A stretch of 64,000 bases of DNA from Mycobacterium sp. UM_CSW (GTDB lineage: Bacteria > Actinomycetota > Actinomycetes > Mycobacteriales > Mycobacteriaceae): positions 62,001 to 126,000 of the forward strand of contig NZ_AUWQ01000022.1 of NCBI RefSeq assembly GCF_000455205.1, read 5' to 3'. Made by a program: the position numbers and the translations under genes. Shown here in pieces: positions 1 through 64,000 of the stretch. Numbering within the stretch: position 1 is the first letter of the stretch; each line of letters opens with the position of its first letter. The notes under the pieces were generated by a model. It saw only the letters and a list, made by a program, of their open reading frames with translations, was not told the origin of the DNA and did no database searches.

Positions 1-527
1 CGCGCCGTCACCATGAAAAAGTCGCAGTCACAGGCAGTTTCGACTCGGTCCTTTACCCCGTCGAGGCGATACCCGCCATCGATCTCGGTGGCCCGTGTCG
101 AGGGAGAGGAACCGAAAGGCGTCCCGGGCTCGTCGATGGCCCACGTCGCGACCGCAGAACCGTCGACCAACGCGGATATCACGTTGAGGAACGACGCTGA
201 GGTGCTTGCCCCGGCGAGCCCTGCTAGCACAACGCTCACTGGAATTAGCGGCCCAGGCGCGACGACACCACCTAGCTGCTGCATGACGAGGGTAAGGTCT
301 GAAACCCCGTCGCCAGATGCGCTGCCTCCGCCGAGCTCTTCGGGAACGAGAAGGCTGGTCCATCCGAGATTCGCTGCACGTCGCCACCAGTCACGTTCGA
401 AATTTTTGCCTTGCCGGTGCAGTTCTCTCACTTGAGAGATCGACGCCTCTCGGTCGATGAACGATCGAGTCGTCGAAAGGAAGATCTCCAGCTCGGCGTT
501 ATCTGGCGCCGCGTTCACCCGAACCAT
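1..527 (-). CDS. Acyl-CoA dehydrogenase, N-terminal part (runs off window)
   Basis: This is the first ~175 codons of an acyl-CoA dehydrogenase family flavoenzyme, which would make a C2-C3 double bond in an acyl-CoA thioester. The ATG at 525-527 follows a strong GAGGAGG ribosome site. The translation shows the helical N-terminal domain (residues ~10-100, with LLVPEELGG) followed by the start of the beta domain. It reads openly to base 1, so the catalytic C-terminal half and the stop lie outside the window. The nearest upstream gene on the same strand is the VOC protein ending at 814, 286 bp away, so co-transcription is possible but unproven. The family call is firm; the substrate is unknown. 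Confidence 0.85.
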   Translation of the reverse strand, partial: MVRVNAAPDNAELEIFLSTTRSFIDREASISQVRELHRQGKNFERDWWRRAANLGWTSLLVPEELGGGSASGDGVSDLTLVMQQLGGVVAPGPLIPVSVVLAGLAGASTSASFLNVISALVDGSAVATWAIDEPGTPFGSSPSTRATEIDGGYRLDGVKDRVETACDCDFFMVTA

Positions 528-813
528 TCCGACCGGACTCCTCCTCGCGCAGATGTCATCTGAAGCTCAGACGACCTCGGAGACTTCAACGCCTGCCTCC
601 CACAACGAAACCTCGGCTGTTCGCTTGGACGAACACCCATCGTCCGCTTCCCGTCCCTAAGCGGCGCGATGAGTCGTTCGCATGCGTAACGCGCACTACT
701 GACCTCGCCGACCGATCGACAGCCCGACGGCGCAGACGGGTCGCGGATCAAACCCTGCCTGCCGTGCCGTCTCGGGATCACAATCGGCGTGCCGGCGGAA
801 GTCGGAGCCGATC

Positions 814-1707
814 TCAGACACGTTCGGCGAATTCGATGACCGCTCCGTGGCAGCTGCTTGGATCCGCGATCAGGCGGCGTCCATCCCGCTCGGCGATCTC
901 GACACCGTGCTCGATCAGGTGCGACTCGGCCGCATCGAGGTCCGCCGTTTCGAAAACGCACGCATGGATGATTTCACCGTTGGCCGCGAGATCGCGTGCG
1001 GCGACGGTGTCCTTCGAGGCCGGCCGCACGAGCTCGACTGTCGTGTCGGTGCCCAGCCGGATCCGTCGCCGATGGGCGGCAGCGCTGATCTCGTCTGCGA
1101 CGATGTCGCCGCCCAGCGCACGATAGACGTTTGTCGCTCTGTCGAGATCCTCCACTACCACGCCTATGCGCCAGCCCTCGACAGCCAGAGGGTGGGTGCG
1201 CCAGGGTTCCAGGGACCAACCCGGATCGTAGCGAGGGTCACCCCATCGGCCGGGGAACCCGAGTGGACCCGGCCGATCAGCGTTGAAGGGCATGAATTCC
1301 AACTGTCCCGCGGTGTCTTTCGGGTGCGTGAAGACCGGACCCCTTGGCCTAGCGACCATTTCGTCTCGACCCGATCCGCCGAGTCCGAAACACCGCACGC
1401 CTGCAGCGGTGAGCGTGTCGTAGACGTCGACGGATGGGCTGTCAACGAAGAACGCCATCGCGTGCAAATGAGGACCGAAGCGCTTCAGGAATCTGCCCAG
1501 GGGAAGATCTGCACCCGCCTGCGTCGGTTCCATGACGTCGATGGCGAGATCACCGACGACGACCATGGAAGCCCAGCGCTTTTCGACTTCCAGCCATTCA
1601 TCGGTAAAGACATCGACGGCGCCGAAGACCGTCCGGTACCAGTCGGCGACGGTGCGATAGTCGTCCACGACGTGGTTGACATGCCACTGCTGGCCGATAC
1701 GAATCAC
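814..1707 (-). CDS. VOC (glyoxalase/dioxygenase-fold) family protein with two modules
   Basis: This is a 297-residue protein made of two vicinal-oxygen-chelate modules. The first covers about residues 5-140 (HVNHVVDDYRTVADWYRTVFG) and the second about 170-295 (WRIGVVVEDLDRATNVYRALGG, ending GAVIEFAERV). Such folds bind a metal in isomerases, epimerases and dioxygenases, but I cannot assign the metal ligands with confidence. It diverges from the dehydratase gene at 1812 across a 104-bp promoter region holding a shared operator-like site at 1731-1753. A similarly built two-module VOC protein lies at 49976-50821. A role on a CoA or ketone intermediate of the neighbouring pathway is inferred. Confidence 0.8.
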   Translation of the reverse strand: MIRIGQQWHVNHVVDDYRTVADWYRTVFGAVDVFTDEWLEVEKRWASMVVVGDLAIDVMEPTQAGADLPLGRFLKRFGPHLHAMAFFVDSPSVDVYDTLTAAGVRCFGLGGSGRDEMVARPRGPVFTHPKDTAGQLEFMPFNADRPGPLGFPGRWGDPRYDPGWSLEPWRTHPLAVEGWRIGVVVEDLDRATNVYRALGGDIVADEISAAAHRRRIRLGTDTTVELVRPASKDTVAARDLAANGEIIHACVFETADLDAAESHLIEHGVEIAERDGRRLIADPSSCHGAVIEFAERV

Positions 1708-1730
1708 AACGCACCCTTCTCTGCTGCTCG

Positions 1731-1753
1731 GAACACTATGACAGATGTTGTAT
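1731..1753. promoter_or_regulatory. Operator-like site, family 1, site 1
   Basis: GAACA, then 13 bases, then TGTAT, in the divergent promoter between the VOC gene (start 1707) and the dehydratase operon (start 1812). The inner part reads CTATGAC followed by AGATGT. The ACA...TGT arms, the TA and the C match four other sites in this window (6639, 15750, 17525 and 28600). A TetR-type operator is inferred. Confidence 0.6.
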
Positions 1754-1811
1754 ATCTGGGGTAGCGTTCGGTGGTCAGTTCGGCAGCCGCCGCGAAGGGA
1801 GACCGAGCAAG

Positions 1812-2303
1812 GTGAATGACACCCTGATCAGCGACCGTCTCGCGTCCGTGCTCGGCGTGTGGCACGACCAGGGAGCACCGTCGGCCCCCATCGACCGGTC
1901 CGACATCCGGCGTTGGGCGATTGCGACGTACTGGCCTCAGCGACCACCCCGTTTGTACTGGGACGAGAACTACGCGCAAACCACGCGATGGGGCGGCATC
2001 GTGGCTCCCGATGACTTCAATCCGTTCGCCTGGCCCATCGAACCGCTGGACACGGGCGCGACGAAATACGCTTTCCCGCGCCCCGGCGAACCGGGGCAGC
2101 ACCTGCTCAACGGCGGAGTGGAACTCACCTTCGGCCAGCCGATGCGCCCGGGCGACGTGATCACGGGGCGGTGGCGGATCAGGGACGCCACCGAACGCCA
2201 GGGGCGTCTTGGACTGATGCTGTATGTCGCAATCGAGCGCGAGTTGCGCAACCAGTATGCGGACTTGGTGCGCACCCGAGTCGACACCGTAATCCGGTAC
2301 TGA
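1812..2303 (+). CDS. MaoC/FAS1-like dehydratase-domain protein
   Basis: This is a 163-residue single hot-dog protein of the MaoC dehydratase N-terminal (FAS1-like) type. Visible family features are the aromatic stretch PPRLYWDENYAQTTRWGGIVAP, where the substrate-positioning segment lies, and the core strand-helix part GGVELTFGQPMRPGDVITGRWRI. Proteins of this kind usually pair with a second MaoC chain to form a heteromeric enoyl-CoA hydratase, and a second MaoC-like chain is encoded at 3749 in the same operon. The start is GTG at 1812 with purine-rich AAGGGAG upstream. The gene diverges from the VOC gene and probably shares operator site 1. Confidence 0.8.
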   Translation: MNDTLISDRLASVLGVWHDQGAPSAPIDRSDIRRWAIATYWPQRPPRLYWDENYAQTTRWGGIVAPDDFNPFAWPIEPLDTGATKYAFPRPGEPGQHLLNGGVELTFGQPMRPGDVITGRWRIRDATERQGRLGLMLYVAIERELRNQYADLVRTRVDTVIRY

Positions 2304-2324
2304 ACCGAGAGGACTGATGCGGCG

Positions 2325-3752
2325 GTGTACATCAACGGCGAATGGGCATCGTCGGTGTCTGGTGCCACGTTCGACAGCGCGAACCCGGCTACGGGCGCCG
2401 TCCTAGGCGCCGTGCCCGACGGTGGCCGCGCAGAGGCCCGAGCGGCGATCGACGCCGCGGCCGCCGCGTTGGCGGGTTGGCGGGCGAAGACCGCTTACGA
2501 GCGGGCCGATGTCCTGATCGCCGCGCACCGCATCATGCTCGACCGGCTCGAGGAGCTGGCGACTCTCATGACCAGAGAACAAGGCAAACCGTTGAAGATG
2601 GCGCGCACAGAGGTAAAGTACGCCGCCGACTTTCTGCTCTGGTTCGCCGAAGAGGCCAAACGCGTTTACGGCGAGGTCATTCCGTCTGCGCGGGCCGACC
2701 AGCGTTTCCTTGTGCTGCAACAGCCCGTCGGGGTGTGCGCGGCGATAACGCCGTGGAACTACCCGATCTCGATGATCACCCGCAAGGTGGCGCCCGCACT
2801 GGCCGCGGGATGCACCTCGGTGCTCAAACCCGCAGAGCAGACGCCGCTGTGTGCGATCGAGACGTTTCGGGTGTTCGCCGACGCGGGCGTGCCGGCGGGG
2901 GTGGTGAACCTAGTGACCTGCTTGGAACCGCAGGCCGTTGCCGACGTGATGCTGTCCGATGCCGCGGTACGCAAGATTAGCTTCACCGGATCTACGACCG
3001 TCGGCAAGATGATCGCCCAGCGGGCAGGCGCCACCATGAAGCGGGTATCAATGGAATTGGGCGGGCACGCCCCCTTCCTCGTATTCGACGACGCCGACCC
3101 GGCGCATGCCGCCAAGGGCGCTGCCCTGGTGAAGTTTCTCAATACTGGGCAGGCCTGCATCTGCCCCAACCGGTTCATTGTCCACCGATCGATCGCCGAC
3201 GAGTTCATCGCGACACTGTGCACCCGGGTTGAAAAGCTCGTTCCCGGTGACGGATTGGCGAACGGCACGACGGTGGGACCGCTGATTGACGCCGCCGCCC
3301 TGCAGAAGATGGAGCATCAGGTCACCGATGCCGCGGATAAGGGCGCAAAGGTGCTGATCGGCGGATCGCGATTGTCGGGAGGGAGTTTCGACGACGGTTG
3401 GTTCTTCGCTCCGACCGTCCTGTCCGACGTGAGCGCCGACATGTTGATCTGCACCGAGGAAACATTCGGGCCGATCGCGCCGGTGCTGGTGTTCGACGAC
3501 GAAGCCGAGGCGATCGAGCTCGCCAACTCCACCAGCTACGGATTGGCCGGGTACGTCTACACGCGCGACATCAGCCGCGCGCTCAGGGTGGCAGAGGCTT
3601 TGGAGTTCGGGATGATCGGCATCAACGACATCAACCCCACCTCCGCGGCGGTGCCCTTCGGCGGCATCAAGGACAGCGGGTTGGGCCGCGAAGGCGCACG
3701 AGCGGGTATTGCCGAATACCTCGACACCAAAGTATTGGGGATTGCTCTGTGA
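2325..3752 (+). CDS. NAD(P)-dependent aldehyde dehydrogenase (succinate-semialdehyde type)
   Basis: This is a 475-residue aldehyde dehydrogenase, the usual family length, oxidising an aldehyde to its acid with NAD(P)+. Key residues are visible: Asn145 in ITPWNYP, general base Glu244 in MELGGH, and nucleophile Cys278 in GQACIC, with the E-[ST]-F-G-P motif near residue 385. It is closest in style to the GabD/succinate-semialdehyde branch. The start is the GTG at 2325: the frame is closed upstream by the dehydratase stop at 2301-2303, and GAGAGG at 2307 serves as ribosome site. The nearby ATG at 2317 is out of frame. It is the middle gene of a three-gene operon and overlaps the next start. Confidence 0.88.
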   Translation: MYINGEWASSVSGATFDSANPATGAVLGAVPDGGRAEARAAIDAAAAALAGWRAKTAYERADVLIAAHRIMLDRLEELATLMTREQGKPLKMARTEVKYAADFLLWFAEEAKRVYGEVIPSARADQRFLVLQQPVGVCAAITPWNYPISMITRKVAPALAAGCTSVLKPAEQTPLCAIETFRVFADAGVPAGVVNLVTCLEPQAVADVMLSDAAVRKISFTGSTTVGKMIAQRAGATMKRVSMELGGHAPFLVFDDADPAHAAKGAALVKFLNTGQACICPNRFIVHRSIADEFIATLCTRVEKLVPGDGLANGTTVGPLIDAAALQKMEHQVTDAADKGAKVLIGGSRLSGGSFDDGWFFAPTVLSDVSADMLICTEETFGPIAPVLVFDDEAEAIELANSTSYGLAGYVYTRDISRALRVAEALEFGMIGINDINPTSAAVPFGGIKDSGLGREGARAGIAEYLDTKVLGIAL

Positions 3753-4186
3753 CTGAAACTCATCCGCTCGATGTCGATTCGATCGAAATTGGCGACCGCA
3801 TACCAGAATTCGTTCGGAGCACGGGCTTGGCGGAATGGAATCGCTACGCCGCAGTCAATGACGAGTTCATCCCGATTCACATGGACGACGCCGCGGGACG
3901 CGCCGCCGGCAACGAGAACGGCGCCTTCGGAATGGGCAATCTGCGCTTGGCCTATCTGACCAACATGCTGCGCGCCTGGATCGGTGATGACGGCGAGATC
4001 CGTTCGCTCACCGCCAAGTACAAGGGAATGAATCAGAAGGGCGACGTGTTGCGCGCGGTCGGAGAGGTGGTTGACAAGCAGTGCGTTGACGGTGTCACAG
4101 TCGTGCACCTCGCGATCGACGTGATGGACCAGAACGGAAACAGCACGACACCCGGCCGGGCGACGGTGGTGCTGACGTCGCGCTGA
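3749..4186 (+). CDS. MaoC-like dehydratase, second chain
   Basis: This is a 145-residue hot-dog protein of the MaoC family. The signature hydratase stretch DEFIPIHMDDAAGR (residues ~38-51) corresponds to the D-x-N-P-x-H region of R-specific enoyl-CoA hydratases, here with D-x-I-P-I-H-x-D. The rest (GMGNLRLAYLTNML, then YKGMNQKGDVL) follows the family. The GTG start at 3749 overlaps the stop of the aldehyde dehydrogenase (GTGA), so the two genes are translationally coupled. With the N-terminal-type chain at 1812 it probably forms one heteromeric hydratase acting on an enoyl-CoA. Confidence 0.8.
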   Translation: MTETHPLDVDSIEIGDRIPEFVRSTGLAEWNRYAAVNDEFIPIHMDDAAGRAAGNENGAFGMGNLRLAYLTNMLRAWIGDDGEIRSLTAKYKGMNQKGDVLRAVGEVVDKQCVDGVTVVHLAIDVMDQNGNSTTPGRATVVLTSR

Positions 4187-4498
4187 CGCGGTCAGTGTCT
4201 GCGAGTCCGGCGTTCGAGGACTTACTGTGTCCGATCGGTTGCCGATCGATGAGCACGGTCAATCGTCGGATCGACCCTCTTGAGGAATTGGAGCGCTACG
4301 CGAGGATCGGTTCCTCGATGACATCGACCTCGTGGGCGAGAGCTCCGCGTCGCCCTTGCTCTCTCGATAGACGGAGGCCAGCTGGATGGCGGCGACGGGA
4401 TGCTGACGACGGGGCCAGCAGCCACGACGGGTTCTCATCACTCGAGAACTAGCCGAACAAGCCCTTGGCACGCCCGGCTCGGATGCTTCCCCGATTGG
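4187..4498. other. Convergent intergenic region, no gene recognised
   Basis: About 310 bp lie between the ends of the dehydratase operon (plus) and the SDR gene (minus). Short open frames exist on both strands, but none has a recognisable protein or ribosome site. I see no stem-loop clear enough to call a terminator. Confidence 0.5.
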
Positions 4499-5320
4499 TC
4501 ACCCGTCAAGCAGCATTTTGGCCATCGGTGTGCCCGGGGGGAAGGCCTCGGTAATCCCGGCGCTGAGATACCCCGAGTCGGTGACCAGCGTGATGCCGTT
4601 GACGACAGTGGCGGCATCGCTACACAGGAAGAGCAACGGGTATGCCTGTTCCGCCGGGGTGGCGGCCGACACGCCGACCTGCTCCCGATAGTCGGCGCCG
4701 AAATCCAACCAGATTTCCTTGTTCGCCTGCGCCAACGGCGTGTCCGTCGGCCCGGGGCAGATCGCGTTGATACGAATGCCGTCGGAGATGAACTGCATGG
4801 CCTCCCGCGCTACGTACGCACAGACCGCCTGCTTGGTGAACATGTAGTGCGCACACCCGTGATCAACCGCCCACGCCGATGCCGCTTCGAAGTCGGCGAT
4901 GTCGAGAAACTCGTTGAGCTGCAGCATGTTCGAACGCCAGGCCAGCCCGGCTGCTGAGGATATGAAGCCGATCGCAGAACCCCTGCGCAGCATTCCCTGC
5001 GCACGCAGCCGCTCGATGAGGTGGCGGTGCCCGATGAAGTTGATCCTTTCGATGCCGGGCCCGTCCGCGACACCCGCGCACGCGAAAAGAGCGTCCACTC
5101 GGCCACCGCATTCCCCGACCGCGGCGTCGATACTGGCCTTCTCGGCGAGGTTGACTCGAATGGCGGTCACGTCCGGTATGTCGCAGGGTGCGTAGTCCAT
5201 GACAACCACCTCAGCACCTGCGTCCAAGGCTAGCCGTGCGGTGGCGTTGCCCATCCCGGTCGCTCCCCCGACCACGAGAGCACGCTTACCGCGGAACGCG
5301 AAGGCATCGAATAAGCTCAT
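4499..5320 (-). CDS. Short-chain dehydrogenase/reductase (NAD-preferring)
   Basis: This is a 273-residue classical SDR, an NAD(P)(H)-dependent alcohol/ketone oxidoreductase. The nucleotide motif GGATGMG lies near residue 18, and the acidic residue at the end of strand 2 (VVMDYA) favours NAD(H). Further on are the FACAGVAD strand, the catalytic serine region FISSAAG and the Y-x3-K pair in YMFTKQ. The insertion between serine and tyrosine (NMLQLNEFLDIADFEAASAWAVD) is longer than in typical SDRs and resembles 3-alpha-hydroxysteroid-dehydrogenase/carbonyl-reductase-like enzymes. It lies 100 bp downstream of the P450 on the same strand, so oxidation of the P450 product is a reasonable guess. Confidence 0.85.
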   Translation of the reverse strand: MSLFDAFAFRGKRALVVGGATGMGNATARLALDAGAEVVVMDYAPCDIPDVTAIRVNLAEKASIDAAVGECGGRVDALFACAGVADGPGIERINFIGHRHLIERLRAQGMLRRGSAIGFISSAAGLAWRSNMLQLNEFLDIADFEAASAWAVDHGCAHYMFTKQAVCAYVAREAMQFISDGIRINAICPGPTDTPLAQANKEIWLDFGADYREQVGVSAATPAEQAYPLLFLCSDAATVVNGITLVTDSGYLSAGITEAFPPGTPMAKMLLDG

Positions 5321-5420
5321 CGGTCGGGCCCCCTCCGGCCGTTGGACTCATCACTCATCGACTCTGTTCGCTGTTCGACAGCAAGCGACGAGGCGTTAAG
5401 GTCGTCCGCAGCGCCGGTGG

Positions 5421-6617
5421 TCATAGCGCGATGGGAACGCTGGACGGGCCACGTACCGAGCTGGTGTGAACGAACTTCACGGTGGCCTCGTCGACGCCCC
5501 ATGTCGGGAAACGCTTCAGCGTCTCTTCCAGCGCAACCCGCGCCTCCAATCGCGCCAGCGCCGCGCCCAAACAGAAGTGTGAACCGTGTCCAAAGCTGAC
5601 GTGGCGTATGCCGGTTCGCGTGACATCCAACTCGTCTGGGCGCTCGTACTGGCGCTCGTCGCGACCCGCCGAGCCGGTCAGCAGTGTCACCTTTGACCCA
5701 GCAGGGATCACCGTGTCGTGGTATGTGACATCGCGCAAGGTGAACCGGCCTTGGACTGGTGAGGGCGCGTCGTATCGGAGCAGTTCCTCGACCGCGCCAC
5801 CGATCAAGCCGGGTTCGGCGACCAACTTCGCACGCTGCTCCGGGTTGCGCGCCAGGGTCAGCGCCGCCCAGCCGAGAAGCCTGGCGACCGTCTCATTGCC
5901 CGCAACGTTGATCATCGCGACGAACATCAGCAGTTCGCCATCGTCCAGCCGGCGTGGTTCCGCCCCGGGCAAGACGAGGTCGGAAACCATCAGATCGCTG
6001 ACAACGTCTTTCGTCCTGTGTTGGCGGCGGAGTTCGATCTGCTGCTGGTAATAGCCGAAGAGCTTCGCCGAGGCCTCCGCTCCGGCGGCGTTGCGCTCCG
6101 TACTCCCTTCGTCGCGATGCAGCTGCGCGTCCGACCACACACGCAGGTTGTCGTGGTCCTCCTCTGGAAAACCGAGCAGCGAGCTGATCACCATCACCGG
6201 CAGCTTGGCGGAGAAGTCCTCAACGTAGTCGAACCCACCGGTGCCGACATATTGATCCAGATAGCCCTTGCACAGTTCGCGGATGTGGTCCTCCAGCTGG
6301 GCAATTCGGCTACGAAAGAACGTCCGGTTGACCATCTTTCGCAGGCAAGTATGGTCTGGGGGATCCATCATGATCATCGGCTGAGGCGCGGGCAACGGTT
6401 CCTCGCTGATCGTGTCCAGGATGATGCCGTGCTCAGACGAGAATGATTCGGTGTCCAGCGACGCCGTCATGACGTCGTCAAACCGGCTGAGGGCGTAGAA
6501 CTCGTATTCTGGGTTGTAGTAAACAGGCGCTTCGTCCCGCATGCGTCTCCACACCGCATATGGGTCGGCGTGCAGCGTGCGGTCGTAGGGATCCCAGCGC
6601 AAGTCCGTCGTTGTCAT
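5421..6617 (-). CDS. Cytochrome P450 (bacterial class I)
   Basis: This is a 398-residue soluble P450, a haem monooxygenase. Visible motifs are the I-helix oxygen-activation segment AGNET (239-243), the ExxR pair Glu278-Arg281, and the haem-binding loop FGHGSHFCLGAALAR with Cys349 as iron ligand. The start is placed at the ATG at 6617, preceded by GGAAGGA. A longer reading from GTG at 6644 would run through operator site 2, which argues against it. It diverges from the enoyl-CoA hydratase at 6727. No ferredoxin lies next to it; the one at 29723 is beside another P450. The substrate cannot be told from sequence, but actinobacterial P450s of this type commonly oxidise terpenoids, steroids or fatty acids. 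Confidence 0.93.
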   Translation of the reverse strand: MTTTDLRWDPYDRTLHADPYAVWRRMRDEAPVYYNPEYEFYALSRFDDVMTASLDTESFSSEHGIILDTISEEPLPAPQPMIMMDPPDHTCLRKMVNRTFFRSRIAQLEDHIRELCKGYLDQYVGTGGFDYVEDFSAKLPVMVISSLLGFPEEDHDNLRVWSDAQLHRDEGSTERNAAGAEASAKLFGYYQQQIELRRQHRTKDVVSDLMVSDLVLPGAEPRRLDDGELLMFVAMINVAGNETVARLLGWAALTLARNPEQRAKLVAEPGLIGGAVEELLRYDAPSPVQGRFTLRDVTYHDTVIPAGSKVTLLTGSAGRDERQYERPDELDVTRTGIRHVSFGHGSHFCLGAALARLEARVALEETLKRFPTWGVDEATVKFVHTSSVRGPSSVPIAL

Positions 6618-6638
6618 CGACACCATCCTTCCGGCTTT

Positions 6639-6661
6639 GAACACTATTACAGAAAATGTCT
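6639..6661. promoter_or_regulatory. Operator-like site, family 1, site 2
   Basis: GAACA, 13 bases, TGTCT, between the divergent P450 (start 6617) and crotonase (start 6727) genes. Its first 15 bases match site 1 except for one position (CTATT for CTATG). The octamer CACTATTA recurs once more at 6668-6675, giving a direct repeat around the promoter. Confidence 0.6.
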
Positions 6662-6726
6662 AGTAGCACTATTATGCGTTAGCATTCTCGGTACCCGGCG
6701 GGAACGAGCTTCAGGAGGAACTTCAG

Positions 6727-7539
6727 GTGGAAACGCGAGAACTGGCCCACGTCGTCTACGAGAAGGACGGGGCGATCGCGCGCATCATCCTGAACAACCC
6801 GGATCGCGCCAATGCGCAGACGTCCGAAATGGTGCACAGCGTCAACGAGGCACTCGACGACGCCCAGTACGACTATGGCATCAAGGTCGTCATCATCAAG
6901 GCCAACGGCAAGGGGTTCTGCTCCGGTCACATACCGGACGGCAGTTACCCGGAGTTCAAGGCCGAGAGCGAGGCGTCCGGCAAGATCTGGCGCTCGGCGG
7001 CGCAGCTGTTTCTCTGGCCCGTTCTGAAGCTGTGGGAGTTCCCGAAGCCTGTCATCGCGCAGGTGCACGGGTACGCGATCGGAGGCGGCACCACCTGGGC
7101 GCTGATCCCCGAGATCACGGTGTGCAGTGAAGATGCGTGGTTCCAGATGCCGCTGGTGCCCGGCTTCGGCTTGCCCGGATCGGAGACGATGTTCGAGCCG
7201 TGGGTGTTCATGAACTACAAGCGCGCCGCCGAGTACCTCTATACGGCACAGAAGATCACCGCGGAACAGGCTTTGGAGTTCGGCTTGGTGAACCGTGTCG
7301 TGCCAGCCGACCGGCTGGAGGCCGAGGTCGAGGAACTGGCGGCCAAGATCGCCAAGGCGCCCCTGATCACGTTGCAGGCGACCAAGGCCGGCATTCTGCG
7401 GGCGTGGGAGACCATGGGCTTCCGGACGCACCAGCAGGCGAGTAACGACCTTCAGGCGGTCGTCACAGGCTCCAAGGAGTTCTTGGACTACATGGTCGAG
7501 CTCATGCAGAAGGCTGCCAAACCTGCCGACCGGATCTGA
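6727..7539 (+). CDS. Enoyl-CoA hydratase/isomerase (crotonase) family
   Basis: This is a 270-residue crotonase-fold enzyme. The oxyanion-hole segments are GFCSGHIPDG (about residue 60) and HGYAIGGGTTWALIPE (about residue 115), which hold the thioester carbonyl. The family covers hydration, isomerisation and C-C cleavage of acyl-CoAs, so the exact reaction is open. The GTG start at 6727 has a clear AGGAGG at 6713-6718. It is the first gene rightward from the divergent P450 promoter carrying operator site 2, so it is probably co-regulated with the P450. Confidence 0.85.
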   Translation: METRELAHVVYEKDGAIARIILNNPDRANAQTSEMVHSVNEALDDAQYDYGIKVVIIKANGKGFCSGHIPDGSYPEFKAESEASGKIWRSAAQLFLWPVLKLWEFPKPVIAQVHGYAIGGGTTWALIPEITVCSEDAWFQMPLVPGFGLPGSETMFEPWVFMNYKRAAEYLYTAQKITAEQALEFGLVNRVVPADRLEAEVEELAAKIAKAPLITLQATKAGILRAWETMGFRTHQQASNDLQAVVTGSKEFLDYMVELMQKAAKPADRI

Positions 7540-8028
7540 TACCCCCACCCGACCGGTGCCGATCCTTCATGATGCGATTCAACTCGAGAGCACCGTCACT
7601 CGGTGCGAGCGCAACCGAGTTGTACTCCGCGGCACTGGATGTGGCCGCATGAGGCCAGACGCGCGGTCGCGTGATCACCGTCCTGTGCGAATAGCACTGG
7701 GCGGGATATCGCCAGCTGGAAGCTTCGGTGAGAAGTGTTGCCCGCCGACGAGGGCTGGCGCATCGACGTCGTACGCGCGGGTCTTAACCGGGGCGTCGTG
7801 GACCCGCGGGCGTGAGTGGGTGACGGTGCCTGATGATCGCCTCAGTGTCTTGTGCGCCGGACCGATCCAGGATCTCCGCTGGGGCGTCGAGCGGGGGTGT
7901 CGGTGAACGGTGTACCTCACCGAGGCGCCGGTTTTACAACGGGCCGTCTCCGGTCGCGCGAGCCCGACGGACGCCGCGATCCGTCGGCGGCGCCGGGGTC
8001 GGCGTGTTCACCATGTCCTGAGGCGGCA
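7540..8028. other. Intergenic region, no gene recognised
   Basis: About 490 bp lie between the crotonase and the next aldehyde dehydrogenase. An open frame runs into the dehydrogenase from 7852, but its translation is arginine/proline-rich and unlike the family, so it is treated as non-coding. No operator of the shared families was found here. Confidence 0.45.
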
Positions 8029-9624
8029 ATGACGGTCGCCAGCGAACCGAGAGGCGGTGCGGTAACAATGGCGGACTTGCAGGCCCTGCACGGTAACCAG
8101 CGAGCGGCGTTCGTGCGGGAGGGACCGGTGACTCTAGACGCGCGGTGCACGCGGATCGACGCGCTGGCGTCAATGTTGCTTGACAACGCCGATGATCTCG
8201 CCGATGCGATGAGCACAGACTTCGGATGCCGCGCCCGGTCAGTGTCGCTGTCGTCGGATGTACTGGCGTCGATTCTGAACATGGAGCACACGCGCTCGCA
8301 CGTGGCCGAATGGATGCGACCGCGCCGGTTGAACCGCTTCGGCAGGCGCGGCATATGTGCCGATCTGCAACCCGACCCCCTCGGCGTGGTGGGGGTGGTC
8401 GCCCCATGGAATTTCCCCATACAACTCGCGGTAGTTCCGGCCGCATCCGCACTGGCGGCGGGCAACCGGGTGATGATCAAGATGTCGGAAAAGACGCCGT
8501 GCACCGCGGAACTGGTCGCCGCTTTGGCCGGCGCGTATTTCCACCCCGACGTGTTGACGGTGATCACCGGTGGCCCGGAGGTCGCGGCAAGGTTTTGCTC
8601 ACTGCCGTTCGATCACCTGTTCTTCACCGGATCAACCGATGTCGGCAAGAAGGTCATGGCCCTGGCGGCCGAGAACCTCGTGCCAGTGACGTTGGAACTG
8701 GGCGGGAAGAACCCGGCCGTTGTCGGCACCGACGCCGACGTGCGACAAGCGGCCGCGCGCCTCATGGGCGCACGGCTCGTCAACGGCGGTCAGGTGTGTC
8801 TGTGTCCGGATTACGCGCTGGTCCCGCGTGCCCGCATCGACGAATTCGTTGCTGCCGCGCTGTCGGCGGCGCGCAAGGCGTTCCCCGACCCCCTGCGTGA
8901 TCCGAATTACTGCTCGTTGATCGACCGAGCGGCCTACGAGCGGATAGTGGGCCTGATCGAAAACGCGCGAGAGCTCGGAGCGACAGTGAGAACGGTTGCC
9001 CCGCAAGGGCAGCCGTTCGCAGATGCCGCGCGACGTAAGGTTGCGCCCACGGTCCTGACTGCGGTCACCGGCCAGATGAGCATCGACGGCGAAGAGGTGT
9101 TCGGGCCAGTATTGACTGTGTACGGCTACGACAACGTCGACGAGGCGATCGAATTCGTCAATGCCCGTCCCTCGCCGCTGGCGGCCTACTGGTACGGGCC
9201 GCGTTCGCAGGATTTCGAGCGGTTCTCCCGGAGCACCCGCAGTGGTGGTGTGTCGCGGAATGAGTTCGCGCTGCACGCAACACTGAACGCGGCGCCCTTC
9301 GGCGGCGTCGGTTTCAGCGGTATGGGCGTCTACCACGGAAGGTTCGGCTTCGACACGTTCAGCCACTACAAGCCGGTGGTGGGCAGCGACTTGCGGTTCA
9401 ACTTGCTGTCGTCGGCGTCGTCGCTGTCTCCGGGAGCGTTCTCGGCTCGTGTCACGTCCGCGGCGATACGGGCGTACGCCAAGAGGATCTCCCGCCGGAG
9501 GACTTCAACGGGCCAGCTTTCCGACGGGAGCGAACGGCGCGGTCAGGCGCCCGTCCAGCCTCTCGGCGAATCTGATTTCCCGGCGCGCCACCATGCCTTC
9601 GATGCGCTGGGTGGCCAGCGGTGA
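8029..9624 (+). CDS. Coniferyl-aldehyde-dehydrogenase-type aldehyde dehydrogenase, extended C-terminus
   Basis: This is an aldehyde dehydrogenase of the compact class-3/coniferyl aldehyde branch. Catalytic residues are visible: Asn128 in VAPWNFP, Glu223 in LELGGK and Cys257 in NGGQVCLC. The start is set at ATG 8029 with GAGGCGG just before it; the upstream reading is not family-like. The conserved fold ends near residue 455 (FGFDTFSHYKPV). A further ~75 residues follow, the last ~40 of them basic or low in family character (from KRISRRRTSTGQ). The tail may reflect a lost stop or an unrelated extension. It is unclear whether this gene and the SnoaL protein 264 bp downstream form one unit. Confidence 0.85.
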   Translation: MTVASEPRGGAVTMADLQALHGNQRAAFVREGPVTLDARCTRIDALASMLLDNADDLADAMSTDFGCRARSVSLSSDVLASILNMEHTRSHVAEWMRPRRLNRFGRRGICADLQPDPLGVVGVVAPWNFPIQLAVVPAASALAAGNRVMIKMSEKTPCTAELVAALAGAYFHPDVLTVITGGPEVAARFCSLPFDHLFFTGSTDVGKKVMALAAENLVPVTLELGGKNPAVVGTDADVRQAAARLMGARLVNGGQVCLCPDYALVPRARIDEFVAAALSAARKAFPDPLRDPNYCSLIDRAAYERIVGLIENARELGATVRTVAPQGQPFADAARRKVAPTVLTAVTGQMSIDGEEVFGPVLTVYGYDNVDEAIEFVNARPSPLAAYWYGPRSQDFERFSRSTRSGGVSRNEFALHATLNAAPFGGVGFSGMGVYHGRFGFDTFSHYKPVVGSDLRFNLLSSASSLSPGAFSARVTSAAIRAYAKRISRRRTSTGQLSDGSERRGQAPVQPLGESDFPARHHAFDALGGQR

Positions 9625-9888
9625 AGCCGGCCCGGCGGATCTGTCGTCATTCTCCTGGCCCGTACGGCGATGCGATGACAAAGCGACGAGTTCTCGACGG
9701 TTCGCTGCCAACGGCAACTCCACCCTGTCGGGATAGCGCAACGTCGACGACGAAGTCTGTTGTGCCCGTTCAGCATCGGGTTTGTGACTCATGCCTTGGT
9801 CCGGGACTATTCCGCGCGTTATCGCCATCAATGAGCCGGCGGTCCAAACGTCGGCCCACCACGTCTACGGTTAGGAGCGCTACATCGC

Positions 9889-10320
9889 ATGACTGACACA
9901 TCGACAGCGGGCGCCGACCTGCTTGCCCTCGCCGAACTCGCACAGGCCAAGGCCCGCTACTGCCGGATGATGGACACCAAGGACTGGGCGGGTCTGGCTG
10001 ACCTGCTCACAATTGACGTCGTGGTCGATCTCAGCGCCGACGATCCAGCGTCGGTGCCCATCTCGGGCCGCGACGAGGTCCTCGCATCGGTGCGGGCGGC
10101 CGTGAGCGACGCGATCACCGTGCACCAAGTGCACGCTCCGGAGGTCGATCTGGCCGGCGATGAGGCGTGGGTCATCTGGGCGGTGCAGGAACGGGTCAAG
10201 TGGGCGAACGGAACGTCGTTGACGGCCTACGGTCACTACCGCGATCGCTGGGTCCGGTTGGACGGGCGTTGGCAGCTCGCCGAATTGCGGCTCACCCACT
10301 TACTGATGGAATTCGACTGA
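9889..10320 (+). CDS. SnoaL-like / NTF2-superfamily protein
   Basis: This is a 143-residue single-domain protein with the N-terminal helix pattern AELAQAKARYCRMMDTKDWAGLADLLT and the cone-shaped beta sheet typical of SnoaL/NTF2-like proteins (VHQVHAPEVDLAGDEAWVIWAVQER, ending WQLAELRLTH). The fold includes steroid delta-isomerases, hydratases and polyketide cyclases as well as non-enzymes. The ATG at 9889 follows a purine-poor leader, so the start is likely but not strongly supported. It ends convergent to the thioesterase fusion. Four SnoaL-like genes occur in this window (9889, 25338, 36655 and 42157), each in a different operon. Confidence 0.8.
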   Translation: MTDTSTAGADLLALAELAQAKARYCRMMDTKDWAGLADLLTIDVVVDLSADDPASVPISGRDEVLASVRAAVSDAITVHQVHAPEVDLAGDEAWVIWAVQERVKWANGTSLTAYGHYRDRWVRLDGRWQLAELRLTHLLMEFD

Positions 10321-10411
10321 GGACGCAGTGCGATCGGAAGGGCTTCATTCACCGCTCTCCCCGCCACGCGACCTGCAGCGCCCGACGACCGGCTGGCTGT
10401 CGCGGCTGCGG

Positions 10412-11695
10412 CTACATCGCCGTGCGACTGTCGTGACCCATCTCCTGCGGTGATCGGTTGAAGCCCCGCACCATGGCCTGAACGCTGTAGGACGCCGCGA
10501 GTCGGCCGTCGCGGGTGTAGACGCGTCCGTCACCTTGCACCAGACCACGCCCCGACCAGAATGCATGGTTGGAGTACAGCAGCCAGTCAGAGACGTCGAC
10601 GTCATAGTGAAAGGCGATCGTCGCCTTCATGATGCCCGTCGAAAGGGTGCGATGCGCCTCGGCCTCGCCAAATCCTTTGTGCGGTAGCATCCCCGCGGCG
10701 ATCGTCCAGTGCGTCGTGGACTGGGCGAGAAGCGCCCGGTTGAGGTGCGCTTCGCCGGGCGCATCGCGAAATCGCACCCACGACTGGATGAACGGCGGGT
10801 CCACTCGTTGGGGATCCGGATCGTAGGCAGCGTTCACCACGCGGATCTCGCGTCCGGTCATCCCGAACCCGGCGAACGAAACAGCGGCATCCGGCCCGGG
10901 CACCACGGGCATCGGCGGCCCATGGCGCATCACGTCCTCGGCGCCGCTGTCGGCCAACAGGATCCCGGCACTGCGCAGCACGCCGCGTTGGCTGATGCGG
11001 ACTTCTGCAGTCGAGAACGTGCGACCCCGGCGCAGTACGTCGACGTCGACCTCCACGGGCGCGGTGAACGACGCGGCTTTGATGAACGTCATCGACACCG
11101 ACGTCACACGTTGGTCCGGCAGCGTCTTCGAAACCGCGACAACCGCCTGCGCCACGAGCTGACCGCCCTCCACGACGTCGCGCTGCGTCGGTCCGTGGGC
11201 CGGTCCGGTGAAGCGGTGATCACCGGTGGGCGCGACGTCGATCAGCCGAACGAGCTCGGCAGCATCACCCCACAGCGGGAATGTCAGTGAAACGGCGGTC
11301 CCATCCGGCCAACGGTCGACCGCTACGACCCGAAAGGCTGTGTCGTAGAACGACACATGTCCGCGAATCGGTGCGACCTCGGCAAGCGGAGTTCGGTACG
11401 TCCACACCACGTCCGGCTCGACCGATTCGGTACCGGTCAGGTTCCAGTAGGTCGCTTCCCCCTTGAAGGGGCATACGGTCGTCGTTGCCGAGTCGGTGAA
11501 GAGGTTCCAATCAACCGCCTCTTCAGGAAAGTACAGACGGTCCACATGGTCCGTCTCGGTCACGACGAGGCATTTGTCGCTTTCGGCCACCAGGACCTCA
11601 CCCGCCCACACCTGGCCGGTGAATGGAGCAACGGAAATGTCGATCCGGTAGTCGGGGTAAGACGGCCATGCCGACTCCACTTGTGCAGGCGCCAT
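10412..11695 (-). CDS. DUF427 domain fused to acyl-CoA thioesterase (double hot-dog)
   Basis: This is a 427-residue two-domain protein. Residues ~15-115 match DUF427: acidic and aromatic residues around YRIDISVAPFTGQVW, RLYFPEEAVDW, and the tCPFKGEATYW motif. Residues ~160-420 resemble a TesB/acyl-CoA thioesterase-2 type double hot-dog (DVVEGGQLVAQAVVAVSKTLP, SVSMTFIKAASF, and a second half with QSTTHWTIAAGMLPHKG). Acyl-CoA hydrolysis, releasing product or relieving trapped CoA, is the likely role. The start ATG at 11695 has AAAGGAG upstream. It is the last gene of the minus-strand operon that begins with the aldehyde dehydrogenase at 15696, and follows the small gene at 11712 closely. Confidence 0.8.
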   Translation of the reverse strand: MAPAQVESAWPSYPDYRIDISVAPFTGQVWAGEVLVAESDKCLVVTETDHVDRLYFPEEAVDWNLFTDSATTTVCPFKGEATYWNLTGTESVEPDVVWTYRTPLAEVAPIRGHVSFYDTAFRVVAVDRWPDGTAVSLTFPLWGDAAELVRLIDVAPTGDHRFTGPAHGPTQRDVVEGGQLVAQAVVAVSKTLPDQRVTSVSMTFIKAASFTAPVEVDVDVLRRGRTFSTAEVRISQRGVLRSAGILLADSGAEDVMRHGPPMPVVPGPDAAVSFAGFGMTGREIRVVNAAYDPDPQRVDPPFIQSWVRFRDAPGEAHLNRALLAQSTTHWTIAAGMLPHKGFGEAEAHRTLSTGIMKATIAFHYDVDVSDWLLYSNHAFWSGRGLVQGDGRVYTRDGRLAASYSVQAMVRGFNRSPQEMGHDSRTAM

Positions 11696-11711
11696 ATTCG
11701 TCTCCTTTCGA

Positions 11712-11963
11712 TTAATCGTGGCAGTCGCTGGCGGGTAGTGGCTTGGCTTCCTCGATTCCTGCCGGTGTGGTGCCGATCCTTCGTGAGCCCTTCCCTGCTC
11801 TGGTGACGAGCACTTCAGTACCGTCGCCGTCGCGGTAGCGCTTGCCCATCAAGGTGCAGCTGGCGAAGGCGTCATCAAGGGTCAGTGACTCGTGGGTTGA
11901 TTCGCCGAGGCGGACCTGGGTGTCCCAGACTTGGCTTCGGAGGCCGGTGCCGTTCGTGACTAT
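11712..11963 (-). CDS. Small hypothetical protein (~83 aa) lacking a standard start codon
   Basis: An open frame of 83 codons sits between the ligase stop (11973) and the thioesterase start (11695). It reads like real protein (LRSQVWDTQVRLGES, then TEVLVTRAGKGSRRIGT, ending KPLPASDCHD) and uses mostly G/C third bases. A strong AAGGAG lies just after the ligase stop, and at the expected spacing stands ATA (11961-11963) followed by GTC, with no ATG, GTG or TTG. Either ATA is used as a rare start, translation begins later (an in-frame TTG-ATG pair is inside), or the start has been lost by mutation. I do not recognise the family. Its place inside a tight operon supports it being a gene or a very recent pseudogene. 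Confidence 0.5.
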   Translation of the reverse strand: MVTNGTGLRSQVWDTQVRLGESTHESLTLDDAFASCTLMGKRYRDGDGTEVLVTRAGKGSRRIGTTPAGIEEAKPLPASDCHD

Positions 11964-11972
11964 GCTGACTCC

Positions 11973-13478
11973 TTACTGGACATCACTGGCGTTGAGCTCG
12001 TTGACGAGTTCGCGGCGCAGCACCTTTCCCGTTGCGTTGGTGGGCAGTTCGGTGCGGAACACCACCTTGTCGGGCGTGCGCGAACCCCGCAGCTGTCCGC
12101 GCACGAAACCGCGTAGGTCCTCGACCTCGGGTTCGGTGCCCGGCGCGGGCACGACGACCGCGACGATGATCTGGCCCCACTCGGGATCGTCGGCGCCGAT
12201 CACCGCGCAGTCGCGCACGTGCGGGTGCTCGACGAGCACGTCTTCGATCTCCGCTGGGGCGATGTTCTCCCCGCCGCGGATGATGGTGTCGTCGGAGCGT
12301 CCGCCGATGAACAAGTAGCCCTCGGCATCGAGGTAGGCGACGTCCTTGGTGGGAAACCAACCCTGCTCGTCGAGCACGGACCCGATGCCGGTGTAACGGC
12401 CCGACACCTGCTCGCCGCGTACGAACAGTTCGCCGGGTTGGTCGGGTCCGAGGATGGTGCCGTCCTCGGCGCGGATTTGCACTTCGATCGTGGGCACGGG
12501 TTGCCCGACGGAGCCGAGGCGGCGTTGCACGCCCGGATCGCTGGAAGCCAGCGCGCTACGGTGGTCCTCGGGGCCCAACACGGCGATGGTGGATGAGGTT
12601 TCGGTGAGGCCGTAGGCGTTGACGAAGCCGACGTCGGGCAACAGCTCGAGGGCCTTACGGACAAGCGGCAGCGCGACTTTGGAGCCACCGTAGGCCAGTG
12701 TGCGCAGCGTCGGCAGCGTCGTCGCCGTGGTCTGCAGGACGGTGACGATGCGGTCGAGCATGGTCGGCACGACGGTGGCCGAGGTGACGGCTTCGGTGTC
12801 GACCAGGCGCACCCATTCGGCGGCGTCGAATGCGGTGAGGTAGACCGTCTTGCGGCCCGCGTAGAGGTTCGACAGAGCCGCCGACACCCCGGCGATGTGG
12901 TAGGGCGGCACGCAGATGAGCGCGGCGTCGCCGGGTTCGGCGGAGTCGAACTCGACGGTGCCGGTGATGTAGCTGGTCAGGTTGTTGTGGGTCAGCTCAA
13001 CGGCTTTGGGTGCCGAGGTGGTGCCTGAGGTGAATAGCACCACCGCCACGGCGTCGGGGTCGGCGAATTCGGCAGCCGGTTTGGCGATCCGGGCGGCGGC
13101 CAGGAACTCGGCCGATGACATGGCCGCTACACCGGCGTCGCTGACCGCGTCGCGGTAGTCATCGTCGACGATCACCAGGGCGTCGGGCAGCCGCCCGATC
13201 AGGGTGCGCAGTCCGTCGACCGAAAGCCGGTAATTGAGTGGGGTGACCGGGATCGCGGCGCGCGCCGAGGCGAACAGCAGCAGCGGCAGCATCGCCCCGC
13301 CGCCTCCCACGTAGGCGACGTGGCGGGCACCGCAGGCCGCGATCACACCGGCGCCTCCGTCGGCGAGCGTGCTCAGTTCGTCCACGGAGAGCCGCAAGTC
13401 ACCGGAAACCAGCGCGGCCTCACCGCTGACCGCCAGGGCCGTCGCCTGCGCCATCTCCAACAACAGCGAAATGCTCAT
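11973..13478 (-). CDS. Acyl-CoA synthetase / AMP-dependent ligase
   Basis: This is a 501-residue ANL-superfamily enzyme that activates a carboxylic acid to its acyl-adenylate and then the CoA ester. Motifs visible are the P-loop-like LFTSGTTSAPKAVELTH (~residues 155-171), YGLTETSS (~300), the hinge region GRSDDTIIRGGENIAPAEIED and the catalytic lysine in TNATGKVLRREL near the C-terminus. The ATG at 13478 overlaps the stop of the upstream SDR (ATGA), and this start was chosen over an upstream in-frame one that would run inside the SDR. It is the third gene of the operon ALDH-SDR-ligase-small protein-thioesterase. Confidence 0.9.
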   Translation of the reverse strand: MSISLLLEMAQATALAVSGEAALVSGDLRLSVDELSTLADGGAGVIAACGARHVAYVGGGGAMLPLLLFASARAAIPVTPLNYRLSVDGLRTLIGRLPDALVIVDDDYRDAVSDAGVAAMSSAEFLAAARIAKPAAEFADPDAVAVVLFTSGTTSAPKAVELTHNNLTSYITGTVEFDSAEPGDAALICVPPYHIAGVSAALSNLYAGRKTVYLTAFDAAEWVRLVDTEAVTSATVVPTMLDRIVTVLQTTATTLPTLRTLAYGGSKVALPLVRKALELLPDVGFVNAYGLTETSSTIAVLGPEDHRSALASSDPGVQRRLGSVGQPVPTIEVQIRAEDGTILGPDQPGELFVRGEQVSGRYTGIGSVLDEQGWFPTKDVAYLDAEGYLFIGGRSDDTIIRGGENIAPAEIEDVLVEHPHVRDCAVIGADDPEWGQIIVAVVVPAPGTEPEVEDLRGFVRGQLRGSRTPDKVVFRTELPTNATGKVLRRELVNELNASDVQ

Positions 13479-14233
13479 ACGCTCATCGGCGGAGCGGGCG
13501 ATCTGAGCGTGAGGTGGTCCACCCCGACGTCCGGGTTTTCCAGCGCGCTGGCGTAGACACCGGCCATGGTGTCGGCCACCCCCTCGGGGGTCATGTGCGT
13601 CGCCGGCACCAGGCCGCGGGAGATCCACTCGCCGGCAGCGACCCCGAGGAGCTCGGGGTCGAACTCGGACACGAAGTCGGTGGGAACGGTCGCCCCGATC
13701 TCTACACAGCTGAACCGCAGCCCGGGGTGTTCCAGCCGCCAGGCGACCAGGCTGCGCTCCATCGCGGCCTTGCTGGCGGAATACGCGCCCAGGGCGCGGT
13801 GCGGATGGCGCACCGAGTCCGACGACAGCACGGCGACGATCGCGGACGGCGCCAACACCGCAAGGTGGGCCTGAATGAGCTGGTGCACCCCAATCACGTT
13901 GGTGGTCAGCACTTTAACCCAGTCGTCAGCGTCCATCGCGGCGAACGGCTTCAACGGAGCATAGGCAGCGGTGATCAAAATCAGATCCACTTCGCCAAGT
14001 TCGTCCGCCGCAGTTCGGCCGACGCGAGCGCAGTCTGCGGGGTTGCGTATATCGGCAGACAACGACGTGGCGGCGACTGCGCCGGCCAGCACGTCGGGGG
14101 GCAGCTCGCGACGGGCCACCAAAACGAGTCGCGCGCCGTCGCCGATGGCTCGGGTGGCGAACGCTCTTCCGATGCCGGCGGAGGCGCCCACGACGACGAT
14201 GCGCTTACCGGCCAGCGTGCGATCGCTCATCAC
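13475..14233 (-). CDS. Short-chain dehydrogenase/reductase (NADP-type signature)
   Basis: This is a 252-residue classical SDR. The nucleotide motif GASAGIG is followed by basic residues after strand 2 (LVLVARREL), which suggests NADP(H). The catalytic set is SSDS and Y-x3-K in YSASK. A GTG at 14233 overlaps the aldehyde dehydrogenase stop (GTGA) and is followed directly by ATG at 14230, so either can serve as start. It is translationally coupled on both sides. It probably interconverts an alcohol and a ketone or aldehyde feeding the neighbouring aldehyde dehydrogenase and ligase. Confidence 0.88.
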   Translation of the reverse strand: MMSDRTLAGKRIVVVGASAGIGRAFATRAIGDGARLVLVARRELPPDVLAGAVAATSLSADIRNPADCARVGRTAADELGEVDLILITAAYAPLKPFAAMDADDWVKVLTTNVIGVHQLIQAHLAVLAPSAIVAVLSSDSVRHPHRALGAYSASKAAMERSLVAWRLEHPGLRFSCVEIGATVPTDFVSEFDPELLGVAAGEWISRGLVPATHMTPEGVADTMAGVYASALENPDVGVDHLTLRSPAPPMSV

Positions 14234-15696
14234 GCTCCGATCGCGATCGACTTGATCTCGAGGTACTCCTCGAACCCCGCGACCCCCATCTCGCGCCCGA
14301 TTCCGCTCTGCTTGTAGCCGCCGAAGGGCACGTCGACGCCGTAGAACACTCCGCCGTTGACGTTGACAGTGCCGGTGCGCATCCGATTCGCGACCGCAAG
14401 TGCGCGCTCGTCTGACGCGCTGAACACCGCCCCGGACAGGCCGTATCGGGAGTTGTTGGCGATCTCCACCGCGTGGTCGTCGCCGTCGTGCGGGATGGCC
14501 ACGATGACAGGTCCGAAGATCTCATCCTGCGCCACAGTGGAATTCGGCTCCACATCCGCAAGAACCGTCGGTTCGACGTAGTAGCCGGTCGGTAGCTGCG
14601 CGGGTACCCCGCCACCCAATGCGATCGTGGCGCCCTCGTCGACTCCCTTGTTGATGTACCCGAGTACGCGTTGACGCTGCTCCTCACGGATGAGCGGACC
14701 CATGAGTATCGAGGGATCGGTGGGATCTCCGCACGGCCATCCTCGGAGCGTCTCGGTCAACTTCTCGACCCCCTCGCGATACTGTGCACGCGGCAACAAC
14801 AGTCGGGTGGTGTTGGCACATCCCTGTCCGGCGTGCGTCGTGGTGGCAAAAGCCGCGTTCGTGATCACCGAGTCGATATCGGCATCGTTGAGAGCGATGA
14901 GCGCGGACTTGCCGCCCAGCTCGAGGAACACCTTCTTGATCGTCGGTGCGGCCGCCGTCATGATGCGTGTACCCGTAGCGGTAGATCCCGTGAATGAGAT
15001 CATGTCCACCCGCGGATCTTCACAAAGCTGTTGGCCGACAGCGTGATCCGCCGAGGTGACGACGTTCACCACGCCGGCGGGAATGTCCGTGTGCTCTGCG
15101 ATCAACTGGCCGAGCAATGTGGCCCCGAATGGCGTGTCCGGCGCGGGCTTCAGCACGACGGTGTTGCCGGCCGCAAGTGCGGGCACCACCTTGGCCAGGT
15201 TGATCTGGACGGGGTAGTTCCACGGTGTGATCGCGCCGACGACACCGACGGGCTCCCGCCGCACGGTGCGGAGGGTCTTCATCCCAAACGGCTCGGCGAT
15301 GCCGAGGCTCGTTTCCCATTCATAACGCTCGGCGAGGTCGGCCACCCACGCTAGGCCGGAAACCGGTGCGTCCAACTGCGGACCGTAGGTGAGTGTGAGC
15401 GGGCATCCGACCTCGGCGATCGTGGTAGCCCGCAGGTCGTCGGCGCGCTTGACGAGGGCGTCGTGCAACTGCCGGATACAGCGCACGCGGAATTCGTGCG
15501 ACTGCGACCAATCCGTGTCGTCGAATGCACGTCGAGCCGCGGCGATCGCGTCGTCCATGTCGCTCGCGGTGCCGTCCGCCGCGGGACCGATGACGTTCTC
15601 CGTCGCCGGGTTCACGTTGTCGAATGTCTGCCCGCTAGAGGCGGTGACTAGTCGCCCGTCGATCAATATTCGCGCTTCTCGCCAGATTTCTGCCAT
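14230..15696 (-). CDS. Aldehyde dehydrogenase family protein
   Basis: This is a 488-residue NAD(P)+-dependent aldehyde dehydrogenase of normal length. Catalytic residues are Asn160 in ITPWNYP, Glu259 in LELGGK and Cys293 in GQGCANTTR, with the C-terminal motif FGGYKQSGIGREMG. It heads the five-gene minus-strand operon. Operator-like site 3 (15750-15772) lies 54 bp upstream of its ATG, placing this operon in the same putative regulon as the P450, dehydratase and E1 operons. The substrate is not deducible. Confidence 0.9.
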   Translation of the reverse strand: MAEIWREARILIDGRLVTASSGQTFDNVNPATENVIGPAADGTASDMDDAIAAARRAFDDTDWSQSHEFRVRCIRQLHDALVKRADDLRATTIAEVGCPLTLTYGPQLDAPVSGLAWVADLAERYEWETSLGIAEPFGMKTLRTVRREPVGVVGAITPWNYPVQINLAKVVPALAAGNTVVLKPAPDTPFGATLLGQLIAEHTDIPAGVVNVVTSADHAVGQQLCEDPRVDMISFTGSTATGTRIMTAAAPTIKKVFLELGGKSALIALNDADIDSVITNAAFATTTHAGQGCANTTRLLLPRAQYREGVEKLTETLRGWPCGDPTDPSILMGPLIREEQRQRVLGYINKGVDEGATIALGGGVPAQLPTGYYVEPTVLADVEPNSTVAQDEIFGPVIVAIPHDGDDHAVEIANNSRYGLSGAVFSASDERALAVANRMRTGTVNVNGGVFYGVDVPFGGYKQSGIGREMGVAGFEEYLEIKSIAIGA

Positions 15697-15749
15697 GGTC
15701 TCCCGATCTGTGCGACTCGGCAGCGATGGAACCGCTGCTGTCTCGCGAA

Positions 15750-15772
15750 GAACAGTAGACCAAAAATTGTTC
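15750..15772. promoter_or_regulatory. Operator-like site, family 1, site 3
   Basis: GAACA, 13 bases, TGTTC: the most perfectly palindromic member (5-bp arms GAACA/TGTTC). It lies upstream of the aldehyde dehydrogenase operon (start 15696) and downstream of the TetR gene at 15800. The inner TA and C positions match the other sites. Confidence 0.65.
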
Positions 15773-15799
15773 AGCTGACCAGAAATGTGTGAGTCAGCG

Positions 15800-16411
15800 T
15801 CAACGCAGGCCGTTCACCGCGAACTTCTCGACGTACTTGCGCACCGTGGCTGGCTTCGACATGTCGAAACTTTGCGCCTGGTACACGGTCGAAAGTGAAT
15901 AGATCACGCGAGCCAGCCACTCGCTGGCGGCCAGGGCATCGACCCGCTTGCCGACCTCGCCTCGTTTCTGCGCGTCGCGGACGTAAGGCAGCAAGAACTC
16001 TGTGGAGCGACGCACCGCCGCGTCTCCGTCGGCGATCAAGTGACGCATCAGTTCGGCGTCATCGGCCATCAACCGGTTGCGGGTGCGGTGACCCAAGAGA
16101 ATCGTCGCGTGCGTCTCGGCCATCGCGCCCACCTTCGTGGCCAGCGTGGACTCTTTCGCCATCGCAGCGGCGACCTGCTGGTAAAACCTTTGCGCTCCGA
16201 ACCAGATGGCCGCGTCAATAAGCACGTTTCGATCTTCGAAGTAACGATAGACGGTGCCGCGCGAAACACCGGCCATGCGTGCGACGTCTTGAACACTGGT
16301 GCGCTGAATGCCCAACTGTGAGAAGCACTGATTGGCGGCCTCCAAGATCTGAGCGCGCCGGTCGGGGTCATCCTGCTCGACCACTTCCGACGTCGCACGT
16401 GAGGTCACCAT
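15800..16411 (-). CDS. TetR/AcrR family transcriptional regulator (tandem copy 1)
   Basis: This is a 203-residue TetR regulator. The N-terminal helix-turn-helix is RAQILEAANQCFSQLG, then TSVQDVARMAGVSRGTVYRYFEDR (residues ~20-65); the C-terminal ligand domain is helical. ATG 16411 follows AAGGAG. It is a close paralogue of the next gene (16650-17258): the recognition helices, the stretch GHRTRNRLMADDAE and the C-terminal FAVNGLR are nearly the same, and so are the leader bases (GCGCTCCTTGCC type on the plus strand). It lies between operator sites 3 and 4 and is therefore a candidate regulator of that site family. The exact ligand is unknown. Confidence 0.9.
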   Translation of the reverse strand: MVTSRATSEVVEQDDPDRRAQILEAANQCFSQLGIQRTSVQDVARMAGVSRGTVYRYFEDRNVLIDAAIWFGAQRFYQQVAAAMAKESTLATKVGAMAETHATILLGHRTRNRLMADDAELMRHLIADGDAAVRRSTEFLLPYVRDAQKRGEVGKRVDALAASEWLARVIYSLSTVYQAQSFDMSKPATVRKYVEKFAVNGLR

Positions 16412-16649
16412 TGCGCTCCTTGCCGGTTGAGGGGACCATGACAGACGTTCGTAGGAGTGTCTTATGGTACGCGCGCGGTGATCTGGCGCGACCCGACGCT
16501 GGCACCGCTGCACCCGGCGCGCCCTGGTTCTGGGAGCCGGAGTCGTCTACCGAGGACTCCTCGATGCGCCGCGAGGGCGTCGAAACGCTTACCCGCAGAC
16601 GGGCATTGCGTGGACGAATTCGCGCGAGCAGCCCCCCAAATCAGGGGGC

Positions 16650-17258
16650 TTAGCGAAGGCCGTTGACCGCGAACGTCTCGACATACTTTCCTACTGACTC
16701 GGGCCTGGAAATATCGAACGTCTGACCCTCATGGACAGTAGATAGGGAGTGCATTATCCGGGCAAGCCACTCGCTGGCAGCTATGACGTCAACTTCGGGT
16801 GCAACCTCACCTCGTTTCTGACCTTCGCGGACGTAAGGCACCAGAAACTCGGTCGTCCGACCAACCACCGCGTCGCCGTCGGAGATCATGTAGTGCATGA
16901 ACTCGGCGTCATCGGCCATCAACCGGTTGCGGGTGCGGTGATCCAGCAGGATCGACGCCTGCGCCTCGGCCATTGCACCCAGCTGCTCGGACAGGGTGCG
17001 CTTGTCGGCCATCGCGGCGGCGACGGTGCGATAGTACTGTTGTCCACCCAGCCTTATGGCTGCCTCGATGAGCATCTTCCGGTCATCGAAATAGCGGTAG
17101 ACGGTGCCCCGCGCAACACGGGCCATGCGCGCGACGTCTTGAATGCTCGTGCGCTGGATGCCCAGCTGCGCGAAGCAGAGCAGAGCAGCTTCCAAGATCT
17201 GATCGCGCCTGTCGAAGTCGTCGTCGTCAACTTCCGTCGGCACATTTGGGGTCGTCAT
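16650..17258 (-). CDS. TetR/AcrR family transcriptional regulator (tandem copy 2)
   Basis: This is a 202-residue TetR protein, paralogous to the regulator at 15800-16411 throughout its length. The helix-turn-helix is TSIQDVARMARVARGTVYRYFDDR; the turn has A-R-V-A where copy 1 has A-G-V-S, so DNA contacts may differ slightly. It ends in the same FAVNGLR. ATG 17258 follows AAGGAG. It is divergent from the E1 operon across a 317-bp region holding operator site 4. Local tandem duplication is evident from the proteins and from the shared 5' leader. Which copy binds which site is not known. Confidence 0.9.
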   Translation of the reverse strand: MTTPNVPTEVDDDDFDRRDQILEAALLCFAQLGIQRTSIQDVARMARVARGTVYRYFDDRKMLIEAAIRLGGQQYYRTVAAAMADKRTLSEQLGAMAEAQASILLDHRTRNRLMADDAEFMHYMISDGDAVVGRTTEFLVPYVREGQKRGEVAPEVDVIAASEWLARIMHSLSTVHEGQTFDISRPESVGKYVETFAVNGLR

Positions 17259-17575
17259 GACGCTCCTTGCCTGTTGGGGCACGCGTTGCGGCCTCACCGC
17301 TGATGCTTCATGTTACGTGATGTCGCTGCCGTTCCTACCGACCGTCGGATCTAGGGCGTCGTCACCTCGGCAAGCCGAGGGCACGGTTGGTGTCTGGCTG
17401 TGCCCGGCGGGTCGGCAGTGACGTCGCACAGCGCCTCGCCCGTTGCACTCCGCGTGGTAAGGGCCGTCGAGCGTCCGCCAACGCAGCATGTCCTCGGTCC
17501 GCGGAGGATCCCCCCAATACGATCGAACAAAAAAAGTCATAATGTATAGTTTCGGCCGGATGCCGAGGAGTGTAA
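17259..17575. promoter_or_regulatory. Divergent promoter region between TetR copy 2 and the E1 operon
   Basis: This 317-bp region contains no recognisable gene. Its right end carries operator-like site 4, and it becomes A/T-rich directly before the E1 start, as expected for a regulated promoter. Confidence 0.55.
17525..17547. promoter_or_regulatory. Operator-like site, family 1, site 4
   Basis: GAACA, 13 bases, TGTAT, 28 bp before the E1 start at 17576. Read on the minus strand it is ATACA-TTATGAC-N6-TGTTC, so its TTATGAC core aligns with CTATGAC of site 1 and CTATTAC of site 2. Confidence 0.6.
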
Positions 17576-19594
17576 ATGTCAATTCAACTGCAGAATGAAA
17601 CGTCGCTTGATCGTGATCGCGCGCTGGACCTATACCGGCTGATGAGCAGGGTTCATCACGGCGATATGCGTGTTCGCAAAGCGCTGTCCTCAGGTGAGGC
17701 CGCGATGAGCTATTGGCCGGTGGAAGGCCAGGAAGCAATGTCGGCCGGGGCGATGCTGGCGCTGTCCGAGGACGATCAGCTCGTCACGACGTACCGCGGA
17801 TTGGGTGACGTGTTGGCCAAGGGCGTTGATCTTCGCCGATATTTCGCCGAACTGCTAGGCCGCCGGGACGGGCTGTCCAAGGGCAAGGCCGGTGCCATGG
17901 GCATTCACGACCCGCAGCACGGGATCGCCTGGACCACCGGAATCGTCGGCGCGGGGCCGCTGATCGCGAACGGAATCGCGCTGGCCGCCGAGCGCCGCAA
18001 CACTGGACAAGTGGTGCTCGTCAGCTTCGGTGACGGTGCCACCAGCATCGGCTTCGTCCACGAGGCCATGAACATGGCGGCGCTGTGGTCGTTGCCGGTG
18101 ATCTTCTTCTGTCAGAACAACTCCTGGGCCGAAGGCACCGCATTCGATCGGTACACCCGTTCAGAACGGTTGTCGGACCGCGCGCACGGCTATGGCATGC
18201 CGGGAGTGACCGTCGACGGCACCGATCCGCATGCGGTGTACGAGGCAGTCGCGGCGGCGGCCGACCGTGCGCGAAGCAAGCAGGGCCCCACGTTCGTCGA
18301 AGCCGTGGCCTACCGGCTGCAGGGCCACTACTTCGGCGACGCGATGGCTTACGCGGACCAAGACGAGCTCGCCGCCAAGCGCGCGGACCCGCCGTTCGCG
18401 CGCTTCCGTCAGCGCCTGATCGATCAGGGCGCGGCTGCGGGCGCCGACCTGGACGCGATCGACGCCCAAGTCGTCGCGGAATTAGACGCCGCGTTCGCGG
18501 CCGCCGTTGCGTCCACCCCGACCGACCTCGAGGAACTGACCCGAGACGTGTTCGCCGCCAACGGGTCCGCGGTGTCCGACGCCGACCAACCCCGCTTCGA
18601 GCTGCCCGACGGCGAGACCGAAAACCTCGGTTTGGTGCAGGCGATCAACCGCACCCTGGACCGCGCCATGGCGGCCGACGACTCGATCGTGCTGCTCGGC
18701 GAGGACATCGGCGACCCGTCCGGCGGCGGCATGTTCAAGATCACCGCGGGCCTGTCGGCCAAGTACGGTGAGGATCGCGTCCTCGACACTCCCATCGCCG
18801 AGTCGTCCATCATCGGAGCCGCGGTCGGGGCCTCCCTCGGCGGGCTGAGACCGGTCGCCGAGTTGATGTTCATGGACTTCCTGGGTGTGGCCATGGATCA
18901 GATCGCCAACCACGCCGCGAAGATCCGGTACATGTCGGGCGGCCGCCGGAGCGCGCCGATGGTGATCCGGACGATGGTGGGAACCGCTGCCGGACCGCAA
19001 CACTCGCAGGCCTTCGAGGCGTGGGCGATGCACACGCCCGGGCTGAAGGTTGTGTGGCCCAGCACCTCGGCCGACGCCGCCGGATTGCTCAACGCGTGTC
19101 TCACCGACGAGGACCCTTGCCTGTTCATCGAGTCCATGAAGCTCTACTACGGCGGCGGAAGGGGCCCGGTGCCGGTGGCCGACTACGTCATTCCGCTCGG
19201 CCAGGCCGACGTGAAGCGGGCCGGCTCCGACGTCACCGTCGTGACTTACGGTGTCATGGTGCACGCCGCCCTTGAAGCGGCGGAACAGGCTGTGGCCGAC
19301 GGGATCTCGGTCGAAGTGGTGGATTTGCGCACGCTGGTGCCGCTGGATCTTCCGACGGTGCTGGCCTCGGTGCGCGCGACGACCCGGCTGGTCGTCGCGC
19401 ACGAGTCGGTCGGGTTCTGCGGTCCTGGCGCCGAGATCGCCGCGGCCGTGGGTACCGAACTGTTCGGGGTCCTCAGCGCCCCGATTCAGCGCGTCGCCGG
19501 CACGTACACCCCGGTGCCGCGCGCCGCCACTCTCGAGGTCGCCTGCCGGCCGGGAGCCGCCCAACTGCTGCAGGCGATCAGGAGGACCGCGTGA
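17576..19594 (+). CDS. 2-oxoacid dehydrogenase E1, fused alpha and beta subunits (thiamine-dependent)
   Basis: This 672-residue protein joins the two normally separate E1 chains of branched-chain/acetoin-type 2-oxoacid dehydrogenases. The alpha part (residues ~10-330) has the thiamine diphosphate motif GDG (152-154) followed by QNN (180-182). The beta part (from ~350) has LLGEDIG, the PIAESSIIGAAVGASLGG segment and a C-terminal transketolase domain (VVDLRTLVPLD). The reaction is oxidative decarboxylation of a 2-oxo acid with transfer to a lipoyl arm. The ATG at 17576 follows GAGG-type purines. The next gene encodes the lipoyl domain, overlapping by 4 bp. No E2 acyltransferase core and no dihydrolipoyl dehydrogenase are present in the window. 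Confidence 0.9.
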   Translation: MSIQLQNETSLDRDRALDLYRLMSRVHHGDMRVRKALSSGEAAMSYWPVEGQEAMSAGAMLALSEDDQLVTTYRGLGDVLAKGVDLRRYFAELLGRRDGLSKGKAGAMGIHDPQHGIAWTTGIVGAGPLIANGIALAAERRNTGQVVLVSFGDGATSIGFVHEAMNMAALWSLPVIFFCQNNSWAEGTAFDRYTRSERLSDRAHGYGMPGVTVDGTDPHAVYEAVAAAADRARSKQGPTFVEAVAYRLQGHYFGDAMAYADQDELAAKRADPPFARFRQRLIDQGAAAGADLDAIDAQVVAELDAAFAAAVASTPTDLEELTRDVFAANGSAVSDADQPRFELPDGETENLGLVQAINRTLDRAMAADDSIVLLGEDIGDPSGGGMFKITAGLSAKYGEDRVLDTPIAESSIIGAAVGASLGGLRPVAELMFMDFLGVAMDQIANHAAKIRYMSGGRRSAPMVIRTMVGTAAGPQHSQAFEAWAMHTPGLKVVWPSTSADAAGLLNACLTDEDPCLFIESMKLYYGGGRGPVPVADYVIPLGQADVKRAGSDVTVVTYGVMVHAALEAAEQAVADGISVEVVDLRTLVPLDLPTVLASVRATTRLVVAHESVGFCGPGAEIAAAVGTELFGVLSAPIQRVAGTYTPVPRAATLEVACRPGAAQLLQAIRRTA

Positions 19595-19814
19595 CCGACG
19601 TTCGACTACCCAAGCCCGGTGACGCGATCACCGAAGCGGAGGTGACCGAATTCCACGTCGAGGACGGCGCGGCGGTGAGTGAGGGTGATCTGCTGTACTC
19701 GTTGGCCACGGACAAGGTGGAGATGGGCATTGAGGCGCCCACGTCGGGCGTGGTGGCCTGGAAAGTCGAAGCGGGCGGAACCTACGACGTCGGCACGCTG
19801 ATTGCGGTGATCTC

Positions 19815-19818
<4 letters not shown>
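19591..19818 (+). CDS. Stand-alone lipoyl (biotinyl/lipoyl-attachment) domain protein
   Basis: This 75-residue protein is a single lipoyl domain and nothing else. The modified lysine is Lys42 in the canonical D-K-V-E turn, inside the flattened beta-barrel pattern (VRLPKPGDAITEAEVTEFHV, then EAPTSGVVAWKVEAGG). DKVE with flanking Ala-Thr points to lipoyl rather than biotin attachment. In normal complexes this domain is the N-terminus of E2; here the acyltransferase domain is absent and the next gene, overlapping by 4 bp, is a crotonase. It presumably carries the acyl or reducing group for the E1 encoded just upstream. Confidence 0.88.
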
Positions 19819-21646
<1,828 letters not shown>

Positions 21647-21753
21647 TGGTGGGTTAGACGGCTCAAACTCGGGGAGTCGCTCGAGATACGGCCACGCGAC
21701 CGGGCGGTCACTCAGGGCATTTGAGCGGACGGCGTCAGGAAAGGAAGTTTGTG

Positions 21754-22839
21754 ATGGCGCAGACGGTACGTGGGGTGATTTCGCGGTCCAAGAAACAGCC
21801 GGTCGAGATCGTCGACGTGGTGATCCCCCATCCGGGTCCCGGTGAAGTCGTCGTGAAGGTCATTGCGTGCGGCGTGTGCCACACCGACTTGACCTACCGC
21901 GAAGGCGGGATCAACGACGAGTACCCGTTCCTGCTTGGCCACGAGGCCGCAGGCACCGTGGAGTCGGTCGGCGCCGGCGTAACTGCGGTCGAGGCAGGCG
22001 ACTTCGTCATTCTGAACTGGCGCGCGGTGTGCGGACAGTGCCGGGCCTGCAAACGCGGGCGCCCGCACCTGTGCTTCGACACATTCAACGCCACCCAGAA
22101 GATGACGTTGACCGACGGGACCGAGCTCAGCCCCGCGCTGGGGATCGGCGCCTTCGCCGACAAGACCCTGGTACACGAGGGGCAGTGCACCAAAGTCGAT
22201 CCCGAGGCCGACGCGGCGGTCACAGGCCTGCTGGGCTGCGGCGTGATGGCCGGCATCGGCGCGGCGATCAACACCGGCGCGGTCAACCGAGACGACACCG
22301 TGGCCGTCATCGGCTGCGGCGGCGTCGGTGATGCGGCCATCGCGGGAGCCGCACTGGTCGGCGCCAAGAAGATCATCGCCGTCGACATGGACAACAAGAA
22401 GCTCGAATGGGCACGCGCGTTCGGCGCCACCCACACCATCAACGCCCGCGACTTCGACGTTGTCGACACCATTCAAGACCTCACCGATGGCAACGGTGCC
22501 GACGTCGTCATCGACGCAGTCGGTCGGCCCGAGACCTGGAAGCAGGCGTTCTACGCCCGCGATCTTGCCGGAACCCTTGTGCTGGTTGGTGTTCCGACCC
22601 CAGACATGACGTTGGAGATGCCGTTGGTCGACTTCTTCTCCCGCGGCGGCTCGCTGAAGTCGTCGTGGTACGGCGACTGCCTACCCGAACGAGACTTCCC
22701 CACCCTCATCAGCCTCTACCGCCAGGGCCGGCTGCCGCTGGAGAAATTCGTCTCCGAGCGCATCGGGCTGGAAGACATCGAGGACGCCTTCCACAAGATG
22801 CACGCCGGTGAGGTGCTGCGCTCGGTGGTGATTCTCTAG
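21754..22839 (+). CDS. mscR: S-(hydroxymethyl)mycothiol dehydrogenase / mycothiol-dependent zinc alcohol dehydrogenase
   Basis: This is a 361-residue zinc medium-chain dehydrogenase. Catalytic zinc ligands appear in CGVCHTDL and GHEAAG, the structural-zinc cluster is [15 protein letters not shown], and the Rossmann motif is GCGGVGDAA. The whole sequence follows the mycobacterial mycothiol-dependent formaldehyde dehydrogenase / S-nitrosomycothiol reductase (M. tuberculosis Rv2259 type), as recalled. It oxidises S-hydroxymethylmycothiol to the formyl thioester and can reduce nitrosomycothiol. ATG 21754 follows AGGAAAGGAAG. Its normal downstream partner, a metallo-beta-lactamase-fold hydrolase, overlaps its stop but is interrupted here. 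Confidence 0.92.
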
Positions 22840-23462
22840 TGGCCGGAATCCAACGACTCGTCACCAGCGGCACGTTCGAACTCGACGGCGGCAGTTGGGA
22901 CGTCGACAATAACATCTGGATCGTAGGTGACGATTCCGACGTCATCGTGTTCGATGCCGCACACACTGCTGACCCGATTATCGAGGCGGTGTGCGGCCGC
23001 AACGTTGTCGCCGTCATCTGCACGCACGGCCACAACGACCACATCACCGTCGCACCCGAGCTCGGCGAGGCGCTCGACGCGCCCGTGTTCCTTCACCCAG
23101 CAGACGCGATGCTGTGACGAATGACGCACCCTGACAAGGACTTCCGTACCATCGGCGATGACGCTGTGCTTACCGCGGGTGACGTCGAAGTCCGCGCACT
23201 GCACACGCCGGGCCACTCGCCGGGTTCGGTCTGCTGGTACGCACCAGACCTCGGCGCCGTGTTCAGCGGCGACACGCTGTTCAACGGCGGCCCTGGCGCC
23301 ACGGGTCGATCGTTTTCAGACTTTCCGACCATCCTGGAGTCGATCTCCGGCCGACTCGGCACATTGCCGGGCACGACCGTCGTCTACACCGGACATGGGG
23401 GCACCACCACCATTGGTGACGAGATCGTGCACTACGACGACTGGGTCGCGCGGGGGCACTAA
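22839..23462 (+). pseudogene. MBL-fold hydrolase (mscR partner), interrupted by one in-frame stop
   Basis: The frame starting at GTG 22839 (sharing a base with the mscR stop) encodes the N-terminal part of a metallo-beta-lactamase-fold hydrolase with the metal motif THGHNDH. It stops at TGA 23115-23117 and continues in the same frame, CGA then ATG at 23121, with the rest of the domain (HTPGHSPGS, FSGDTLF, YTGHG) to 23462. In the M. tuberculosis homologue, as I recall it, a tryptophan precedes R-M-T-H-P-D-K, so a single TGG to TGA change explains the break. Metal ligands are split between the two halves, so neither half alone should be active. Reinitiation at ATG 23121, readthrough or a base-call error are alternatives. 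Confidence 0.85.
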
Positions 23463-23697
23463 CGGATGGACGAGTTCGGTTTTGGCGAAGCGCTGCATGC
23501 GCGGATCATCGCGCAGCAGTGTCATCAGTCCGCGCAGGCGGACATCGGACGAGCGGAAGGAGCGGCGCTCGCTCTCCGGCATCGCGATGGTGATTTACCT
23601 TGATGAATACGAGATGTAACGGCGCGATTGGCCACGCTTGGACTTGAGGTGGGCCAATCGAAGGCCCGCTCTAGAGACTCTGGAAAGGTATGGCGCG

Positions 23698-25191
23698 GTG
23701 GTGAACAAGATCCGACACTGGCTGAACAACGACTTCTTCGCCGGAGCCAACGGCGCCACTGCACTGGTGACCAACCCAGCGACGGGACAGGTGACTGGCG
23801 AGGTGGCGCTGGCCAGCGTCGAGGACGCCCGCGCCGTCATCAACGCGGCGGCTGCGGCGTTCCCGGCGTGGCGCGACACCTCGCTGGCCAAGCGCACGCA
23901 GATCCTGTTCGCCTTCCGCGAGTTGCTCAACGAGCACAAGGGAGAACTAGCCGAGATCATCACCAGCGAGCACGGCAAGGTCGTCTCCGACGCGCTCGGT
24001 GAAGTGTCGCGCGGCCAGGAAGTCGTCGAGTTCTCCTGCGGCATACCGCATCTGCTCAAAGGCGGGTTCACCGAAAACGCCTCAACCAACGTCGACGTCT
24101 ACTCGATCCGTCAGCCGCTCGGTCCGGTTGGCATCATCTCGCCGTTCAACTTCCCGGCCATGGTTCCGATGTGGTTCTTCCCCATCGCGATCGCCACCGG
24201 CAACACCGTGGTGCTCAAACCCTCCGAGAAGGATCCGAGCGCCTCGCTGTGGCTGGCCAACCTGTGGAAGGAAGCCGGCCTACCCGACGGGGTATTCAAC
24301 GTCCTGCAGGGCGACAAGACCGCCGTCGACGAGCTCCTGACGAACGCGAAAATCAAGTCGGTGTCGTTCGTGGGCTCAACCCCGATCGCCCAGTACGTCT
24401 ACTCCACTGGCACCGCGGCGGGCAAGCGCGTACAGGCCCTCGGCGGCGCCAAGAACCACGCCGTGATTCTTCCCGACGCAGATCTGGATCTCGCTGCCGA
24501 TGCGATGGTCAATGCCGGCTTCGGTTCCGCCGGTGAGCGTTGCATGGCCATCAGCGCGTGCGTGGCCGTCGGCCCGATCGCGGACGACCTGGTAGCCAAA
24601 ATCAGCGCGCGGGCGCGCACCATCAAAACAGGCGACGGCACAAAGGATTCCGACATGGGTCCACTGGTGACCAAGGCTCATCGTGACAAAGTAGCTTCCT
24701 ACATCGATGCAGGCGAAGCCGACGGCGCCAAGGTCGTCATCGATGGCCGCAGGATCGAGGCCAACGGTCAGGACGGCGGCTTCTGGCTCGGGCCGACCCT
24801 ACTGGACAACGTCACGCCGGAGATGAGCGTCTACACCGACGAGATCTTCGGCCCGGTGCTGTCGGTGCTACGGGTGGAGACCTACGACCAAGCGCTCGGG
24901 TTGATCAACTCCAACCCGTACGGAAACGGCACCGCCATCTTCACCAACGACGGCGGCGCGGCCCGGCGGTTTCAGAACGAAGTCGAGGTCGGCATGGTCG
25001 GCATCAACGTGCCGATCCCGGTTCCCATGGCATACTTCAGCTTCGGCGGCTGGAAGGCCTCGCTATTCGGGGACAGCCACGCCCACGGCATGGACGGCGT
25101 ACAGTTCTTCACCCGCCAGAAGGCCATCACCCAACGCTGGCTCGACCCCAGCCACGGCGGCATCAATCTGGGCTTCCCCGAGAACAAGTAG
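23698..25191 (+). CDS. mmsA: Methylmalonate-semialdehyde dehydrogenase (CoA-acylating)
   Basis: This is a 497-residue CoA-dependent aldehyde dehydrogenase of valine and thymine catabolism. It converts methylmalonate semialdehyde to propionyl-CoA (or malonate semialdehyde to acetyl-CoA) with CO2 release. Typical features are SPFNFPAMVPMWFFPIAI (Asn151), LGGAKNHAVILPDADLD, which lacks the usual general-base Glu as MmsA enzymes do, and Cys282 in GERCMAIS. The start is GTG 23698 (a second GTG follows) with GGAAAGG before it. The 235 bp upstream hold no recognised gene. It would turn branched breakdown products from the neighbouring operons into propionyl-CoA. Confidence 0.92.
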   Translation: MVNKIRHWLNNDFFAGANGATALVTNPATGQVTGEVALASVEDARAVINAAAAAFPAWRDTSLAKRTQILFAFRELLNEHKGELAEIITSEHGKVVSDALGEVSRGQEVVEFSCGIPHLLKGGFTENASTNVDVYSIRQPLGPVGIISPFNFPAMVPMWFFPIAIATGNTVVLKPSEKDPSASLWLANLWKEAGLPDGVFNVLQGDKTAVDELLTNAKIKSVSFVGSTPIAQYVYSTGTAAGKRVQALGGAKNHAVILPDADLDLAADAMVNAGFGSAGERCMAISACVAVGPIADDLVAKISARARTIKTGDGTKDSDMGPLVTKAHRDKVASYIDAGEADGAKVVIDGRRIEANGQDGGFWLGPTLLDNVTPEMSVYTDEIFGPVLSVLRVETYDQALGLINSNPYGNGTAIFTNDGGAARRFQNEVEVGMVGINVPIPVPMAYFSFGGWKASLFGDSHAHGMDGVQFFTRQKAITQRWLDPSHGGINLGFPENK

Positions 25192-25337
25192 CCCCCGGGC
25201 ACCAGGAGTCGTGCGACATCCATGGATGATTAAATCCACTACAAGCCGTGATCCTGTCCGCTCCGAGTGCGGCGGCAGCCCGATGCGTTGCAAGCCAGGC
25301 CACGAATCTCAAATCCCAAGGAGGAACAGGTACCAAC

Positions 25338-25844
25338 ATGGCTCATGACGACGACCTCACCGAACTGAACAAGCGGCTACGTCGGCTCGAGGACGAGTCG
25401 GCGATCACCCGGCTCGTCATGTCGTACGGCCCTGCCGCTGACGCCGGGCTGACCAGGTTCGCGGGCCAGTTATGGTCCAGCGACGGCGAGTACGACTGGG
25501 ACGCCAACGGCACTGCCTTTCAAGGCAGTGCCGGAGTTGATCGGATGCTGCAGGGCGACGCTCACCAAAGCCTGATCGCTGCCGGCGTAGCCCACTTCAC
25601 CGGCCCCCTCCTGATCGAACTCGGTGATGACACCGCCACTGCGCTCAGTTACTCGATGGTCATGCGGCGTGAAGGCGACCGCTTTTACCTGTGGCGCGTC
25701 AGTGCGGTCCGCTGGGACCTCACGCGGGGCGACTCCGGCTGGCGAGTGCAGCGGCGCACGAACCGCCTCCTCGACGAGACCGGAGCTGGCCGAGAGTTCT
25801 TCGCCGACAGCCTGACCGAGTTGTTCGCCGAAGCCGCCAAATGA
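25338..25844 (+). CDS. SnoaL-like / NTF2-superfamily protein
   Basis: This is a 168-residue NTF2-fold protein: N-terminal helices LTELNKRLRRLEDESAITRLVMSYGPAADAG, then the curved sheet (FTGPLLIELGDDTATALSYSMVMRREGDRFYLWRVSAVRWDLTR). ATG 25338 has a textbook AAGGAGGAAC ribosome site. Its stop overlaps the start of the following SDR (ATGA), so the pair is coupled. A dehydratase, isomerase or cyclase role is possible, and the sequence does not decide between them. Confidence 0.83.
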   Translation: MAHDDDLTELNKRLRRLEDESAITRLVMSYGPAADAGLTRFAGQLWSSDGEYDWDANGTAFQGSAGVDRMLQGDAHQSLIAAGVAHFTGPLLIELGDDTATALSYSMVMRREGDRFYLWRVSAVRWDLTRGDSGWRVQRRTNRLLDETGAGREFFADSLTELFAEAAK

Positions 25845-26635
25845 GCGACGGACCTGGCGGCCGACTCGCGGGGAAGGTCGCGATCATCACTGGGGCCAGC
25901 ACCGGGCTTGGTCCCGTCATGGCGCAGATGTTCGTCCGCGAAGGCGCACGCGTACTGCTGACCGCGCGCCGCGAAGAGCTGGTCCAACAGGCGGCCATTG
26001 CCGCCGGCACTGGCGCGATCGCCATGCGTGCCGACGTCACCCGTGAGGACGACGTCGCGGCAATGGTCACCCGAGCGATCGACGAGTTCGGTCACGTCGA
26101 CATCATGTGCAACAACGCGGCTGCCCCTGGTAAGGATCTGTACATCTGGGAACAGACACTCGAGAACTGGAACTCCACCATCGCGATCGATGTCACCGCG
26201 GCGATGCTGTGTACCCGTGAGGTTCTGAAACGTTCCATGCTGCAACGGCGTTCGGGCGTCATTCTGAATTTCTCCTCCATCGCGGGTTATCAAGGCGTGC
26301 CACGCAAGACCCACTACGTCACGGCGAAGGCGTCACTGCGGGCGTTCACCAAAACGGTTGCGCTGGAAGTCGGCGAGTACGGCATCCGCTGCAACTGCAT
26401 CGTGCCTGGCGGGATCGACACAGACCTGTGGCGCAACTGGGTCAAGCGAACCGCAGCCGAACAGGGCATCGATTACGAAGCACGTCGGGCACAGTTATTG
26501 AAGGGTGTTGCCCTGCACGACATCTCCTCGCCGGAAGACATCGCCAACACGGCACTGTTCCTTGCCAGCGATGAAAGCCGCACGATCACAGGCCAGTCGA
26601 TACCCGTGGACGCCGGCGGTTTCATGCAGGGCTGA
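25841..26635 (+). CDS. Short-chain dehydrogenase/reductase
   Basis: This is a 264-residue classical SDR. The motif GASTGLG with LLTARREE after strand 2 suggests NADP(H). CNNAAAPG, the catalytic serine in NFSSIAG and Y-x3-K in YVTAK are all present, followed by the usual IVPGGIDTD substrate-loop start and DAGGFMQG end. The start ATG lies within the stop of the SnoaL-like gene. It ends convergent to the ligase at 26753. It probably reduces or oxidises a hydroxyacyl-CoA or ring ketone made with the coupled SnoaL-like protein. Confidence 0.88.
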   Translation: MSDGPGGRLAGKVAIITGASTGLGPVMAQMFVREGARVLLTARREELVQQAAIAAGTGAIAMRADVTREDDVAAMVTRAIDEFGHVDIMCNNAAAPGKDLYIWEQTLENWNSTIAIDVTAAMLCTREVLKRSMLQRRSGVILNFSSIAGYQGVPRKTHYVTAKASLRAFTKTVALEVGEYGIRCNCIVPGGIDTDLWRNWVKRTAAEQGIDYEARRAQLLKGVALHDISSPEDIANTALFLASDESRTITGQSIPVDAGGFMQG

Positions 26636-26752
26636 CGCATCCATGGTGAGACTGTCGACATCAGAGTCCCCGGTATTGCAGCGATCGCCGAGATCGACCA
26701 ACCACGTTTGCGCAGAGCATGTATGTCTGCCGCGCGACGGCATATCCGGGTA

Positions 26753-28381
26753 TCACAGGGTTTCGTCGTCAAGCCTCCCCTGGCGAAGTTGTGCGCGCAG
26801 CTTGAACTTTTGGATCTTGCCCGAAGGGGTGCGGGGGAATGCGGTCACGATTCGCACCGACTCGGGCCATTTCTGTCGCGCCAGTCCGGCGGAAGCCAGG
26901 TGTCTGCGAACGTCCTCGAGGTGCGGTCCGCGGTTGTCGTCGAGGACCCTGACCACCGCGACGGCGCGTTCACCGAACCGGTCATCTGGTTCGGCCACCA
27001 CAGCGACCTCGGCAACCGCGGGGAGTCCCAGCAGCAACTCCTCGACTTCCTGGGCCGAGATGTTTTCACCACCGCGGATGATCACATCAGAGATCCGGTC
27101 GGTAATCGTTAGATAGCCGTCGGCGTCGAGGACGCCTACGTCACCGGTGCGATACCATCCCTCGTCATCGAAAACCTCTGCGGTGAGGGAAGAATCGGTG
27201 TAGCCGAGGAAAAGATCCGGGCCCCGGCTGAAGATCTGACCCTGTTCATCCAGCCTGATTTCGACCCCGGGCAACGGATGGCCGTCGGTGGTCAGCCGCT
27301 TTTCTTCGGGCTCGCTGAATTCACACCCGGTGATGGTGGGATGCTCCGAGCTGCCATAGCTACGGATCACCTCGATGCCCAGCGCGGCCAGCCGGCGCGC
27401 GAAGGCCACCGGGACCGGCGCCCCGCCGAGTCCCGCCGCGGGCAGGTGGGAAAGATGGGCTGCTGTGAAATCGGGGTGCTCGAGCACACTGGTGAGGAAG
27501 TACGGCGCCCCTCCTGTGACGCTTACATCCTCGGCGATCATCAGCCGCAACACCTCCGCCGGGTCCCACACATCGAGCAGATTGATGGGCACGCCGCGCA
27601 CCAGCGAGTTCAAGAACGCGCCGAGCATGCCCATGAAGTGTCCGACAGGCGCTCCGGTGAGGGGCGGGGGTCCGACAACTGCGAAGATGCGTGCGCATTG
27701 ACGTGCCTCGAAACCGATGCTGCGGTGCGAGTGGATGACACCCTTCGGGGCACGAGTGGTACCGGAGGTGAACGCGATCATCGCGGGCAAATCGGCCCCG
27801 ACCGCGACGGGTTCAGATAACGGCTCGCAGTCCAGCGCGCAGTCGAACGCGAACGCCCCTGTCGGCAGCGCAGAATCCGAATCCGCGACGATCGCCCACG
27901 GCAACTCGAGGTCGGCGACCAGACCGGCAAGGTTGCCGCAATAATCGACACGCCCAAACCGGTCAGGCGTGATCAACAGCGACGGAGCGCAGTCGCGTAG
28001 TATGTGGTCGAGTTCCTTGTTCCCGTAGAAGTGCACGACGGGCACGATCACCGCCCCCGCGTAGGCAGCACCCCAGAACACGACGGCGGCCTCCACCCAA
28101 TTCGGCAGTTGCATCACGACGACGTGGCCCGGCCCGATGCCACGCCGGACCAACCAACCAGCGAACGACCGCGCCGCCGCGGCCACTTCGCCGATGGTTC
28201 CTCGCCAAGGTCTCAGCTTTGAATGAACAACGAAGGGTAGCCGCTGCGCCTCACGCAGCCCCGCATCAACGAACTCGCCCAAGCTGCGCGAGTCCCACCA
28301 ACCGAATTCCACGTAACGCCGAACCAACTCGGCCGGCACCGCGCGAAGCGGCCACCGAACGCTTGGGGATTGCCGTTCCAC
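26753..28381 (-). CDS. Acyl-CoA synthetase / AMP-dependent ligase
   Basis: This is a 542-residue ANL-superfamily ligase forming acyl-CoA from acid, ATP and CoA. Motifs are the P-loop AFTSGTTRAPKGVIHSH (~residues 208-224), the SYGSSEHPTITG adenylate region, the hinge ITDRISDVIIRGGENISAQEVEE and the catalytic lysine in PRTPSGKIQKFK. The FGWWDSRSLGEFVD beginning is typical of cyclohexanecarboxylate- or steroid-acid-CoA-ligase-like enzymes, but the substrate is unproven. The best start is GTG 28381; the ribosome site (ACGGAG) is modest. A long 500-bp upstream region carries operator-like site 5 about 220 bp before the start. Confidence 0.9.
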   Translation of the reverse strand: MERQSPSVRWPLRAVPAELVRRYVEFGWWDSRSLGEFVDAGLREAQRLPFVVHSKLRPWRGTIGEVAAAARSFAGWLVRRGIGPGHVVVMQLPNWVEAAVVFWGAAYAGAVIVPVVHFYGNKELDHILRDCAPSLLITPDRFGRVDYCGNLAGLVADLELPWAIVADSDSALPTGAFAFDCALDCEPLSEPVAVGADLPAMIAFTSGTTRAPKGVIHSHRSIGFEARQCARIFAVVGPPPLTGAPVGHFMGMLGAFLNSLVRGVPINLLDVWDPAEVLRLMIAEDVSVTGGAPYFLTSVLEHPDFTAAHLSHLPAAGLGGAPVPVAFARRLAALGIEVIRSYGSSEHPTITGCEFSEPEEKRLTTDGHPLPGVEIRLDEQGQIFSRGPDLFLGYTDSSLTAEVFDDEGWYRTGDVGVLDADGYLTITDRISDVIIRGGENISAQEVEELLLGLPAVAEVAVVAEPDDRFGERAVAVVRVLDDNRGPHLEDVRRHLASAGLARQKWPESVRIVTAFPRTPSGKIQKFKLRAQLRQGRLDDETL

Positions 28382-28881
28382 CGGCGCACTCCGTTCTGGT
28401 TTTCAACCGTCCCTAATGCCTGCTAATGCGTTGCCGCCTAACAGCATTGCCGTGGTCGGACCCCGACAACGACGACGTTACGGTGTCTGACGCCCACTTC
28501 CACGTCGCGCTGCCTCCGGGTCTTCGCGTGCCACAGTGAATGCCTCGGCGGCCCGCAACTACTAAACCCATTTGTCTTGTCTCAATCCATCGGACCAATG
28601 AACAGTCCGTGAAATACTGTCCTTCCCCGATGAGAAGGGCAAGACGACTGACGAACGCGCCTCAGGTAGAACAAGCGGCGAACCGGTCGGGGCGCGGCGA
28701 TTACCGGTAGGCACACGCCGTCTCCTCGGAGATGATCGCGTCATTGGAGGTCTCGGCTCACCGCCTGGGTCAGCGCGGAATGTGACCGGCCTCCTGCGGA
28801 GATGCGGAGCGCCTGGGCCGTTGCCTGACTGCCGCTGCCGTGCAGCGCGAAGGCCGTCCGCCGCGGCTCCTAGGGTTGTGC
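28382..28881. other. Intergenic region with operator site, no gene recognised
   Basis: This 500-bp stretch lies between the second ligase and the dehydrogenase ending at 28882. No open frame here has a recognisable translation. It holds operator-like site 5 and is otherwise unexplained; a long 5' leader of the ligase or debris of a lost gene are both possible. Confidence 0.45.
28600..28622. promoter_or_regulatory. Operator-like site, family 1, site 5
   Basis: GAACA, 13 bases, TGTCC; on the minus strand GGACA-GTATTTCACGGAC-TGTTC. In that orientation the inner TA and C fall at the same positions as in sites 1-4. Arms ACAGT/ACTGT give an 19-bp near-palindrome. It lies upstream of the ligase at 26753-28381. 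Confidence 0.5.
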
Positions 28882-29730
28882 TCAATCTCGCGGGCAGCCG
28901 AAAAGCTCGAGCGCGTCATCGGCGACGGTGACCAGCGATCCCGTTGCGACGCCGCGTTCGCCGGTGAGCCTGTCGAAGATGGCCACGTCCTTGCGCAGCA
29001 ACGATCCGACCATTGGCGCCAACACATCGAAGCCACCGACGGACACGGCGATGTTCAGCGAGTAGCTGTTGGCGCTGCTGACGGACAGGACTCGTCCGAG
29101 CGCCTGCTCATCGAGGCCCAGCTGTGTGCCCGCGCTCAGCGCGTCGCGCGCCAAAGCGTAGTGCGCGCAGTGCAACACGTTGTTGACCAGCTTCGCCAGT
29201 AGCCCACTGCCCAGCGGGCCCAGGCGCGTCACATGCCCGCCGAAGGTTTCCAGTACTGGGCGCGCCGTTTCGTAGGCGGCGGTCTCGCCGCCGACCAGGA
29301 CCGTGAGTTCTCCTTTGGCTGCGGCAAATCCGCCACCGCTGACCGGAGCGTCGATCACCGAAACGTCGCGCTGCGCCGCCGCCTCGGCGACACGTTGCAG
29401 CATCGACAGGCTGATGGTGGAGTGTATTGCCAGTAGCGATCCGGCGCGCATGCCCGACAGTACGCCGTCTTCGCCAAGTACCACCTGCTCGACACCCGCG
29501 TCGTCGACAACGCAGATGCCGACCACATCGCTTTGCGCCCCGAGTTCGGCCGGTGTTGGGGCGAAACTCGCCCCGCCGCCACGGAACGGTTGCAGCGAGG
29601 CATCGCGGCGAGCCCACAGCGTCGTCGGGATACCGCACTCGATCAACCGGCTGGCCATTCCGCCACCCTGATCACCCAGACCGATGAATCCGGCCCGTAG
29701 AACCGCGGTTTCGTTGTCCGGGTCACTCAT
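28882..29730 (-). CDS. 3-hydroxyisobutyrate-dehydrogenase-family NAD(P) oxidoreductase
   Basis: This is a 282-residue beta-hydroxyacid dehydrogenase. The Rossmann motif is GFIGLGDQGGGMA, the substrate-binding motif is DAPVSGGGFAA (~residue 125), and the catalytic lysine is in GLLAKLVNN (~residue 178). The family oxidises 3-hydroxy acids such as 3-hydroxyisobutyrate or tartronate semialdehyde. Its start overlaps the ferredoxin gene by 8 bp, and it is the last gene of the seven-gene minus-strand operon that starts at 35730. Its product could feed the methylmalonate-semialdehyde dehydrogenase at 23698, if the substrate is indeed 3-hydroxyisobutyrate; that link is only inferred. Confidence 0.85.
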   Translation of the reverse strand: MSDPDNETAVLRAGFIGLGDQGGGMASRLIECGIPTTLWARRDASLQPFRGGGASFAPTPAELGAQSDVVGICVVDDAGVEQVVLGEDGVLSGMRAGSLLAIHSTISLSMLQRVAEAAAQRDVSVIDAPVSGGGFAAAKGELTVLVGGETAAYETARPVLETFGGHVTRLGPLGSGLLAKLVNNVLHCAHYALARDALSAGTQLGLDEQALGRVLSVSSANSYSLNIAVSVGGFDVLAPMVGSLLRKDVAIFDRLTGERGVATGSLVTVADDALELFGCPRD

Positions 29731-29914
29731 GAAGGGTGATCACCTCTTCGGGGCACGAGGCTGCGGCGTCGCGGGCTGGGCCCTGCTGGTCCTCGGGAAC
29801 TTCGGCGACCCGTAAGAGGCTGTGCCCCTCGCCGTCAGCGTCGAACAGGTCCGGCGCCATCGTGTAACAGCGTCCGTGCCCCTGACATCCAGCACTGTCA
29901 AGTTCTAGCCTCAC
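29723..29914 (-). CDS. 3Fe-4S-type ferredoxin (P450 redox partner)
   Basis: This is a 63-residue ferredoxin with the pattern Cys10-x2-His13-x2-Cys16 ... Cys54-Pro. The second cysteine of a normal four-cysteine cluster is His13, as in the actinobacterial P450-linked ferredoxins that carry a 3Fe-4S or unusual cluster. It passes single electrons to the P450 encoded immediately upstream (stop at 29916, GTG start at 29914). No ferredoxin reductase is present in the window, so a reductase encoded elsewhere must supply it. Confidence 0.92.
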   Translation of the reverse strand: MRLELDSAGCQGHGRCYTMAPDLFDADGEGHSLLRVAEVPEDQQGPARDAAASCPEEVITLHE

Positions 29915-29915
29915 C

Positions 29916-31157
29916 TCAGCGCGCCCAACTCAGCGGCAACGGGCGCGCCAACCGAACCGGCATGGCTTCGTAGCTGAATTTCTCACCGGGCGTCAGCTGG
30001 TAGTTCGGTATGCGCTTGTGGAACTGGTCCAGGGCCGCGCGCAATTCCATGCGCGCCAAATGACTACCCAGACAACGATGAAATCCGCTGGCGAACGAGT
30101 AGTGCGGGTTGGGCCGCCGGGTAAGGTCGACGGTCATTGGGTCCTTGAACTTCTCCGGATCCAGATTGGCCGCCGCCCACAACACGACGACCTCGGTGCC
30201 GGCCTCAACGACGGTATCGCCGATCTGAGTGTCGATAGTCGGTGTACGCACGGCGACGGGTACTGGCGTCTCCCAGCGCATCAATTCCTCGATCGCGTCC
30301 GGCCACATCTGCGGGTTCGCGACGATGCGTTGACGGTCTTCGGGATGTCGCGCCAACCACGCCAGGATGCACGACAGCGACGCGGCTACGGTGTCCAGGC
30401 CCGCGATCATCAGCAGAAAGCAAATATCCAGAATGTTTTCGCGGGTCAGCGAGTGCCCTTCGACCTCGGCGGTCATCAGACGCCCCAGCAGATCGTCGCC
30501 GGGCTCACCACTGGCCTCCCGCTCGTCCATTACCTTGTTGAAGTAGTCGTAGCAGCGTGCGCCGGCGACCTTGTACCGTGCATCACGCTGGTTGACGGTC
30601 TCCCCTTCGACATCGCGCAGCAGATCGTCCTTGTTCTGCAGGAAATAGTCGAGACGGTCCAGTGGGATCCCCATCAGTCGAAGAAAGATGGTGGACGGCA
30701 AGATCGCGCAAAACTCGCCGTAGACGTCGGCCTGGCCGCGGTCGATGAACCCGTCGATGAGCTCGTCGGCCAGCGCACGAACGTCGGCTTCCAGTGGCGC
30801 AATGACTTTCGCCGCGAAGATAGGGTCGAGCAGTTTGCGGTATTTCGTGTGTTCAGGCCGGTCGATGTCTAGCGGTATCAACGGCCGTTCGGCACCCTGG
30901 GTGTTGCCCGACGCGCCGCTACCTCGTACGTGGTGGCTGCGGGTGAGGATGTCGACGCTTTTGGCGGCACCGACGATCATGCGGTCGCCCACTGCCAGGA
31001 TGGGGCACGAGCCGATGCCGGCATAAACCTCGTGCGGCTCGGGGACGGCCAGCGCTGCAGCGAAATCACCTCCAAAGCTGTTGGCGGCGACGCTGTCGGC
31101 CATCTGGTCGTCGGACTGGCCGGGAGTGGCTTCGGGCCGCGTCGTTGTGTCGGTCAT
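29916..31157 (-). CDS. Cytochrome P450 (bacterial class I)
   Basis: This is a 413-residue P450. Visible features are the I-helix motif AGLDT (252-256), the ExxR pair around 291-294 (EELMRWETPVPV) and the haem loop FASGFHRCLGSHLAR with Cys362. It is followed directly by its ferredoxin and preceded, with a 4-bp overlap, by an acyl-CoA dehydrogenase, so it acts in an acyl-CoA pathway. It differs clearly from the P450 at 5421 (AGNET, FGHGSHFC), so the two are not recent duplicates. Hydroxylation of an alicyclic, terpenoid or steroid-type substrate is plausible but unproven. Confidence 0.93.
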   Translation of the reverse strand: MTDTTTRPEATPGQSDDQMADSVAANSFGGDFAAALAVPEPHEVYAGIGSCPILAVGDRMIVGAAKSVDILTRSHHVRGSGASGNTQGAERPLIPLDIDRPEHTKYRKLLDPIFAAKVIAPLEADVRALADELIDGFIDRGQADVYGEFCAILPSTIFLRLMGIPLDRLDYFLQNKDDLLRDVEGETVNQRDARYKVAGARCYDYFNKVMDEREASGEPGDDLLGRLMTAEVEGHSLTRENILDICFLLMIAGLDTVAASLSCILAWLARHPEDRQRIVANPQMWPDAIEELMRWETPVPVAVRTPTIDTQIGDTVVEAGTEVVVLWAAANLDPEKFKDPMTVDLTRRPNPHYSFASGFHRCLGSHLARMELRAALDQFHKRIPNYQLTPGEKFSYEAMPVRLARPLPLSWAR

Positions 31158-32329
31158 TGCTTGCTCCTCCGTGGTGTACTACGCGGTAAGCCAAGGAAAC
31201 GCTCGGCGATCACGTTGCGCGCGATGTCAGTGGACCCGCCGTAGATAGCGGTAGCCGGTGCGAAGCGAAAGCCCTCCTCGAACACGCCGTTACCGGCGGC
31301 GCCATCGGCTCCCCGCATCAACAGCGCCGACGGACCGACGACGTCAATGAGGTCAGAGGCAACCTCGATCAGCAGCTCCGATGACAGGATGCGGCCTGCC
31401 GGACCCGCGGCGGCCCGTGTCAACTCAACCGCCACCAACGCCTCTCCGAGCCGCTCTTGAATCGCGGGATCGTCGATCAGCACTGTCCCGCAACGCCGTT
31501 CGTCGCGTGCCCACTCGATGAACGCGTCGACGAGCTTCTCGCACTCGGCCAGGTACGGCGCCGCCGGCGCGGTTTCCTCCCCTTCCGGGCGGATGCCGTG
31601 CTCGGCGTTCAGCGGGGCGGCGACCACCGACCATCCCGCATTGACATCTCCCAGTCGCCAACGGTCATCGATCCGTACGTCCTGCAGGTAGACGAAGTTC
31701 GTCCGTTCGCCGCCGAGGGTGTTGATTGGTCTGATCTCCACCCCCGCGGTGTTCAGGGGAAGTAGGAAGACCGTGAGCCCCTTGTGGGTGGAGGCGGCCG
31801 GGTCGGTTCGCGTGAGCAGGAAGCAGTACTGACTGAATTGGGCTCCGGTGGTGAACATCTTCTGGCCGTTGATGATCCAGCCGTCACCGTCGCGCTCAGC
31901 GCGTGTACGCACAGCCGCCAGATCCGACCCACAGTCCGGTTCGGTGTAACCCAGGCAGATGCGGACGGTGCCGTCGGCGACTCGGGGCAGAATTTCGGCT
32001 TGGAGCTCAGGGGAACCGAACATGCGAATGGCGATCGGCGGCAGCAGGGTCGTGCCCGCGAGAATGTAGGGCGCGCCGCTGCCGAGGAACTCGCGCCTGA
32101 CGATCTGCGCGCGCAGCGAGTCCAGCCCGGCGCCGCCCTCGGACTGCGGCCATTCCGGCGCCACCCACCCGCGCTCCCCCATGGCCACATGCAAGCCTTC
32201 GTTGAACCCGCCGCCGCGGTGACGCTCCTCATCGAGGAGTTCGGGCGTGACTCGCTCGGCGAAGAAGTCCCGCACGTCCCGCCAGAAAGCCAGCGTGTCG
32301 GCGTCGAGGTCGATGGTTCCGAAGTTCAT
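31154..32329 (-). CDS. Acyl-CoA dehydrogenase (full-length chain of a probable pair)
   Basis: This is a 391-residue flavin-dependent acyl-CoA dehydrogenase. It shows the helical N-domain (WVAPEWPQSEGGAGLD), the FAD-binding middle segment CLGYTEPDCGSDLAAVRT with NGQKMFTTGAQFSQY, and the C-terminal region ending IYGGSTDIARNVIAERFLGLPR. It overlaps the second acyl-CoA dehydrogenase gene upstream (4 bp) and the P450 downstream (4 bp). Adjacent unequal pairs like this form alpha2-beta2 enzymes in mycobacterial steroid side-chain degradation, so a heterotetramer is the likeliest architecture. The substrate is unknown. Confidence 0.9.
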   Translation of the reverse strand: MNFGTIDLDADTLAFWRDVRDFFAERVTPELLDEERHRGGGFNEGLHVAMGERGWVAPEWPQSEGGAGLDSLRAQIVRREFLGSGAPYILAGTTLLPPIAIRMFGSPELQAEILPRVADGTVRICLGYTEPDCGSDLAAVRTRAERDGDGWIINGQKMFTTGAQFSQYCFLLTRTDPAASTHKGLTVFLLPLNTAGVEIRPINTLGGERTNFVYLQDVRIDDRWRLGDVNAGWSVVAAPLNAEHGIRPEGEETAPAAPYLAECEKLVDAFIEWARDERRCGTVLIDDPAIQERLGEALVAVELTRAAAGPAGRILSSELLIEVASDLIDVVGPSALLMRGADGAAGNGVFEEGFRFAPATAIYGGSTDIARNVIAERFLGLPRSTPRRSKQ

Positions 32330-33351
32330 TGCGCCGCAACCGCCTTCGATTCCGTGGTCTGTCGGGCGATCCTGCGCAACAGCGTTCGACGATCCCCCGC
32401 CAGCACCGCAAAGGCCTTGGCCCGGCGGTAGTAGAGCTGCACATCGGATTCCAGGGTGACGCCAAAGCCGCCCTGGGTGTGAATCGCCGTCGCGCCCGCC
32501 TTCTCCGCCGCATCACCAGCGCCGACGATCGCGCACAGCGCCTGCGTCCCCACCATTTCAGGTTCGTTGTCACAGAACCACGCCGCGCGCCAGACTACCC
32601 GTCGCGCGGCATCGACGGCGTTTGCCGCGTCGACCAGAGGATGAGCGATGGCCTGCAGCGCGCCGATGGGCACCCCGAACGCGATGCGATCCTTGGCGTA
32701 CTGCACTCCCAAGTCGACCGCGACCTGCCCCAGACCCACCAGAGTGGCCGCAGTCAGGATGTGCCACTCACGTTCAATCGGCACCCAGTCAACCGCCGTA
32801 CCGATCCGTGCGCCGTCGGCGAGGTGCCACCAACCCACCGGTGCGCCGGCAAGATTGGCCTCTAAGGCCGCCGGCGCGCCTGTGGTAACCAGAAGGTCGT
32901 CACCGTGCGGGGCGATGACGGCGGTCGCAACGGCACCCGAGGGCACCAGTCGGCGGTCTCCCTCACCCGGTGCCACCGTGGCTATCGCGCCGTCGTCGCG
33001 AAGCCGCGCCAGCAGCTCCCCACCAGGGTCGAGACGTGCCAAACCACGTGCGGCAGCCAACACTTCAGGCAGCGGAGCCGGAACGGCACGCCGGCCCGCT
33101 TCTTCGGCAACCAGAGCCAATTCGACGAGGCCGGCGCCGTCGCCGCCAGCAGATTCCGGCAGTCCCATCGAGACGATGGCGCGCTCTCGCAGTTCGTCCC
33201 ATAACGCCGGGTCGAATCCGGTCGGCTCGGCGGCACGCACCCGGGACGAAGGAACCGTCTTGTCGAAGTACGCCCGGAAAGACTCGCGCAGTGCGCCCTG
33301 CTCGTCGTCGAGGCGAAAGTCGTAGCGGCGCAGCTGATAGCCGCCCACCAC
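32326..33351 (-). CDS. Acyl-CoA dehydrogenase (shorter chain of a probable pair)
   Basis: This is a 341-residue acyl-CoA dehydrogenase homologue, shorter than the usual ~390. The N-terminal helical domain (DFRLDDEQGALRESFRAYFDKTVP) and C-terminal helices (YAKDRIAFGVPIGALQAIAHPLVD, HTQGGFGVTLESDVQLYYRRAK) are clear, while the middle beta domain is reduced and lacks the T-E-P-x-x-G-S-D loop seen in its neighbour. The start is GTG 33351, just after the amidohydrolase stop, with CAAGGAC as ribosome site; longer readings run inside the amidohydrolase. It is probably the non-canonical partner of the chain at 31154. Confidence 0.85.
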   Translation of the reverse strand: MVGGYQLRRYDFRLDDEQGALRESFRAYFDKTVPSSRVRAAEPTGFDPALWDELRERAIVSMGLPESAGGDGAGLVELALVAEEAGRRAVPAPLPEVLAAARGLARLDPGGELLARLRDDGAIATVAPGEGDRRLVPSGAVATAVIAPHGDDLLVTTGAPAALEANLAGAPVGWWHLADGARIGTAVDWVPIEREWHILTAATLVGLGQVAVDLGVQYAKDRIAFGVPIGALQAIAHPLVDAANAVDAARRVVWRAAWFCDNEPEMVGTQALCAIVGAGDAAEKAGATAIHTQGGFGVTLESDVQLYYRRAKAFAVLAGDRRTLLRRIARQTTESKAVAAQ

Positions 33352-33352
33352 G

Positions 33353-34456
33353 TCAGGGATTGTCCTTGAGGACACTGTCGTCGAACCCGAAGAGGCGGTG
33401 CGCATTTCCTCCGACGATCGCACGGGCGCTGTCGATGTCGACTCCCTGGAAAAGTCGATCCAGCACTTGCAGAGACTCCGGATAGGTGCTCTCGGGATGG
33501 GGATAGTCATTGCCCCACAACAGGCAGTCGGCCCCGGTGTCGGCGAGGTTGGTGATAGCGACCGGGTCGTCCTGGAAGGTCGAGTGAATCTGATGCCGAA
33601 TATAGTGGCTGGGCAATTCCTTCAGCTTCGGCTTGGTCCAGCCGATCTCGTCATGCGCCTGGTAGTAGTAGTCGAGCGTCTGCATGGCCCATGAAATCCA
33701 GCCACCGTTGCACTCCACGAACACCGCGTGCAGCTCTGGGTGGCGCTCTAGGATGCCGCTGCAACTCAGTAACGCGGCCGCACGCGGCGCCATCGACTGG
33801 GTGGCAAGCAGATTGGCGGTGCCACTGCCCCAACCTCGGTAAAAGATCATGTCATGGCCGCTGCCCTGGTGCATGACCACGGGCTTGCCGGTGGCCGCGA
33901 TGACACTCCACATGGGCTCCCAGTCACGCGAATTCCACTCGGGCTTACCGACCAGGGGAAGCAGCGAGGCGCCCACCGAGGGATCGCCGGCTACGCGTTC
34001 GATTTCCGCGATGGCCATGTCGGGGTCCCAGGTGGGGATCATCATCGCCAGCTTGATGCGATCATGACCACCGATTTGCTCGCGTATCCAGTCGTTATAG
34101 ACCTGGCACACCGCCTGTCCAGCCAGCGGATTGGCGATATTCCAGGCGTACAACCCGATGGTGGGGAACACGATCTCACCATTGATGTGGTCGGTTCGCA
34201 TCATGTCCAGACGTACCTCGGGTGCCGCGGCGGCGATCCGCGCGGCCTCCTTGGCCGCGGACTCCTCGGCCGATAATTCGCTCCACCCGATGGGGTTGTT
34301 GTTGATCACCAGGCTCCAGCCGCCCTCGGCGTTCGCTTGGATGCGACGCGGAGCGAAATCCCGCAGATCGTCGCTGAGCCGCTGATACCACAGGTCGTGC
34401 GGCTCATCGACGTGGGCGTCCGCCGAGATTTTCGGAAGCTCGATTGTGCTTGCCAC
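33353..34456 (-). CDS. Amidohydrolase-2 family metal-dependent hydrolase
   Basis: This is a 367-residue TIM-barrel amidohydrolase. The N-terminal D-A-H-V-x-E-P motif (residues ~12-18), the mid-barrel histidine in VVMHQGSGHD and the C-terminal WGNDYPHPEST (metal aspartate) are all visible. The family includes decarboxylases of the ACMSD type and C-C or amide hydrolases. It lies 2 bp after the larger amidohydrolase on the same operon and 1 bp before the acyl-CoA dehydrogenase start. Two different amidohydrolases next to each other suggest a heteromeric or consecutive pair. Confidence 0.87.
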   Translation of the reverse strand: MASTIELPKISADAHVDEPHDLWYQRLSDDLRDFAPRRIQANAEGGWSLVINNNPIGWSELSAEESAAKEAARIAAAAPEVRLDMMRTDHINGEIVFPTIGLYAWNIANPLAGQAVCQVYNDWIREQIGGHDRIKLAMMIPTWDPDMAIAEIERVAGDPSVGASLLPLVGKPEWNSRDWEPMWSVIAATGKPVVMHQGSGHDMIFYRGWGSGTANLLATQSMAPRAAALLSCSGILERHPELHAVFVECNGGWISWAMQTLDYYYQAHDEIGWTKPKLKELPSHYIRHQIHSTFQDDPVAITNLADTGADCLLWGNDYPHPESTYPESLQVLDRLFQGVDIDSARAIVGGNAHRLFGFDDSVLKDNP

Positions 34457-34458
34457 GG

Positions 34459-35730
34459 TTAGACTTTCACCGCCTGCTTGCCCGTTGCCTCGGCACGGGC
34501 CCGATATTCCGCTTTGCTCACCGTCGAAATGTCGACGTCCGTCGCCCGCGCCCGCAGGGCGCCGACCGTCGCCTCCTGTTTCGGGGTGTGCTTAAACGGA
34601 TCGAAATCGAAGAATCGGCAACTGTTTTCGAACGTGATCTTGTTGATTTCCACGTCGGTTGCCTTTGCGGCTTGGAATTCACCCCAGAGCAGTTCGGGCG
34701 AGCGCGGCCAGGTCGAGTCGGTGTGCGGGTAGTCGCACTCCCACGCAATGTTGTCGATGCCGATCTCGTTGCGCAGCTTCACCCCTGCGGGATCGGTGAT
34801 GAAACAGGCCATTATCTGGTCCCGGAAGATTTGGCTCGGCTTGCGCGCAGACCAGTCCTGGCCGAGCCAGAGCTGGTTGGAGACATGCCGATCGGCGCGC
34901 TCCAGGTAGTAGGGAATCCAACCAATTCCACCCTCGGACAACGCCACTTTGAGGTCGGGGAACTTACGCAGCGTCCGACCGAACATGATGTCCTGCAGCG
35001 CCATCAGACTCAGCTGCGTCGGCAGAATGATGTGGTGGTCCAAAGGAGCGTCCGGAGCCAGAGTGATCAGGCTGCCACTGGCGCCGATATGCATGCAGAG
35101 CACGCTGCCGGTCTCCGACATGGCGGTCAGCATCGGATCCCAGTACTCGGTGTGGAAGCTGGGAAAACCGAACGCGTGCGGCGCTTCGAGGAAACTGATC
35201 GCCCGGCACCCCTTGGCCGCCAGACGGCGAACCTCGGCAGCACAGAGTTCTGGATCCCACATGGGCACGATGCCGATCGGAATGAACCGTCCAGGGTGCG
35301 AACCGCACCACTCATCCAGATGCCAGTCGTTGTAAGCCTTCAGCATGATCAGCGCCAGATCCTTGTCCTGCGCCTCGCAGAACGTGCGCGCGTTGAAGCC
35401 GGCCATGGTGGGGAAGTTCATCGAGGCCAGCACCCCGTTGACATCCATGTCTCGGACCCGCAGATCGACGTCGTAGCAGCCGGGCCGGATCTCGTCGAAA
35501 ACTCCCGGGTTGAAACCCCATTCCTCCTTCGGCCAGGTGACCACCGCGCACATGCCGAACGGCGTCGACGTTTCGATGCCCTGGAACACCCAGCGATCGA
35601 TGCCCTCGGGGCTGCGTTCGACTTTGGGCGCGTCGTCCGCCCAGCGCTGTGGGACGTGGCCGTCGAAGAGGTCCGGCGGTTCGATCACATGGTCGTCGAT
35701 GCTCACCAAAATCATGTCGTCGAGATTCAC
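34459..35730 (-). CDS. Amidohydrolase-2 family metal-dependent hydrolase
   Basis: This is a 423-residue amidohydrolase-fold protein: VSIDDHVIEPPDLFDGH at the N-terminus, CMHIGASGS in the barrel centre (the metal histidine) and CDYPHTDSTWP near the C-terminus. The N-terminal motif D-D-H-V-x-E-P replaces the usual H-x-H, as in the ACMSD-like branch. It heads the seven-gene minus-strand operon down to 28882. A palindrome at 35775-35787, repeated before the GMC oxidoreductase, lies 45 bp upstream of its ATG. A further relative is at 51853. Confidence 0.87.
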   Translation of the reverse strand: MNLDDMILVSIDDHVIEPPDLFDGHVPQRWADDAPKVERSPEGIDRWVFQGIETSTPFGMCAVVTWPKEEWGFNPGVFDEIRPGCYDVDLRVRDMDVNGVLASMNFPTMAGFNARTFCEAQDKDLALIMLKAYNDWHLDEWCGSHPGRFIPIGIVPMWDPELCAAEVRRLAAKGCRAISFLEAPHAFGFPSFHTEYWDPMLTAMSETGSVLCMHIGASGSLITLAPDAPLDHHIILPTQLSLMALQDIMFGRTLRKFPDLKVALSEGGIGWIPYYLERADRHVSNQLWLGQDWSARKPSQIFRDQIMACFITDPAGVKLRNEIGIDNIAWECDYPHTDSTWPRSPELLWGEFQAAKATDVEINKITFENSCRFFDFDPFKHTPKQEATVGALRARATDVDISTVSKAEYRARAEATGKQAVKV

Positions 35731-35774
35731 GGCCGCTTCCTTACATGTATTTGATTCGCCGTATTCACTGCAGA

Positions 35775-35787
35775 AGAACGGTGTTCT
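35775..35787. promoter_or_regulatory. Operator-like palindrome, family 2 (AGAAC-N3-GTTCT)
   Basis: A perfect inverted repeat AGAAC-GGT-GTTCT, 45 bp upstream of the amidohydrolase operon start at 35730. The same palindrome in reverse orientation (spacer ACC) is at 39996-40010 before the GMC operon. The TetR gene at 35848-36648 lies between the two sites and is the obvious candidate ligand. Confidence 0.65.
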
Positions 35788-35847
35788 CAGCTGTGAGGCT
35801 AATGGACGCCCGTCCGCGTGGCAATGACGATTTCTACCGCGTACAGC

Positions 35848-36648
35848 TCAGTGGGGTCCGAAGGTGAATGCCGACGCCAGGAATGTCCATACCCGCTCGG
35901 CGGTGACGCTGTTGCCTCCCACTTCGAAGCCCAACACCCGCGCCTGCATCATCTCCATCATCAGGTGGCTGAGGATCGACGCCGTCGTTGAATCATCGAG
36001 GTCTGGGCCGCGCATCCCGGCCTCCCGGCATCGCCCGAGCAGTTCGGTCAGCGCCGCGTGTTGGGGCTCCAACAGGATGGCCAGTTCCGTCGGCCGGGTC
36101 TCCGAGAGCCGTTGGTGATAGACGACCAGGGAGCGCTGCAGGTTCGGCGAGGTCTGCTCCAGGACGATCCACTCGGCCTCCATGAAAGCGCGCAGGCGGT
36201 CCAGGGGGTTGGATCCGGCGTTGGCTACGGCCTGCAGCTGCCGCTCCAGCCCGCCGAGCGTCGCCTCTTCGTAGATAGCGAGGAACAAGTCGTCCAGTCC
36301 CTCGAACGACTGGTAAAAGGACCGCAGCGACATCCCGGATCGGTCGACGACTTTACGCACCGACAGATTGTCCGACCCGCCTTCGCTGAGCAGGTCGAGC
36401 GCAATCTTCAGGAACCGATCACTGCGGCCCTCGGCCTTTTTGCGCACCTCACGGGTGGCCCGCTCGGCCGAGCGTTGACGCCACCGCGGAGCCGACCGCG
36501 GACTTTCGACAAGCCACTCCTGTGGCGGGGCGTCGTCAGCCACGCTCGCAGTGTAGAGGTTTGCCCGAGCGGTTTCCCGAGACTCATCGGCGCGGCGGGT
36601 GGAGCGCCGCTTGGAGACGGAAGAAACAGTTGTGGTCTTCATCGACAC
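35848..36648 (-). CDS. TetR/AcrR family transcriptional regulator with long basic N-terminus
   Basis: This is a 266-residue TetR protein. An unusually long, arginine-rich N-terminal extension (~70 residues, RWRQRSAERATREVRKKAEGR) precedes the helix-turn-helix NLSVRKVVDRSGMSLRSFYQSFEG. The C-terminal ligand domain follows. The start is GTG 36648, with an ATG two codons later. It is the last gene of the operon GMC-CoA transferase-SnoaL-TetR (6 bp after the SnoaL stop), an arrangement that suits autoregulation through the palindrome at 39996. Confidence 0.88.
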   Translation of the reverse strand: MSMKTTTVSSVSKRRSTRRADESRETARANLYTASVADDAPPQEWLVESPRSAPRWRQRSAERATREVRKKAEGRSDRFLKIALDLLSEGGSDNLSVRKVVDRSGMSLRSFYQSFEGLDDLFLAIYEEATLGGLERQLQAVANAGSNPLDRLRAFMEAEWIVLEQTSPNLQRSLVVYHQRLSETRPTELAILLEPQHAALTELLGRCREAGMRGPDLDDSTTASILSHLMMEMMQARVLGFEVGGNSVTAERVWTFLASAFTFGPH

Positions 36649-36654
36649 ACCTGT

Positions 36655-37104
36655 TCACACGGCGGTGGATTGGTTTGCTGGACGAGCCAATGTCTGTATG
36701 CGCCTCGTGGTGATCCGCCACGCACCGTCCGCTCCTCGCCGCAACGTGTCGTGGTAGTGGCCGGCCAGGGCGACAACGGTGCGTCCGCCAGCACCGCTGC
36801 GGTCGATCATCGCCCACCCGCTGACCGCGGTCGCGCTGCCGCCGTCGACGCTGATCTGCGGGTTGACCAAGACATGCAGGGTGCCTGGCCGGTCGGTCCT
36901 GGACAGTTGACCCCATACCGGTTCCAGCGCCGCGCGGCCTTCGAAGGTCCGGCCCATCATGGTGATCGAGCAGTCATCGTCGAACAGATCGAGGAGTTCG
37001 TCGCCCGCGCCGCAGTCCAGCAGCGCACAGTATTGTTCGAGCGCCCGCCGTACTCCCATTTCGGCGATCAGCGACTCATCCGCGGACGCGTTGATAGTGG
37101 TCAC
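36655..37104 (-). CDS. SnoaL-like / NTF2-superfamily protein
   Basis: This is a 149-residue NTF2-like protein (GVRRALEQYCALLDCGAGDELLDLFDDDCSITMMGRTFEG; later GTLHVLVNPQISVDGGSATAVSGWAMIDR; ends WRITTRRIQTLARP). It overlaps the CoA transferase stop by 4 bp and precedes the TetR gene by 6 bp. Possible roles are dehydration or isomerisation of a pathway intermediate. No decisive catalytic residue can be named. Confidence 0.82.
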   Translation of the reverse strand: MTTINASADESLIAEMGVRRALEQYCALLDCGAGDELLDLFDDDCSITMMGRTFEGRAALEPVWGQLSRTDRPGTLHVLVNPQISVDGGSATAVSGWAMIDRSGAGGRTVVALAGHYHDTLRRGADGAWRITTRRIQTLARPANQSTAV

Positions 37105-38327
37105 GCGATGACCCCCTTGACCTTCAAATCGACGACGGTGTCCCAGTCGATGCCGAGGTCTTCGGTGAGGATGACATCACCGTGTTCGTTGAATTCCGGC
37201 GCGCGCCGCGTCGGGGAGGGCGATCCGTCGAATTGCACCGGGGTGGCCACCAGCGGATGCTTCTCCCCGGTCGCGGATTCAGCGTCGACGATGTAGCCAT
37301 TGGCGACGACCTGGGGATCCGAGGTGACCTCGATCGGGTCCTGCACCGGTGCCCACTGCCCGCGGAAGTCGGCCAGTCGCGTCTTCCATTCGGCCAGGCT
37401 GGATTGTGCGAAACGCGCCGCCAGAACGGCCTTGGCGTCGCCGGTGTGTGCAGCGAACGCTTCGGGTTCAGAGAATCTTTCGTCGTCGATGAGGTCTGCC
37501 AAACCGGTCACCCGGCACGTTTCCGGCCAATAGTGGAAGCCCTGCAGGCAGGACAGCTGTATCCACCTGTCATCGGACGTGCGGTAGGTCGCCGTCAACG
37601 GGTTGCCCACGTCGGCGCCGACCGGCATCTGGCCCCAGGGGTGGTTGAGCTCGTGGGATAACGCGATGCCAGCGCCCATCGCCCACATTCCCGTGGCCAG
37701 CAACGAGACGTCGACGACTGGGGCCTCGCCGGTGCGTTCCCGGTGTAGCAGGGCCGCCGAGATGCCCCCGGCGATCGTCATCGCACCGATCGAGTCCCCG
37801 TAGGCGGGTGCGGGTTGAGAGGGGAAGGTGTCAACTTCGACGGGCTTGGCGCCATAAGCCGCGCCGGACCGGCACCAGTAGCCAAGGATGTCGTAGCCAC
37901 CGCGATCGGCATCGGGCCCCCGTGATCCATACCCCGAACCACGGACGTAGACAATGTTGGGGTTGACGGCCCGGATGTCGTCGACGTCGATGCGTAACTT
38001 TGCCCGAACGGCGGGCAGTTTGTTGGTCAGGAATACGTCGCAGGTGGCGGCGAGCTGGTAAACGATGTCGACGCCTTCTTGAACCGACAGGTCCAGGGCA
38101 AGGCTTCGTTTGCCGCGATTGGAGTGGTGCAACAGCGGATGCCAGCGGTCGCTTCCACCGAGGCCCAGACCGCCGGTGGACATGATTCCGCGCATGGCAT
38201 CACCACGTTCGACGGGTTCGATCTTGATGACGTCGGCACCCCAGTCCGAAAGGATGGCAGAGGCGGCTGGAACGAATGTGTGCTCAGCTACCTCAAGGAT
38301 GCGAATTCCGCGCATTACTTCCGTCAC
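37101..38327 (-). CDS. CaiB/BaiF-type (class III) CoA transferase
   Basis: This is a 408-residue formyl-CoA-transferase-like enzyme that moves CoA between carboxylic acids. Family features are the N-terminal RILEVAEHTFVPAASAILSDWGADVIKIEPVERGD, SLALDLSVQEG, the RGGYDILGYW region that holds the usual catalytic aspartate, and the C-terminal GVEFNEHGD-type segment (PEFNEHGDVIL). It may activate substrate acids without ATP, complementing the ligases. It is the second gene of the GMC operon, 30 bp after the oxidoreductase. Confidence 0.9.
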   Translation of the reverse strand: MTEVMRGIRILEVAEHTFVPAASAILSDWGADVIKIEPVERGDAMRGIMSTGGLGLGGSDRWHPLLHHSNRGKRSLALDLSVQEGVDIVYQLAATCDVFLTNKLPAVRAKLRIDVDDIRAVNPNIVYVRGSGYGSRGPDADRGGYDILGYWCRSGAAYGAKPVEVDTFPSQPAPAYGDSIGAMTIAGGISAALLHRERTGEAPVVDVSLLATGMWAMGAGIALSHELNHPWGQMPVGADVGNPLTATYRTSDDRWIQLSCLQGFHYWPETCRVTGLADLIDDERFSEPEAFAAHTGDAKAVLAARFAQSSLAEWKTRLADFRGQWAPVQDPIEVTSDPQVVANGYIVDAESATGEKHPLVATPVQFDGSPSPTRRAPEFNEHGDVILTEDLGIDWDTVVDLKVKGVIA

Positions 38328-38357
38328 TGCAGTCGGTTCCTATCTTGTCGGTGCGGG

Positions 38358-39956
38358 TCAGCGATCGGCCAAGATGAATTCGGCGGCGCGCCACGCCATC
38401 GCCATCACGGGACCGTTGAGGTTGCCCGCGACCATGGTCGGCATGATCGAGACGTCCACGACACGCAAGCCCACAACGCCGCGCACTCGCAGCCGGGCGT
38501 CGAGCGGGTCGGTTTCGGCAGGCCCCATGGCGCACGCACCCGACGCGTGGTAGCCACAGCCCCCGTACAGCATTGCTGCGCGCAGGATGCTCTCGTCGTC
38601 CTGCACGGCCCCGCCCGGCTCGATCTCGCTGAACAGCATGTCGGCGATGGGATATTGCTCCACGATGTCGCGCATCCGGCGAAACATCGCGGTGGACACG
38701 CGCCGGTCATAGTCAGTCTCGAGGTAAGCGACCTCCACCCGGGGAGGCACGGCAGGATCTGCCGAGCGGATGCGCACCGAACCTTCGCTGGTCGGGCGGA
38801 GCACAAATCCGAGCAAAGTCAGACCAGGCCGGCTCTCCAGCCCGCCGTCGGCGGGTCCGACGCCGAGACTGAACGGGGTCATCAGCACCTGAGCATCCGG
38901 GCGGTCGGCTGAGGCGTCGGCGCGCAGGAACGTGAGCATGTCATAGGCGGGCGTGGCGACGGGACCGGTGCGCGACATCAGGTATTTCAGGCCAGCCCGG
39001 GCCTGCCCGGACCGCGTCGAGAGAATCCGGTTGTAACCCTTGTTCTCCTTGAGCCGCATCTGCAGGGAAACGCATCGGTGCTCGTGCAATCCTTCGCCGA
39101 CCCCCGGGCTGTCCACCCGAACTTCGACACCGGCGGCGGCCAACACATCGCGGGGTCCGATTCCCGACAGTTGGAGCAGCTTGGGGGTGGCCAGGCTGCC
39201 GGCACACAAGATCACTTCGCGACGGGCCTGCACTTCGGCGGGCCGGCCGTGCTTGTCGATCACCGCGACGCCAACCGCGCGGTCGCCATCAAAGAGGAGC
39301 CTGGAGGCGGTGGTCCGTAACAGAACCGTGAGATTGGCGCGTTTGCGGGCCGGGTGCAGGAAAGCCTTCGCTGAGCTGACGCGTCGCCCCTTGAACATGG
39401 TGGCCGGCGCGTAGCCGGTGCGTTCGTCGTCAAACGCGTTGATGTCATCGACCCGCTTGATGCCCAGCGCGCTGGCCGAATCCATCAGCGCTTCCGACAC
39501 TTCCTCACCGGTTTGGTTGATGCTCACCGACAGCGGCCCACCAGCGCCGCGGGTGTCGGACTCGCCCAGGCTGTGGTCTTCGATGGTGCGAAAGATCCGC
39601 AGCATCTCCGTCCAGTCCCAGCCCGGGTTCCCGGCCGCGGTGATGCCGTCGTAGTCGGCAGGGCATCCGCGGTTGTATACGAGCCCGTTCAGCGAGCTGG
39701 AGCCGCCCAGGAGCTTGCCGCGAACCCAGTGTTCGACCTGGTCGTCGGGCCCGAAGGGCTCGGTGTCGTACTCCCAGAGGTAACGGGGGTTCTTCAGCAA
39801 GAACGCGAAACCTTTGGGCATCGAGACGGCGGGGTTGCGGTCGGAGCCGCCGGACTCGACCAGAAGGACGGAGTTCGACCGATCCGCACTCAGCCGGTCG
39901 GCGAGAACGCAGCCGGCCGATCCCGCTCCCACCACGATGTAGTCGTAGGCAGTCAT
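38358..39956 (-). CDS. GMC family FAD oxidoreductase (choline/alcohol dehydrogenase type)
   Basis: This is a 532-residue glucose-methanol-choline oxidoreductase oxidising an alcohol to an aldehyde or ketone. The N-terminal FAD motif is DYIVVGAGSAGCVLADRLS, GMC signature 1 is GGSSSLNGLVYNRG and signature 2 is GSLATPKLLQLSGIGP. The active site has His in GYHASGACAMG and Asn in GNLNGP. It heads the GMC-CoA transferase-SnoaL-TetR operon. A 15-bp perfect palindrome (39996-40010) lies 40 bp upstream of its ATG. Alcohols of terpenoid or polyether type are common GMC substrates in actinobacteria; the true one is unknown here. Confidence 0.92.
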   Translation of the reverse strand: MTAYDYIVVGAGSAGCVLADRLSADRSNSVLLVESGGSDRNPAVSMPKGFAFLLKNPRYLWEYDTEPFGPDDQVEHWVRGKLLGGSSSLNGLVYNRGCPADYDGITAAGNPGWDWTEMLRIFRTIEDHSLGESDTRGAGGPLSVSINQTGEEVSEALMDSASALGIKRVDDINAFDDERTGYAPATMFKGRRVSSAKAFLHPARKRANLTVLLRTTASRLLFDGDRAVGVAVIDKHGRPAEVQARREVILCAGSLATPKLLQLSGIGPRDVLAAAGVEVRVDSPGVGEGLHEHRCVSLQMRLKENKGYNRILSTRSGQARAGLKYLMSRTGPVATPAYDMLTFLRADASADRPDAQVLMTPFSLGVGPADGGLESRPGLTLLGFVLRPTSEGSVRIRSADPAVPPRVEVAYLETDYDRRVSTAMFRRMRDIVEQYPIADMLFSEIEPGGAVQDDESILRAAMLYGGCGYHASGACAMGPAETDPLDARLRVRGVVGLRVVDVSIMPTMVAGNLNGPVMAMAWRAAEFILADR

Positions 39957-39995
39957 GGGCCTCCTTGCCCCGGGGGATGGATGTATTCAGCCGGT

Positions 39996-40010
39996 GAGAA
40001 CACCGTTCTC
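39996..40010. promoter_or_regulatory. Operator-like palindrome, family 2 (GAGAAC-N3-GTTCTC)
   Basis: A perfect 6+3+6 inverted repeat upstream of the GMC operon. It is the reverse complement of the sequence around 35775, including the 3-bp spacer, so both promoters probably bind the same regulator. Confidence 0.65.
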
Positions 40011-40037
40011 GCACGGAGAGTACACAGATTTCCCTAC

Positions 40038-40047
40038 CTTGTACAAG
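40038..40047. promoter_or_regulatory. Palindrome CTTGTACAAG in divergent promoter
   Basis: A perfect 10-bp palindrome between the GMC gene (start 39956) and the divergent TetR gene (start 40136). It may be that TetR's own operator or part of a promoter. It is short, so chance cannot be excluded. Confidence 0.3.
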
Positions 40048-40135
40048 TTGCACTCAGAGTCGGCTCAGCAGTAGGTGGTGCTGCTTATCGCGTCGAGCAC
40101 CGCCACTCGCTTCGTCTGTCGCGTATCGTCGCGGC

Positions 40136-40822
40136 GTGGCCGACACTCCAGTCACGTCGTCGCCGAATGGGTCGCCCGCGGGCGGGCCAGCCGACGCTGT
40201 CGGATGTGAGACCTTGGACCAGAACCGGCACGATCCGAGTCGCCGGCGGAGCGCGATTCTCAACAGCGCAGAGCTGGAATTCGCTAGACACGGGTACGAC
40301 CGCGCAAAAGTTGCGGCGGTCGCGAAGCGTGCCGAGTACCCGCTATCGGTGGTCTACAGGACTTTTCCGGGCGGCAAGATCCAGATTTGGAACGAGTTGA
40401 ACGACGATCGTTTTGACGAACTCGTGAAATTCGTTCTGCCGAGCGCGGGCGACGAAATGCCCCCGGCGAGACGCATGATCGACAGTATCCGGGCGGCATA
40501 CATTTTCATGTGCAGACATCCGAACTTCTTGGAGCTGCACTTGCGAGAAGGCTTTAGCTGGGCGACCGCGACTGATTCCGGGCGAGGAAGCCAGCGTCGA
40601 TCGTGGGCCGCCGCGGTCGACATCTTCGTCGATATGGCTGCTGCCGACGGCGGTGCCGCCACATCGGCTCATTTCTCAGCCACCCGCATTGCGCGACTGG
40701 CAATCTCCATCGTTCAGGTTTGGCTCTACGAGTGGTGGCACGGTCCGCGCGACAGCGCCATTGAGGAGGATGCCGAGCGGCTGGTGTCCTTCTTGTCGTT
40801 GTGGCTCCGCGACGAGGATTGA
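40136..40822 (+). CDS. TetR/AcrR family regulator (A), paralogue of the one at 47928
   Basis: This is a 228-residue TetR-type protein. The N-terminal ~35 residues are disordered-looking (Pro/Gly/Ser). The DNA-binding part is RSAILNSAELEFARHGYDRAKVAAVAKRAEYPLSVVYRTFPGGK; Glu-Tyr-Pro in the turn is unusual. The ligand domain shares HPNFLELHLREGFSWATAT and RGSQRRSW with the TetR at 47928-48587, so the two are paralogues. The start is GTG 40136, with a weak ribosome site. The next gene is a membrane protein of the three-copy family, preceded by a large inverted repeat. Confidence 0.87.
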   Translation: MADTPVTSSPNGSPAGGPADAVGCETLDQNRHDPSRRRSAILNSAELEFARHGYDRAKVAAVAKRAEYPLSVVYRTFPGGKIQIWNELNDDRFDELVKFVLPSAGDEMPPARRMIDSIRAAYIFMCRHPNFLELHLREGFSWATATDSGRGSQRRSWAAAVDIFVDMAAADGGAATSAHFSATRIARLAISIVQVWLYEWWHGPRDSAIEEDAERLVSFLSLWLRDED

Positions 40823-40994
40823 TGGCGATTGCGCCGCGTAACGGCGCGCGTGTGTCGCTCAGGTAACGCTTCGGCCACGGCTTAACTCGCCCTCAGCGAA
40901 CGGATCAAGCCCGCGCCATCAGGTCCTGCGTGGCAGTCGCGAAGGCCCGTCGGGCACAAAACCTTGACCTGTGCGCCACGGCAATTATCATTCT

Positions 40995-41026
40995 GCCCTA
41001 GACAGAATGGCTGTTCTGTCTAGGGC
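40995..41026. promoter_or_regulatory. Operator-like perfect inverted repeat, 13-bp arms (family 3, site 1)
   Basis: GCCCTAGACAGAA, 6 bases, then its exact reverse complement. The inner core CAGAA-N6-TTCTG recurs before the paralogous membrane-protein gene (48876-48893). A second overlapping inverted repeat, ATTCTG-N7-CAGAAT, starts at 40990. It lies 82 bp upstream of the membrane protein start; there is no T-run after it, so a terminator is unlikely. Confidence 0.7.
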
Positions 41027-41108
41027 TCCGGACAGATCGTGCTCCGCGCAGCCGGTACTGCCGTGCGGTCGCTCCTACCCGTCCGCGTGACATTCGAGAG
41101 GACTCTCA

Positions 41109-41924
41109 ATGATTGAGCATCACGACTTCACCAAACCGTGGGCGCAAAACAGAAGAAGGGTGTACCGCTGGGTTGCCGCGGTGATGACAGCGGGCTACAT
41201 AGTCACCGCGGCCGGCACCGGTCTCAAGATATTTCCCACCACGCCGATCACCGGTCTCGTTGCCTGCATCATCTTCACGAATGCGATTTTCGTCGCGTTT
41301 TGGGCGTGCTGGTTCCTTGAAGGCCCCGGCAAGAAGCGAACGACGCTGGAAAAGGCAGACGAGTTCACGATGATCTGGGCCTGTGTTGCAGCGGTCGGCA
41401 GTGAGATGACCTGGGAGCTACCCTGGCTCGTTGCCGACGCCCTAGGTCGTGCCCACATCACGCCGCACGACCGATGGGTCTACATCTGGTACTACTACGC
41501 CCGCGTGGATGAGCGGTATCTGATCAGCGACGGCGCGCTATGGGGCATGGAGGCGGTCGTCATCCTTGCGGCGGTACTGCTGCTGGTTCAATGGTTCCGC
41601 TTGCGCAGCGCGCCGACCCACGATCCCAAGCGCATCAGCGCTCTGTGGTGGTCGCTGCTGGCGATGGTCGTCATGCTCACCATCTTCGTGGTTTATTACG
41701 CCGCTGAAGTCCGGCACGGCTTCGCCAACGTTCAACGCGGATTCTGGGACATCACGGTCATCTTTGTTTACGAAAATCTCCCCTGGTTGGCGGCCCCCAT
41801 CATCAGCATCCCCCTTACCGCCAAGCAGCTGGCCTACCTCTATCGGGAGCAAGGTCGTCGCACCGCTCTGGCAGAAGAAGGCGCCCTTGCCGACGACCGT
41901 GCAGACGTCAGGAGTCTCGTTTAA
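41109..41924 (+). CDS. Multi-pass membrane protein resembling emopamil-binding (EXPERA) family, copy 1
   Basis: This is a 271-residue integral membrane protein with about six hydrophobic segments (near 21-42, 46-69, 85-107, 143-163, 178-198 and 214-236). Acidic and aromatic residues inside or beside membrane segments are shared by all three copies in this window: Glu99, the W-E-x-P-W-L box at 102-107, Asp110, D-x-R-Y-L-x-S-D at 134-141, Glu148, Glu200-x-Arg and GFW at 211-213. The D-x-R-Y...SD...E arrangement resembles the EXPERA/emopamil-binding domain of sterol delta8-delta7 isomerases. Enzymatic function is inferred only. ATG 41109 follows GAGAGGA. A stem-loop terminator follows the gene. 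Confidence 0.75.
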   Translation: MIEHHDFTKPWAQNRRRVYRWVAAVMTAGYIVTAAGTGLKIFPTTPITGLVACIIFTNAIFVAFWACWFLEGPGKKRTTLEKADEFTMIWACVAAVGSEMTWELPWLVADALGRAHITPHDRWVYIWYYYARVDERYLISDGALWGMEAVVILAAVLLLVQWFRLRSAPTHDPKRISALWWSLLAMVVMLTIFVVYYAAEVRHGFANVQRGFWDITVIFVYENLPWLAAPIISIPLTAKQLAYLYREQGRRTALAEEGALADDRADVRSLV

Positions 41925-41938
41925 CAATCCCCGATTCT

Positions 41939-41972
41939 GGCCGAGGGCGACACGATGGTGCCGCCCTCGGCC
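41939..41972 (+). terminator. Stem-loop terminator after membrane protein copy 1
   Basis: Perfect 11-bp arms GGCCGAGGGCG / CGCCCTCGGCC around a 12-base loop, 15 bp after the membrane protein stop. There is no U-tract, as is common for intrinsic stem-loops in mycobacteria. Confidence 0.6.
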
Positions 41973-42156
41973 GACTGTTCTCTACCGAAATGGATGGTCT
42001 GCAGCCTTTCAGCCAAATCAGCAACCTTGCGCGACGGCGCTGACGCATGCATCAGCGCGCACACCGGTAAAGCGGCAGCTTGTGTTTAAGTCGCGCCGTC
42101 AATGCAACGCTTTGCGTAGTGGCACGGCCTGGACAACACTTGAGGAGGTAGGAAGT

Positions 42157-42600
42157 TTGACGATCTTCAAGCAGGAAATCAAAGCCGCGATGACACCCGA
42201 CATGACAACCGACTCCGCGCTGCGACGCAGTCGCGAGGAGTTGGTGCTGCGCCATGTCGCCGCCGAGAATGCGCACGACATCGACGCAGCAATGGCCACA
42301 TTCACCCACCCCCGCTACGAAATCATGCCTACCGGAATGGTGTTCGACGGCGCTGAATCCGTCCGTACCATGCTGTTGCAGCAGTGGGCACAGCTGCCGA
42401 TGCTGCAGTACTCAGCCGAGGCTATCTACCACGGCGAGCACGGCTTGGTCGTCGAGACGCGCACTACCGCGCCCGGTAGGTCGATAGACATGCTGAGCAT
42501 GAATCTGTTCGGCTTCCGAGGAGCGGACCTTGTCCTCGAACGCTGCTACTTCGATCAGTCGCTGCTGGCCGCACAACTTGAGGCCTTGGCACCTGACTAG
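42157..42600 (+). CDS. SnoaL-like / NTF2-superfamily protein
   Basis: This is a 147-residue NTF2-like protein (SREELVLRHVAAENAHDIDAAMATFTHPRYEIMPTGMVFDGAESVRTMLLQQW; later GLVVETRTTAPGRSIDMLSMNLFGFRG). Its pattern matches the SnoaL-like/steroid-isomerase-type family. The start is TTG 42157 with an excellent GAGGAGG at 42142-42148. An in-frame ATG at 42190 is possible, but has no ribosome site. It sits 232 bp downstream of the membrane protein, beyond a predicted terminator, so it probably has its own promoter. Confidence 0.8.
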   Translation: MTIFKQEIKAAMTPDMTTDSALRRSREELVLRHVAAENAHDIDAAMATFTHPRYEIMPTGMVFDGAESVRTMLLQQWAQLPMLQYSAEAIYHGEHGLVVETRTTAPGRSIDMLSMNLFGFRGADLVLERCYFDQSLLAAQLEALAPD

Positions 42601-42686
42601 CAGGGCGAAGGCACCACGCGCCGGGGATGAGCCTGGCCCCGGTCAGGATCGGCGGCCGCCAGCAGCCGCGGCTCCCGATCGGGGGC

Positions 42687-43015
42687 CTACTGCTGCATGG
42701 AGGCCTCGGCCGGCACTCCCACCGGCCGCAGGCCCAGGGAACGGTCGTCTGTGCCGTACACCGGCGTCTCGGTGAATTTGAATCGTCTGCGCCGCAAGGC
42801 ACTCGGCCCGTCCACCTACCGGGCTGGGTTGCGCGGGTACAGTCAGCCAACAGCTGGCCATCGACGTAGGAATTTGACGGGACTCTTCGAACGCCGGGGT
42901 TCGCGTCCGAATATCAGGTCCGCGCTCAGACCGTGCTCGGGACATCGGCGGTGACCCGGTTGACCCGAAACGGCTCGATGATCTCAATCGAGATCGACCC
43001 AACCCGGGTGAGCAT
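42687..43015 (-). pseudogene. Decayed DUF7064/DUF7065-like gene remnant
   Basis: Pieces of one protein can be read in order on the minus strand in different frames. The first is MLTRVGSISIEIIEPFRVNR from 43015, running to a stop. Then come RTPAFEESRQI near 42900, TRATQPGRWTGR near 42840, and TPVYGTDDRSLGLRPVGVPA near 42740-42770, ending at a stop at 42687. This order and the RTPAFEEPRQ, TQWGxWxG and YGTRDRSWGxRPVG motifs, as I recall them, belong to a mycobacterial DUF7064/7065 (hydroxyneurosporene-synthase-like) family. Several frameshifts and missing ends make it non-functional. The surrounding 42601-43141 holds no other gene. Confidence 0.6.
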
Positions 43016-43141
43016 GCGATCCAAGGGAGGCGCGACCCCAAGCGAACACCGACGTTGGGGCGTGCGCATGCTGGGACCGTTAGCGCATTCGCTGTCGCGC
43101 CGTCGGATACACGAATGAGAGGTGCTCTGAACCTTTACGGA

Positions 43142-43942
43142 TTAGAGCGCTCCGCCGCGAAAAGTGGTGTTCGCCGCCGCAGTCGTCACACCGGTGCCAA
43201 TGGGTCCCTCGGCGTCGAAGAGGGTGGCAGCCCCCACCCCGACACCAGCAGCGCTGTGGTGAGTGAGGCCGGCGAGGCCGACGAATGACCCCTTCGGAAG
43301 TCGACACAGGGTCAGTGTGTAATCAGCGTTGATGAAGCCAAGACCTGTTCGCGTGAAGCCTGTCATCGACGCCGTTACATCGACTGCCATCGCAGCGCGG
43401 ATGAACGGGGTGAGCTCTTCATCGCCGACGAGAGAACGGATTTCGCGGATCCATGCCTGACGGAGACCATCCTGCTGCCAGGGGAGTTGACCCGACATCT
43501 CGACACCATCGTTGTACGGCACGATCTGCATAGGTACACCCTTCGGCAAAGCAGTAAGCTCTTCCGGCAGCGGCGGCATCGACCGCGTTGGTGTCCACGG
43601 AATCTCTTGAGGCTGCTCACTTTGCCGCAGGAAAAGCGTAGCCGCCCGGGCAACGAGTTCGCCGTCTTGCGTCATAACTGCATCGACGGCTTGCATGCGA
43701 CGTCCGGAACGGACCACACTGGCTTCGACCCGCACGGGCGCCAGCGCGACCCGGCGCAGGATGTCAACGGTGAAACGTGCCGGGATCAGGGTCTCGTCGG
43801 CGCGTTCCGATTCCACGGCACGGGCAAGCAACCCACCTATCGCGTGACCGCCGACAGTGGGTCCCCATCCGCCGCGCGCGACGTCGCTTGGCACGAACGT
43901 TTTGCCATTCTCGGTGAAATACGGCTCCTGTGGCGATGCCAT
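43142..43942 (-). CDS. Acyl-CoA thioesterase family protein (TesB-like)
   Basis: This is a 266-residue double hot-dog thioesterase-like protein. N-terminal features are FVPSDVARGGWGPTVGGHAIGGLLARAV, then PARFTVDILRRVALAPVRVEASVVRSGRRMQAVDAVM. The second half carries RAAMAVDVTASMTGF and INADYTLTLCRLPKGSFVGLAGLTHHSAAGVGVG. It hydrolyses acyl-CoA thioesters; chain preference is unknown. It stands alone on the minus strand, with 536 bp upstream that hold no recognised gene. Confidence 0.82.
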   Translation of the reverse strand: MASPQEPYFTENGKTFVPSDVARGGWGPTVGGHAIGGLLARAVESERADETLIPARFTVDILRRVALAPVRVEASVVRSGRRMQAVDAVMTQDGELVARAATLFLRQSEQPQEIPWTPTRSMPPLPEELTALPKGVPMQIVPYNDGVEMSGQLPWQQDGLRQAWIREIRSLVGDEELTPFIRAAMAVDVTASMTGFTRTGLGFINADYTLTLCRLPKGSFVGLAGLTHHSAAGVGVGAATLFDAEGPIGTGVTTAAANTTFRGGAL

Positions 43943-44478
43943 AGTGCGTCCCCTCCCCTGGCCTGTCGCCAGGGTATTTCGGCCAGCGCGGGCTCGGCCT
44001 ACCTCGTTAGCTTCTTAACCCCAAGTGCCGCACGGCCAGCTCCTGTTGCACGCGGAGTTGATTTAAGGGCGAGCCTGGCCTTGCTGCAGGATACAGGCGG
44101 TGCGACGGCCTGTTTACACCACGCCCACAATGGGTCCTCGGTCAGCTTGGAACCCTTGGCGTTCAAGCGAAACGCCAATCTGAATCGCTGGGTTAAGCGT
44201 GGGTTCAGCAATGTCGTTCGGTGCGCCGCGGTCATGTCCGTTTGGACCAGGCCTGCTGTCAACGGCGGCCGAAAATTGACAGTGATTATTGCTCCGGAGC
44301 TTGGTGGCGGGCCTGGCCCGAAAATCTGATCGGTGCCGGATGGCTGCCTGCATTTGAGTGGGATGTGCAGATCCGTCCCCGAGCCCATGCACCCGCTGAG
44401 GGCGTGCTTGGGGCGATTTCTTCGGTAGCGGGACTGCCGCTGGACAAGCCAGGCCCCCTGTGCTCGTGTTGGCGGGTA
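43943..44478. other. Intergenic region, no gene recognised
   Basis: This is 536 bp between the thioesterase start and the end of the TetR gene at 44479. Open frames on both strands lack ribosome sites and family resemblance. The promoter of the thioesterase must lie at its left end. No shared operator was seen. Confidence 0.45.
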
Positions 44479-45063
44479 CTACCAGATCATTGGCGCGAAG
44501 AATTTTTGGGCAAATTGCCGGGCGGCTGCAGGATCGTCGGCGTCAAGGATCGCCGACGGGCTGTTCATCAGAGAAGTGGTGAGGCGGATCATCAACTCGA
44601 CGACGATCCGCAGGTCAGCGGGAGGCATTTTCGCGCCGGCATTAATCGCTTGCGCCACAGCGAGTTCGACGGCTCGGTCCAGCACTGCGGACATACCCGG
44701 ACCGAAGAATCCCAGCAGCGCGGCCAAGGTGTCGGGCTCGGCGACCATCAGTTGGTGAAGCACGGGATTGGAGGTGGTTTCTCGGACCGCGATACAGAAC
44801 ACTTCGACGACTAGCTGCTTGGCTGTCATCCCGGTCGTATGGTGCTGGAGTTCGGCGAAGATTGATTCGGTCAGTCGGCCGACGACTGCGTACAGCAACT
44901 CTTCTTTGGTAGGAAAACGGCGGTAGAGCGTGCTGCGGCTGACGTTGGCTCGGCGCGCGACGGCATTAAGATTTGATCGGCGCACCCCGACACGACCGAA
45001 TTCCTCGGTAGCAGCGGCGAGAATGGCCTCCTCTTGCTCCTGCGGACTTGCCGTTGTCCGCAA
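44479..45063 (-). CDS. TetR/AcrR family transcriptional regulator (C)
   Basis: This is a ~194-residue TetR regulator: EEAILAAATEEFGRVGVRRSNLNAVARRANVSRSTLYRRFPTKEELLYAV is a standard N-terminal DNA-binding domain, followed by the helical ligand domain. It is not closely related to the regulators at 40136 and 47928. The start is uncertain. TTG at 45063 is the first common start, but the strong AGGAGG lies 17 bases before it and fits better with CTG at 45075 (5 bases), which is in frame just after a TAG. It lies 275 bp from the 3-beta-HSD-like gene and may control the copy-2 membrane-protein operon. Confidence 0.85.
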   Translation of the reverse strand: MRTTASPQEQEEAILAAATEEFGRVGVRRSNLNAVARRANVSRSTLYRRFPTKEELLYAVVGRLTESIFAELQHHTTGMTAKQLVVEVFCIAVRETTSNPVLHQLMVAEPDTLAALLGFFGPGMSAVLDRAVELAVAQAINAGAKMPPADLRIVVELMIRLTTSLMNSPSAILDADDPAAARQFAQKFFAPMIW

Positions 45064-45338
45064 CTGTCGGGCCAGAATTGCCTCCTATCGTGCCAACGCA
45101 ATTACCAGACGTCGAGATCTTAGCGAACGGCCTTGGCATTGCCGGGCTGCCGCGGCTTGCGCCGTGGCGTCGACACGACCGGCCGGACTACGGCAGCGGT
45201 AAGTGCCAGTGTAATTTTGGCAGCCAGGTACGGCCGCGGATAACGCACGAGGTCGACCCGCTTTGGCCGTCGATGCAGTGGCCTGGGATACGCCGCCGCA
45301 CCGTCTGCTCCGGCGCAAGCGCCACTGTCACAATACCG

Positions 45339-46394
45339 TTAGCCCGCTTGATGTTTCATCGTCTTGAACATATCGGTGTAGTAAAGGAGACTGCTGGCAA
45401 GGCCCTGTTCTCGGGTGAACATTGGTTCATAGCCCAGATCGCGGCGGGCTTTATCGATCGAGTAATAGTTGTCGACGCAAAGCCGCGTCACTATTTGAGG
45501 TTCCAGCGGGGGCGCGGTCACGCCAAGCCGGAAATGCAACCACTGCCACCACGTCATCACCGCGCGAACCAGTCCGCCCGGCACACGCAGCCGGGGCCAA
45601 TGCTGCCCGCATGCTTCGACGACCGGGCGCGCGAACTCGAAGACATTGACTGGCTCGCCATCGGTGATGAAATACGCCTGCCCAGATGCCCGGCCATTTG
45701 GACCGAGCTGATTGGCGGCCAGGATTTCAGCGTGCACCAAGTTCCCAATGTAGGTGTAATCCATGACAGTTTTGCGGCTGCCGATCAAAGCGCGAACTTG
45801 CCCGGAGGCGACCGCTTCGAGGAGTTTGCGGAACATCGTCTGGTCGCCGGGCCCCCAGATCCCGCTGGGACGCACTGCGCAGGTAAGCAGGCCTCCAGAA
45901 CCATTGTGCTGCAGTACCAATCGCTCGGCGACAACCTTGGTCTCGGTGTACAGGTCAGCGAAACGCGTGGTGTATGGCAAACTTTCGTTACCTCCCACGA
46001 TGGGCTCGTCTCCCATTACCACAGTGTTACTCGAGGTGTACACGAGTCGGCTGACTCCCGCGTCGCGCGCATGACTGACCAATGATTGGGTTGCTTCGAC
46101 GTTGACTGCGAAGCTGTGTTCCCGGTACTGCGATGTGGCCGCCCTGCCGCCGAGCAGGCAGATGACCGCGGCCGTGTGAAACACCGTGTCGATCCCGTCG
46201 ACAACCTCAGCGACTACGCGCGGATCGCAGATGTCGCCGATCGCGACCTCGATCCGCGAGTCGGCATCGGGGTTGCGCGTCAGGTCCAGCGAGCGGACCT
46301 GGTGGCCTTGGGCAAGAAGCTCCAAGATCAAGTTCCGGCCCACAAAGCCCGAACCTCCGGTCACCAAGACTCGGCCTAGTCCTGCATCGCCCAC
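45339..46394 (-). CDS. NAD-dependent epimerase/dehydratase, 3-beta-hydroxysteroid dehydrogenase type
   Basis: This is a 351-residue extended SDR. The N-terminal motif is VLVTGGSGFVGRN, the catalytic threonine/serine region is LVYTSSNTVV, the Y149-x3-K153 pair lies in YTETK, and the family segment RPSGIWGPGD follows. The GDxCDP and FHTAA elements and the late DYTYIGNLVHAEILAA match 3-beta-HSD/NSDHL-like enzymes, which oxidise a 3-beta-hydroxyl on sterols or comparable ring or isoprenoid alcohols with NAD+. It lies 39 bp downstream of membrane protein copy 2 on the same strand and is probably its operon partner. Confidence 0.85.
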   Translation of the reverse strand: MGDAGLGRVLVTGGSGFVGRNLILELLAQGHQVRSLDLTRNPDADSRIEVAIGDICDPRVVAEVVDGIDTVFHTAAVICLLGGRAATSQYREHSFAVNVEATQSLVSHARDAGVSRLVYTSSNTVVMGDEPIVGGNESLPYTTRFADLYTETKVVAERLVLQHNGSGGLLTCAVRPSGIWGPGDQTMFRKLLEAVASGQVRALIGSRKTVMDYTYIGNLVHAEILAANQLGPNGRASGQAYFITDGEPVNVFEFARPVVEACGQHWPRLRVPGGLVRAVMTWWQWLHFRLGVTAPPLEPQIVTRLCVDNYYSIDKARRDLGYEPMFTREQGLASSLLYYTDMFKTMKHQAG

Positions 46395-46433
46395 TTTATT
46401 GCGACTCCGTGCGCCCCGCGATCGGTTATCGGA

Positions 46434-47228
46434 CTACACCGCGTGCTGCAGTTCCGCGCCAGGTTGCACATCCTGGTGGATCGATCGCGGCATTGACTTA
46501 TACAGGTAGTCAATCTGTTTGATCATGAACGGGATCGTGATCAGCGGAGCGAAGACCCACCAGATGTTCATAAAGATGAACTTGAACATGAATCCCTCCC
46601 AGAAACCTTGTTCGAGATTACGGAAACCTGCTCGGGTTTCGGAGACGTAGTAGATCGTGACCACCGCCAACATCATCGAACACGCGACGATCCCGACGAA
46701 CAGGCCTTTGATGCGCTTCATGGTGTCGCCTGTGTGTTTGGCGCGTAGGAGATAGAACCAGGCGGTGAACAAGGCCAAGCCTCCGATCACGGCCACGACT
46801 TCCATGCCGTATAAGCCAGCGTCGCTGGTCAGGTAGCGAGTATCAGCGGCGCCGTAACCCCACCACAGCCACACCCAGCGGTCCTGAGGTCCCGCGCCAT
46901 GCATGACACCGGTGAGGTCGCCGATGAGCCACGGTGTTTCCCAGGTGATTTGGCTGCTGGCTGTTACCGGGAACCACACCATGGTGAATTCCGCGGCCCG
47001 CTCGGTCCAGGTCCCGTTCTCACCCGGCGCGTCCCGCCACGCCGTAAACAACGGCACCAGCAGCGGGATGTAGATCAGTGCGCCCCAGATCTCGTAGGTG
47101 GGTTCGGGAGGCATGAGGCCAAAACCCACGCCGAAGAAAGGGATCCCGGTGACCAGGCAACCCAGTACAAACATGGCGACATACACCCGCTTGCGGCCGG
47201 CGGCTACGGGCCGGTTGAAGTTTTGCAC
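46434..47228 (-). CDS. Multi-pass membrane protein resembling emopamil-binding (EXPERA) family, copy 2
   Basis: This 264-residue membrane protein shares with copies 1 and 3 the basic N-terminus (AAGRKRVYV), T-W-E-T-P-W-L-I-G-D, D-T-R-Y-L-T-S-D, a following Glu in YGMEVV, E-T-R-A-G-F with GFW, and W-x-F-A-P. It is the most divergent of the three: the loop before D-x-R-Y is G-Y-G-A-A, and the end is shorter. The start is GTG 47228 with CAAGGAAG upstream. It forms a probable operon with the 3-beta-HSD-like gene at 45339. The upstream DNA has GAACGTTC at 47272-47279 instead of the family-3 operator. Confidence 0.75.
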   Translation of the reverse strand: MQNFNRPVAAGRKRVYVAMFVLGCLVTGIPFFGVGFGLMPPEPTYEIWGALIYIPLLVPLFTAWRDAPGENGTWTERAAEFTMVWFPVTASSQITWETPWLIGDLTGVMHGAGPQDRWVWLWWGYGAADTRYLTSDAGLYGMEVVAVIGGLALFTAWFYLLRAKHTGDTMKRIKGLFVGIVACSMMLAVVTIYYVSETRAGFRNLEQGFWEGFMFKFIFMNIWWVFAPLITIPFMIKQIDYLYKSMPRSIHQDVQPGAELQHAV

Positions 47229-47927
47229 GGTAACCCGGCTTCCTTGGGAGACTTTGACACAAAGAACATTAGAACGTTCAACATATCAACTGCCGGATGA
47301 TGGGTACAAGGGGTGCGCCACCTCGGGCCGTGCCGACCCAGCGGGCCTTAAAGCTAGCGCGCAAAGCTTCGAGCGGACGCCGTCCAGACCGTTCCGTCCC
47401 CGCAGCGTCATCAGATGCACCTCGGCGTCCGTTGACATGGTTCACGCTCTCGAAAACTGGGCTCAGACATCACCCACTCGTGGCGTGTCCAGTCAGATTC
47501 GCCTCGCGAGAGCGTCAGGCAACTAGAGCAATTACACGAGCCGTTGGCCGGCGACGCCGCTGTGAATCACCCTGTTCGCCTCCGCGCGCAGATGATGAGC
47601 CCGGCGATATCTCCGGCCTGCAGACGTGGATGCCAACAGGCACAGACGATTTCGAGACGATTGAATACCTGGTCGGCACAGCCCTGTGCATCGACGCCAG
47701 AGGCGTTCGCTGACCGACGATTGCCATGATCTGCGCGGGTCACCTCCCCTGAACCCGTCGCTGGCACGAACGTGCCTGCGCTTCTCATTGTTTGCGCGAC
47801 GTCGCGCTTGCGTATTCATTTCAGTCTGAATGCACGAGTCCTCCAATACAACGCGCCCGAATAAAGTTCTTTGCATCGTTGGTTGGTCGCCGGAGGTCCC
47901 GCCCGGCGTATTACGTCAGCGTTCTGT
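47229..47927. other. Intergenic region, no gene recognised
   Basis: About 700 bp lie between membrane protein copy 2 (start 47228) and the end of the TetR gene at 47928. Open frames on both strands do not resemble known proteins. The left end must hold the copy-2 promoter; GAACGTTC (47272-47279) lies there. A perfect 5-1-5 palindrome, TTCAG-T-CTGAA, is at 47820-47830. Confidence 0.45.
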
Positions 47928-48587
47928 TCAATCGCGAAGCGGCGTCGTATCCGTCGCACGTGGCACAACCAGTAGTCGGCGCAGGTAGTCCTGAAGCTCA
48001 TCGGCGATCTGCGACGGGGATCGTTGCACCCCGCTATTCACCCAGTCGGTCAGCCACACCTGCAGCGCCGAGACCGCCAGTCCTGCCACGATCTGCGGCC
48101 GGAGGTGTCGGAGTTCGCCAGACGCCGCGGCAGCCTCCGCCTCGCGCACCATCACCGCAATCCCGACCCGCCACGCGTCACGCTGGCCACCGCGGGCCGC
48201 CTCGGTCGCCGTGGCCCAACTCCAATTTTCTTTGACATTGAGACGCAGGAAGTTTGGATGCTGAGCGAAAAAATCGACCTGTGCCCGCGCGCCGACGATG
48301 ATCCGCTCTAACGGAGACTGGACCCCGACGGTCGCCGCGCGGGCGAGGCCGACCAACTCGTTCGTCCTTTGCTCGACCAGAGCATTCCAAATCTCGTCTT
48401 TGCCCGCGAAGTTTTTGTACAACGTTGCCAGAGACACGTCAGCGGTCGCCGCGATCGTGGCGACTCTGGTCTCCGCAAAACCCGTGCGAGCGAATTCATA
48501 CTCCGCGGCGGTCAGGATCTGCTGTCTGTACATCTCGCGACGAGCGCCGCGGATTCCCGGCAGCGCGTCCGACCTGCGATTCGGCAT
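47928..48587 (-). CDS. TetR/AcrR family regulator (B), paralogue of the one at 40136
   Basis: This is a 219-residue TetR protein: RQQILTAAEYEFARTGFAETRVATIAATADVSLATLYKNFAGKDEIWNAL, followed by a ligand domain sharing HPNFLRLNVKENWSWATAT and RGGQRDAW with the regulator at 40136. It is divergent from membrane protein copy 3 across 375 bp that hold a family-3 operator at 48876. This mirrors the TetR-operator-membrane protein layout at 40136-41924. It probably represses copy 3; the inducing ligand is unknown. Confidence 0.88.
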   Translation of the reverse strand: MPNRRSDALPGIRGARREMYRQQILTAAEYEFARTGFAETRVATIAATADVSLATLYKNFAGKDEIWNALVEQRTNELVGLARAATVGVQSPLERIIVGARAQVDFFAQHPNFLRLNVKENWSWATATEAARGGQRDAWRVGIAVMVREAEAAAASGELRHLRPQIVAGLAVSALQVWLTDWVNSGVQRSPSQIADELQDYLRRLLVVPRATDTTPLRD

Positions 48588-48962
48588 GCGTGCCCCTGTG
48601 TCCTTTCACGCGTATTGCAAGAGTTGATGCTATCACGGTTATATTGAATGAAATCGCAGTTCTGCTACCTACCCGAGGTAGGGCACGCGGCGCTGCCGCC
48701 GACCACGGGTTGCAGCGCTCGGTCTGGTGGCCCCGTCGCAGCTTGCGCATACTCCGCAGCTTCAAGGCTTGCAGGCAAGGCCATTTCAAGCACCAATTCG
48801 TTGCTATAACGGCGAGCGCGCTGAGGCTGGTCGAAAGGAACGAACGCCGCCGGAAGGGATTGACACAGGAGAGTTGCAGAATTACGGTTCTGCTTTGAGG
48901 CATTCAGGCGGCGGAGTCGGCTGGTTGCCCGACGTCACTCGTTGGAATGAAAGGACACTTCA
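48588..48962. promoter_or_regulatory. Divergent promoter region of TetR B and membrane protein copy 3
   Basis: This 375-bp region holds no recognised gene. It contains two perfect inverted repeats: CCTACC-CGA-GGTAGG at 48668-48682 and the family-3 site at 48876-48893. An AT-rich stretch near 48630-48660 may be the TetR B promoter. Confidence 0.5.
48876..48893. promoter_or_regulatory. Operator-like inverted repeat (family 3, site 2): GCAGAA-N6-TTCTGC
   Basis: Perfect 6-bp arms around 6 bases, 69 bp before membrane protein copy 3. The core CAGAA-N6-TTCTG is the same as in the large inverted repeat before copy 1, and the distance to the gene is similar. Confidence 0.65.
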
Positions 48963-49781
48963 GTGTCGGTGCAGCAACTCACAGAGCAGCATGACTTCAC
49001 TCGGCCGTGGGCGAAGGAGCGAAAGCGCGTCTATATCTGGTGCGCGATTGTCATGACGATCGCGTTCCCCGGGGCTATCGTCGCGGCGGGACTCGGGATT
49101 ATTCCCATGGTTCGTGCGACGGGTGTCATCGCCTGCTCAGTGTTCACGATTCCGATGATGATCGTCTTCGTCACGGCCTGGCGTGATGCGCCGGGGGAGA
49201 ATCGTACGTTGCTCGAACGAGCCAACGAGTTCCAGACGATCTGGTTCTTTGCGGCCGCCGCTGGTAGTGAGATCACTTGGGAGACACCTTGGCTCATCGG
49301 TGACCTCATGGGATGGATGCATCTGACGCCGAAGGACACCTGGGGTTTCGCCTGGTGGTACTACGGCGACGTGGACCAGCGCTACCTCACCAGCGATGGA
49401 GGCCTGTGGGGATTGGAACTGGCGGTGGTCGCCTTGGCCGTCATTCTCCTGGTGCAGTGGTTTCGGCTTCGCAGTGCGGCGACGCACGACCCTAAGCGCA
49501 TCAATGCGCTGTGGTGGGCATTCTTTGCGATGGCCGGGATGTTGAGCCTCTTCGCCACTTACTTCCTCATGGAGGTCCGCCACGGGTTCAGCGACTTTAA
49601 ACTTGGCTTCTGGGAGATCACGGTAATCCTCGGTTTTGAGAACCTTCCTTGGCTCATCGCGCCGGTGATCAGCCTGCCGTTCGTGGCCAAGCAGCTGACC
49701 TACCTCATTCGGTCCGCCCCGGCAGCGACCGGCACCCCGCTCCGCAGCGGCGCCGTATCTTCCTCCGCCGCGGGCCTATAA
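48963..49781 (+). CDS. Multi-pass membrane protein resembling emopamil-binding (EXPERA) family, copy 3
   Basis: This is a 272-residue membrane protein, most similar to copy 1 (EQHDFTRPWAKERKRVY against EHHDFTKPWAQNRRRVY; VDQRYLTSDGGLWGLE; VQWFRLRSA-THDPKRI). The conserved polar residues are kept: SEITWETPWLIGD, D-Q-R-Y-L-T-S-D, E-V-R-H-G-F, GFWEITVI and LPWLIAPVISLPF. About six membrane segments are expected. The start is GTG 48963 with AAAGGA. The VOC protein gene follows 194 bp later on the same strand. Function as a double-bond isomerase or lipid-binding protein is inferred from the EXPERA-like pattern only. Confidence 0.75.
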   Translation: MSVQQLTEQHDFTRPWAKERKRVYIWCAIVMTIAFPGAIVAAGLGIIPMVRATGVIACSVFTIPMMIVFVTAWRDAPGENRTLLERANEFQTIWFFAAAAGSEITWETPWLIGDLMGWMHLTPKDTWGFAWWYYGDVDQRYLTSDGGLWGLELAVVALAVILLVQWFRLRSAATHDPKRINALWWAFFAMAGMLSLFATYFLMEVRHGFSDFKLGFWEITVILGFENLPWLIAPVISLPFVAKQLTYLIRSAPAATGTPLRSGAVSSSAAGL

Positions 49782-49975
49782 CGGGGTTCCGCTCGATCGC
49801 CGACAGATGCGGGTGCCGGCGCTGGAACCGCAGGCGCGGCGTGCGACATCAATCGTCGCAGCGCACGAAACCACGTTGAGCGTGGCCTAGCGGGGGGACT
49901 GGGCGTGCCAGGAAGCGGGTGATATCTTGCGGCGTCTGCTCACGACGCGCAAAACGAACACTAGGAGGGGAGGTC

Positions 49976-50821
49976 ATGGGATTCGCCGGCCTCGACGAGA
50001 ATGTATTGCCGCCTTTGGAATGTCTTCGGATGAACCACATCAACATCGTCGTTGAGGAGTTCGACGCGGCGGTCATGCACTTCCAGCGGGTGTTCGGCGC
50101 GCAGTTGGTGTTGGATCTGCCGCAACCGGAATGGCATGCGTGCCTGCTGGATATCGGCGACGTGTTGTTCGAGGTGTTCTCGCCCCCACAGTTCCTGCTC
50201 AACGCCCGGTACGGTCCTCATTACGTGGGTATCGAATACCAAACCGGAATGGATGCGGCTCGCCGCGCTGTCACCATGCGCAACATCCGGCTCGTCCGCG
50301 ATATCGGCCACGCGATCCACACCCATCCCGCGGACACGTTGGGTATCGCGTGGGAGTTCTTCGACGGAGACTTCCGGGTAATGCCGAACCTGAAGTGGCT
50401 CGAACCGCTGCACTCGCCGGAGCGCTGGCGTGCACATCCGATCGGCTACACAGGCTTGAGGCGCTTGAGTGTGGCGGTCCACGACTGCGACCGGGCGGCT
50501 CAGTTCCTGGCCGATTTTTTCGGCGCAATGATCGTTTACAAAGAATCACGGAAATCATTGAGCGCCACGATTATTGGGATGTTACTGGCGGATACCACCA
50601 TCGAGCTGATCTCGCCGACCGGCGAGGGCGCGATCAGCGAACACTTGCACCGTTACGGTGACGGCATCCGCTCAACTGTGTTCGAGGTTGCCGATCTGGA
50701 ACGAACTCATGCGCACTTCAAGGCGATTGGTATCGATTTGGTGGACGGTGACGGGCCGTCGACTCTGGCGATAGAACCGCGCGACAACCTTGGGGTGATG
50801 ATGGAGTTCTGTGCGTCGTAG
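49976..50821 (+). CDS. VOC (glyoxalase/dioxygenase-fold) family protein with two modules
   Basis: This is a 281-residue two-module VOC protein: MNHINIVVEEFDAAVMHFQRVFGAQLVL (module 1) and LRRLSVAVHDCDRAAQFLADFFGAMIVY (module 2, from ~residue 160), ending LGVMMEFCAS. Its organisation mirrors the protein at 814-1707, including the linker with WRAHP after an E-P (here LEPLHSPERWRAHPIGYTG). ATG 49976 follows TAGGAGGGGAGG, an excellent ribosome site, and was chosen over an upstream in-frame start. It ends convergent to the IclR gene with 25 bp between. Confidence 0.82.
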   Translation: MGFAGLDENVLPPLECLRMNHINIVVEEFDAAVMHFQRVFGAQLVLDLPQPEWHACLLDIGDVLFEVFSPPQFLLNARYGPHYVGIEYQTGMDAARRAVTMRNIRLVRDIGHAIHTHPADTLGIAWEFFDGDFRVMPNLKWLEPLHSPERWRAHPIGYTGLRRLSVAVHDCDRAAQFLADFFGAMIVYKESRKSLSATIIGMLLADTTIELISPTGEGAISEHLHRYGDGIRSTVFEVADLERTHAHFKAIGIDLVDGDGPSTLAIEPRDNLGVMMEFCAS

Positions 50822-50846
50822 CCGGCAGCAGACTAAAGTTCTCGAG

Positions 50847-51722
50847 CTAATTGGGCGCACGCCCGCCGATCGTCGTCGTAATCCGCTGACACGTGTGGAT
50901 GAGCGGGCGCAGGTAGTGTTCCACCTCCGAGATGTCGATCGGCACCGGGTTAAACGTCAGTAGCAGCGCCAGCACCGGCTTGGCGTCGGCGCCGAAGATA
51001 GGCACCGTTATCGCACTCAGGGTGCCGGTGCGTGGTCCTCGACCGTATCCGCGCCGTTGTAGCAGTTCGAACAGTCGGTCGCCGCCCGGTTCGTCCTCAG
51101 AAGCCGAAGTTTGAATGAGTTCGGTCGCTAACGGAGTCTGCTCAGCTGGATCGGCCCACAGAAAGCGGTATCGGTCGCGCCGAATCTCGGCCAGCAGCGC
51201 GTGCATTCGTGTTCGTTCCGTGGTGTCGAGGGCGCGTTGCGGGCGATTGAGCCATTCGTCGATGGTGGCGTCCGATTCCCATGCGATGAACTCTGCACCG
51301 ATCGGCGGTACGGCGGCCAATCGGTAGCCGACCGGGGTGAATGCGGCGATCGGACCGTCGGTGTCGCGGCGGGCGAGTACGACCGTGTCCGGGCCGACGA
51401 GTGCGCGCGCAACGCAGGAAACGTGGAGCTGGTGGCGAAGTCGCGACATCTCGGGTTCGGCGAACTCCAACACGCGGTAGGAGTCGAACGCGCTCGCCAC
51501 ACCCCAGGTGACCAGAGTGGGCCCGAGCGCATACCGTTTGGTTCCCGGATGACGCACCAGCACACCGGCTTTCACTAATTCTGCCAGCATCGAGTGGCAG
51601 GTGGACAAGTTAAATCTCAGCTGTCCGGCGATCTCCGAAATCGAAAGCGTCTCGCCGCGAAGACCTGCGAGCAGATTGACCACCTGTACCGCCCGGTCAA
51701 CCGCCGGCGCTGCTCGTGACAT
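50847..51722 (-). CDS. IclR family transcriptional regulator
   Basis: This is a 291-residue IclR regulator. The N-terminal winged helix is VDRAVQVVNLLAGLRGETLSISEIAGQLRFNLSTCHSMLAELVKAGVLVR, and the C-terminal GAF-like effector domain ends LLLTFNPVPIDISEVEHYLRPLIHTCQRI. The start is ATG 51722 with GAAAGG; longer in-frame starts lie in the promoter. It is divergent from an amidohydrolase at 51853, and an inverted repeat (51773-51788) sits between the two, the usual geometry for IclR control of a divergent catabolic gene. Confidence 0.9.
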   Translation of the reverse strand: MSRAAPAVDRAVQVVNLLAGLRGETLSISEIAGQLRFNLSTCHSMLAELVKAGVLVRHPGTKRYALGPTLVTWGVASAFDSYRVLEFAEPEMSRLRHQLHVSCVARALVGPDTVVLARRDTDGPIAAFTPVGYRLAAVPPIGAEFIAWESDATIDEWLNRPQRALDTTERTRMHALLAEIRRDRYRFLWADPAEQTPLATELIQTSASEDEPGGDRLFELLQRRGYGRGPRTGTLSAITVPIFGADAKPVLALLLTFNPVPIDISEVEHYLRPLIHTCQRITTTIGGRAPN

Positions 51723-51772
51723 CGCGGGCCTTTCGTGTGCAGTGGCAAGCAAAATAACGTCCCGCAACAAAC

Positions 51773-51788
51773 TTTTGCAATAGCAAAA
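51773..51788. promoter_or_regulatory. Operator-like inverted repeat TTTTGC-N4-GCAAAA (IclR candidate)
   Basis: Perfect 6-bp arms around AATA, between the IclR start (51722) and the amidohydrolase start (51853). A further GCAAAA half-site lies about 35 bp to the left, in the IclR-proximal part. Confidence 0.55.
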
Positions 51789-51852
51789 CGTTCATTGACA
51801 CTGCAAAGGTCGGTTCCTACGTTTGGCTCACCAGCCCAGAACAGGAGCGCCC

Positions 51853-53094
51853 ATGATCATCGATGCTGACGCCCACGTCTGCGAGCCGCCAGACACCTGG
51901 CTGTCCCGCATGTCGACGAAGTGGGGCGAACTTGTCCCGCGGATCAAACGAAACGAGGAAAACGACTCCGACATGTGGTACATCGCCGACCACGCCGTCA
52001 ACAGCCTTGCGCTGACGGTGATGTACAACAGCGCCGACGATGACGAGCCGCATCGCCGCAAGGACGACTTCCCTGCCTGCCCGCGCTACATCGAGGAGGT
52101 GCACCCCTCGTCGTGGGATCCCAGCGCGCGCGCCAAAGTGATGGACAACTACGGCATTACCGCGGCCGCACTGTATCCCAATCTTGGCTTGACGTCACCC
52201 GACCGCTACCAGACGATTCCCGGTGCCTCCCTGGAGTTTCAACTCGAATTGATCGCGGCCTTCAACGACTTCGTGTTGAGCTGGAAGCAGCGCGAACCGG
52301 GCAGGTTCATTCCACTTGCTGTGATTCCGTACTGGGACCTCGAAGGCTGCGTAAAGGAGATCGAGCGGTGCGCCGAGCTCGGGCACAAAGGTTTCGTCAT
52401 GAGCGGCACGCCGGAGTATCACGATTCCCCCGTCCTGGCCAGTCGCCATTGGGACCCACTGTGGTCGGCCATCAATGCCACAAACCTGCCGATCGCATTC
52501 CATGCCGGCACGTCGACGAATCTCAAGGAGTTCTCCGAGCAGATGGCTCGGGAGCGTGAGGGCGGCGACAACAACGTGCTGATCCCGGGAGGAAACAACG
52601 TCACCGCGATCACGGGCGTTCTTAAGACGTTCCTCGACAACATCCAGGCGACCGGCAACTTGATCATGTCCGGTGTGCCGACCCGCTATCCGGATCTGAA
52701 GTTCGCGATTGTCGAGAGCGGTTCGGGCTGGGTGCCGTTCCTGCTGGAATCCCTCGATGTGCACTTTCTGCGGTATCGGCCTTGGGAGACAAGGCCTAGC
52801 CTGCGACGCGACGACTTGCCCAGCGACATCTTCCGCCGCCAGATTTACGTCAACACCTGGTATGAACGGCTGCGGCCGGACGACCTCGCTCTCCTGCCCA
52901 TCGACAACGTCATGTTCGAGTCGGACTACCCGCACCCCACCTGTCTCATGGGCGACGAGGTCAGCGACTCGGTCACTGACAAATTGAGCGCGCTGTCCGA
53001 CGAGGATCGAGAAAAGGTCAGCTGGCGCAATGCCATGCGCTGCTTCAGCCTGACGCCCGACGATCTGCCGGTGACAGCTACGGCAACGGTCTAG
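51853..53094 (+). CDS. Amidohydrolase-2 family metal-dependent hydrolase
   Basis: This is a 413-residue TIM-barrel amidohydrolase: IIDADAHVCEPPDTWLSRM (D-A-H-V-x-E-P type N-terminal motif), IAFHAGTSTNL with the barrel histidine, and FESDYPHPTCL with the metal aspartate. It resembles the enzymes at 33353 and 34459 but lies outside that operon under a divergent IclR regulator. ATG 51853 follows AACAGGAGCG and was preferred to the in-frame start 10 codons upstream. The reaction may be hydrolysis or non-oxidative decarboxylation of a ring-cleavage or aromatic product; the sequence does not decide. Confidence 0.87.
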   Translation: MIIDADAHVCEPPDTWLSRMSTKWGELVPRIKRNEENDSDMWYIADHAVNSLALTVMYNSADDDEPHRRKDDFPACPRYIEEVHPSSWDPSARAKVMDNYGITAAALYPNLGLTSPDRYQTIPGASLEFQLELIAAFNDFVLSWKQREPGRFIPLAVIPYWDLEGCVKEIERCAELGHKGFVMSGTPEYHDSPVLASRHWDPLWSAINATNLPIAFHAGTSTNLKEFSEQMAREREGGDNNVLIPGGNNVTAITGVLKTFLDNIQATGNLIMSGVPTRYPDLKFAIVESGSGWVPFLLESLDVHFLRYRPWETRPSLRRDDLPSDIFRRQIYVNTWYERLRPDDLALLPIDNVMFESDYPHPTCLMGDEVSDSVTDKLSALSDEDREKVSWRNAMRCFSLTPDDLPVTATATV

Positions 53095-53098
53095 CTTT

Positions 53099-53276
53099 GA
53101 CGCCGCCAGGGCACGCGGCCGCGTCGGGGGTCGTCCACCAGCGCTGACCGGTCGTCGGCTGGCCCACGTGCGCGACCTGGCCGCCCACGGTATGCCGGTC
53201 GCCGGACACATTGCTGGTCGGAGGATCGACCATGTACAGGGCGCTACGGGCTAGCATCGACATGCACGGTACGTAG
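53099..53276 (+). pseudogene. Serine recombinase (resolvase/invertase) C-terminal remnant
   Basis: The frame from 53099 reads DAARARGRVGGRPPALTGRRL, the hallmark linker and start of the C-terminal helix-turn-helix of resolvase/invertase family recombinases. After HIAGRR the frame is lost, and a +1 frame (53217-53276) continues as VGGSTMYRALRAS to a stop. The catalytic N-terminal domain is absent. This is a scar of a mobile element, next to another decayed gene and a toxin-antitoxin pair. Confidence 0.65.
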
Positions 53277-53289
53277 GGGGGCATCAATC

Positions 53290-53611
53290 AGCGTCGACCG
53301 TCTGGAGCGCACAGTCGTCGAGCTCGTGGAGGCCCGTCGGCTAGCTGTTCTGACCACGGGCGGCTGGCTCTAATCCTCCTCGATAACGCCGCCGAGACGC
53401 TACTGTGCCGGCGCGCTGAAGAAGCACTTATTTGGGCCGACTGGCACGGCAACCTGCTCAAAACTACGGAACGCGAGAGATATTCCCCCAACGGGGACGG
53501 CAAGTCGGCGCATTGTTTGAGGAGCTGAAAGCAAACGCGTTATCAGACAAGACGCGGCAAAAGATCCGCCAGAACTTCTCGGATCTGGTTCCGTCCCGCG
53601 CCAGAGACTAA
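53290..53611 (+). pseudogene. Frameshifted hypothetical gene remnant
   Basis: Three protein-like pieces follow one another in different frames: VDRLERTVVELVEARRLAVL (from 53290), LILLDNAAETLLCRRAEEAL with HGNLLKTTERERYSP (to ~53490), and GALFEELKANALSDKTRQKI ending PSRARD at the stop 53609-53611. The order and helix-rich composition suggest one former gene with two frameshifts. I do not know its function. Confidence 0.4.
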
Positions 53612-53718
53612 TCCGGCGGCACACTTTCGACACGCGCTTCGATTGCGGCGGCCAGGGAGCGTTTCGCGCGGCCGCGTGTGTCCGCGTGTTGCACTACCGC
53701 GGAAGGGGTGTCCGAAAG

Positions 53719-54000
53719 TCATTGGCGTCGATAGACATGCGCACGGTGCTCGATGCGCCCGACGTAGAGCACCCGGTCATCCTCAAGTGCGCGGAATGTC
53801 ACTCGGTAGTCGCCGCGCCGGGCCACGCGCCATCCTTCGAACTCAAACCGAAGCGGCTTGGATAGTCGGTACGGGTCGCTCGGCAACGCAGCGGTGACGA
53901 ACTCAACGATTGCCGAAGCGACTTTGTGTGGTAACCGATCGAGCGCACGGACCGCAGTCGATGACAGCTGGACAGACCATGGCTGATCGCCTTGCGTCAC
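53719..54000 (-). CDS. relE: RelE/ParE-family mRNA interferase toxin
   Basis: This is a 93-residue RelE-fold toxin: WSVQLSSTAVRALDRLPHKVASAIVEFV, then RLSKPLRFEFEGWRVARRGDYRVTFRALEDDRVLYVGRIEHRAHVYR. The GDYRV strand and the C-terminal I-x-H-R-x-x-x-Y-R are characteristic of the mycobacterial RelE group, which cut mRNA on the ribosome. Its GTG start overlaps the antitoxin stop (GTGA), so the two are translationally coupled. It is intact and of full length. Confidence 0.9.
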   Translation of the reverse strand: MTQGDQPWSVQLSSTAVRALDRLPHKVASAIVEFVTAALPSDPYRLSKPLRFEFEGWRVARRGDYRVTFRALEDDRVLYVGRIEHRAHVYRRQ

Positions 54001-54266
54001 GTCAGGCCGTAGCGTTGGCGGATCTGCTCGCCGCTGACGGTGTTTCCGGCGGCGTAATCGGCGTCGGCTTGGTTGAGTTCTTCTGCGAGGCCTGGGGTCC
54101 GCAACGCGTGCAGCGTCTCGTTGAGGGACTCAAGATCGTCCGCGGACATGATCACCGCGGCGACCCGGCCGTGCCGAGTGATCTGAATGATTTCGTGGGT
54201 GGTGTCGGCCTCGTCAACGAGCGCGGACAGCTTGTCTTTGGCCTCTGTCAATGGCACCGACTTCAT
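53997..54266 (-). CDS. relB: Phd/YefM-family (RelB-type) antitoxin
   Basis: This is an 89-residue antitoxin: MKSVPLTEAKDKLSALVDEADTTHEIIQITRHGRVAAVIMSADDLESL is the Phd/YefM DNA-binding fold, followed by the toxin-neutralising tail ending in RQRYGLT. The length equals the M. tuberculosis RelB homologue when started at ATG 54266; upstream in-frame ATGs (54275, 54299) are possible. It should repress its own promoter together with the toxin. The pair lies beside mobile-element scars, as such modules often do. Confidence 0.88.
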   Translation of the reverse strand: MKSVPLTEAKDKLSALVDEADTTHEIIQITRHGRVAAVIMSADDLESLNETLHALRTPGLAEELNQADADYAAGNTVSGEQIRQRYGLT

Positions 54267-54972
54267 AACCGGCATTCTAGCCCGATAACTAGCCACCATC
54301 TAGCCAGGAGAATACCAACAAGTGCGATATGGTCAACCAACTGCCCGCCTCGGCAACATCTATAACCCCCGACGAGCCGGCACCTCGCCGCGGACGCCGG
54401 TGACTCTCGGGAGCGCCGGTCGAAGTTGCCCCCTTGGTTGCCAGGAGCCAAACACGCTGAGCCGCTGACGGCTTCGGTGCTTTGGCCATTGCGCCTACAC
54501 ACATGGTCAATCGACTGTCGCGGCCGTAGTTGATTTGCCGGAGGTGTGGAGGACGTCGTGACCGACACTGCCATGGTGGCAGCATTCTGCCTGTGACGAG
54601 GTCCGCCGGCTGCACCTTACCGGGGTTCATATATCTCGACCATCACAGTTCATTTAGTCATTTAGTGTCATAAGTAACCGGTGACAGTTTATGGACCAGT
54701 TTCGTGGGGTTTGCGTCCCTGTCCATCGGCGCATAAATGTGCATCAATTGACGGCCCGCGCCTCGGATGACACTCCGGCGCCGTCCCGGAAGGCAGGCGC
54801 GTTTTTGGCCGGCTACCGCTCAGATACGGGCGATTCGACGCCGGGCAGGTAGGCGATGACGCGAGTTGCCGGGCCGACGCAGCAGCACGGTGGCCGTCGA
54901 TCGCGGCCACGCCACCCGTACCAAACTCATCGGCGACGCGATCTCCTTCGACCGGCGTCGCCGCAAGGCCAA
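54267..54972. other. Intergenic region with possible mobile-element debris
   Basis: This is about 700 bp with no intact gene. A 5-bp inverted repeat TGTCA-N11-TGACA at 54666-54686 sits in an AT-rich stretch unlike the surroundings. At 54870-54976 a plus-strand frame reads AVDRGHATRTKLIGDAISFD to a stop at the edge of the secreted-protein gene, perhaps the C-terminus of a lost gene. Neither can be identified. Confidence 0.35.
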
Positions 54973-55767
54973 CTAGACCCGCAGCACCGCCCCCAGCGCC
55001 GAAAGCGGGATGTGAGCCTGGACGGTGCCGCCGTCCATGTACCACTGCATGACGCCGGGGGTGAAGTCGATCGGTTCGTCGTGGCCGACGGGGTAATCGG
55101 GCATGTAGAGGATCAGTTCGTCGGGAGTCAGCGCCCACGCCTTGTACGCGCCCGAGTAGACCTTGTCGGGCATCCAGCGGTCGAGCTTGAACGGATAGCT
55201 GCCCGGATCATGCGGCGGCGGAGCTTGATCGAGGGCTGTCTGAATGAACGGGGCGGCCAGCGGCGGGATCGCGGTCAACGGGTTCGACGTCGTCAGGTCG
55301 GCGAGCTGCACGCGCCGGCCACCCGCCATGTCGAACGTGAAGGTGCGGTAGGCGTTATTGGGTTGGGGCCCGTCGGCGTGGTAGTTCTCATGGAACACCG
55401 CGCTGAGCAGGTTGGCGTGCCGGAAAATTTCGAAGTTCTCTTCGCCGTAGCTGTCGGCCGCCATATGCGTGTTGGCGGTCTTCCAGTTGTTGACCAGGGT
55501 GCGCAAGTAATCGCGGATCGTCGGCCCGGTGGTCGGGTTGTCGACGAGGTCGTCGGGGACGGCGACTTTGATGTCCCGGACGGCGTTGCGTTCGGAGGTC
55601 ACTGAGGCGTGGCAGTACTGGCCGTCCCAGGTGCCGCCGAGCTCGCCCCCGCAGAACGACGGCGCCGACGCGTGGGCGCGGCCGGTGTCAATGCCGAGGC
55701 TGGGAATCGTTGCGGCGCCGCACAATACGAGAGTCGCGACAATCCGTCGGGCCGCGACGGCGATCAC
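54973..55767 (-). CDS. Secreted RsiV/DUF3298-like protein
   Basis: This is a 264-residue exported protein. Residues 1-33 form a signal peptide (RRIVATLVLCGAATIPSLG, cleavage after AHA). The mature part has two cysteines near its start (FCGGE, YCHAS) and a DUF3298/RsiV-like core (YRTFTFDMAGGRRVQLADLTTSNPLTAIPPLAAPFIQTAL; later WALTPDELILYMPDYPVGH). Its start overlaps the Mce-associated protein gene by 4 bp, so it is the last gene of the mce operon. The role is unknown; an envelope-located accessory of the transporter is possible. Confidence 0.75.
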   Translation of the reverse strand: MIAVAARRIVATLVLCGAATIPSLGIDTGRAHASAPSFCGGELGGTWDGQYCHASVTSERNAVRDIKVAVPDDLVDNPTTGPTIRDYLRTLVNNWKTANTHMAADSYGEENFEIFRHANLLSAVFHENYHADGPQPNNAYRTFTFDMAGGRRVQLADLTTSNPLTAIPPLAAPFIQTALDQAPPPHDPGSYPFKLDRWMPDKVYSGAYKAWALTPDELILYMPDYPVGHDEPIDFTPGVMQWYMDGGTVQAHIPLSALGAVLRV

Positions 55768-56504
55768 AGCAGCTGGACCTTGCTGGCCCGCCAGCGTCCG
55801 TCGACCTTTTCCATCGTCATCTTGATTCGGCTGCGGTCGATGCGTGGGTCGGGCGCGGTCGAGTTCGCGACCGTCTGGTCGATGAAGACCAGTACTACAA
55901 CCTTGTTAGTCGATGCGGATTGAATGGCGGAGTCCACGACCACGCCGTGCGCGCTGGCCTTGTTGTCGATGAGTAGCTGGCGCAGCTGCACGCTGGACTG
56001 GGTGTACATGTCCTTGAACTCGCCGGTGGCGCCGTCGAGCACCTGCCGGAAGTTCTCGTCGACCTTGTTCGAGTCGATGCTCGTCAGCACCTGCGCGTAG
56101 GCGATGGCCGCCTGCTGCGCCTGCTCGCCGGCCAGCTTCACCTCGTGCTCCTGCCACAGCTTCCAACCGAGGAATCCCGAAACCGAAAGGGAGGCAATGA
56201 GTAGCACCGGCAGCACGGCGCGGCGCACGTATTGCCAGTGCAGGTACTTCCGCCAGGAGCGCTTGGCGCGCGCCGCCGTGGGGCGTTTGCGTTTCAGCAG
56301 CCCGGTGCTCGCCTCTTCTTCGTCCTCGGCGATGGGCGGGTCGGCGTCCTCGTCGGGAGGCGGGTCGCCGTCCACGTCGGCGGGCGAGTCGGCTTGCGCG
56401 TCGTCGGCTTGCGGCTCGTCGACTTGGGCGTCAACGTCGGCTTGCGCCTCGCCGACTGTCTTGTCGTCCACCTTCGGGTCCTTTTTAATGGTCGCGACCA
56501 CCAT
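55764..56504 (-). CDS. Mce-associated membrane protein (Mam)
   Basis: This is a 246-residue protein. An acidic, Ala/Asp/Gln-rich repetitive cytoplasmic N-terminus (residues ~15-65, reiterating DAQ/QAD/DVD units) precedes a basic patch (~70-90), one membrane segment (~96-117) and the typical Mam outer domain (AYAQVLTSIDSNKVDENFRQVLDGATGEFKDMYTQ; end VDGRWRASKVQLL). Mam proteins stabilise or assist Mce transporters. It follows mceF by 25 bp. The long acidic N-terminal region is the least conserved part of such proteins. Confidence 0.85.
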   Translation of the reverse strand: MVVATIKKDPKVDDKTVGEAQADVDAQVDEPQADDAQADSPADVDGDPPPDEDADPPIAEDEEEASTGLLKRKRPTAARAKRSWRKYLHWQYVRRAVLPVLLIASLSVSGFLGWKLWQEHEVKLAGEQAQQAAIAYAQVLTSIDSNKVDENFRQVLDGATGEFKDMYTQSSVQLRQLLIDNKASAHGVVVDSAIQSASTNKVVVLVFIDQTVANSTAPDPRIDRSRIKMTMEKVDGRWRASKVQLL

Positions 56505-56528
56505 GATCTCCTTTGACTGCGTCCAGTT

Positions 56529-57779
56529 CTAGTGCGGCGGTTCTATCGGCAGCGGCGGACCGCCGTAGGGGGTGGGAATGGTGAAGCGGCCCTTCGGTGT
56601 CGGGTCGGTCCTGCGGCCCAGGTCCGCGCCCGGCGGCGGGCCGGCAGTGTCGTCGCCGCCCGGACGCGGGGCGTTCTTGGCTCCCCGGATCGAGACGGCG
56701 GGGTCGTCGTCGCGGCAGTAGGTGTACATAAACGGCTCGTAGTAGTCGGCGGACGAGGGCGGGTGCGCCGGGGTCCCGTAGTCGCATACGTAGCGGGGGT
56801 ACAGGTCGGCGATCGCCCACACCCCGTTGTCGTGGAAGGCGCTTGTCACCGCGTCCAGCACCGAGCCCCGGTAGTCGGGAAACAGCGCGTTGAGCGCCGG
56901 CACCCGCAGATACAGCAGCTGCGACATCGTGGCCATGCTGCCCAGCAGTTGCACCATGGTGTCGGAGTTGTCGGCGAACAGGTTGTCGACGGCCGACAGC
57001 GTCCGCGGCGTCCGTTCGGTCAATCGCCGGTAGCCGGCCTGCATCCGGGCGACGCCGGACAGTGTGTGCTGGAGTTCGGTGGCGGTGGCCGCCAGGCCGG
57101 CGTTCTTATCGCCGGCCAGGTTGAGCACCACGCGGCTGGTCTTGATGACGCTGGTGGTCTGCGGGAGCACCGAGTCCAGCGTCGACAACAAGAAGGTGCC
57201 GCCGTCGACGATGGCGGCCAGCTTCGCCGGACCCTCCTTGCTCATGCTCAGTTCCTTTTTGATCAGCTCGACCTTGCGCGGATCGACCTGTGCCAGCAGC
57301 CCGTCGGCGTCGCCGAGCAACTGCGCCAAGCTGACCGGAACGGTCGTGTGATCGAGAGCGATCAGGCTGCCGTCGTGCAGGTAAGGCCCGGCGTCGGACT
57401 GGGCTTCGAAGTTGATGTATTGCTCGCCGGCCGGCGACAGCGCCGACACGTGCACCACGCTGTTCGCCGGGATCTTCACCGTCGAGGCGATGCTGGCGAT
57501 GGCGTTGACTCCGGTGTCGGTGATGCGCAGCGACTCCACCCGCCCGATACGGACCCCGCGCAGGGCGACATCCTGATTGGGAAGCAGCCCACCGGATTCC
57601 GGCAATTGCACGGTGACGCGGTAGGAGGACGCGAACGGGGTCACCCGCAACGCGCCGATGAGCAGATACGCAGTCGCTACGACCAGGGTGAGCGCCAGCC
57701 CGGCGACCGACAGCCAGACCTGCTGGCGGTGGCCGGCCCGCACCACACGCACCACGGCGTTCGCGACTTCGGCGATCAT
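56529..57779 (-). CDS. mceF: Mce family protein, MceF position
   Basis: This is a 416-residue Mce protein: N-terminal membrane anchor (~QVWLSVAGLALTLVVATAYLLIGAL), the MlaD/MCE domain with LPESGGLLPNQDVALRGVRIGRVESL (residues ~45-120), a long helical region, and a proline/glycine-rich tail containing YVCDYGTP and CRDDDP. It is the sixth substrate-binding subunit of the lipid-import shuttle. ATG 57779 overlaps the mceE stop (ATGA); a longer reading would run inside mceE. Confidence 0.9.
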   Translation of the reverse strand: MIAEVANAVVRVVRAGHRQQVWLSVAGLALTLVVATAYLLIGALRVTPFASSYRVTVQLPESGGLLPNQDVALRGVRIGRVESLRITDTGVNAIASIASTVKIPANSVVHVSALSPAGEQYINFEAQSDAGPYLHDGSLIALDHTTVPVSLAQLLGDADGLLAQVDPRKVELIKKELSMSKEGPAKLAAIVDGGTFLLSTLDSVLPQTTSVIKTSRVVLNLAGDKNAGLAATATELQHTLSGVARMQAGYRRLTERTPRTLSAVDNLFADNSDTMVQLLGSMATMSQLLYLRVPALNALFPDYRGSVLDAVTSAFHDNGVWAIADLYPRYVCDYGTPAHPPSSADYYEPFMYTYCRDDDPAVSIRGAKNAPRPGGDDTAGPPPGADLGRRTDPTPKGRFTIPTPYGGPPLPIEPPH

Positions 57780-58984
57780 GGCGGTGGTTCCGATGGCGGT
57801 GGCCCTGGCGGTGGGCCGGGTGCGGCGTCGATCTGGCCGGGGATGTTCGGGTCCGGGATGACCGGCACCTGCGGGGAGTTCGGTCCGCGGCCGACCACCC
57901 GCTCCTGCAGGCGCCACAGCGTGTACTTAAGTGTGCCGACGAGCAGGTTCATGTTGTAGTGGTGCGGTCCGTGCAGCCCGATGTCGCCGGGGTATCCGAT
58001 GTCGGGAAGTGAGCCCAGGATCAGCTTTTCCACGCCCACATGAACCGAGAGCGCGCTTCCCGCAGTGGATTTGACCAGGGGCGGGATCAACCGGTTGATC
58101 GCGTAGAAGCTGGTGTCCGGGCTCACCGCGACGTCGTTGGCGGCGCCGGCGATCGTGTTCAGGTCGCGGATGATGCTGCGGCCGCTGGTGTCGGTTCCGC
58201 CGATCGAGGGGAACCTGGCCAACAACCGGGCGGTGTCGCCCGCCCGCACCGCGAGGTTGGATAGCTCGGCGGTGTTGTCGGCCAGGGCCGAGGTCGCGGG
58301 CCGGGCCGCCGTCATCAGGTCGGTGATCGTGTGGTCCTTGGCGTCGAGTTGGTCTGCCAGACGTGACAATTGGGTCAGGGCCGCCGACATCTGGCCGGAC
58401 CGCGCGTCGAGCGTGCCCACCAGCTGGTTGGACTTGCGGATCAGCTCGCCGAAGGCCTGTCCCTGGTCACCGGTGGCCTTGCCGAATCCGTTGATGATGT
58501 TGGTGAAATTGCGCACCGCGCCGCCGTTCACCAGGATCGCCGCCGAGCTGAGCACCGATTCGACGGTCGCGGCCGCGGCCGTCGAATCCAGCCCGACGGT
58601 GTCGCCGTCCTTGAGCATCGGTGTGTCCGCGGGATCGTCGGCGGGTGGTTTGAGCGCGACGAAGACGTCGCCGAGTGGTGTGGCGGTGCGCAATTCGGCG
58701 GTGCTGCCCCGTGGCAGCAACACGCCGTTGCGGATGCGCAGCGTGGTCACCGCGGTGTAGTTGCGGGCGGTCATCGATTCGACTTGCCCGACGTCGGCGC
58801 CGGCGAGCTTGACCTTGGCGTTCATCGGAAGGTTGAGCGCGTTGGAGAACACCGCGGTCAGGATGTATCCGCCGGAGCCGAGCCCCGGTGCCGGAAGGGG
58901 CAGGCTGGCAAGACCATTCGTGCTGCATCCGGAGGCGATGAGCGTTGTCGCCGCGATGGCGACCGCAGCGCGGGTGGTGATCAT
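57776..58984 (-). CDS. mceE: Mce family lipoprotein, MceE position
   Basis: This is a 402-residue Mce lipoprotein: signal peptide with lipobox LIASGC (Cys ~20), the MCE domain (GYILTAVFSNALNLPMNAKVKLAGADVGQVESM), a helical region and a proline-rich C-terminus (PGPPPGPPPSEPPP). The lipidated cysteine is what defines the fifth Mce subunit in mycobacteria. Start and stop overlap the neighbouring mce genes by 4 bp. It belongs to the complex formed with YrbE permeases and a distant MceG ATPase. Confidence 0.92.
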   Translation of the reverse strand: MITTRAAVAIAATTLIASGCSTNGLASLPLPAPGLGSGGYILTAVFSNALNLPMNAKVKLAGADVGQVESMTARNYTAVTTLRIRNGVLLPRGSTAELRTATPLGDVFVALKPPADDPADTPMLKDGDTVGLDSTAAAATVESVLSSAAILVNGGAVRNFTNIINGFGKATGDQGQAFGELIRKSNQLVGTLDARSGQMSAALTQLSRLADQLDAKDHTITDLMTAARPATSALADNTAELSNLAVRAGDTARLLARFPSIGGTDTSGRSIIRDLNTIAGAANDVAVSPDTSFYAINRLIPPLVKSTAGSALSVHVGVEKLILGSLPDIGYPGDIGLHGPHHYNMNLLVGTLKYTLWRLQERVVGRGPNSPQVPVIPDPNIPGQIDAAPGPPPGPPPSEPPP

Positions 58985-60102
58985 TTCTGCCCCATCGCGG
59001 CCATGCCGTCGAGCACGTAGGTCAATCCGAAGTCGGGGCCGAAATCCTGTATCGTCCCAGTGCTGCAGCCCAGTTGGCGCAGGCCCATCAGATTGCAGAT
59101 CTCTTTGGTGTACTGGCTGTCGAAGAGCAACCGGTCGGTGAGGAAGCGGGCCCGCACCGCGCCGTTGGCCCGGTCGACCATGTTGTAGGCGTTGTCGGCC
59201 ACCATCGGTGCCACGTCGAGCATTTCGGCGAGGTCGCGCCGGTGATCGGTGACCGCCTTCGCTGTGCCGTTGCCGTTGAGCAGGGCCTGCTTGATGGCGT
59301 CGCGGTTGGCGTCGAGTAGGTCGCCGGCCCGCTCGACCAGTTGGTCGAAGCGTTTGCCGGTGTCGCCGCTGCCGATGTCCTCCTCGGCCATGATCTGGCT
59401 GACCTGGTGGATGGTGGATGCGAATTCGCGAAGCTTGGAGTCGTTGGCGGCCGCCGCGTCGAACAACGCGCTGATGTTCTTGACGATCGTGGTGATCTGG
59501 TCGCGGGTCTGGGCGCCTCCGTCGCTGGACAGGCGCAGCGCCCTGGACAGCTCGTCGAGCGCGGACTTGATCTGTGCGCCGTTGCCGTCGACCACCTGGC
59601 TGCCGTTGTTGATCACGTCGGCGATCGGCCCGCCGCCGCGGCCGTCTCCTTCGAGCGACTTGGTGACGCGATCGAGAACGCTGAGCACGCGGCTGAACTC
59701 GACGGGCGTCTTGGTGCGGGTCAGGCCGATGGTGTCGTGATTCTGCAGGACCGGCCCGCCGCGGTAGGGCGGCGTGAGTTCAATCTGCCGGTCGGTCAGA
59801 ATCGAGGTGGATACTGTGACGGCTTGCACGGCAGCGGGAACCTTCACGCGGCGGTCGACGGTGAATTCCACCTCGACGTAGGGCCCCTTAGGGTTGATCC
59901 TGGTGATCTTACCCACTGGCATGCCCAGCACCGCCACCACATTGCCCTCGTAAAGACCGGCGGCACTGTCGAATTGGGCCGTCACGCGGATCGTATCCTG
60001 ATCGGAGCCCAGGTACCACCATCCGACGCCCGCCGCGAGGGCCAGCACCACGACGGCGGCGCCGATGGCCATCGCCTTGGATCTGAGCCCGGCCGCGGTC
60101 AC
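58981..60102 (-). CDS. mceD: Mce family protein, MceD position
   Basis: This is a 373-residue Mce protein: anchor AMAIGAAVVVLALAAGVGWWYL, MCE domain (IRVTAQFDSAAGLYEGNVVAVLGMPVGKITRI), a coiled helical region with QVVDGNGAQIKSALDELSRAL, ending GLTYVLDGMAAMGQK. The start is GTG 60102, overlapping the mceC stop (GTGA). An upstream in-frame ATG lies inside mceC and was rejected. It is the fourth of six Mce subunits. Confidence 0.9.
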   Translation of the reverse strand: MTAAGLRSKAMAIGAAVVVLALAAGVGWWYLGSDQDTIRVTAQFDSAAGLYEGNVVAVLGMPVGKITRINPKGPYVEVEFTVDRRVKVPAAVQAVTVSTSILTDRQIELTPPYRGGPVLQNHDTIGLTRTKTPVEFSRVLSVLDRVTKSLEGDGRGGGPIADVINNGSQVVDGNGAQIKSALDELSRALRLSSDGGAQTRDQITTIVKNISALFDAAAANDSKLREFASTIHQVSQIMAEEDIGSGDTGKRFDQLVERAGDLLDANRDAIKQALLNGNGTAKAVTDHRRDLAEMLDVAPMVADNAYNMVDRANGAVRARFLTDRLLFDSQYTKEICNLMGLRQLGCSTGTIQDFGPDFGLTYVLDGMAAMGQK

Positions 60103-61154
60103 TTGCAGTCCTTGAAGTACTGGATCATGCCGAACTGTTTGGCGCGTCCGCTGATGGCGCACATCCACGAGTCGATGAGCGGGACGTTGTTGGCGTTGAA
60201 GTTGATGGCGTTGCCCTCGCCGGTGAGGTTGGCCGCTTCCCGAAAGAAGATCGGGCTGATTTGCAGCAGGTTGCCCAGCAGGTCGTCGTGTTTGGACATC
60301 ATGCCGGTGAAGTCGCCCATGTCCTTGATCAACGATTCCAGGCCGGCCCGGTCGTTGACGACGAGTTGGCTCATGGTGTTGACGAGGTTGGTCAGGGATT
60401 GCATCATGGCGTGGAAAACGGCCCTTCGCGAGACGAATTGGCCTAGCAGGTCCTGGCCCTGGTTGATCAGATTGCCGATGCCGGCCTGCTGACGTCGCAG
60501 GGTGTTGGTGACTTGCTCGGTGCTGCGCAGCAGCTGACCCAGTTGGTCGCGGCGTATCGCGATGATCGATGACAGCGAGTGAATGTTCGTGATGGCCTGC
60601 GGCACCACGGCGGGCAGGCCCTCGAGTTGCTTGCCGAGCACCGCCAGCGATTGGGCGAACCGGTCGGAGTCGACCTGCTCGAAGGTCGTGGTGGCATCCT
60701 GCAGCGCGGCTTGTAGATCGTAGGGCACCTCGGTGTGCGACAAATCAAAGGTGTTGCGGGGCAGGGAGCCCGGGCCGTTCGGTTCCAGCGCGAGGTAGCG
60801 CGAGCCCAGGATGGTGGTGACCCTGATCTCGGCGCGAGAGTCCTTGCCCAGCACGATGTTGTCGCGGATCTTCAATCCCGCCTCGACGTGATCGCCGTCG
60901 AGCTTCATGCTCGTCACGTTGCCGACGGGAATTCCCGCGACGACGATCGGATTGCCGGCCCGCAGCGAGGCCGCCTGCAGGAACTCCGCGGTGTAGTGCC
61001 GGTATCCGGCGCCGAGCGCGTGCACCGCCAGCATTGCCCCGATCACCACTGCGACCACCGCGACGGCGATGAACCCGAGCCACGTCTTGTTGTAGCTCTC
61101 CAGCGGGCGATTCGTCAGCTTCGAAAGTCGAAGGCGGACCGAGGTATTAGCCAC
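60099..61154 (-). CDS. mceC: Mce family protein, MceC position
   Basis: This is a 351-residue Mce protein: N-terminal segment WLGFIAVAVVAVVIGAMLAVHAL, MCE domain (YTAEFLQAASLRAGNPIVVAGIPVGNVTSM), a long helical portion, and the C-terminal PLIDSWMCAISGRAKQ region with cysteines near the end. GTG 61154 overlaps mceB by 8 bp. It is the third Mce subunit of the operon. Confidence 0.9.
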   Translation of the reverse strand: MANTSVRLRLSKLTNRPLESYNKTWLGFIAVAVVAVVIGAMLAVHALGAGYRHYTAEFLQAASLRAGNPIVVAGIPVGNVTSMKLDGDHVEAGLKIRDNIVLGKDSRAEIRVTTILGSRYLALEPNGPGSLPRNTFDLSHTEVPYDLQAALQDATTTFEQVDSDRFAQSLAVLGKQLEGLPAVVPQAITNIHSLSSIIAIRRDQLGQLLRSTEQVTNTLRRQQAGIGNLINQGQDLLGQFVSRRAVFHAMMQSLTNLVNTMSQLVVNDRAGLESLIKDMGDFTGMMSKHDDLLGNLLQISPIFFREAANLTGEGNAINFNANNVPLIDSWMCAISGRAKQFGMIQYFKDCK

Positions 61155-62208
61155 CGGCGGTGCTCCTGCATCTCGGGCTGTGCCATGTCTTGTTTCCGGG
61201 TGTGGCGGCGGCGACGATGATCGGAACCACGTCGTTGAGGCCGGGGAAGAATCCCAGGAAGTTCACGTCGCAGACGTAGGCGTTGCCGTAGGCGCCCTGA
61301 TTGCCGACCCGGGCGAGCCCTTTCAACAGCAGCGGGATGTTGTCGCCGAAGAATGCGACCTGGGGTTCGACGTCCATCAGGTGCCGGGCCACGCCCGGTT
61401 TGCGGTCGACGAACTCGCGAAGCGCCGGATACACGTCGTTGGCCGATGTGGAAAGCCGGCCCATCACCCGCGACAGCTGGCCGATCGAAGCAACCAGCTC
61501 CGGGCGTCGGCTGTCCAGCTGCGCAACGACCTCGCGGGTCTCGGTGATGACGCCGTCGAAGTTGTCGTTCTGCCGGGCGAGGTTGCCGAGCACCTTGTTG
61601 AGGTTGGTGATCACGTCGCCGAGGGCCTGGTCTCGTCCGGCGAATGTCTCGGTCAGCGTGGAGGTTTGGCTGATCAGCGTCGTCAGCGACGACGTGTCAC
61701 CCTGCAGCGACTGGATGATGCCCTTGGTGAGGTTGTCGGCGTCCTGCGGATTCAGCAGGCTGAACAGCGGTTCATAGCCATTGAGCAACGCGGTGACGTC
61801 GAACGACGGGTCGGTGCGTTCCAACGGGATGACGCTGCCGGGCGGCAACAGGGCCTGAGTGCCCGCCGTGCCAAGAGACAGCCCGAGGTAACGCTGCCCG
61901 ACGATGTTTTGGTAGGTCACCGACGCGACCGTGTTTCCGTACAGGCGCTGATCGGTCTGCAGCACGAACGCGACCCGCGCCAGCTTCCCGTCGAGCTCAA
62001 CCTTTTCAACCCGCCCCACCCGGACCCCGGCCATGCGCACGTCGTCGCCTTCGCGCAGCCCATAGACATCGGTGAACAGCGCCGAATAGCCGGCCGTGTT
62101 TCCGGCAACGTCACGACGCAGGCTCACATACACCAGCCAGGTCAGCGTCAACGCGACGACCATGAACAGGGTGAGCCCGATCAGCGGGCCGCGGAATCTC
62201 ACCGGCAT
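61147..62208 (-). CDS. mceB: Mce family protein, MceB position
   Basis: This is a 353-residue Mce protein: anchor GLTLFMVVALTLTWLVYVSL, MCE domain (YSALFTDVYGLREGDDVRMAGVRVGRVEKV), helical region with coiled-coil character, and the C-terminal YGNAYVCDVNFLGFFPGLNDVVP. ATG 62208 lies 1 bp after the mceA stop. It is the second Mce subunit. Confidence 0.9.
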   Translation of the reverse strand: MPVRFRGPLIGLTLFMVVALTLTWLVYVSLRRDVAGNTAGYSALFTDVYGLREGDDVRMAGVRVGRVEKVELDGKLARVAFVLQTDQRLYGNTVASVTYQNIVGQRYLGLSLGTAGTQALLPPGSVIPLERTDPSFDVTALLNGYEPLFSLLNPQDADNLTKGIIQSLQGDTSSLTTLISQTSTLTETFAGRDQALGDVITNLNKVLGNLARQNDNFDGVITETREVVAQLDSRRPELVASIGQLSRVMGRLSTSANDVYPALREFVDRKPGVARHLMDVEPQVAFFGDNIPLLLKGLARVGNQGAYGNAYVCDVNFLGFFPGLNDVVPIIVAAATPGNKTWHSPRCRSTAGG

Positions 62209-62209
62209 G

Positions 62210-63790
62210 TCAATTCGGTCCTCCAGGTGCAGGTTTCGCTGCGCGGCCGAGCGAGACCGTGGTGCCCCTGGCCACCGGCCCCAGCAGCAGCTCCGTCGCC
62301 GGGGTGGCGGGCTGGCCGGTGATCGCGCTCAACATGTTTCGCTCGTACTGGCTGCCGACGGGGCCCACGTTGCCTCCGAACGACCCGCGATACGACGCTG
62401 GCGGTATCCACGGGGCTTTCGGCGCGACCGGCGCCACCCATGGCGCGTCCGGCGCCGGGGTCGCGGGCGCCCCGGGTGAGGGGTTGTCGGGGTTGGCGCT
62501 GCCCGGCACCGGCGGCGACGGCGTAATGCCAGGTGCTAGCGGGGGGTTGGGATCGACCAGGTTGGGGGGCCCGTTGATCAGCGGCGGCCCGACCGCGACG
62601 AGGTTGCCGTCGGGACCGATCACGGTGCCCGGCGGTGGTGCCAGGTCCTTGGGCGGGTGATAGTTCTGCGGCAGCAGCACTTCCGGCAGGTCTGGCCGCA
62701 CCGGGATCAGGGGGGCGGTAAAACAGCTCGGGCCCTTCAGTTCTCCGTAATGCGGGCAGTCGGCGCGGGTGTAGGTGGAAGACGGGGTGAAGGTGAGCAT
62801 CGCGCGCATGTTGCCGACGTCGTTGCCGGGCATCCAAACCTGCTCCATGAACTTGTTGGCCAGGTTGTCCAACTTGGTGACCGCCGGCACAAAGTTGTTG
62901 GACTTCATCGCCAAGACGCCCAGCACCGGCGTGAAATCGGTGGTGATCCGGATCAGCTGGTCGATGTGATTGTTGAACGACGTCTGCGTCGTGGCCAGCG
63001 TGTAGTCGGCGCCCGAAAGCAGCGAGACCACCTGCTCGCGCGTCTCGGCGAACGTCTGCATCGGCTCGACGGCCTGGTGCAAGGCGTCGAGCAGATCCGG
63101 CGCGGTCTGCTGCAATCCCTGTGCGGCATCGATGAGCGCGGATACCGTCGACGGGCCGGTGTCCGTGCCGACGATCGAATTGAGCTGGTCCAGAAGGCGA
63201 TTCAGCTGCGCCCCGGCGTTCAGCAACGAGACGCGGCGGTGATCGGTGGCGGCGCCGAGCGCGGCCAGGATCCCCACCGACCGGTCGTCACGGCCGCGAC
63301 CGGCGGCGGCCAGCAGGTCGCGTAGCTTGCTGACGGTGGTTTGGAACAGCACGGTCGGCAGCCGGGTGTCCTCGGGGATGTGGTCGCCTGGCCGGATCGA
63401 CGCACCGGGCCCGTTGCCGACCAGCTGAACCGACGACACGGCGAACACGTTGCTGGGCACCACGCGCGCGGTCACCGCCGCCGGAATTGACTTGGCGAAT
63501 TCGGGTTTCAGGTCGATGTGGACGTAGTTGGGTTTGCCGTTGGCCGCTGGAGTCACGTCGTCGACCATTCCGACGAGCACGCCGTGATACTTGACGTCCG
63601 ACTTCTGCGGGAGCCCGTCGCCGACGTTGACCAGGTCGGCGACCACCCGAACGTAGTCGTTGAGCCTGCCCGTGGATTTGACCAACATCGCCAGGGTGAG
63701 CAGGGACGCCACGACGACGACCGCGACTCCGGTAGCGAGTAGCTGCCGGTCCGACGGGCCGCGCCCGTCCAGCTCAAAGGAATTCGGCAT
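62210..63790 (-). CDS. mceA: Mce family protein, MceA position, with long proline-rich C-terminus
   Basis: This is a 526-residue Mce protein, long for the first Mce subunit: Mce4A of M. tuberculosis is about 400 residues and Mce1A about 450. The anchor is LLATGVAVVVVASLLTLAML; the MCE domain contains VRVVADLVNVGDGLPQKSDVKYHGVLVGMVDDV. A helical region follows, then a ~150-residue Pro/Gly/Ala-rich tail (LVDPNPPLAPGITPSPPVPG and similar). ATG 63790 is chosen because it follows the YrbEB stop by 2 bp; earlier in-frame starts lie within yrbEB. Which mce family (1-8) it belongs to cannot be told from this window. Confidence 0.9.
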   Translation of the reverse strand: MPNSFELDGRGPSDRQLLATGVAVVVVASLLTLAMLVKSTGRLNDYVRVVADLVNVGDGLPQKSDVKYHGVLVGMVDDVTPAANGKPNYVHIDLKPEFAKSIPAAVTARVVPSNVFAVSSVQLVGNGPGASIRPGDHIPEDTRLPTVLFQTTVSKLRDLLAAAGRGRDDRSVGILAALGAATDHRRVSLLNAGAQLNRLLDQLNSIVGTDTGPSTVSALIDAAQGLQQTAPDLLDALHQAVEPMQTFAETREQVVSLLSGADYTLATTQTSFNNHIDQLIRITTDFTPVLGVLAMKSNNFVPAVTKLDNLANKFMEQVWMPGNDVGNMRAMLTFTPSSTYTRADCPHYGELKGPSCFTAPLIPVRPDLPEVLLPQNYHPPKDLAPPPGTVIGPDGNLVAVGPPLINGPPNLVDPNPPLAPGITPSPPVPGSANPDNPSPGAPATPAPDAPWVAPVAPKAPWIPPASYRGSFGGNVGPVGSQYERNMLSAITGQPATPATELLLGPVARGTTVSLGRAAKPAPGGPN

Positions 63791-63792
63791 GT

Positions 63793-64000
63793 CTAACCAC
63801 CGAACCTCGCGCCGGCGTCCACGCCCCACAGCGCCATGGTGAGCAGCATGTTGACAATGATCACGACGGTGATACTGGCCCGCATGCCGTGTCCGGCGGC
63901 CACGCCGACGCCCTCGGGCCCGCCGGTCGCGTAATAGCCGTAGTAGCACTGGATCGTCGACGCGATCCACACGAAGATGACGGCCTTGATCAACGAGTAG
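63793..64000 (-). CDS. yrbEB: YrbE (MlaE-type) permease, C-terminal end (runs off window)
   Basis: The last ~68 residues of an MlaE-family permease: LIKAVIFVWIASTIQCYYGYYATGGPEGVGVAAGHGMRASITVVIIVNMLLTMALWG. The G-x-x-G-V-G-x-A...A motif and final membrane helix are typical of the second YrbE gene (YrbEB) directly before mceA. The gene continues beyond base 64000; yrbEA should follow further upstream. It forms the membrane channel of the Mce importer. Confidence 0.9.
   Translation of the reverse strand, partial: YSLIKAVIFVWIASTIQCYYGYYATGGPEGVGVAAGHGMRASITVVIIVNMLLTMALWGVDAGARFGG

Follow-up and report, generated by a model that had tools for sequence, protein, structure and literature searches.

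A conserved four-triplet operator and its predicted TetR regulators in a mycobacterial catabolic gene cluster

We describe a 31-bp inverted array of four triplets, ACA-N5-ACA-N5-TGT-N5-TGT with the triplets spaced 8 bp apart, that recurs at catabolic promoters of Mycobacterium sp. UM_CSW and is kept across many mycobacteria and one Williamsia. The number of these sites in a genome tracks the presence of one subfamily of TetR proteins. Very probably, the sites are the operators of this repressor subfamily and belong to a catabolic regulon for a hydrophobic alicyclic compound. The work follows an initial annotation of 64,000 nucleotides of contig NZ_AUWQ01000022.1 (hereafter the window), which had proposed that five copies of one near-palindromic element tie the surrounding genes into a single 28-kb regulon. 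The shared operator stands, but the proposed extent was too narrow: the genome has 23 sites scoring at least 13 at no fewer than two loci, C22 (the contig of the window) and C65.

Operator architecture and sites in the window

All five 23-bp elements were recovered, letter for letter and at the positions first reported. In a common orientation each of them has ACA at positions 3-5, TA at 7-8, C at 12 and TGT at 19-21. The remark that four of them have GAACA or TGTTC at an end was an understatement, as GAACA starts all five on the plus strand. The 23-bp element is part of the real operator, but the whole unit is 31 bp long and has four half-elements. In a register scan, matches to a first 23-bp matrix were paired at 8-bp offsets, and for this reason we dropped the 23-bp register and adopted the 31-bp unit instead. 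When 49 triplet spacings were compared, enrichment was found at 5-5-5 only, with counts of 9 in the genome itself, 8 in Williamsia and 58 in Mycobacterium, against maxima of 1, 1 and 7 for the remaining 48 spacings.

A 31-column matrix was trained on 54 sites, taken only from other Mycobacterium species and admitted with at most one mismatch to the four-triplet pattern. Its five best matches in the window are precisely the sites of the initial annotation (Table 1), and the next-best scores are 12.6, within a TetR gene, and 7.0. Operator 5 has the lowest score of the five, and its distance to the gene is among the largest. A site at 54648, upstream of a Phd/YefM antitoxin gene, was rejected, as it scored 21.2 with the first 23-bp matrix and only 7.0 with the 31-bp one.

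Table 1. Predicted operators, their predicted target genes and two TetR genes in the window (gene calls are GC3-based and begin at the first start codon, which places some starts too early; Pfam covered part of the called genes)
Feature	Position	Strand	Context and evidence
Operator 1	1731..1761		Interval between VOC gene (814-1707, -) and FAS1-type dehydratase gene (1812-2303, +); matrix score 21.9; one mismatch to the four-triplet pattern
Operator 2	6639..6669		Interval between P450 (5421-6644, -) and crotonase (6727-7539, +) genes; matrix score 24.5
Operator 3	15750..15780		Upstream of the minus-strand ALDH/SDR/ligase/thioesterase genes (15696 to 10412); downstream of the TetR gene at 15800; matrix score 27.6
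Operator 4	17517..17547		Interval between TetR (16650-17297, -) and E1 (17576-19594, +) genes; matrix score 19.1
Operator 5	28592..28622		Upstream of the AMP-dependent ligase gene (26753-28381, -), about 226 bp from its called start; matrix score 17.8
VOC/glyoxalase-domain protein	814..1707	-	PF13669; predicted target of operator 1
FAS1-type dehydratase and aldehyde dehydrogenase	1812..3752	+	PF13452, PF00171; predicted target of operator 1, putative operon
P450 (CYP130-like) and SDR	4499..6644	-	Predicted target of operator 2, putative operon; top PDB match of the P450 CYP130, 3.2e-69
Crotonase and ALDH-family protein	6727..9624	+	PF00378, PF00171; predicted target of operator 2, putative operon
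ALDH, SDR, acyl-CoA ligase, DUF427-thioesterase	10412..15696	-	Pfam; predicted target of operator 3, putative operon
Fused E1 dehydrogenase, enoyl-CoA hydratase, nitronate monooxygenase-like, Zn-ADH, ALDH, SDR	17576..26635	+	Predicted target of operator 4, putative operon extent
AMP-dependent acyl-CoA ligase	26753..28381	-	PF00501; predicted target of operator 5
TetR paralogue 1	15800..16411	-	Likely start 16411 (listed ORF 15800-16513); TetR_N 6.5e-14; 75% to C65 TetR query
TetR paralogue 2	16650..17258	-	Likely start 17258 (listed ORF 16650-17297); TetR_N 6.6e-12; 69% to C65 TetR query

Across 43 loci around TetR relatives (721,620 bases), 60 sites matched with at most one mismatch and 141 with at most two, against 0 and 10 for the reversed pattern. 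For 37 loci of distant matches, the corresponding numbers of sites were 0 and 7. The motif holds 1.27 bits per column, compared with 0.28 and 0.38 in its two flanks, in a count of 23 sites chosen from the matrix-training loci at a score of at least 12.

One could argue that the 23-bp ACA-N13-TGT element is the whole operator, bound by a single dimer, and that the fourth triplet is incidental. Several sites do have one weak triplet (e.g. AGC at 6639 and ACC at 28592), and that outer and inner triplets are equally conserved is in part a product of the selection, as the sites were chosen for carrying all four. That said, the four-triplet 5-5-5 array is enriched over all other spacings and over the reversed control, and the scores downstream of the TetR genes are bimodal, splitting cleanly into values of at least 12 or at most -10. 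We consider the single-dimer explanation unlikely, and take the 31-bp array as the operator in what follows.

Distribution and conservation of the operator

The matrix was applied to 144 kb of the genome's own DNA, from C22 and C65. There are 24 sites scoring at least 10 in this DNA. Shuffled sequence amounting to 1.44 Mb yields 2 at this threshold, and distant loci totalling 568 kb yield 5; no match reaches 12 in 1.44 Mb of first-order C22/C65 shuffles. The pattern first proposed, ACANTAN10TGT, matches the 6.39-Mb genome 23 times, at 22 separate places; genome-wide this is no excess over the same pattern read backwards (23 versus 23), and only the clustering is unusual, with 14 of the 22 places on C22 (6) and C65 (8), which make up 3.1% of the genome. 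Once GAACA is added to the pattern, all seven exact matches (6 places, one of them palindromic) fall on C22 or C65, while allowing one mismatch gives totals of 50 versus 36 for the control. For the four-triplet pattern, 25 of the 50 places listed, out of 56, are on these two loci.

The concern that the sites might be equally frequent inside coding regions is countered, at the loci covered, by the positions of their centres, which lie no more than 60 bp inside a called gene at 20 of 23 sites in the genome itself, 14 of 16 in Williamsia C10 and 129 of 155 in the other Mycobacterium loci. Some starts were called too early, for example those of the C65 E1 gene and one CoA-transferase gene, and the sites of these genes were counted as inside. 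Over the 30 predicted targets, the called start lies a median of 41.5 bp from the centre of the closest site, which suits repression.

We also considered whether AT-rich promoters were simply copied along with the cluster, so that the sites reflect shared ancestry or base composition and have no regulatory role. Modules are indeed duplicated within the genome, the closest paralogues being 67-87% identical, and the species compared are related. However, the reversed-pattern and spacing controls largely contradict this explanation, and the motif is conserved where its flanks are poorly so. Furthermore, Williamsia is another genus, yet every target homologue there has a site (13/13), compared with 4 of 21 non-target homologues (table 13/4/0/17, P = 5e-6). 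We find this explanation hardly credible, and return to the sites as operators.

In Mycobacterium, 128 of 142 target homologues have a site, none being found for the other 14, while 39 of 252 non-targets have one (table 128/39/14/213, P = 5e-51, computed on the loci that trained the matrix). The orthology tables include six of the eight stretches taken from genome G044, of which C3 and C4 were chosen because they bear sites. The E1 promoter is an instructive case, as it has a site at the same position in 30 of 30 loci (30 of 51 E1 matches, the window's own locus included) and none of the 30 has one inside or downstream of the gene, a further point against shared ancestry or composition. These E1-promoter sites are two bases off the pattern and thus outside the one-mismatch training rule. 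E1 occurs at 76% or more in 43 of 396 mycobacterial genomes sampled, about a tenth.

The related locus G185 holds a copy of the window locus. There, the orthologous P450/crotonase pair has a site scoring 18.4 (cf. operator 2); within the genome itself, the paralogous pair on C65 has one scoring 33.1. A near-identical counterpart of operator 3 (29.1) lies in G185 between the TetR gene and the SDR orthologue. As this copy lacks the ALDH gene, some 420 bp separate the site from the start of the SDR gene. The expectation that sites recur at orthologous promoters was thus confirmed in other species, but not for the promoters of 1731 and 28592: cross-species support was not found for these two, whose genes are absent from G185 and are not among the target homologues.

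In a sample of the genus, the 15 of 118 genomes that carry the TetR subfamily (this one included) have a median of 10 sites, whereas the 103 without it have a median of 2 and a maximum of 7 (Mann-Whitney P = 3.4e-10, with species that are related and not independent). In a sample of the family, a close TetR occurs in two genomes, which have 12 and 13 sites, and the other 149 have at most 7.

The TetR subfamily as candidate regulator

The two TetR proteins at 15800 and 16650, named in the initial annotation, belong to the candidate set, but are only two of four paralogues in this genome; the remaining two are encoded on C65. All four have the N-terminal TetR_N helix-turn-helix (PF00440, 6.6e-12 to 3.1e-14), and their recognition helices are nearly identical. 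The helix SRGT[VI]YRYF is common to 27 subfamily rows of the alignment (ARGTVYRYF in the 16650 TetR) and is different in five outgroup rows. An AlphaFold model of one paralogue (mean pLDDT 81.5) has the all-helical TetR fold; the Foldseek matches listed for it are TetR-family structures at a probability of 1.00, with query-normalised TM-scores of just 0.45-0.65. The outgroup TetR, which is 33-37% identical, was rejected as the regulator: genomes G085, G124 and G136, which carry only this type, have 4, 1 and 3 sites, respectively.

Does another regulator encoded within or close to the clusters own the operator, with the four paralogues as bystanders? There are further TetR genes nearby, such as an MftR-like TetR on C65 (46407-47051) and a TetR at 40136 in the window, and co-occurrence does not separate the subfamily TetR from the other genes of its cluster. 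Proximity points to the subfamily. In 31 of 34 loci with sufficient sequence, drawn from those that trained the matrix but counted without preselecting sites by score, an inverted-repeat site scoring at least 12 flanks the subfamily TetR gene; a flanking site is absent downstream in 10 of 34 loci and upstream in 8 of 43. The G185 copy of the window locus, which has a 77% orthologue of the 16650 TetR, and the Williamsia locus each have a subfamily TetR. Among the best own homologues listed for these two loci there is no other TetR, although many of their genes have no own homologue. Our assignment is based on this adjacency and on a subfamily TetR being the regulator identified in the compact G185 locus as well as in that of Williamsia. 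We consider ownership by another regulator very unlikely. At C35, a TetR outside the subfamily also has a site of the same layout, which means that layout alone is not diagnostic.

Proposed mechanism and comparison with known systems

We propose that the four paralogues share one operator, and that the array, wide enough for two overlapping TetR dimers, is probably bound by two. The repressors would sit on the promoters of P450, CoA-ligase, CoA-transferase, hydratase, 'amidohydrolase' oxygenase and E1 genes, as well as on their own. A pathway intermediate, plausibly an acyl-CoA, would bind and cause the repressors to leave the DNA. The pathway under this control may degrade an alicyclic, hydrophobic substrate, which could be a (di)terpenoid acid. 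The hints for this come from gene content: two amidohydrolase-superfamily proteins have DitZ (8uyr) as their top PDB match (1.3e-99 and 2.4e-79), and these DitZ-like enzymes, together with CYP268-like ones, hint at (di)terpenoid catabolism. Rieske alpha subunits are also present; the one searched best matches carnitine monooxygenase, weakly (1.4e-27). Separately, PMC6891630 names Mycobacterium sp. DhA-55 among the degraders of dehydroabietic acid.

A bolder and quite tentative extension is that this is an undescribed regulon in which TetR paralogues, each sensing a different intermediate, use a common four-element operator, in competition or cooperation, to control (di)terpenoid catabolism in mycobacteria and Williamsia. 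If true, it would be the first such regulon defined in actinobacteria. The literature searched gave no description of the operator or regulon, although most subscription papers were outside its scope, which makes this weak evidence of absence; 11 highly significant mycobacterial TetR motifs are listed in PMC4482099.

The results provide a testable operator, named regulators and 30 predicted targets for a large accessory pathway. With them, P450s and both Rieske and DitZ-like oxygenases whose substrate has been obscure can be placed in a single regulon, and as a consequence the inducer that releases the repressors should reveal that substrate. The sharing of one operator by four paralogues would also make a clean system in which to study the division of signals among duplicated repressors.

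Among known systems, DarR, a TetR-family protein of Mycobacterium and Rhodococcus, is similar in placing two dimers on each operator, with each subunit reading a short motif (TXC half-sites); three good half-sites are present in the natural DarR operator, and binding becomes better with a fourth (PMC10636190). DarR differs in its ATACT-N4-AGTAT motif within a 20-bp site, in sensing c-di-AMP and in having no such catabolic regulon. Two-dimer TetR operators are reported to measure 28 bp for QacR, 32 for CgmR, 31 for Ms6564 and 22 for CprB, compared with 15-17 bp for single dimers (PMC4150764). With 31 bp and more than two half-elements, the present operator fits this range of 22-32 bp. QacR is among the Foldseek matches of our TetR model, at low sequence identity to the QacR class. 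QacR, CgmR, Ms6564 and CprB mostly control genes for efflux, antibiotics or stress.

KstR and KstR2 are TetR repressors that govern many catabolic promoters in the mycobacterial cholesterol regulons, and their consensus differs from the operator described here, a difference that the initial annotation had also pointed out for KstR. The one paralogue scanned scored 28.2 against the NCBIfam KstR model, with a cut-off of 280, and identity with KstR was rejected. Mce3R is the third-best PDB sequence match (9b7y, 9.7e-11), over residues 15-79 only. Mce3R combines two TetR halves in one polypeptide and uses an asymmetric operator of 25 bp (PMC11667970), whereas the TetR here is a single unit of 203 residues with a symmetric operator, so an Mce3R-type arrangement was also set aside.

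Finally, the dit clusters of Pseudomonas and Paraburkholderia, which serve abietane diterpenoids, resemble the present one in their DitZ-matching proteins, P450, CoA-ligase and Rieske genes. They differ in that the Rieske subunit searched here best matches carnitine monooxygenase, if weakly, and in their regulator: DitR is of the IclR type, while the candidate regulators of the present cluster are TetR proteins.

Architecture of the operator

The initial annotation was right on the substance: a common operator joins the catabolic promoters, and it is conserved across species. All five 23-mers claimed for the window were found letter for letter, with GAACA at the start of every one, where a GAACA or TGTTC end had been claimed for four. 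The width of 23 bp was wrong, as it spans three of four triplets, sometimes the first to third and sometimes the second to fourth. When the matrix was iterated over contig C22 (which hosts the window at bases 62001-126000), contig C65 and three other stretches, matches were paired at an 8-bp offset. In the operator, four triplets follow one another every 8 bp (ACA-N5-ACA-N5-TGT-N5-TGT), and there is a preference for GA in front and TC behind. We compared 49 symmetric spacings with up to one mismatch; the 5-5-5 spacing yields 9 own, 8 Williamsia and 58 Mycobacterium sites, versus at most 1, 1 and 7 for the remaining 48.

The 31-bp matrix derives from 54 training sites of other Mycobacterium species, our own genome and Williamsia being excluded. 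It finds 24 sites scoring at least 10 in 144 kb of C22 and C65, compared with 2 in 1.44 Mb of first-order shuffles of this DNA and 5 in 568 kb of 37 distant loci. Its five best scores in the window are the five annotated sites (see Table). Across our genome (6.39 Mb, 186 contigs) there are 12 sites with up to one mismatch versus 2 for the backward pattern, 9 of them on C22 and C65 and the others on C2, C8 and C35; allowing a second mismatch raises the forward and backward counts to 56 and 27. None of the matches listed for C22 at up to two mismatches lies beyond position 108,047.

The 23-bp pattern gives 23 matches, at 22 distinct places, and shows no genome-wide excess, because it also gives 23 when read backwards. 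C22 or C65, together 3.1% of the genome, hold 14 of the 22 places, and once GAACA is prefixed every exact match is on these contigs. Neither this reversed-pattern total nor the training overlap affects the odds for the operator, as none of the main tests (window ranking, spacing, Williamsia, E1 and co-occurrence) depends on them. Judged from sequence, the operator and its regulon are real and conserved, while binding by TetR is itself predicted.

Operators and other features (window coordinates unless a locus or contig is named)
Feature	Position	Remark
Operator 1	1731-1761	VOC/dehydratase
Operator 2	6639-6669	P450/crotonase
Operator 3	15750-15780	ALDH/SDR genes
Operator 4	17517-17547	TetR/E1
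Operator 5	28592-28622	AMP-dependent ligase
P450	29916-31157	no site scoring at least 12 nearby
Amidohydrolase-superfamily gene	34459-35730	no site scoring at least 12 nearby; 41-50% identity to C65 genes
CoA-transferase	37101-38327	no site scoring at least 12 nearby; 41-50% identity to C65 genes
Phd/YefM antitoxin gene	53997-54299	direct repeat CATTTAGT upstream
Rejected candidate	54648	resembled the 23-bp site; 31-bp matrix score 7.0
mce-type operon	55764-63970	ends the window; of four proteins searched, three have MlaD and Mce4_CUP1 domains
C35 site	L005:9207-9237 (G000:C35:33209-33235)	four triplets, flanked by a different TetR gene and, divergently, an FAD-linked oxidase
C106 site-like sequence	L007:5333 (G000:C106)	23-bp matrix 19.8, flanked by a PPE gene and a divergently oriented TetR gene
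Williamsia mce-type homologues	L019 17073 to L020 4764	34-55%, within a site-rich region

The TetR beside the C35 site resembles the regulon TetR in the HTH alone (41% over 54 residues). The site has close copies in many of the genomes listed, and is probably the conserved operator of that TetR itself.

Conservation and co-occurrence with TetR

The sites recur at orthologous promoters in relatives. In a Williamsia genome (G044, whose contig C10 carries locus L062) we considered genes with a homologue of at least 50% in our genome, from six of eight fetched stretches. A site accompanies 13/13 of those whose homologue is a target and 4/21 of the others (Fisher p = 5e-6). Among Mycobacterium loci the counts are 128/142 and 39/252, with a p-value (5e-51) that is inflated by the relatedness of the species and the use of their sites in training. 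The E1 promoter has a site in 30/30 loci examined, starting 58-100 bp upstream of the match; stretches scored inside or downstream of E1 have one in 0/30, and 1/600 shuffled upstream stretches reaches threshold. E1 homologues fall into two groups, one of at least 76% identity (45 matches in 43 genomes, no internal stop) and one of about 51% (6 matches, one internal stop each), which probably represents separate alpha and beta genes.

Another relative (G185) has the window locus in compact form. Sites lie there between TetR and the SDR, and also upstream of the orthologues of E1, P450/crotonase, Rieske/SRPBCC, the CYP268-like P450 and the hydrolase. These correspond to operators 3, 4 and 2 and to the three sites that precede the window on C22; this copy lacks the genes belonging to operators 1 and 5. 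There is an extra weaker match (14.4) within the P450 gene.

Among the sites are genes for four TetR paralogues, two from the window (15800 and 16650) and two from C65; with one of the C65 pair as query, the other three show 69-82% identity. The nearest named TetR loci, those of Mycobacterium sp. Marseille-P9652 (98%) and M. colombiense GF76 (94%), match over the full length and mark our genome as a Mycobacterium. Scanning genome contigs identified relatives (71-99% along the segment matched) at 43 loci from mycobacteria and a single Williamsia, several of them as contig-end fragments. The 721,620 bases of these loci contain 60 sites and 0 reversed-pattern sites with up to one mismatch. On these loci, which had trained the matrix, a site scoring at least 12 is found immediately upstream of TetR in 35/43, immediately downstream in 24/34 and on at least one side in 31/34.

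The regulon TetR is present in 15 of 118 sampled genomes of the genus (E <= 1e-60). These have a median of 10 sites, 13/15 having 8 or more and the fewest being 4 (G230, a 3.2-Mb genome); none of the other 103 genomes reaches 8. Sampling the family (151 genomes) gave 12 and 13 sites in the two that have a close TetR and no more than 7 in any other. The recognition helix reads SRGT[VI]YRYF in the subfamily (ARGTVYRYF in the 16650 TetR) and is SRSTIYEYF-like in the outgroup TetR.

Predicted targets and possible substrate

The regulon is wrongly drawn as a 28-kb stretch of the window, since sites scoring 13 or more lie on both C22 and C65. There are 23 of these in our own DNA, predicting 30 target genes among 128 called; 20/23 have their centre outside any called gene or at most 60 bp into one. 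For the 30 targets, site centres lie a median of 41.5 bp from the called start, as expected of a repressor. Targets run against Pfam include P450s, crotonases, an aldehyde dehydrogenase, AMP ligase, CoA-transferase, SDRs, a Rieske oxygenase, SRPBCC and amidohydrolase-superfamily proteins, TetR genes and the fused E1 dehydrogenase; some of them are followed by acyl-CoA dehydrogenases, thiolases and further ligases. Modules on C22 and C65 are paralogous (P450 75%, crotonase 87%, E1 79%, DUF427-thioesterase 74%, Rieske 76%).

For the C22 P450 that precedes the window, the closest match is CYP268A2 (5.7e-124), an enzyme that acts on branched isoprenoids. DitZ is the best match of two amidohydrolase-superfamily proteins (1.3e-99, 2.4e-79), followed by PtmU3; DitZ presumably originates in diterpenoid catabolism, going by its name and by dit nomenclature. 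PtmU3 is described in an excerpt of PMC10811679 as one of the amidohydrolase-related dinuclear oxygenases, and dehydroabietic acid degraders listed in part of PMC6891630 include Mycobacterium sp. DhA-55. The Rieske subunit searched is nearest to carnitine monooxygenase, which counts against such a substrate. A (di)terpenoid is a tentative candidate, a little short of an even chance. The mce-type genes in the Williamsia site-rich region suggest uptake of a hydrophobic substrate.

Probable binding mode

The AlphaFold model of one regulon TetR has the TetR fold (mean pLDDT 81.5). Foldseek matches listed include HapR, FadR, QacR and Rv0078, the query-normalised TM-scores being 0.45-0.65. One FadR entry is a complex with stearoyl-CoA, a lead to a possible ligand class rather than a test of one.

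Operators of two-dimer TetR regulators are longer (QacR 28, CgmR 32, Ms6564 31 and CprB 22 bp) than the 15-17 bp of single-dimer ones, according to an excerpt of PMC4150764. In DarR, as part of PMC10636190 describes, two dimers read TXC motifs; the operator has three good ones, and an added fourth improves binding. The operator described here is similar, with four triplets of which one is often weak, and by analogy the predicted binding fits a DarR-type two-dimer plan.
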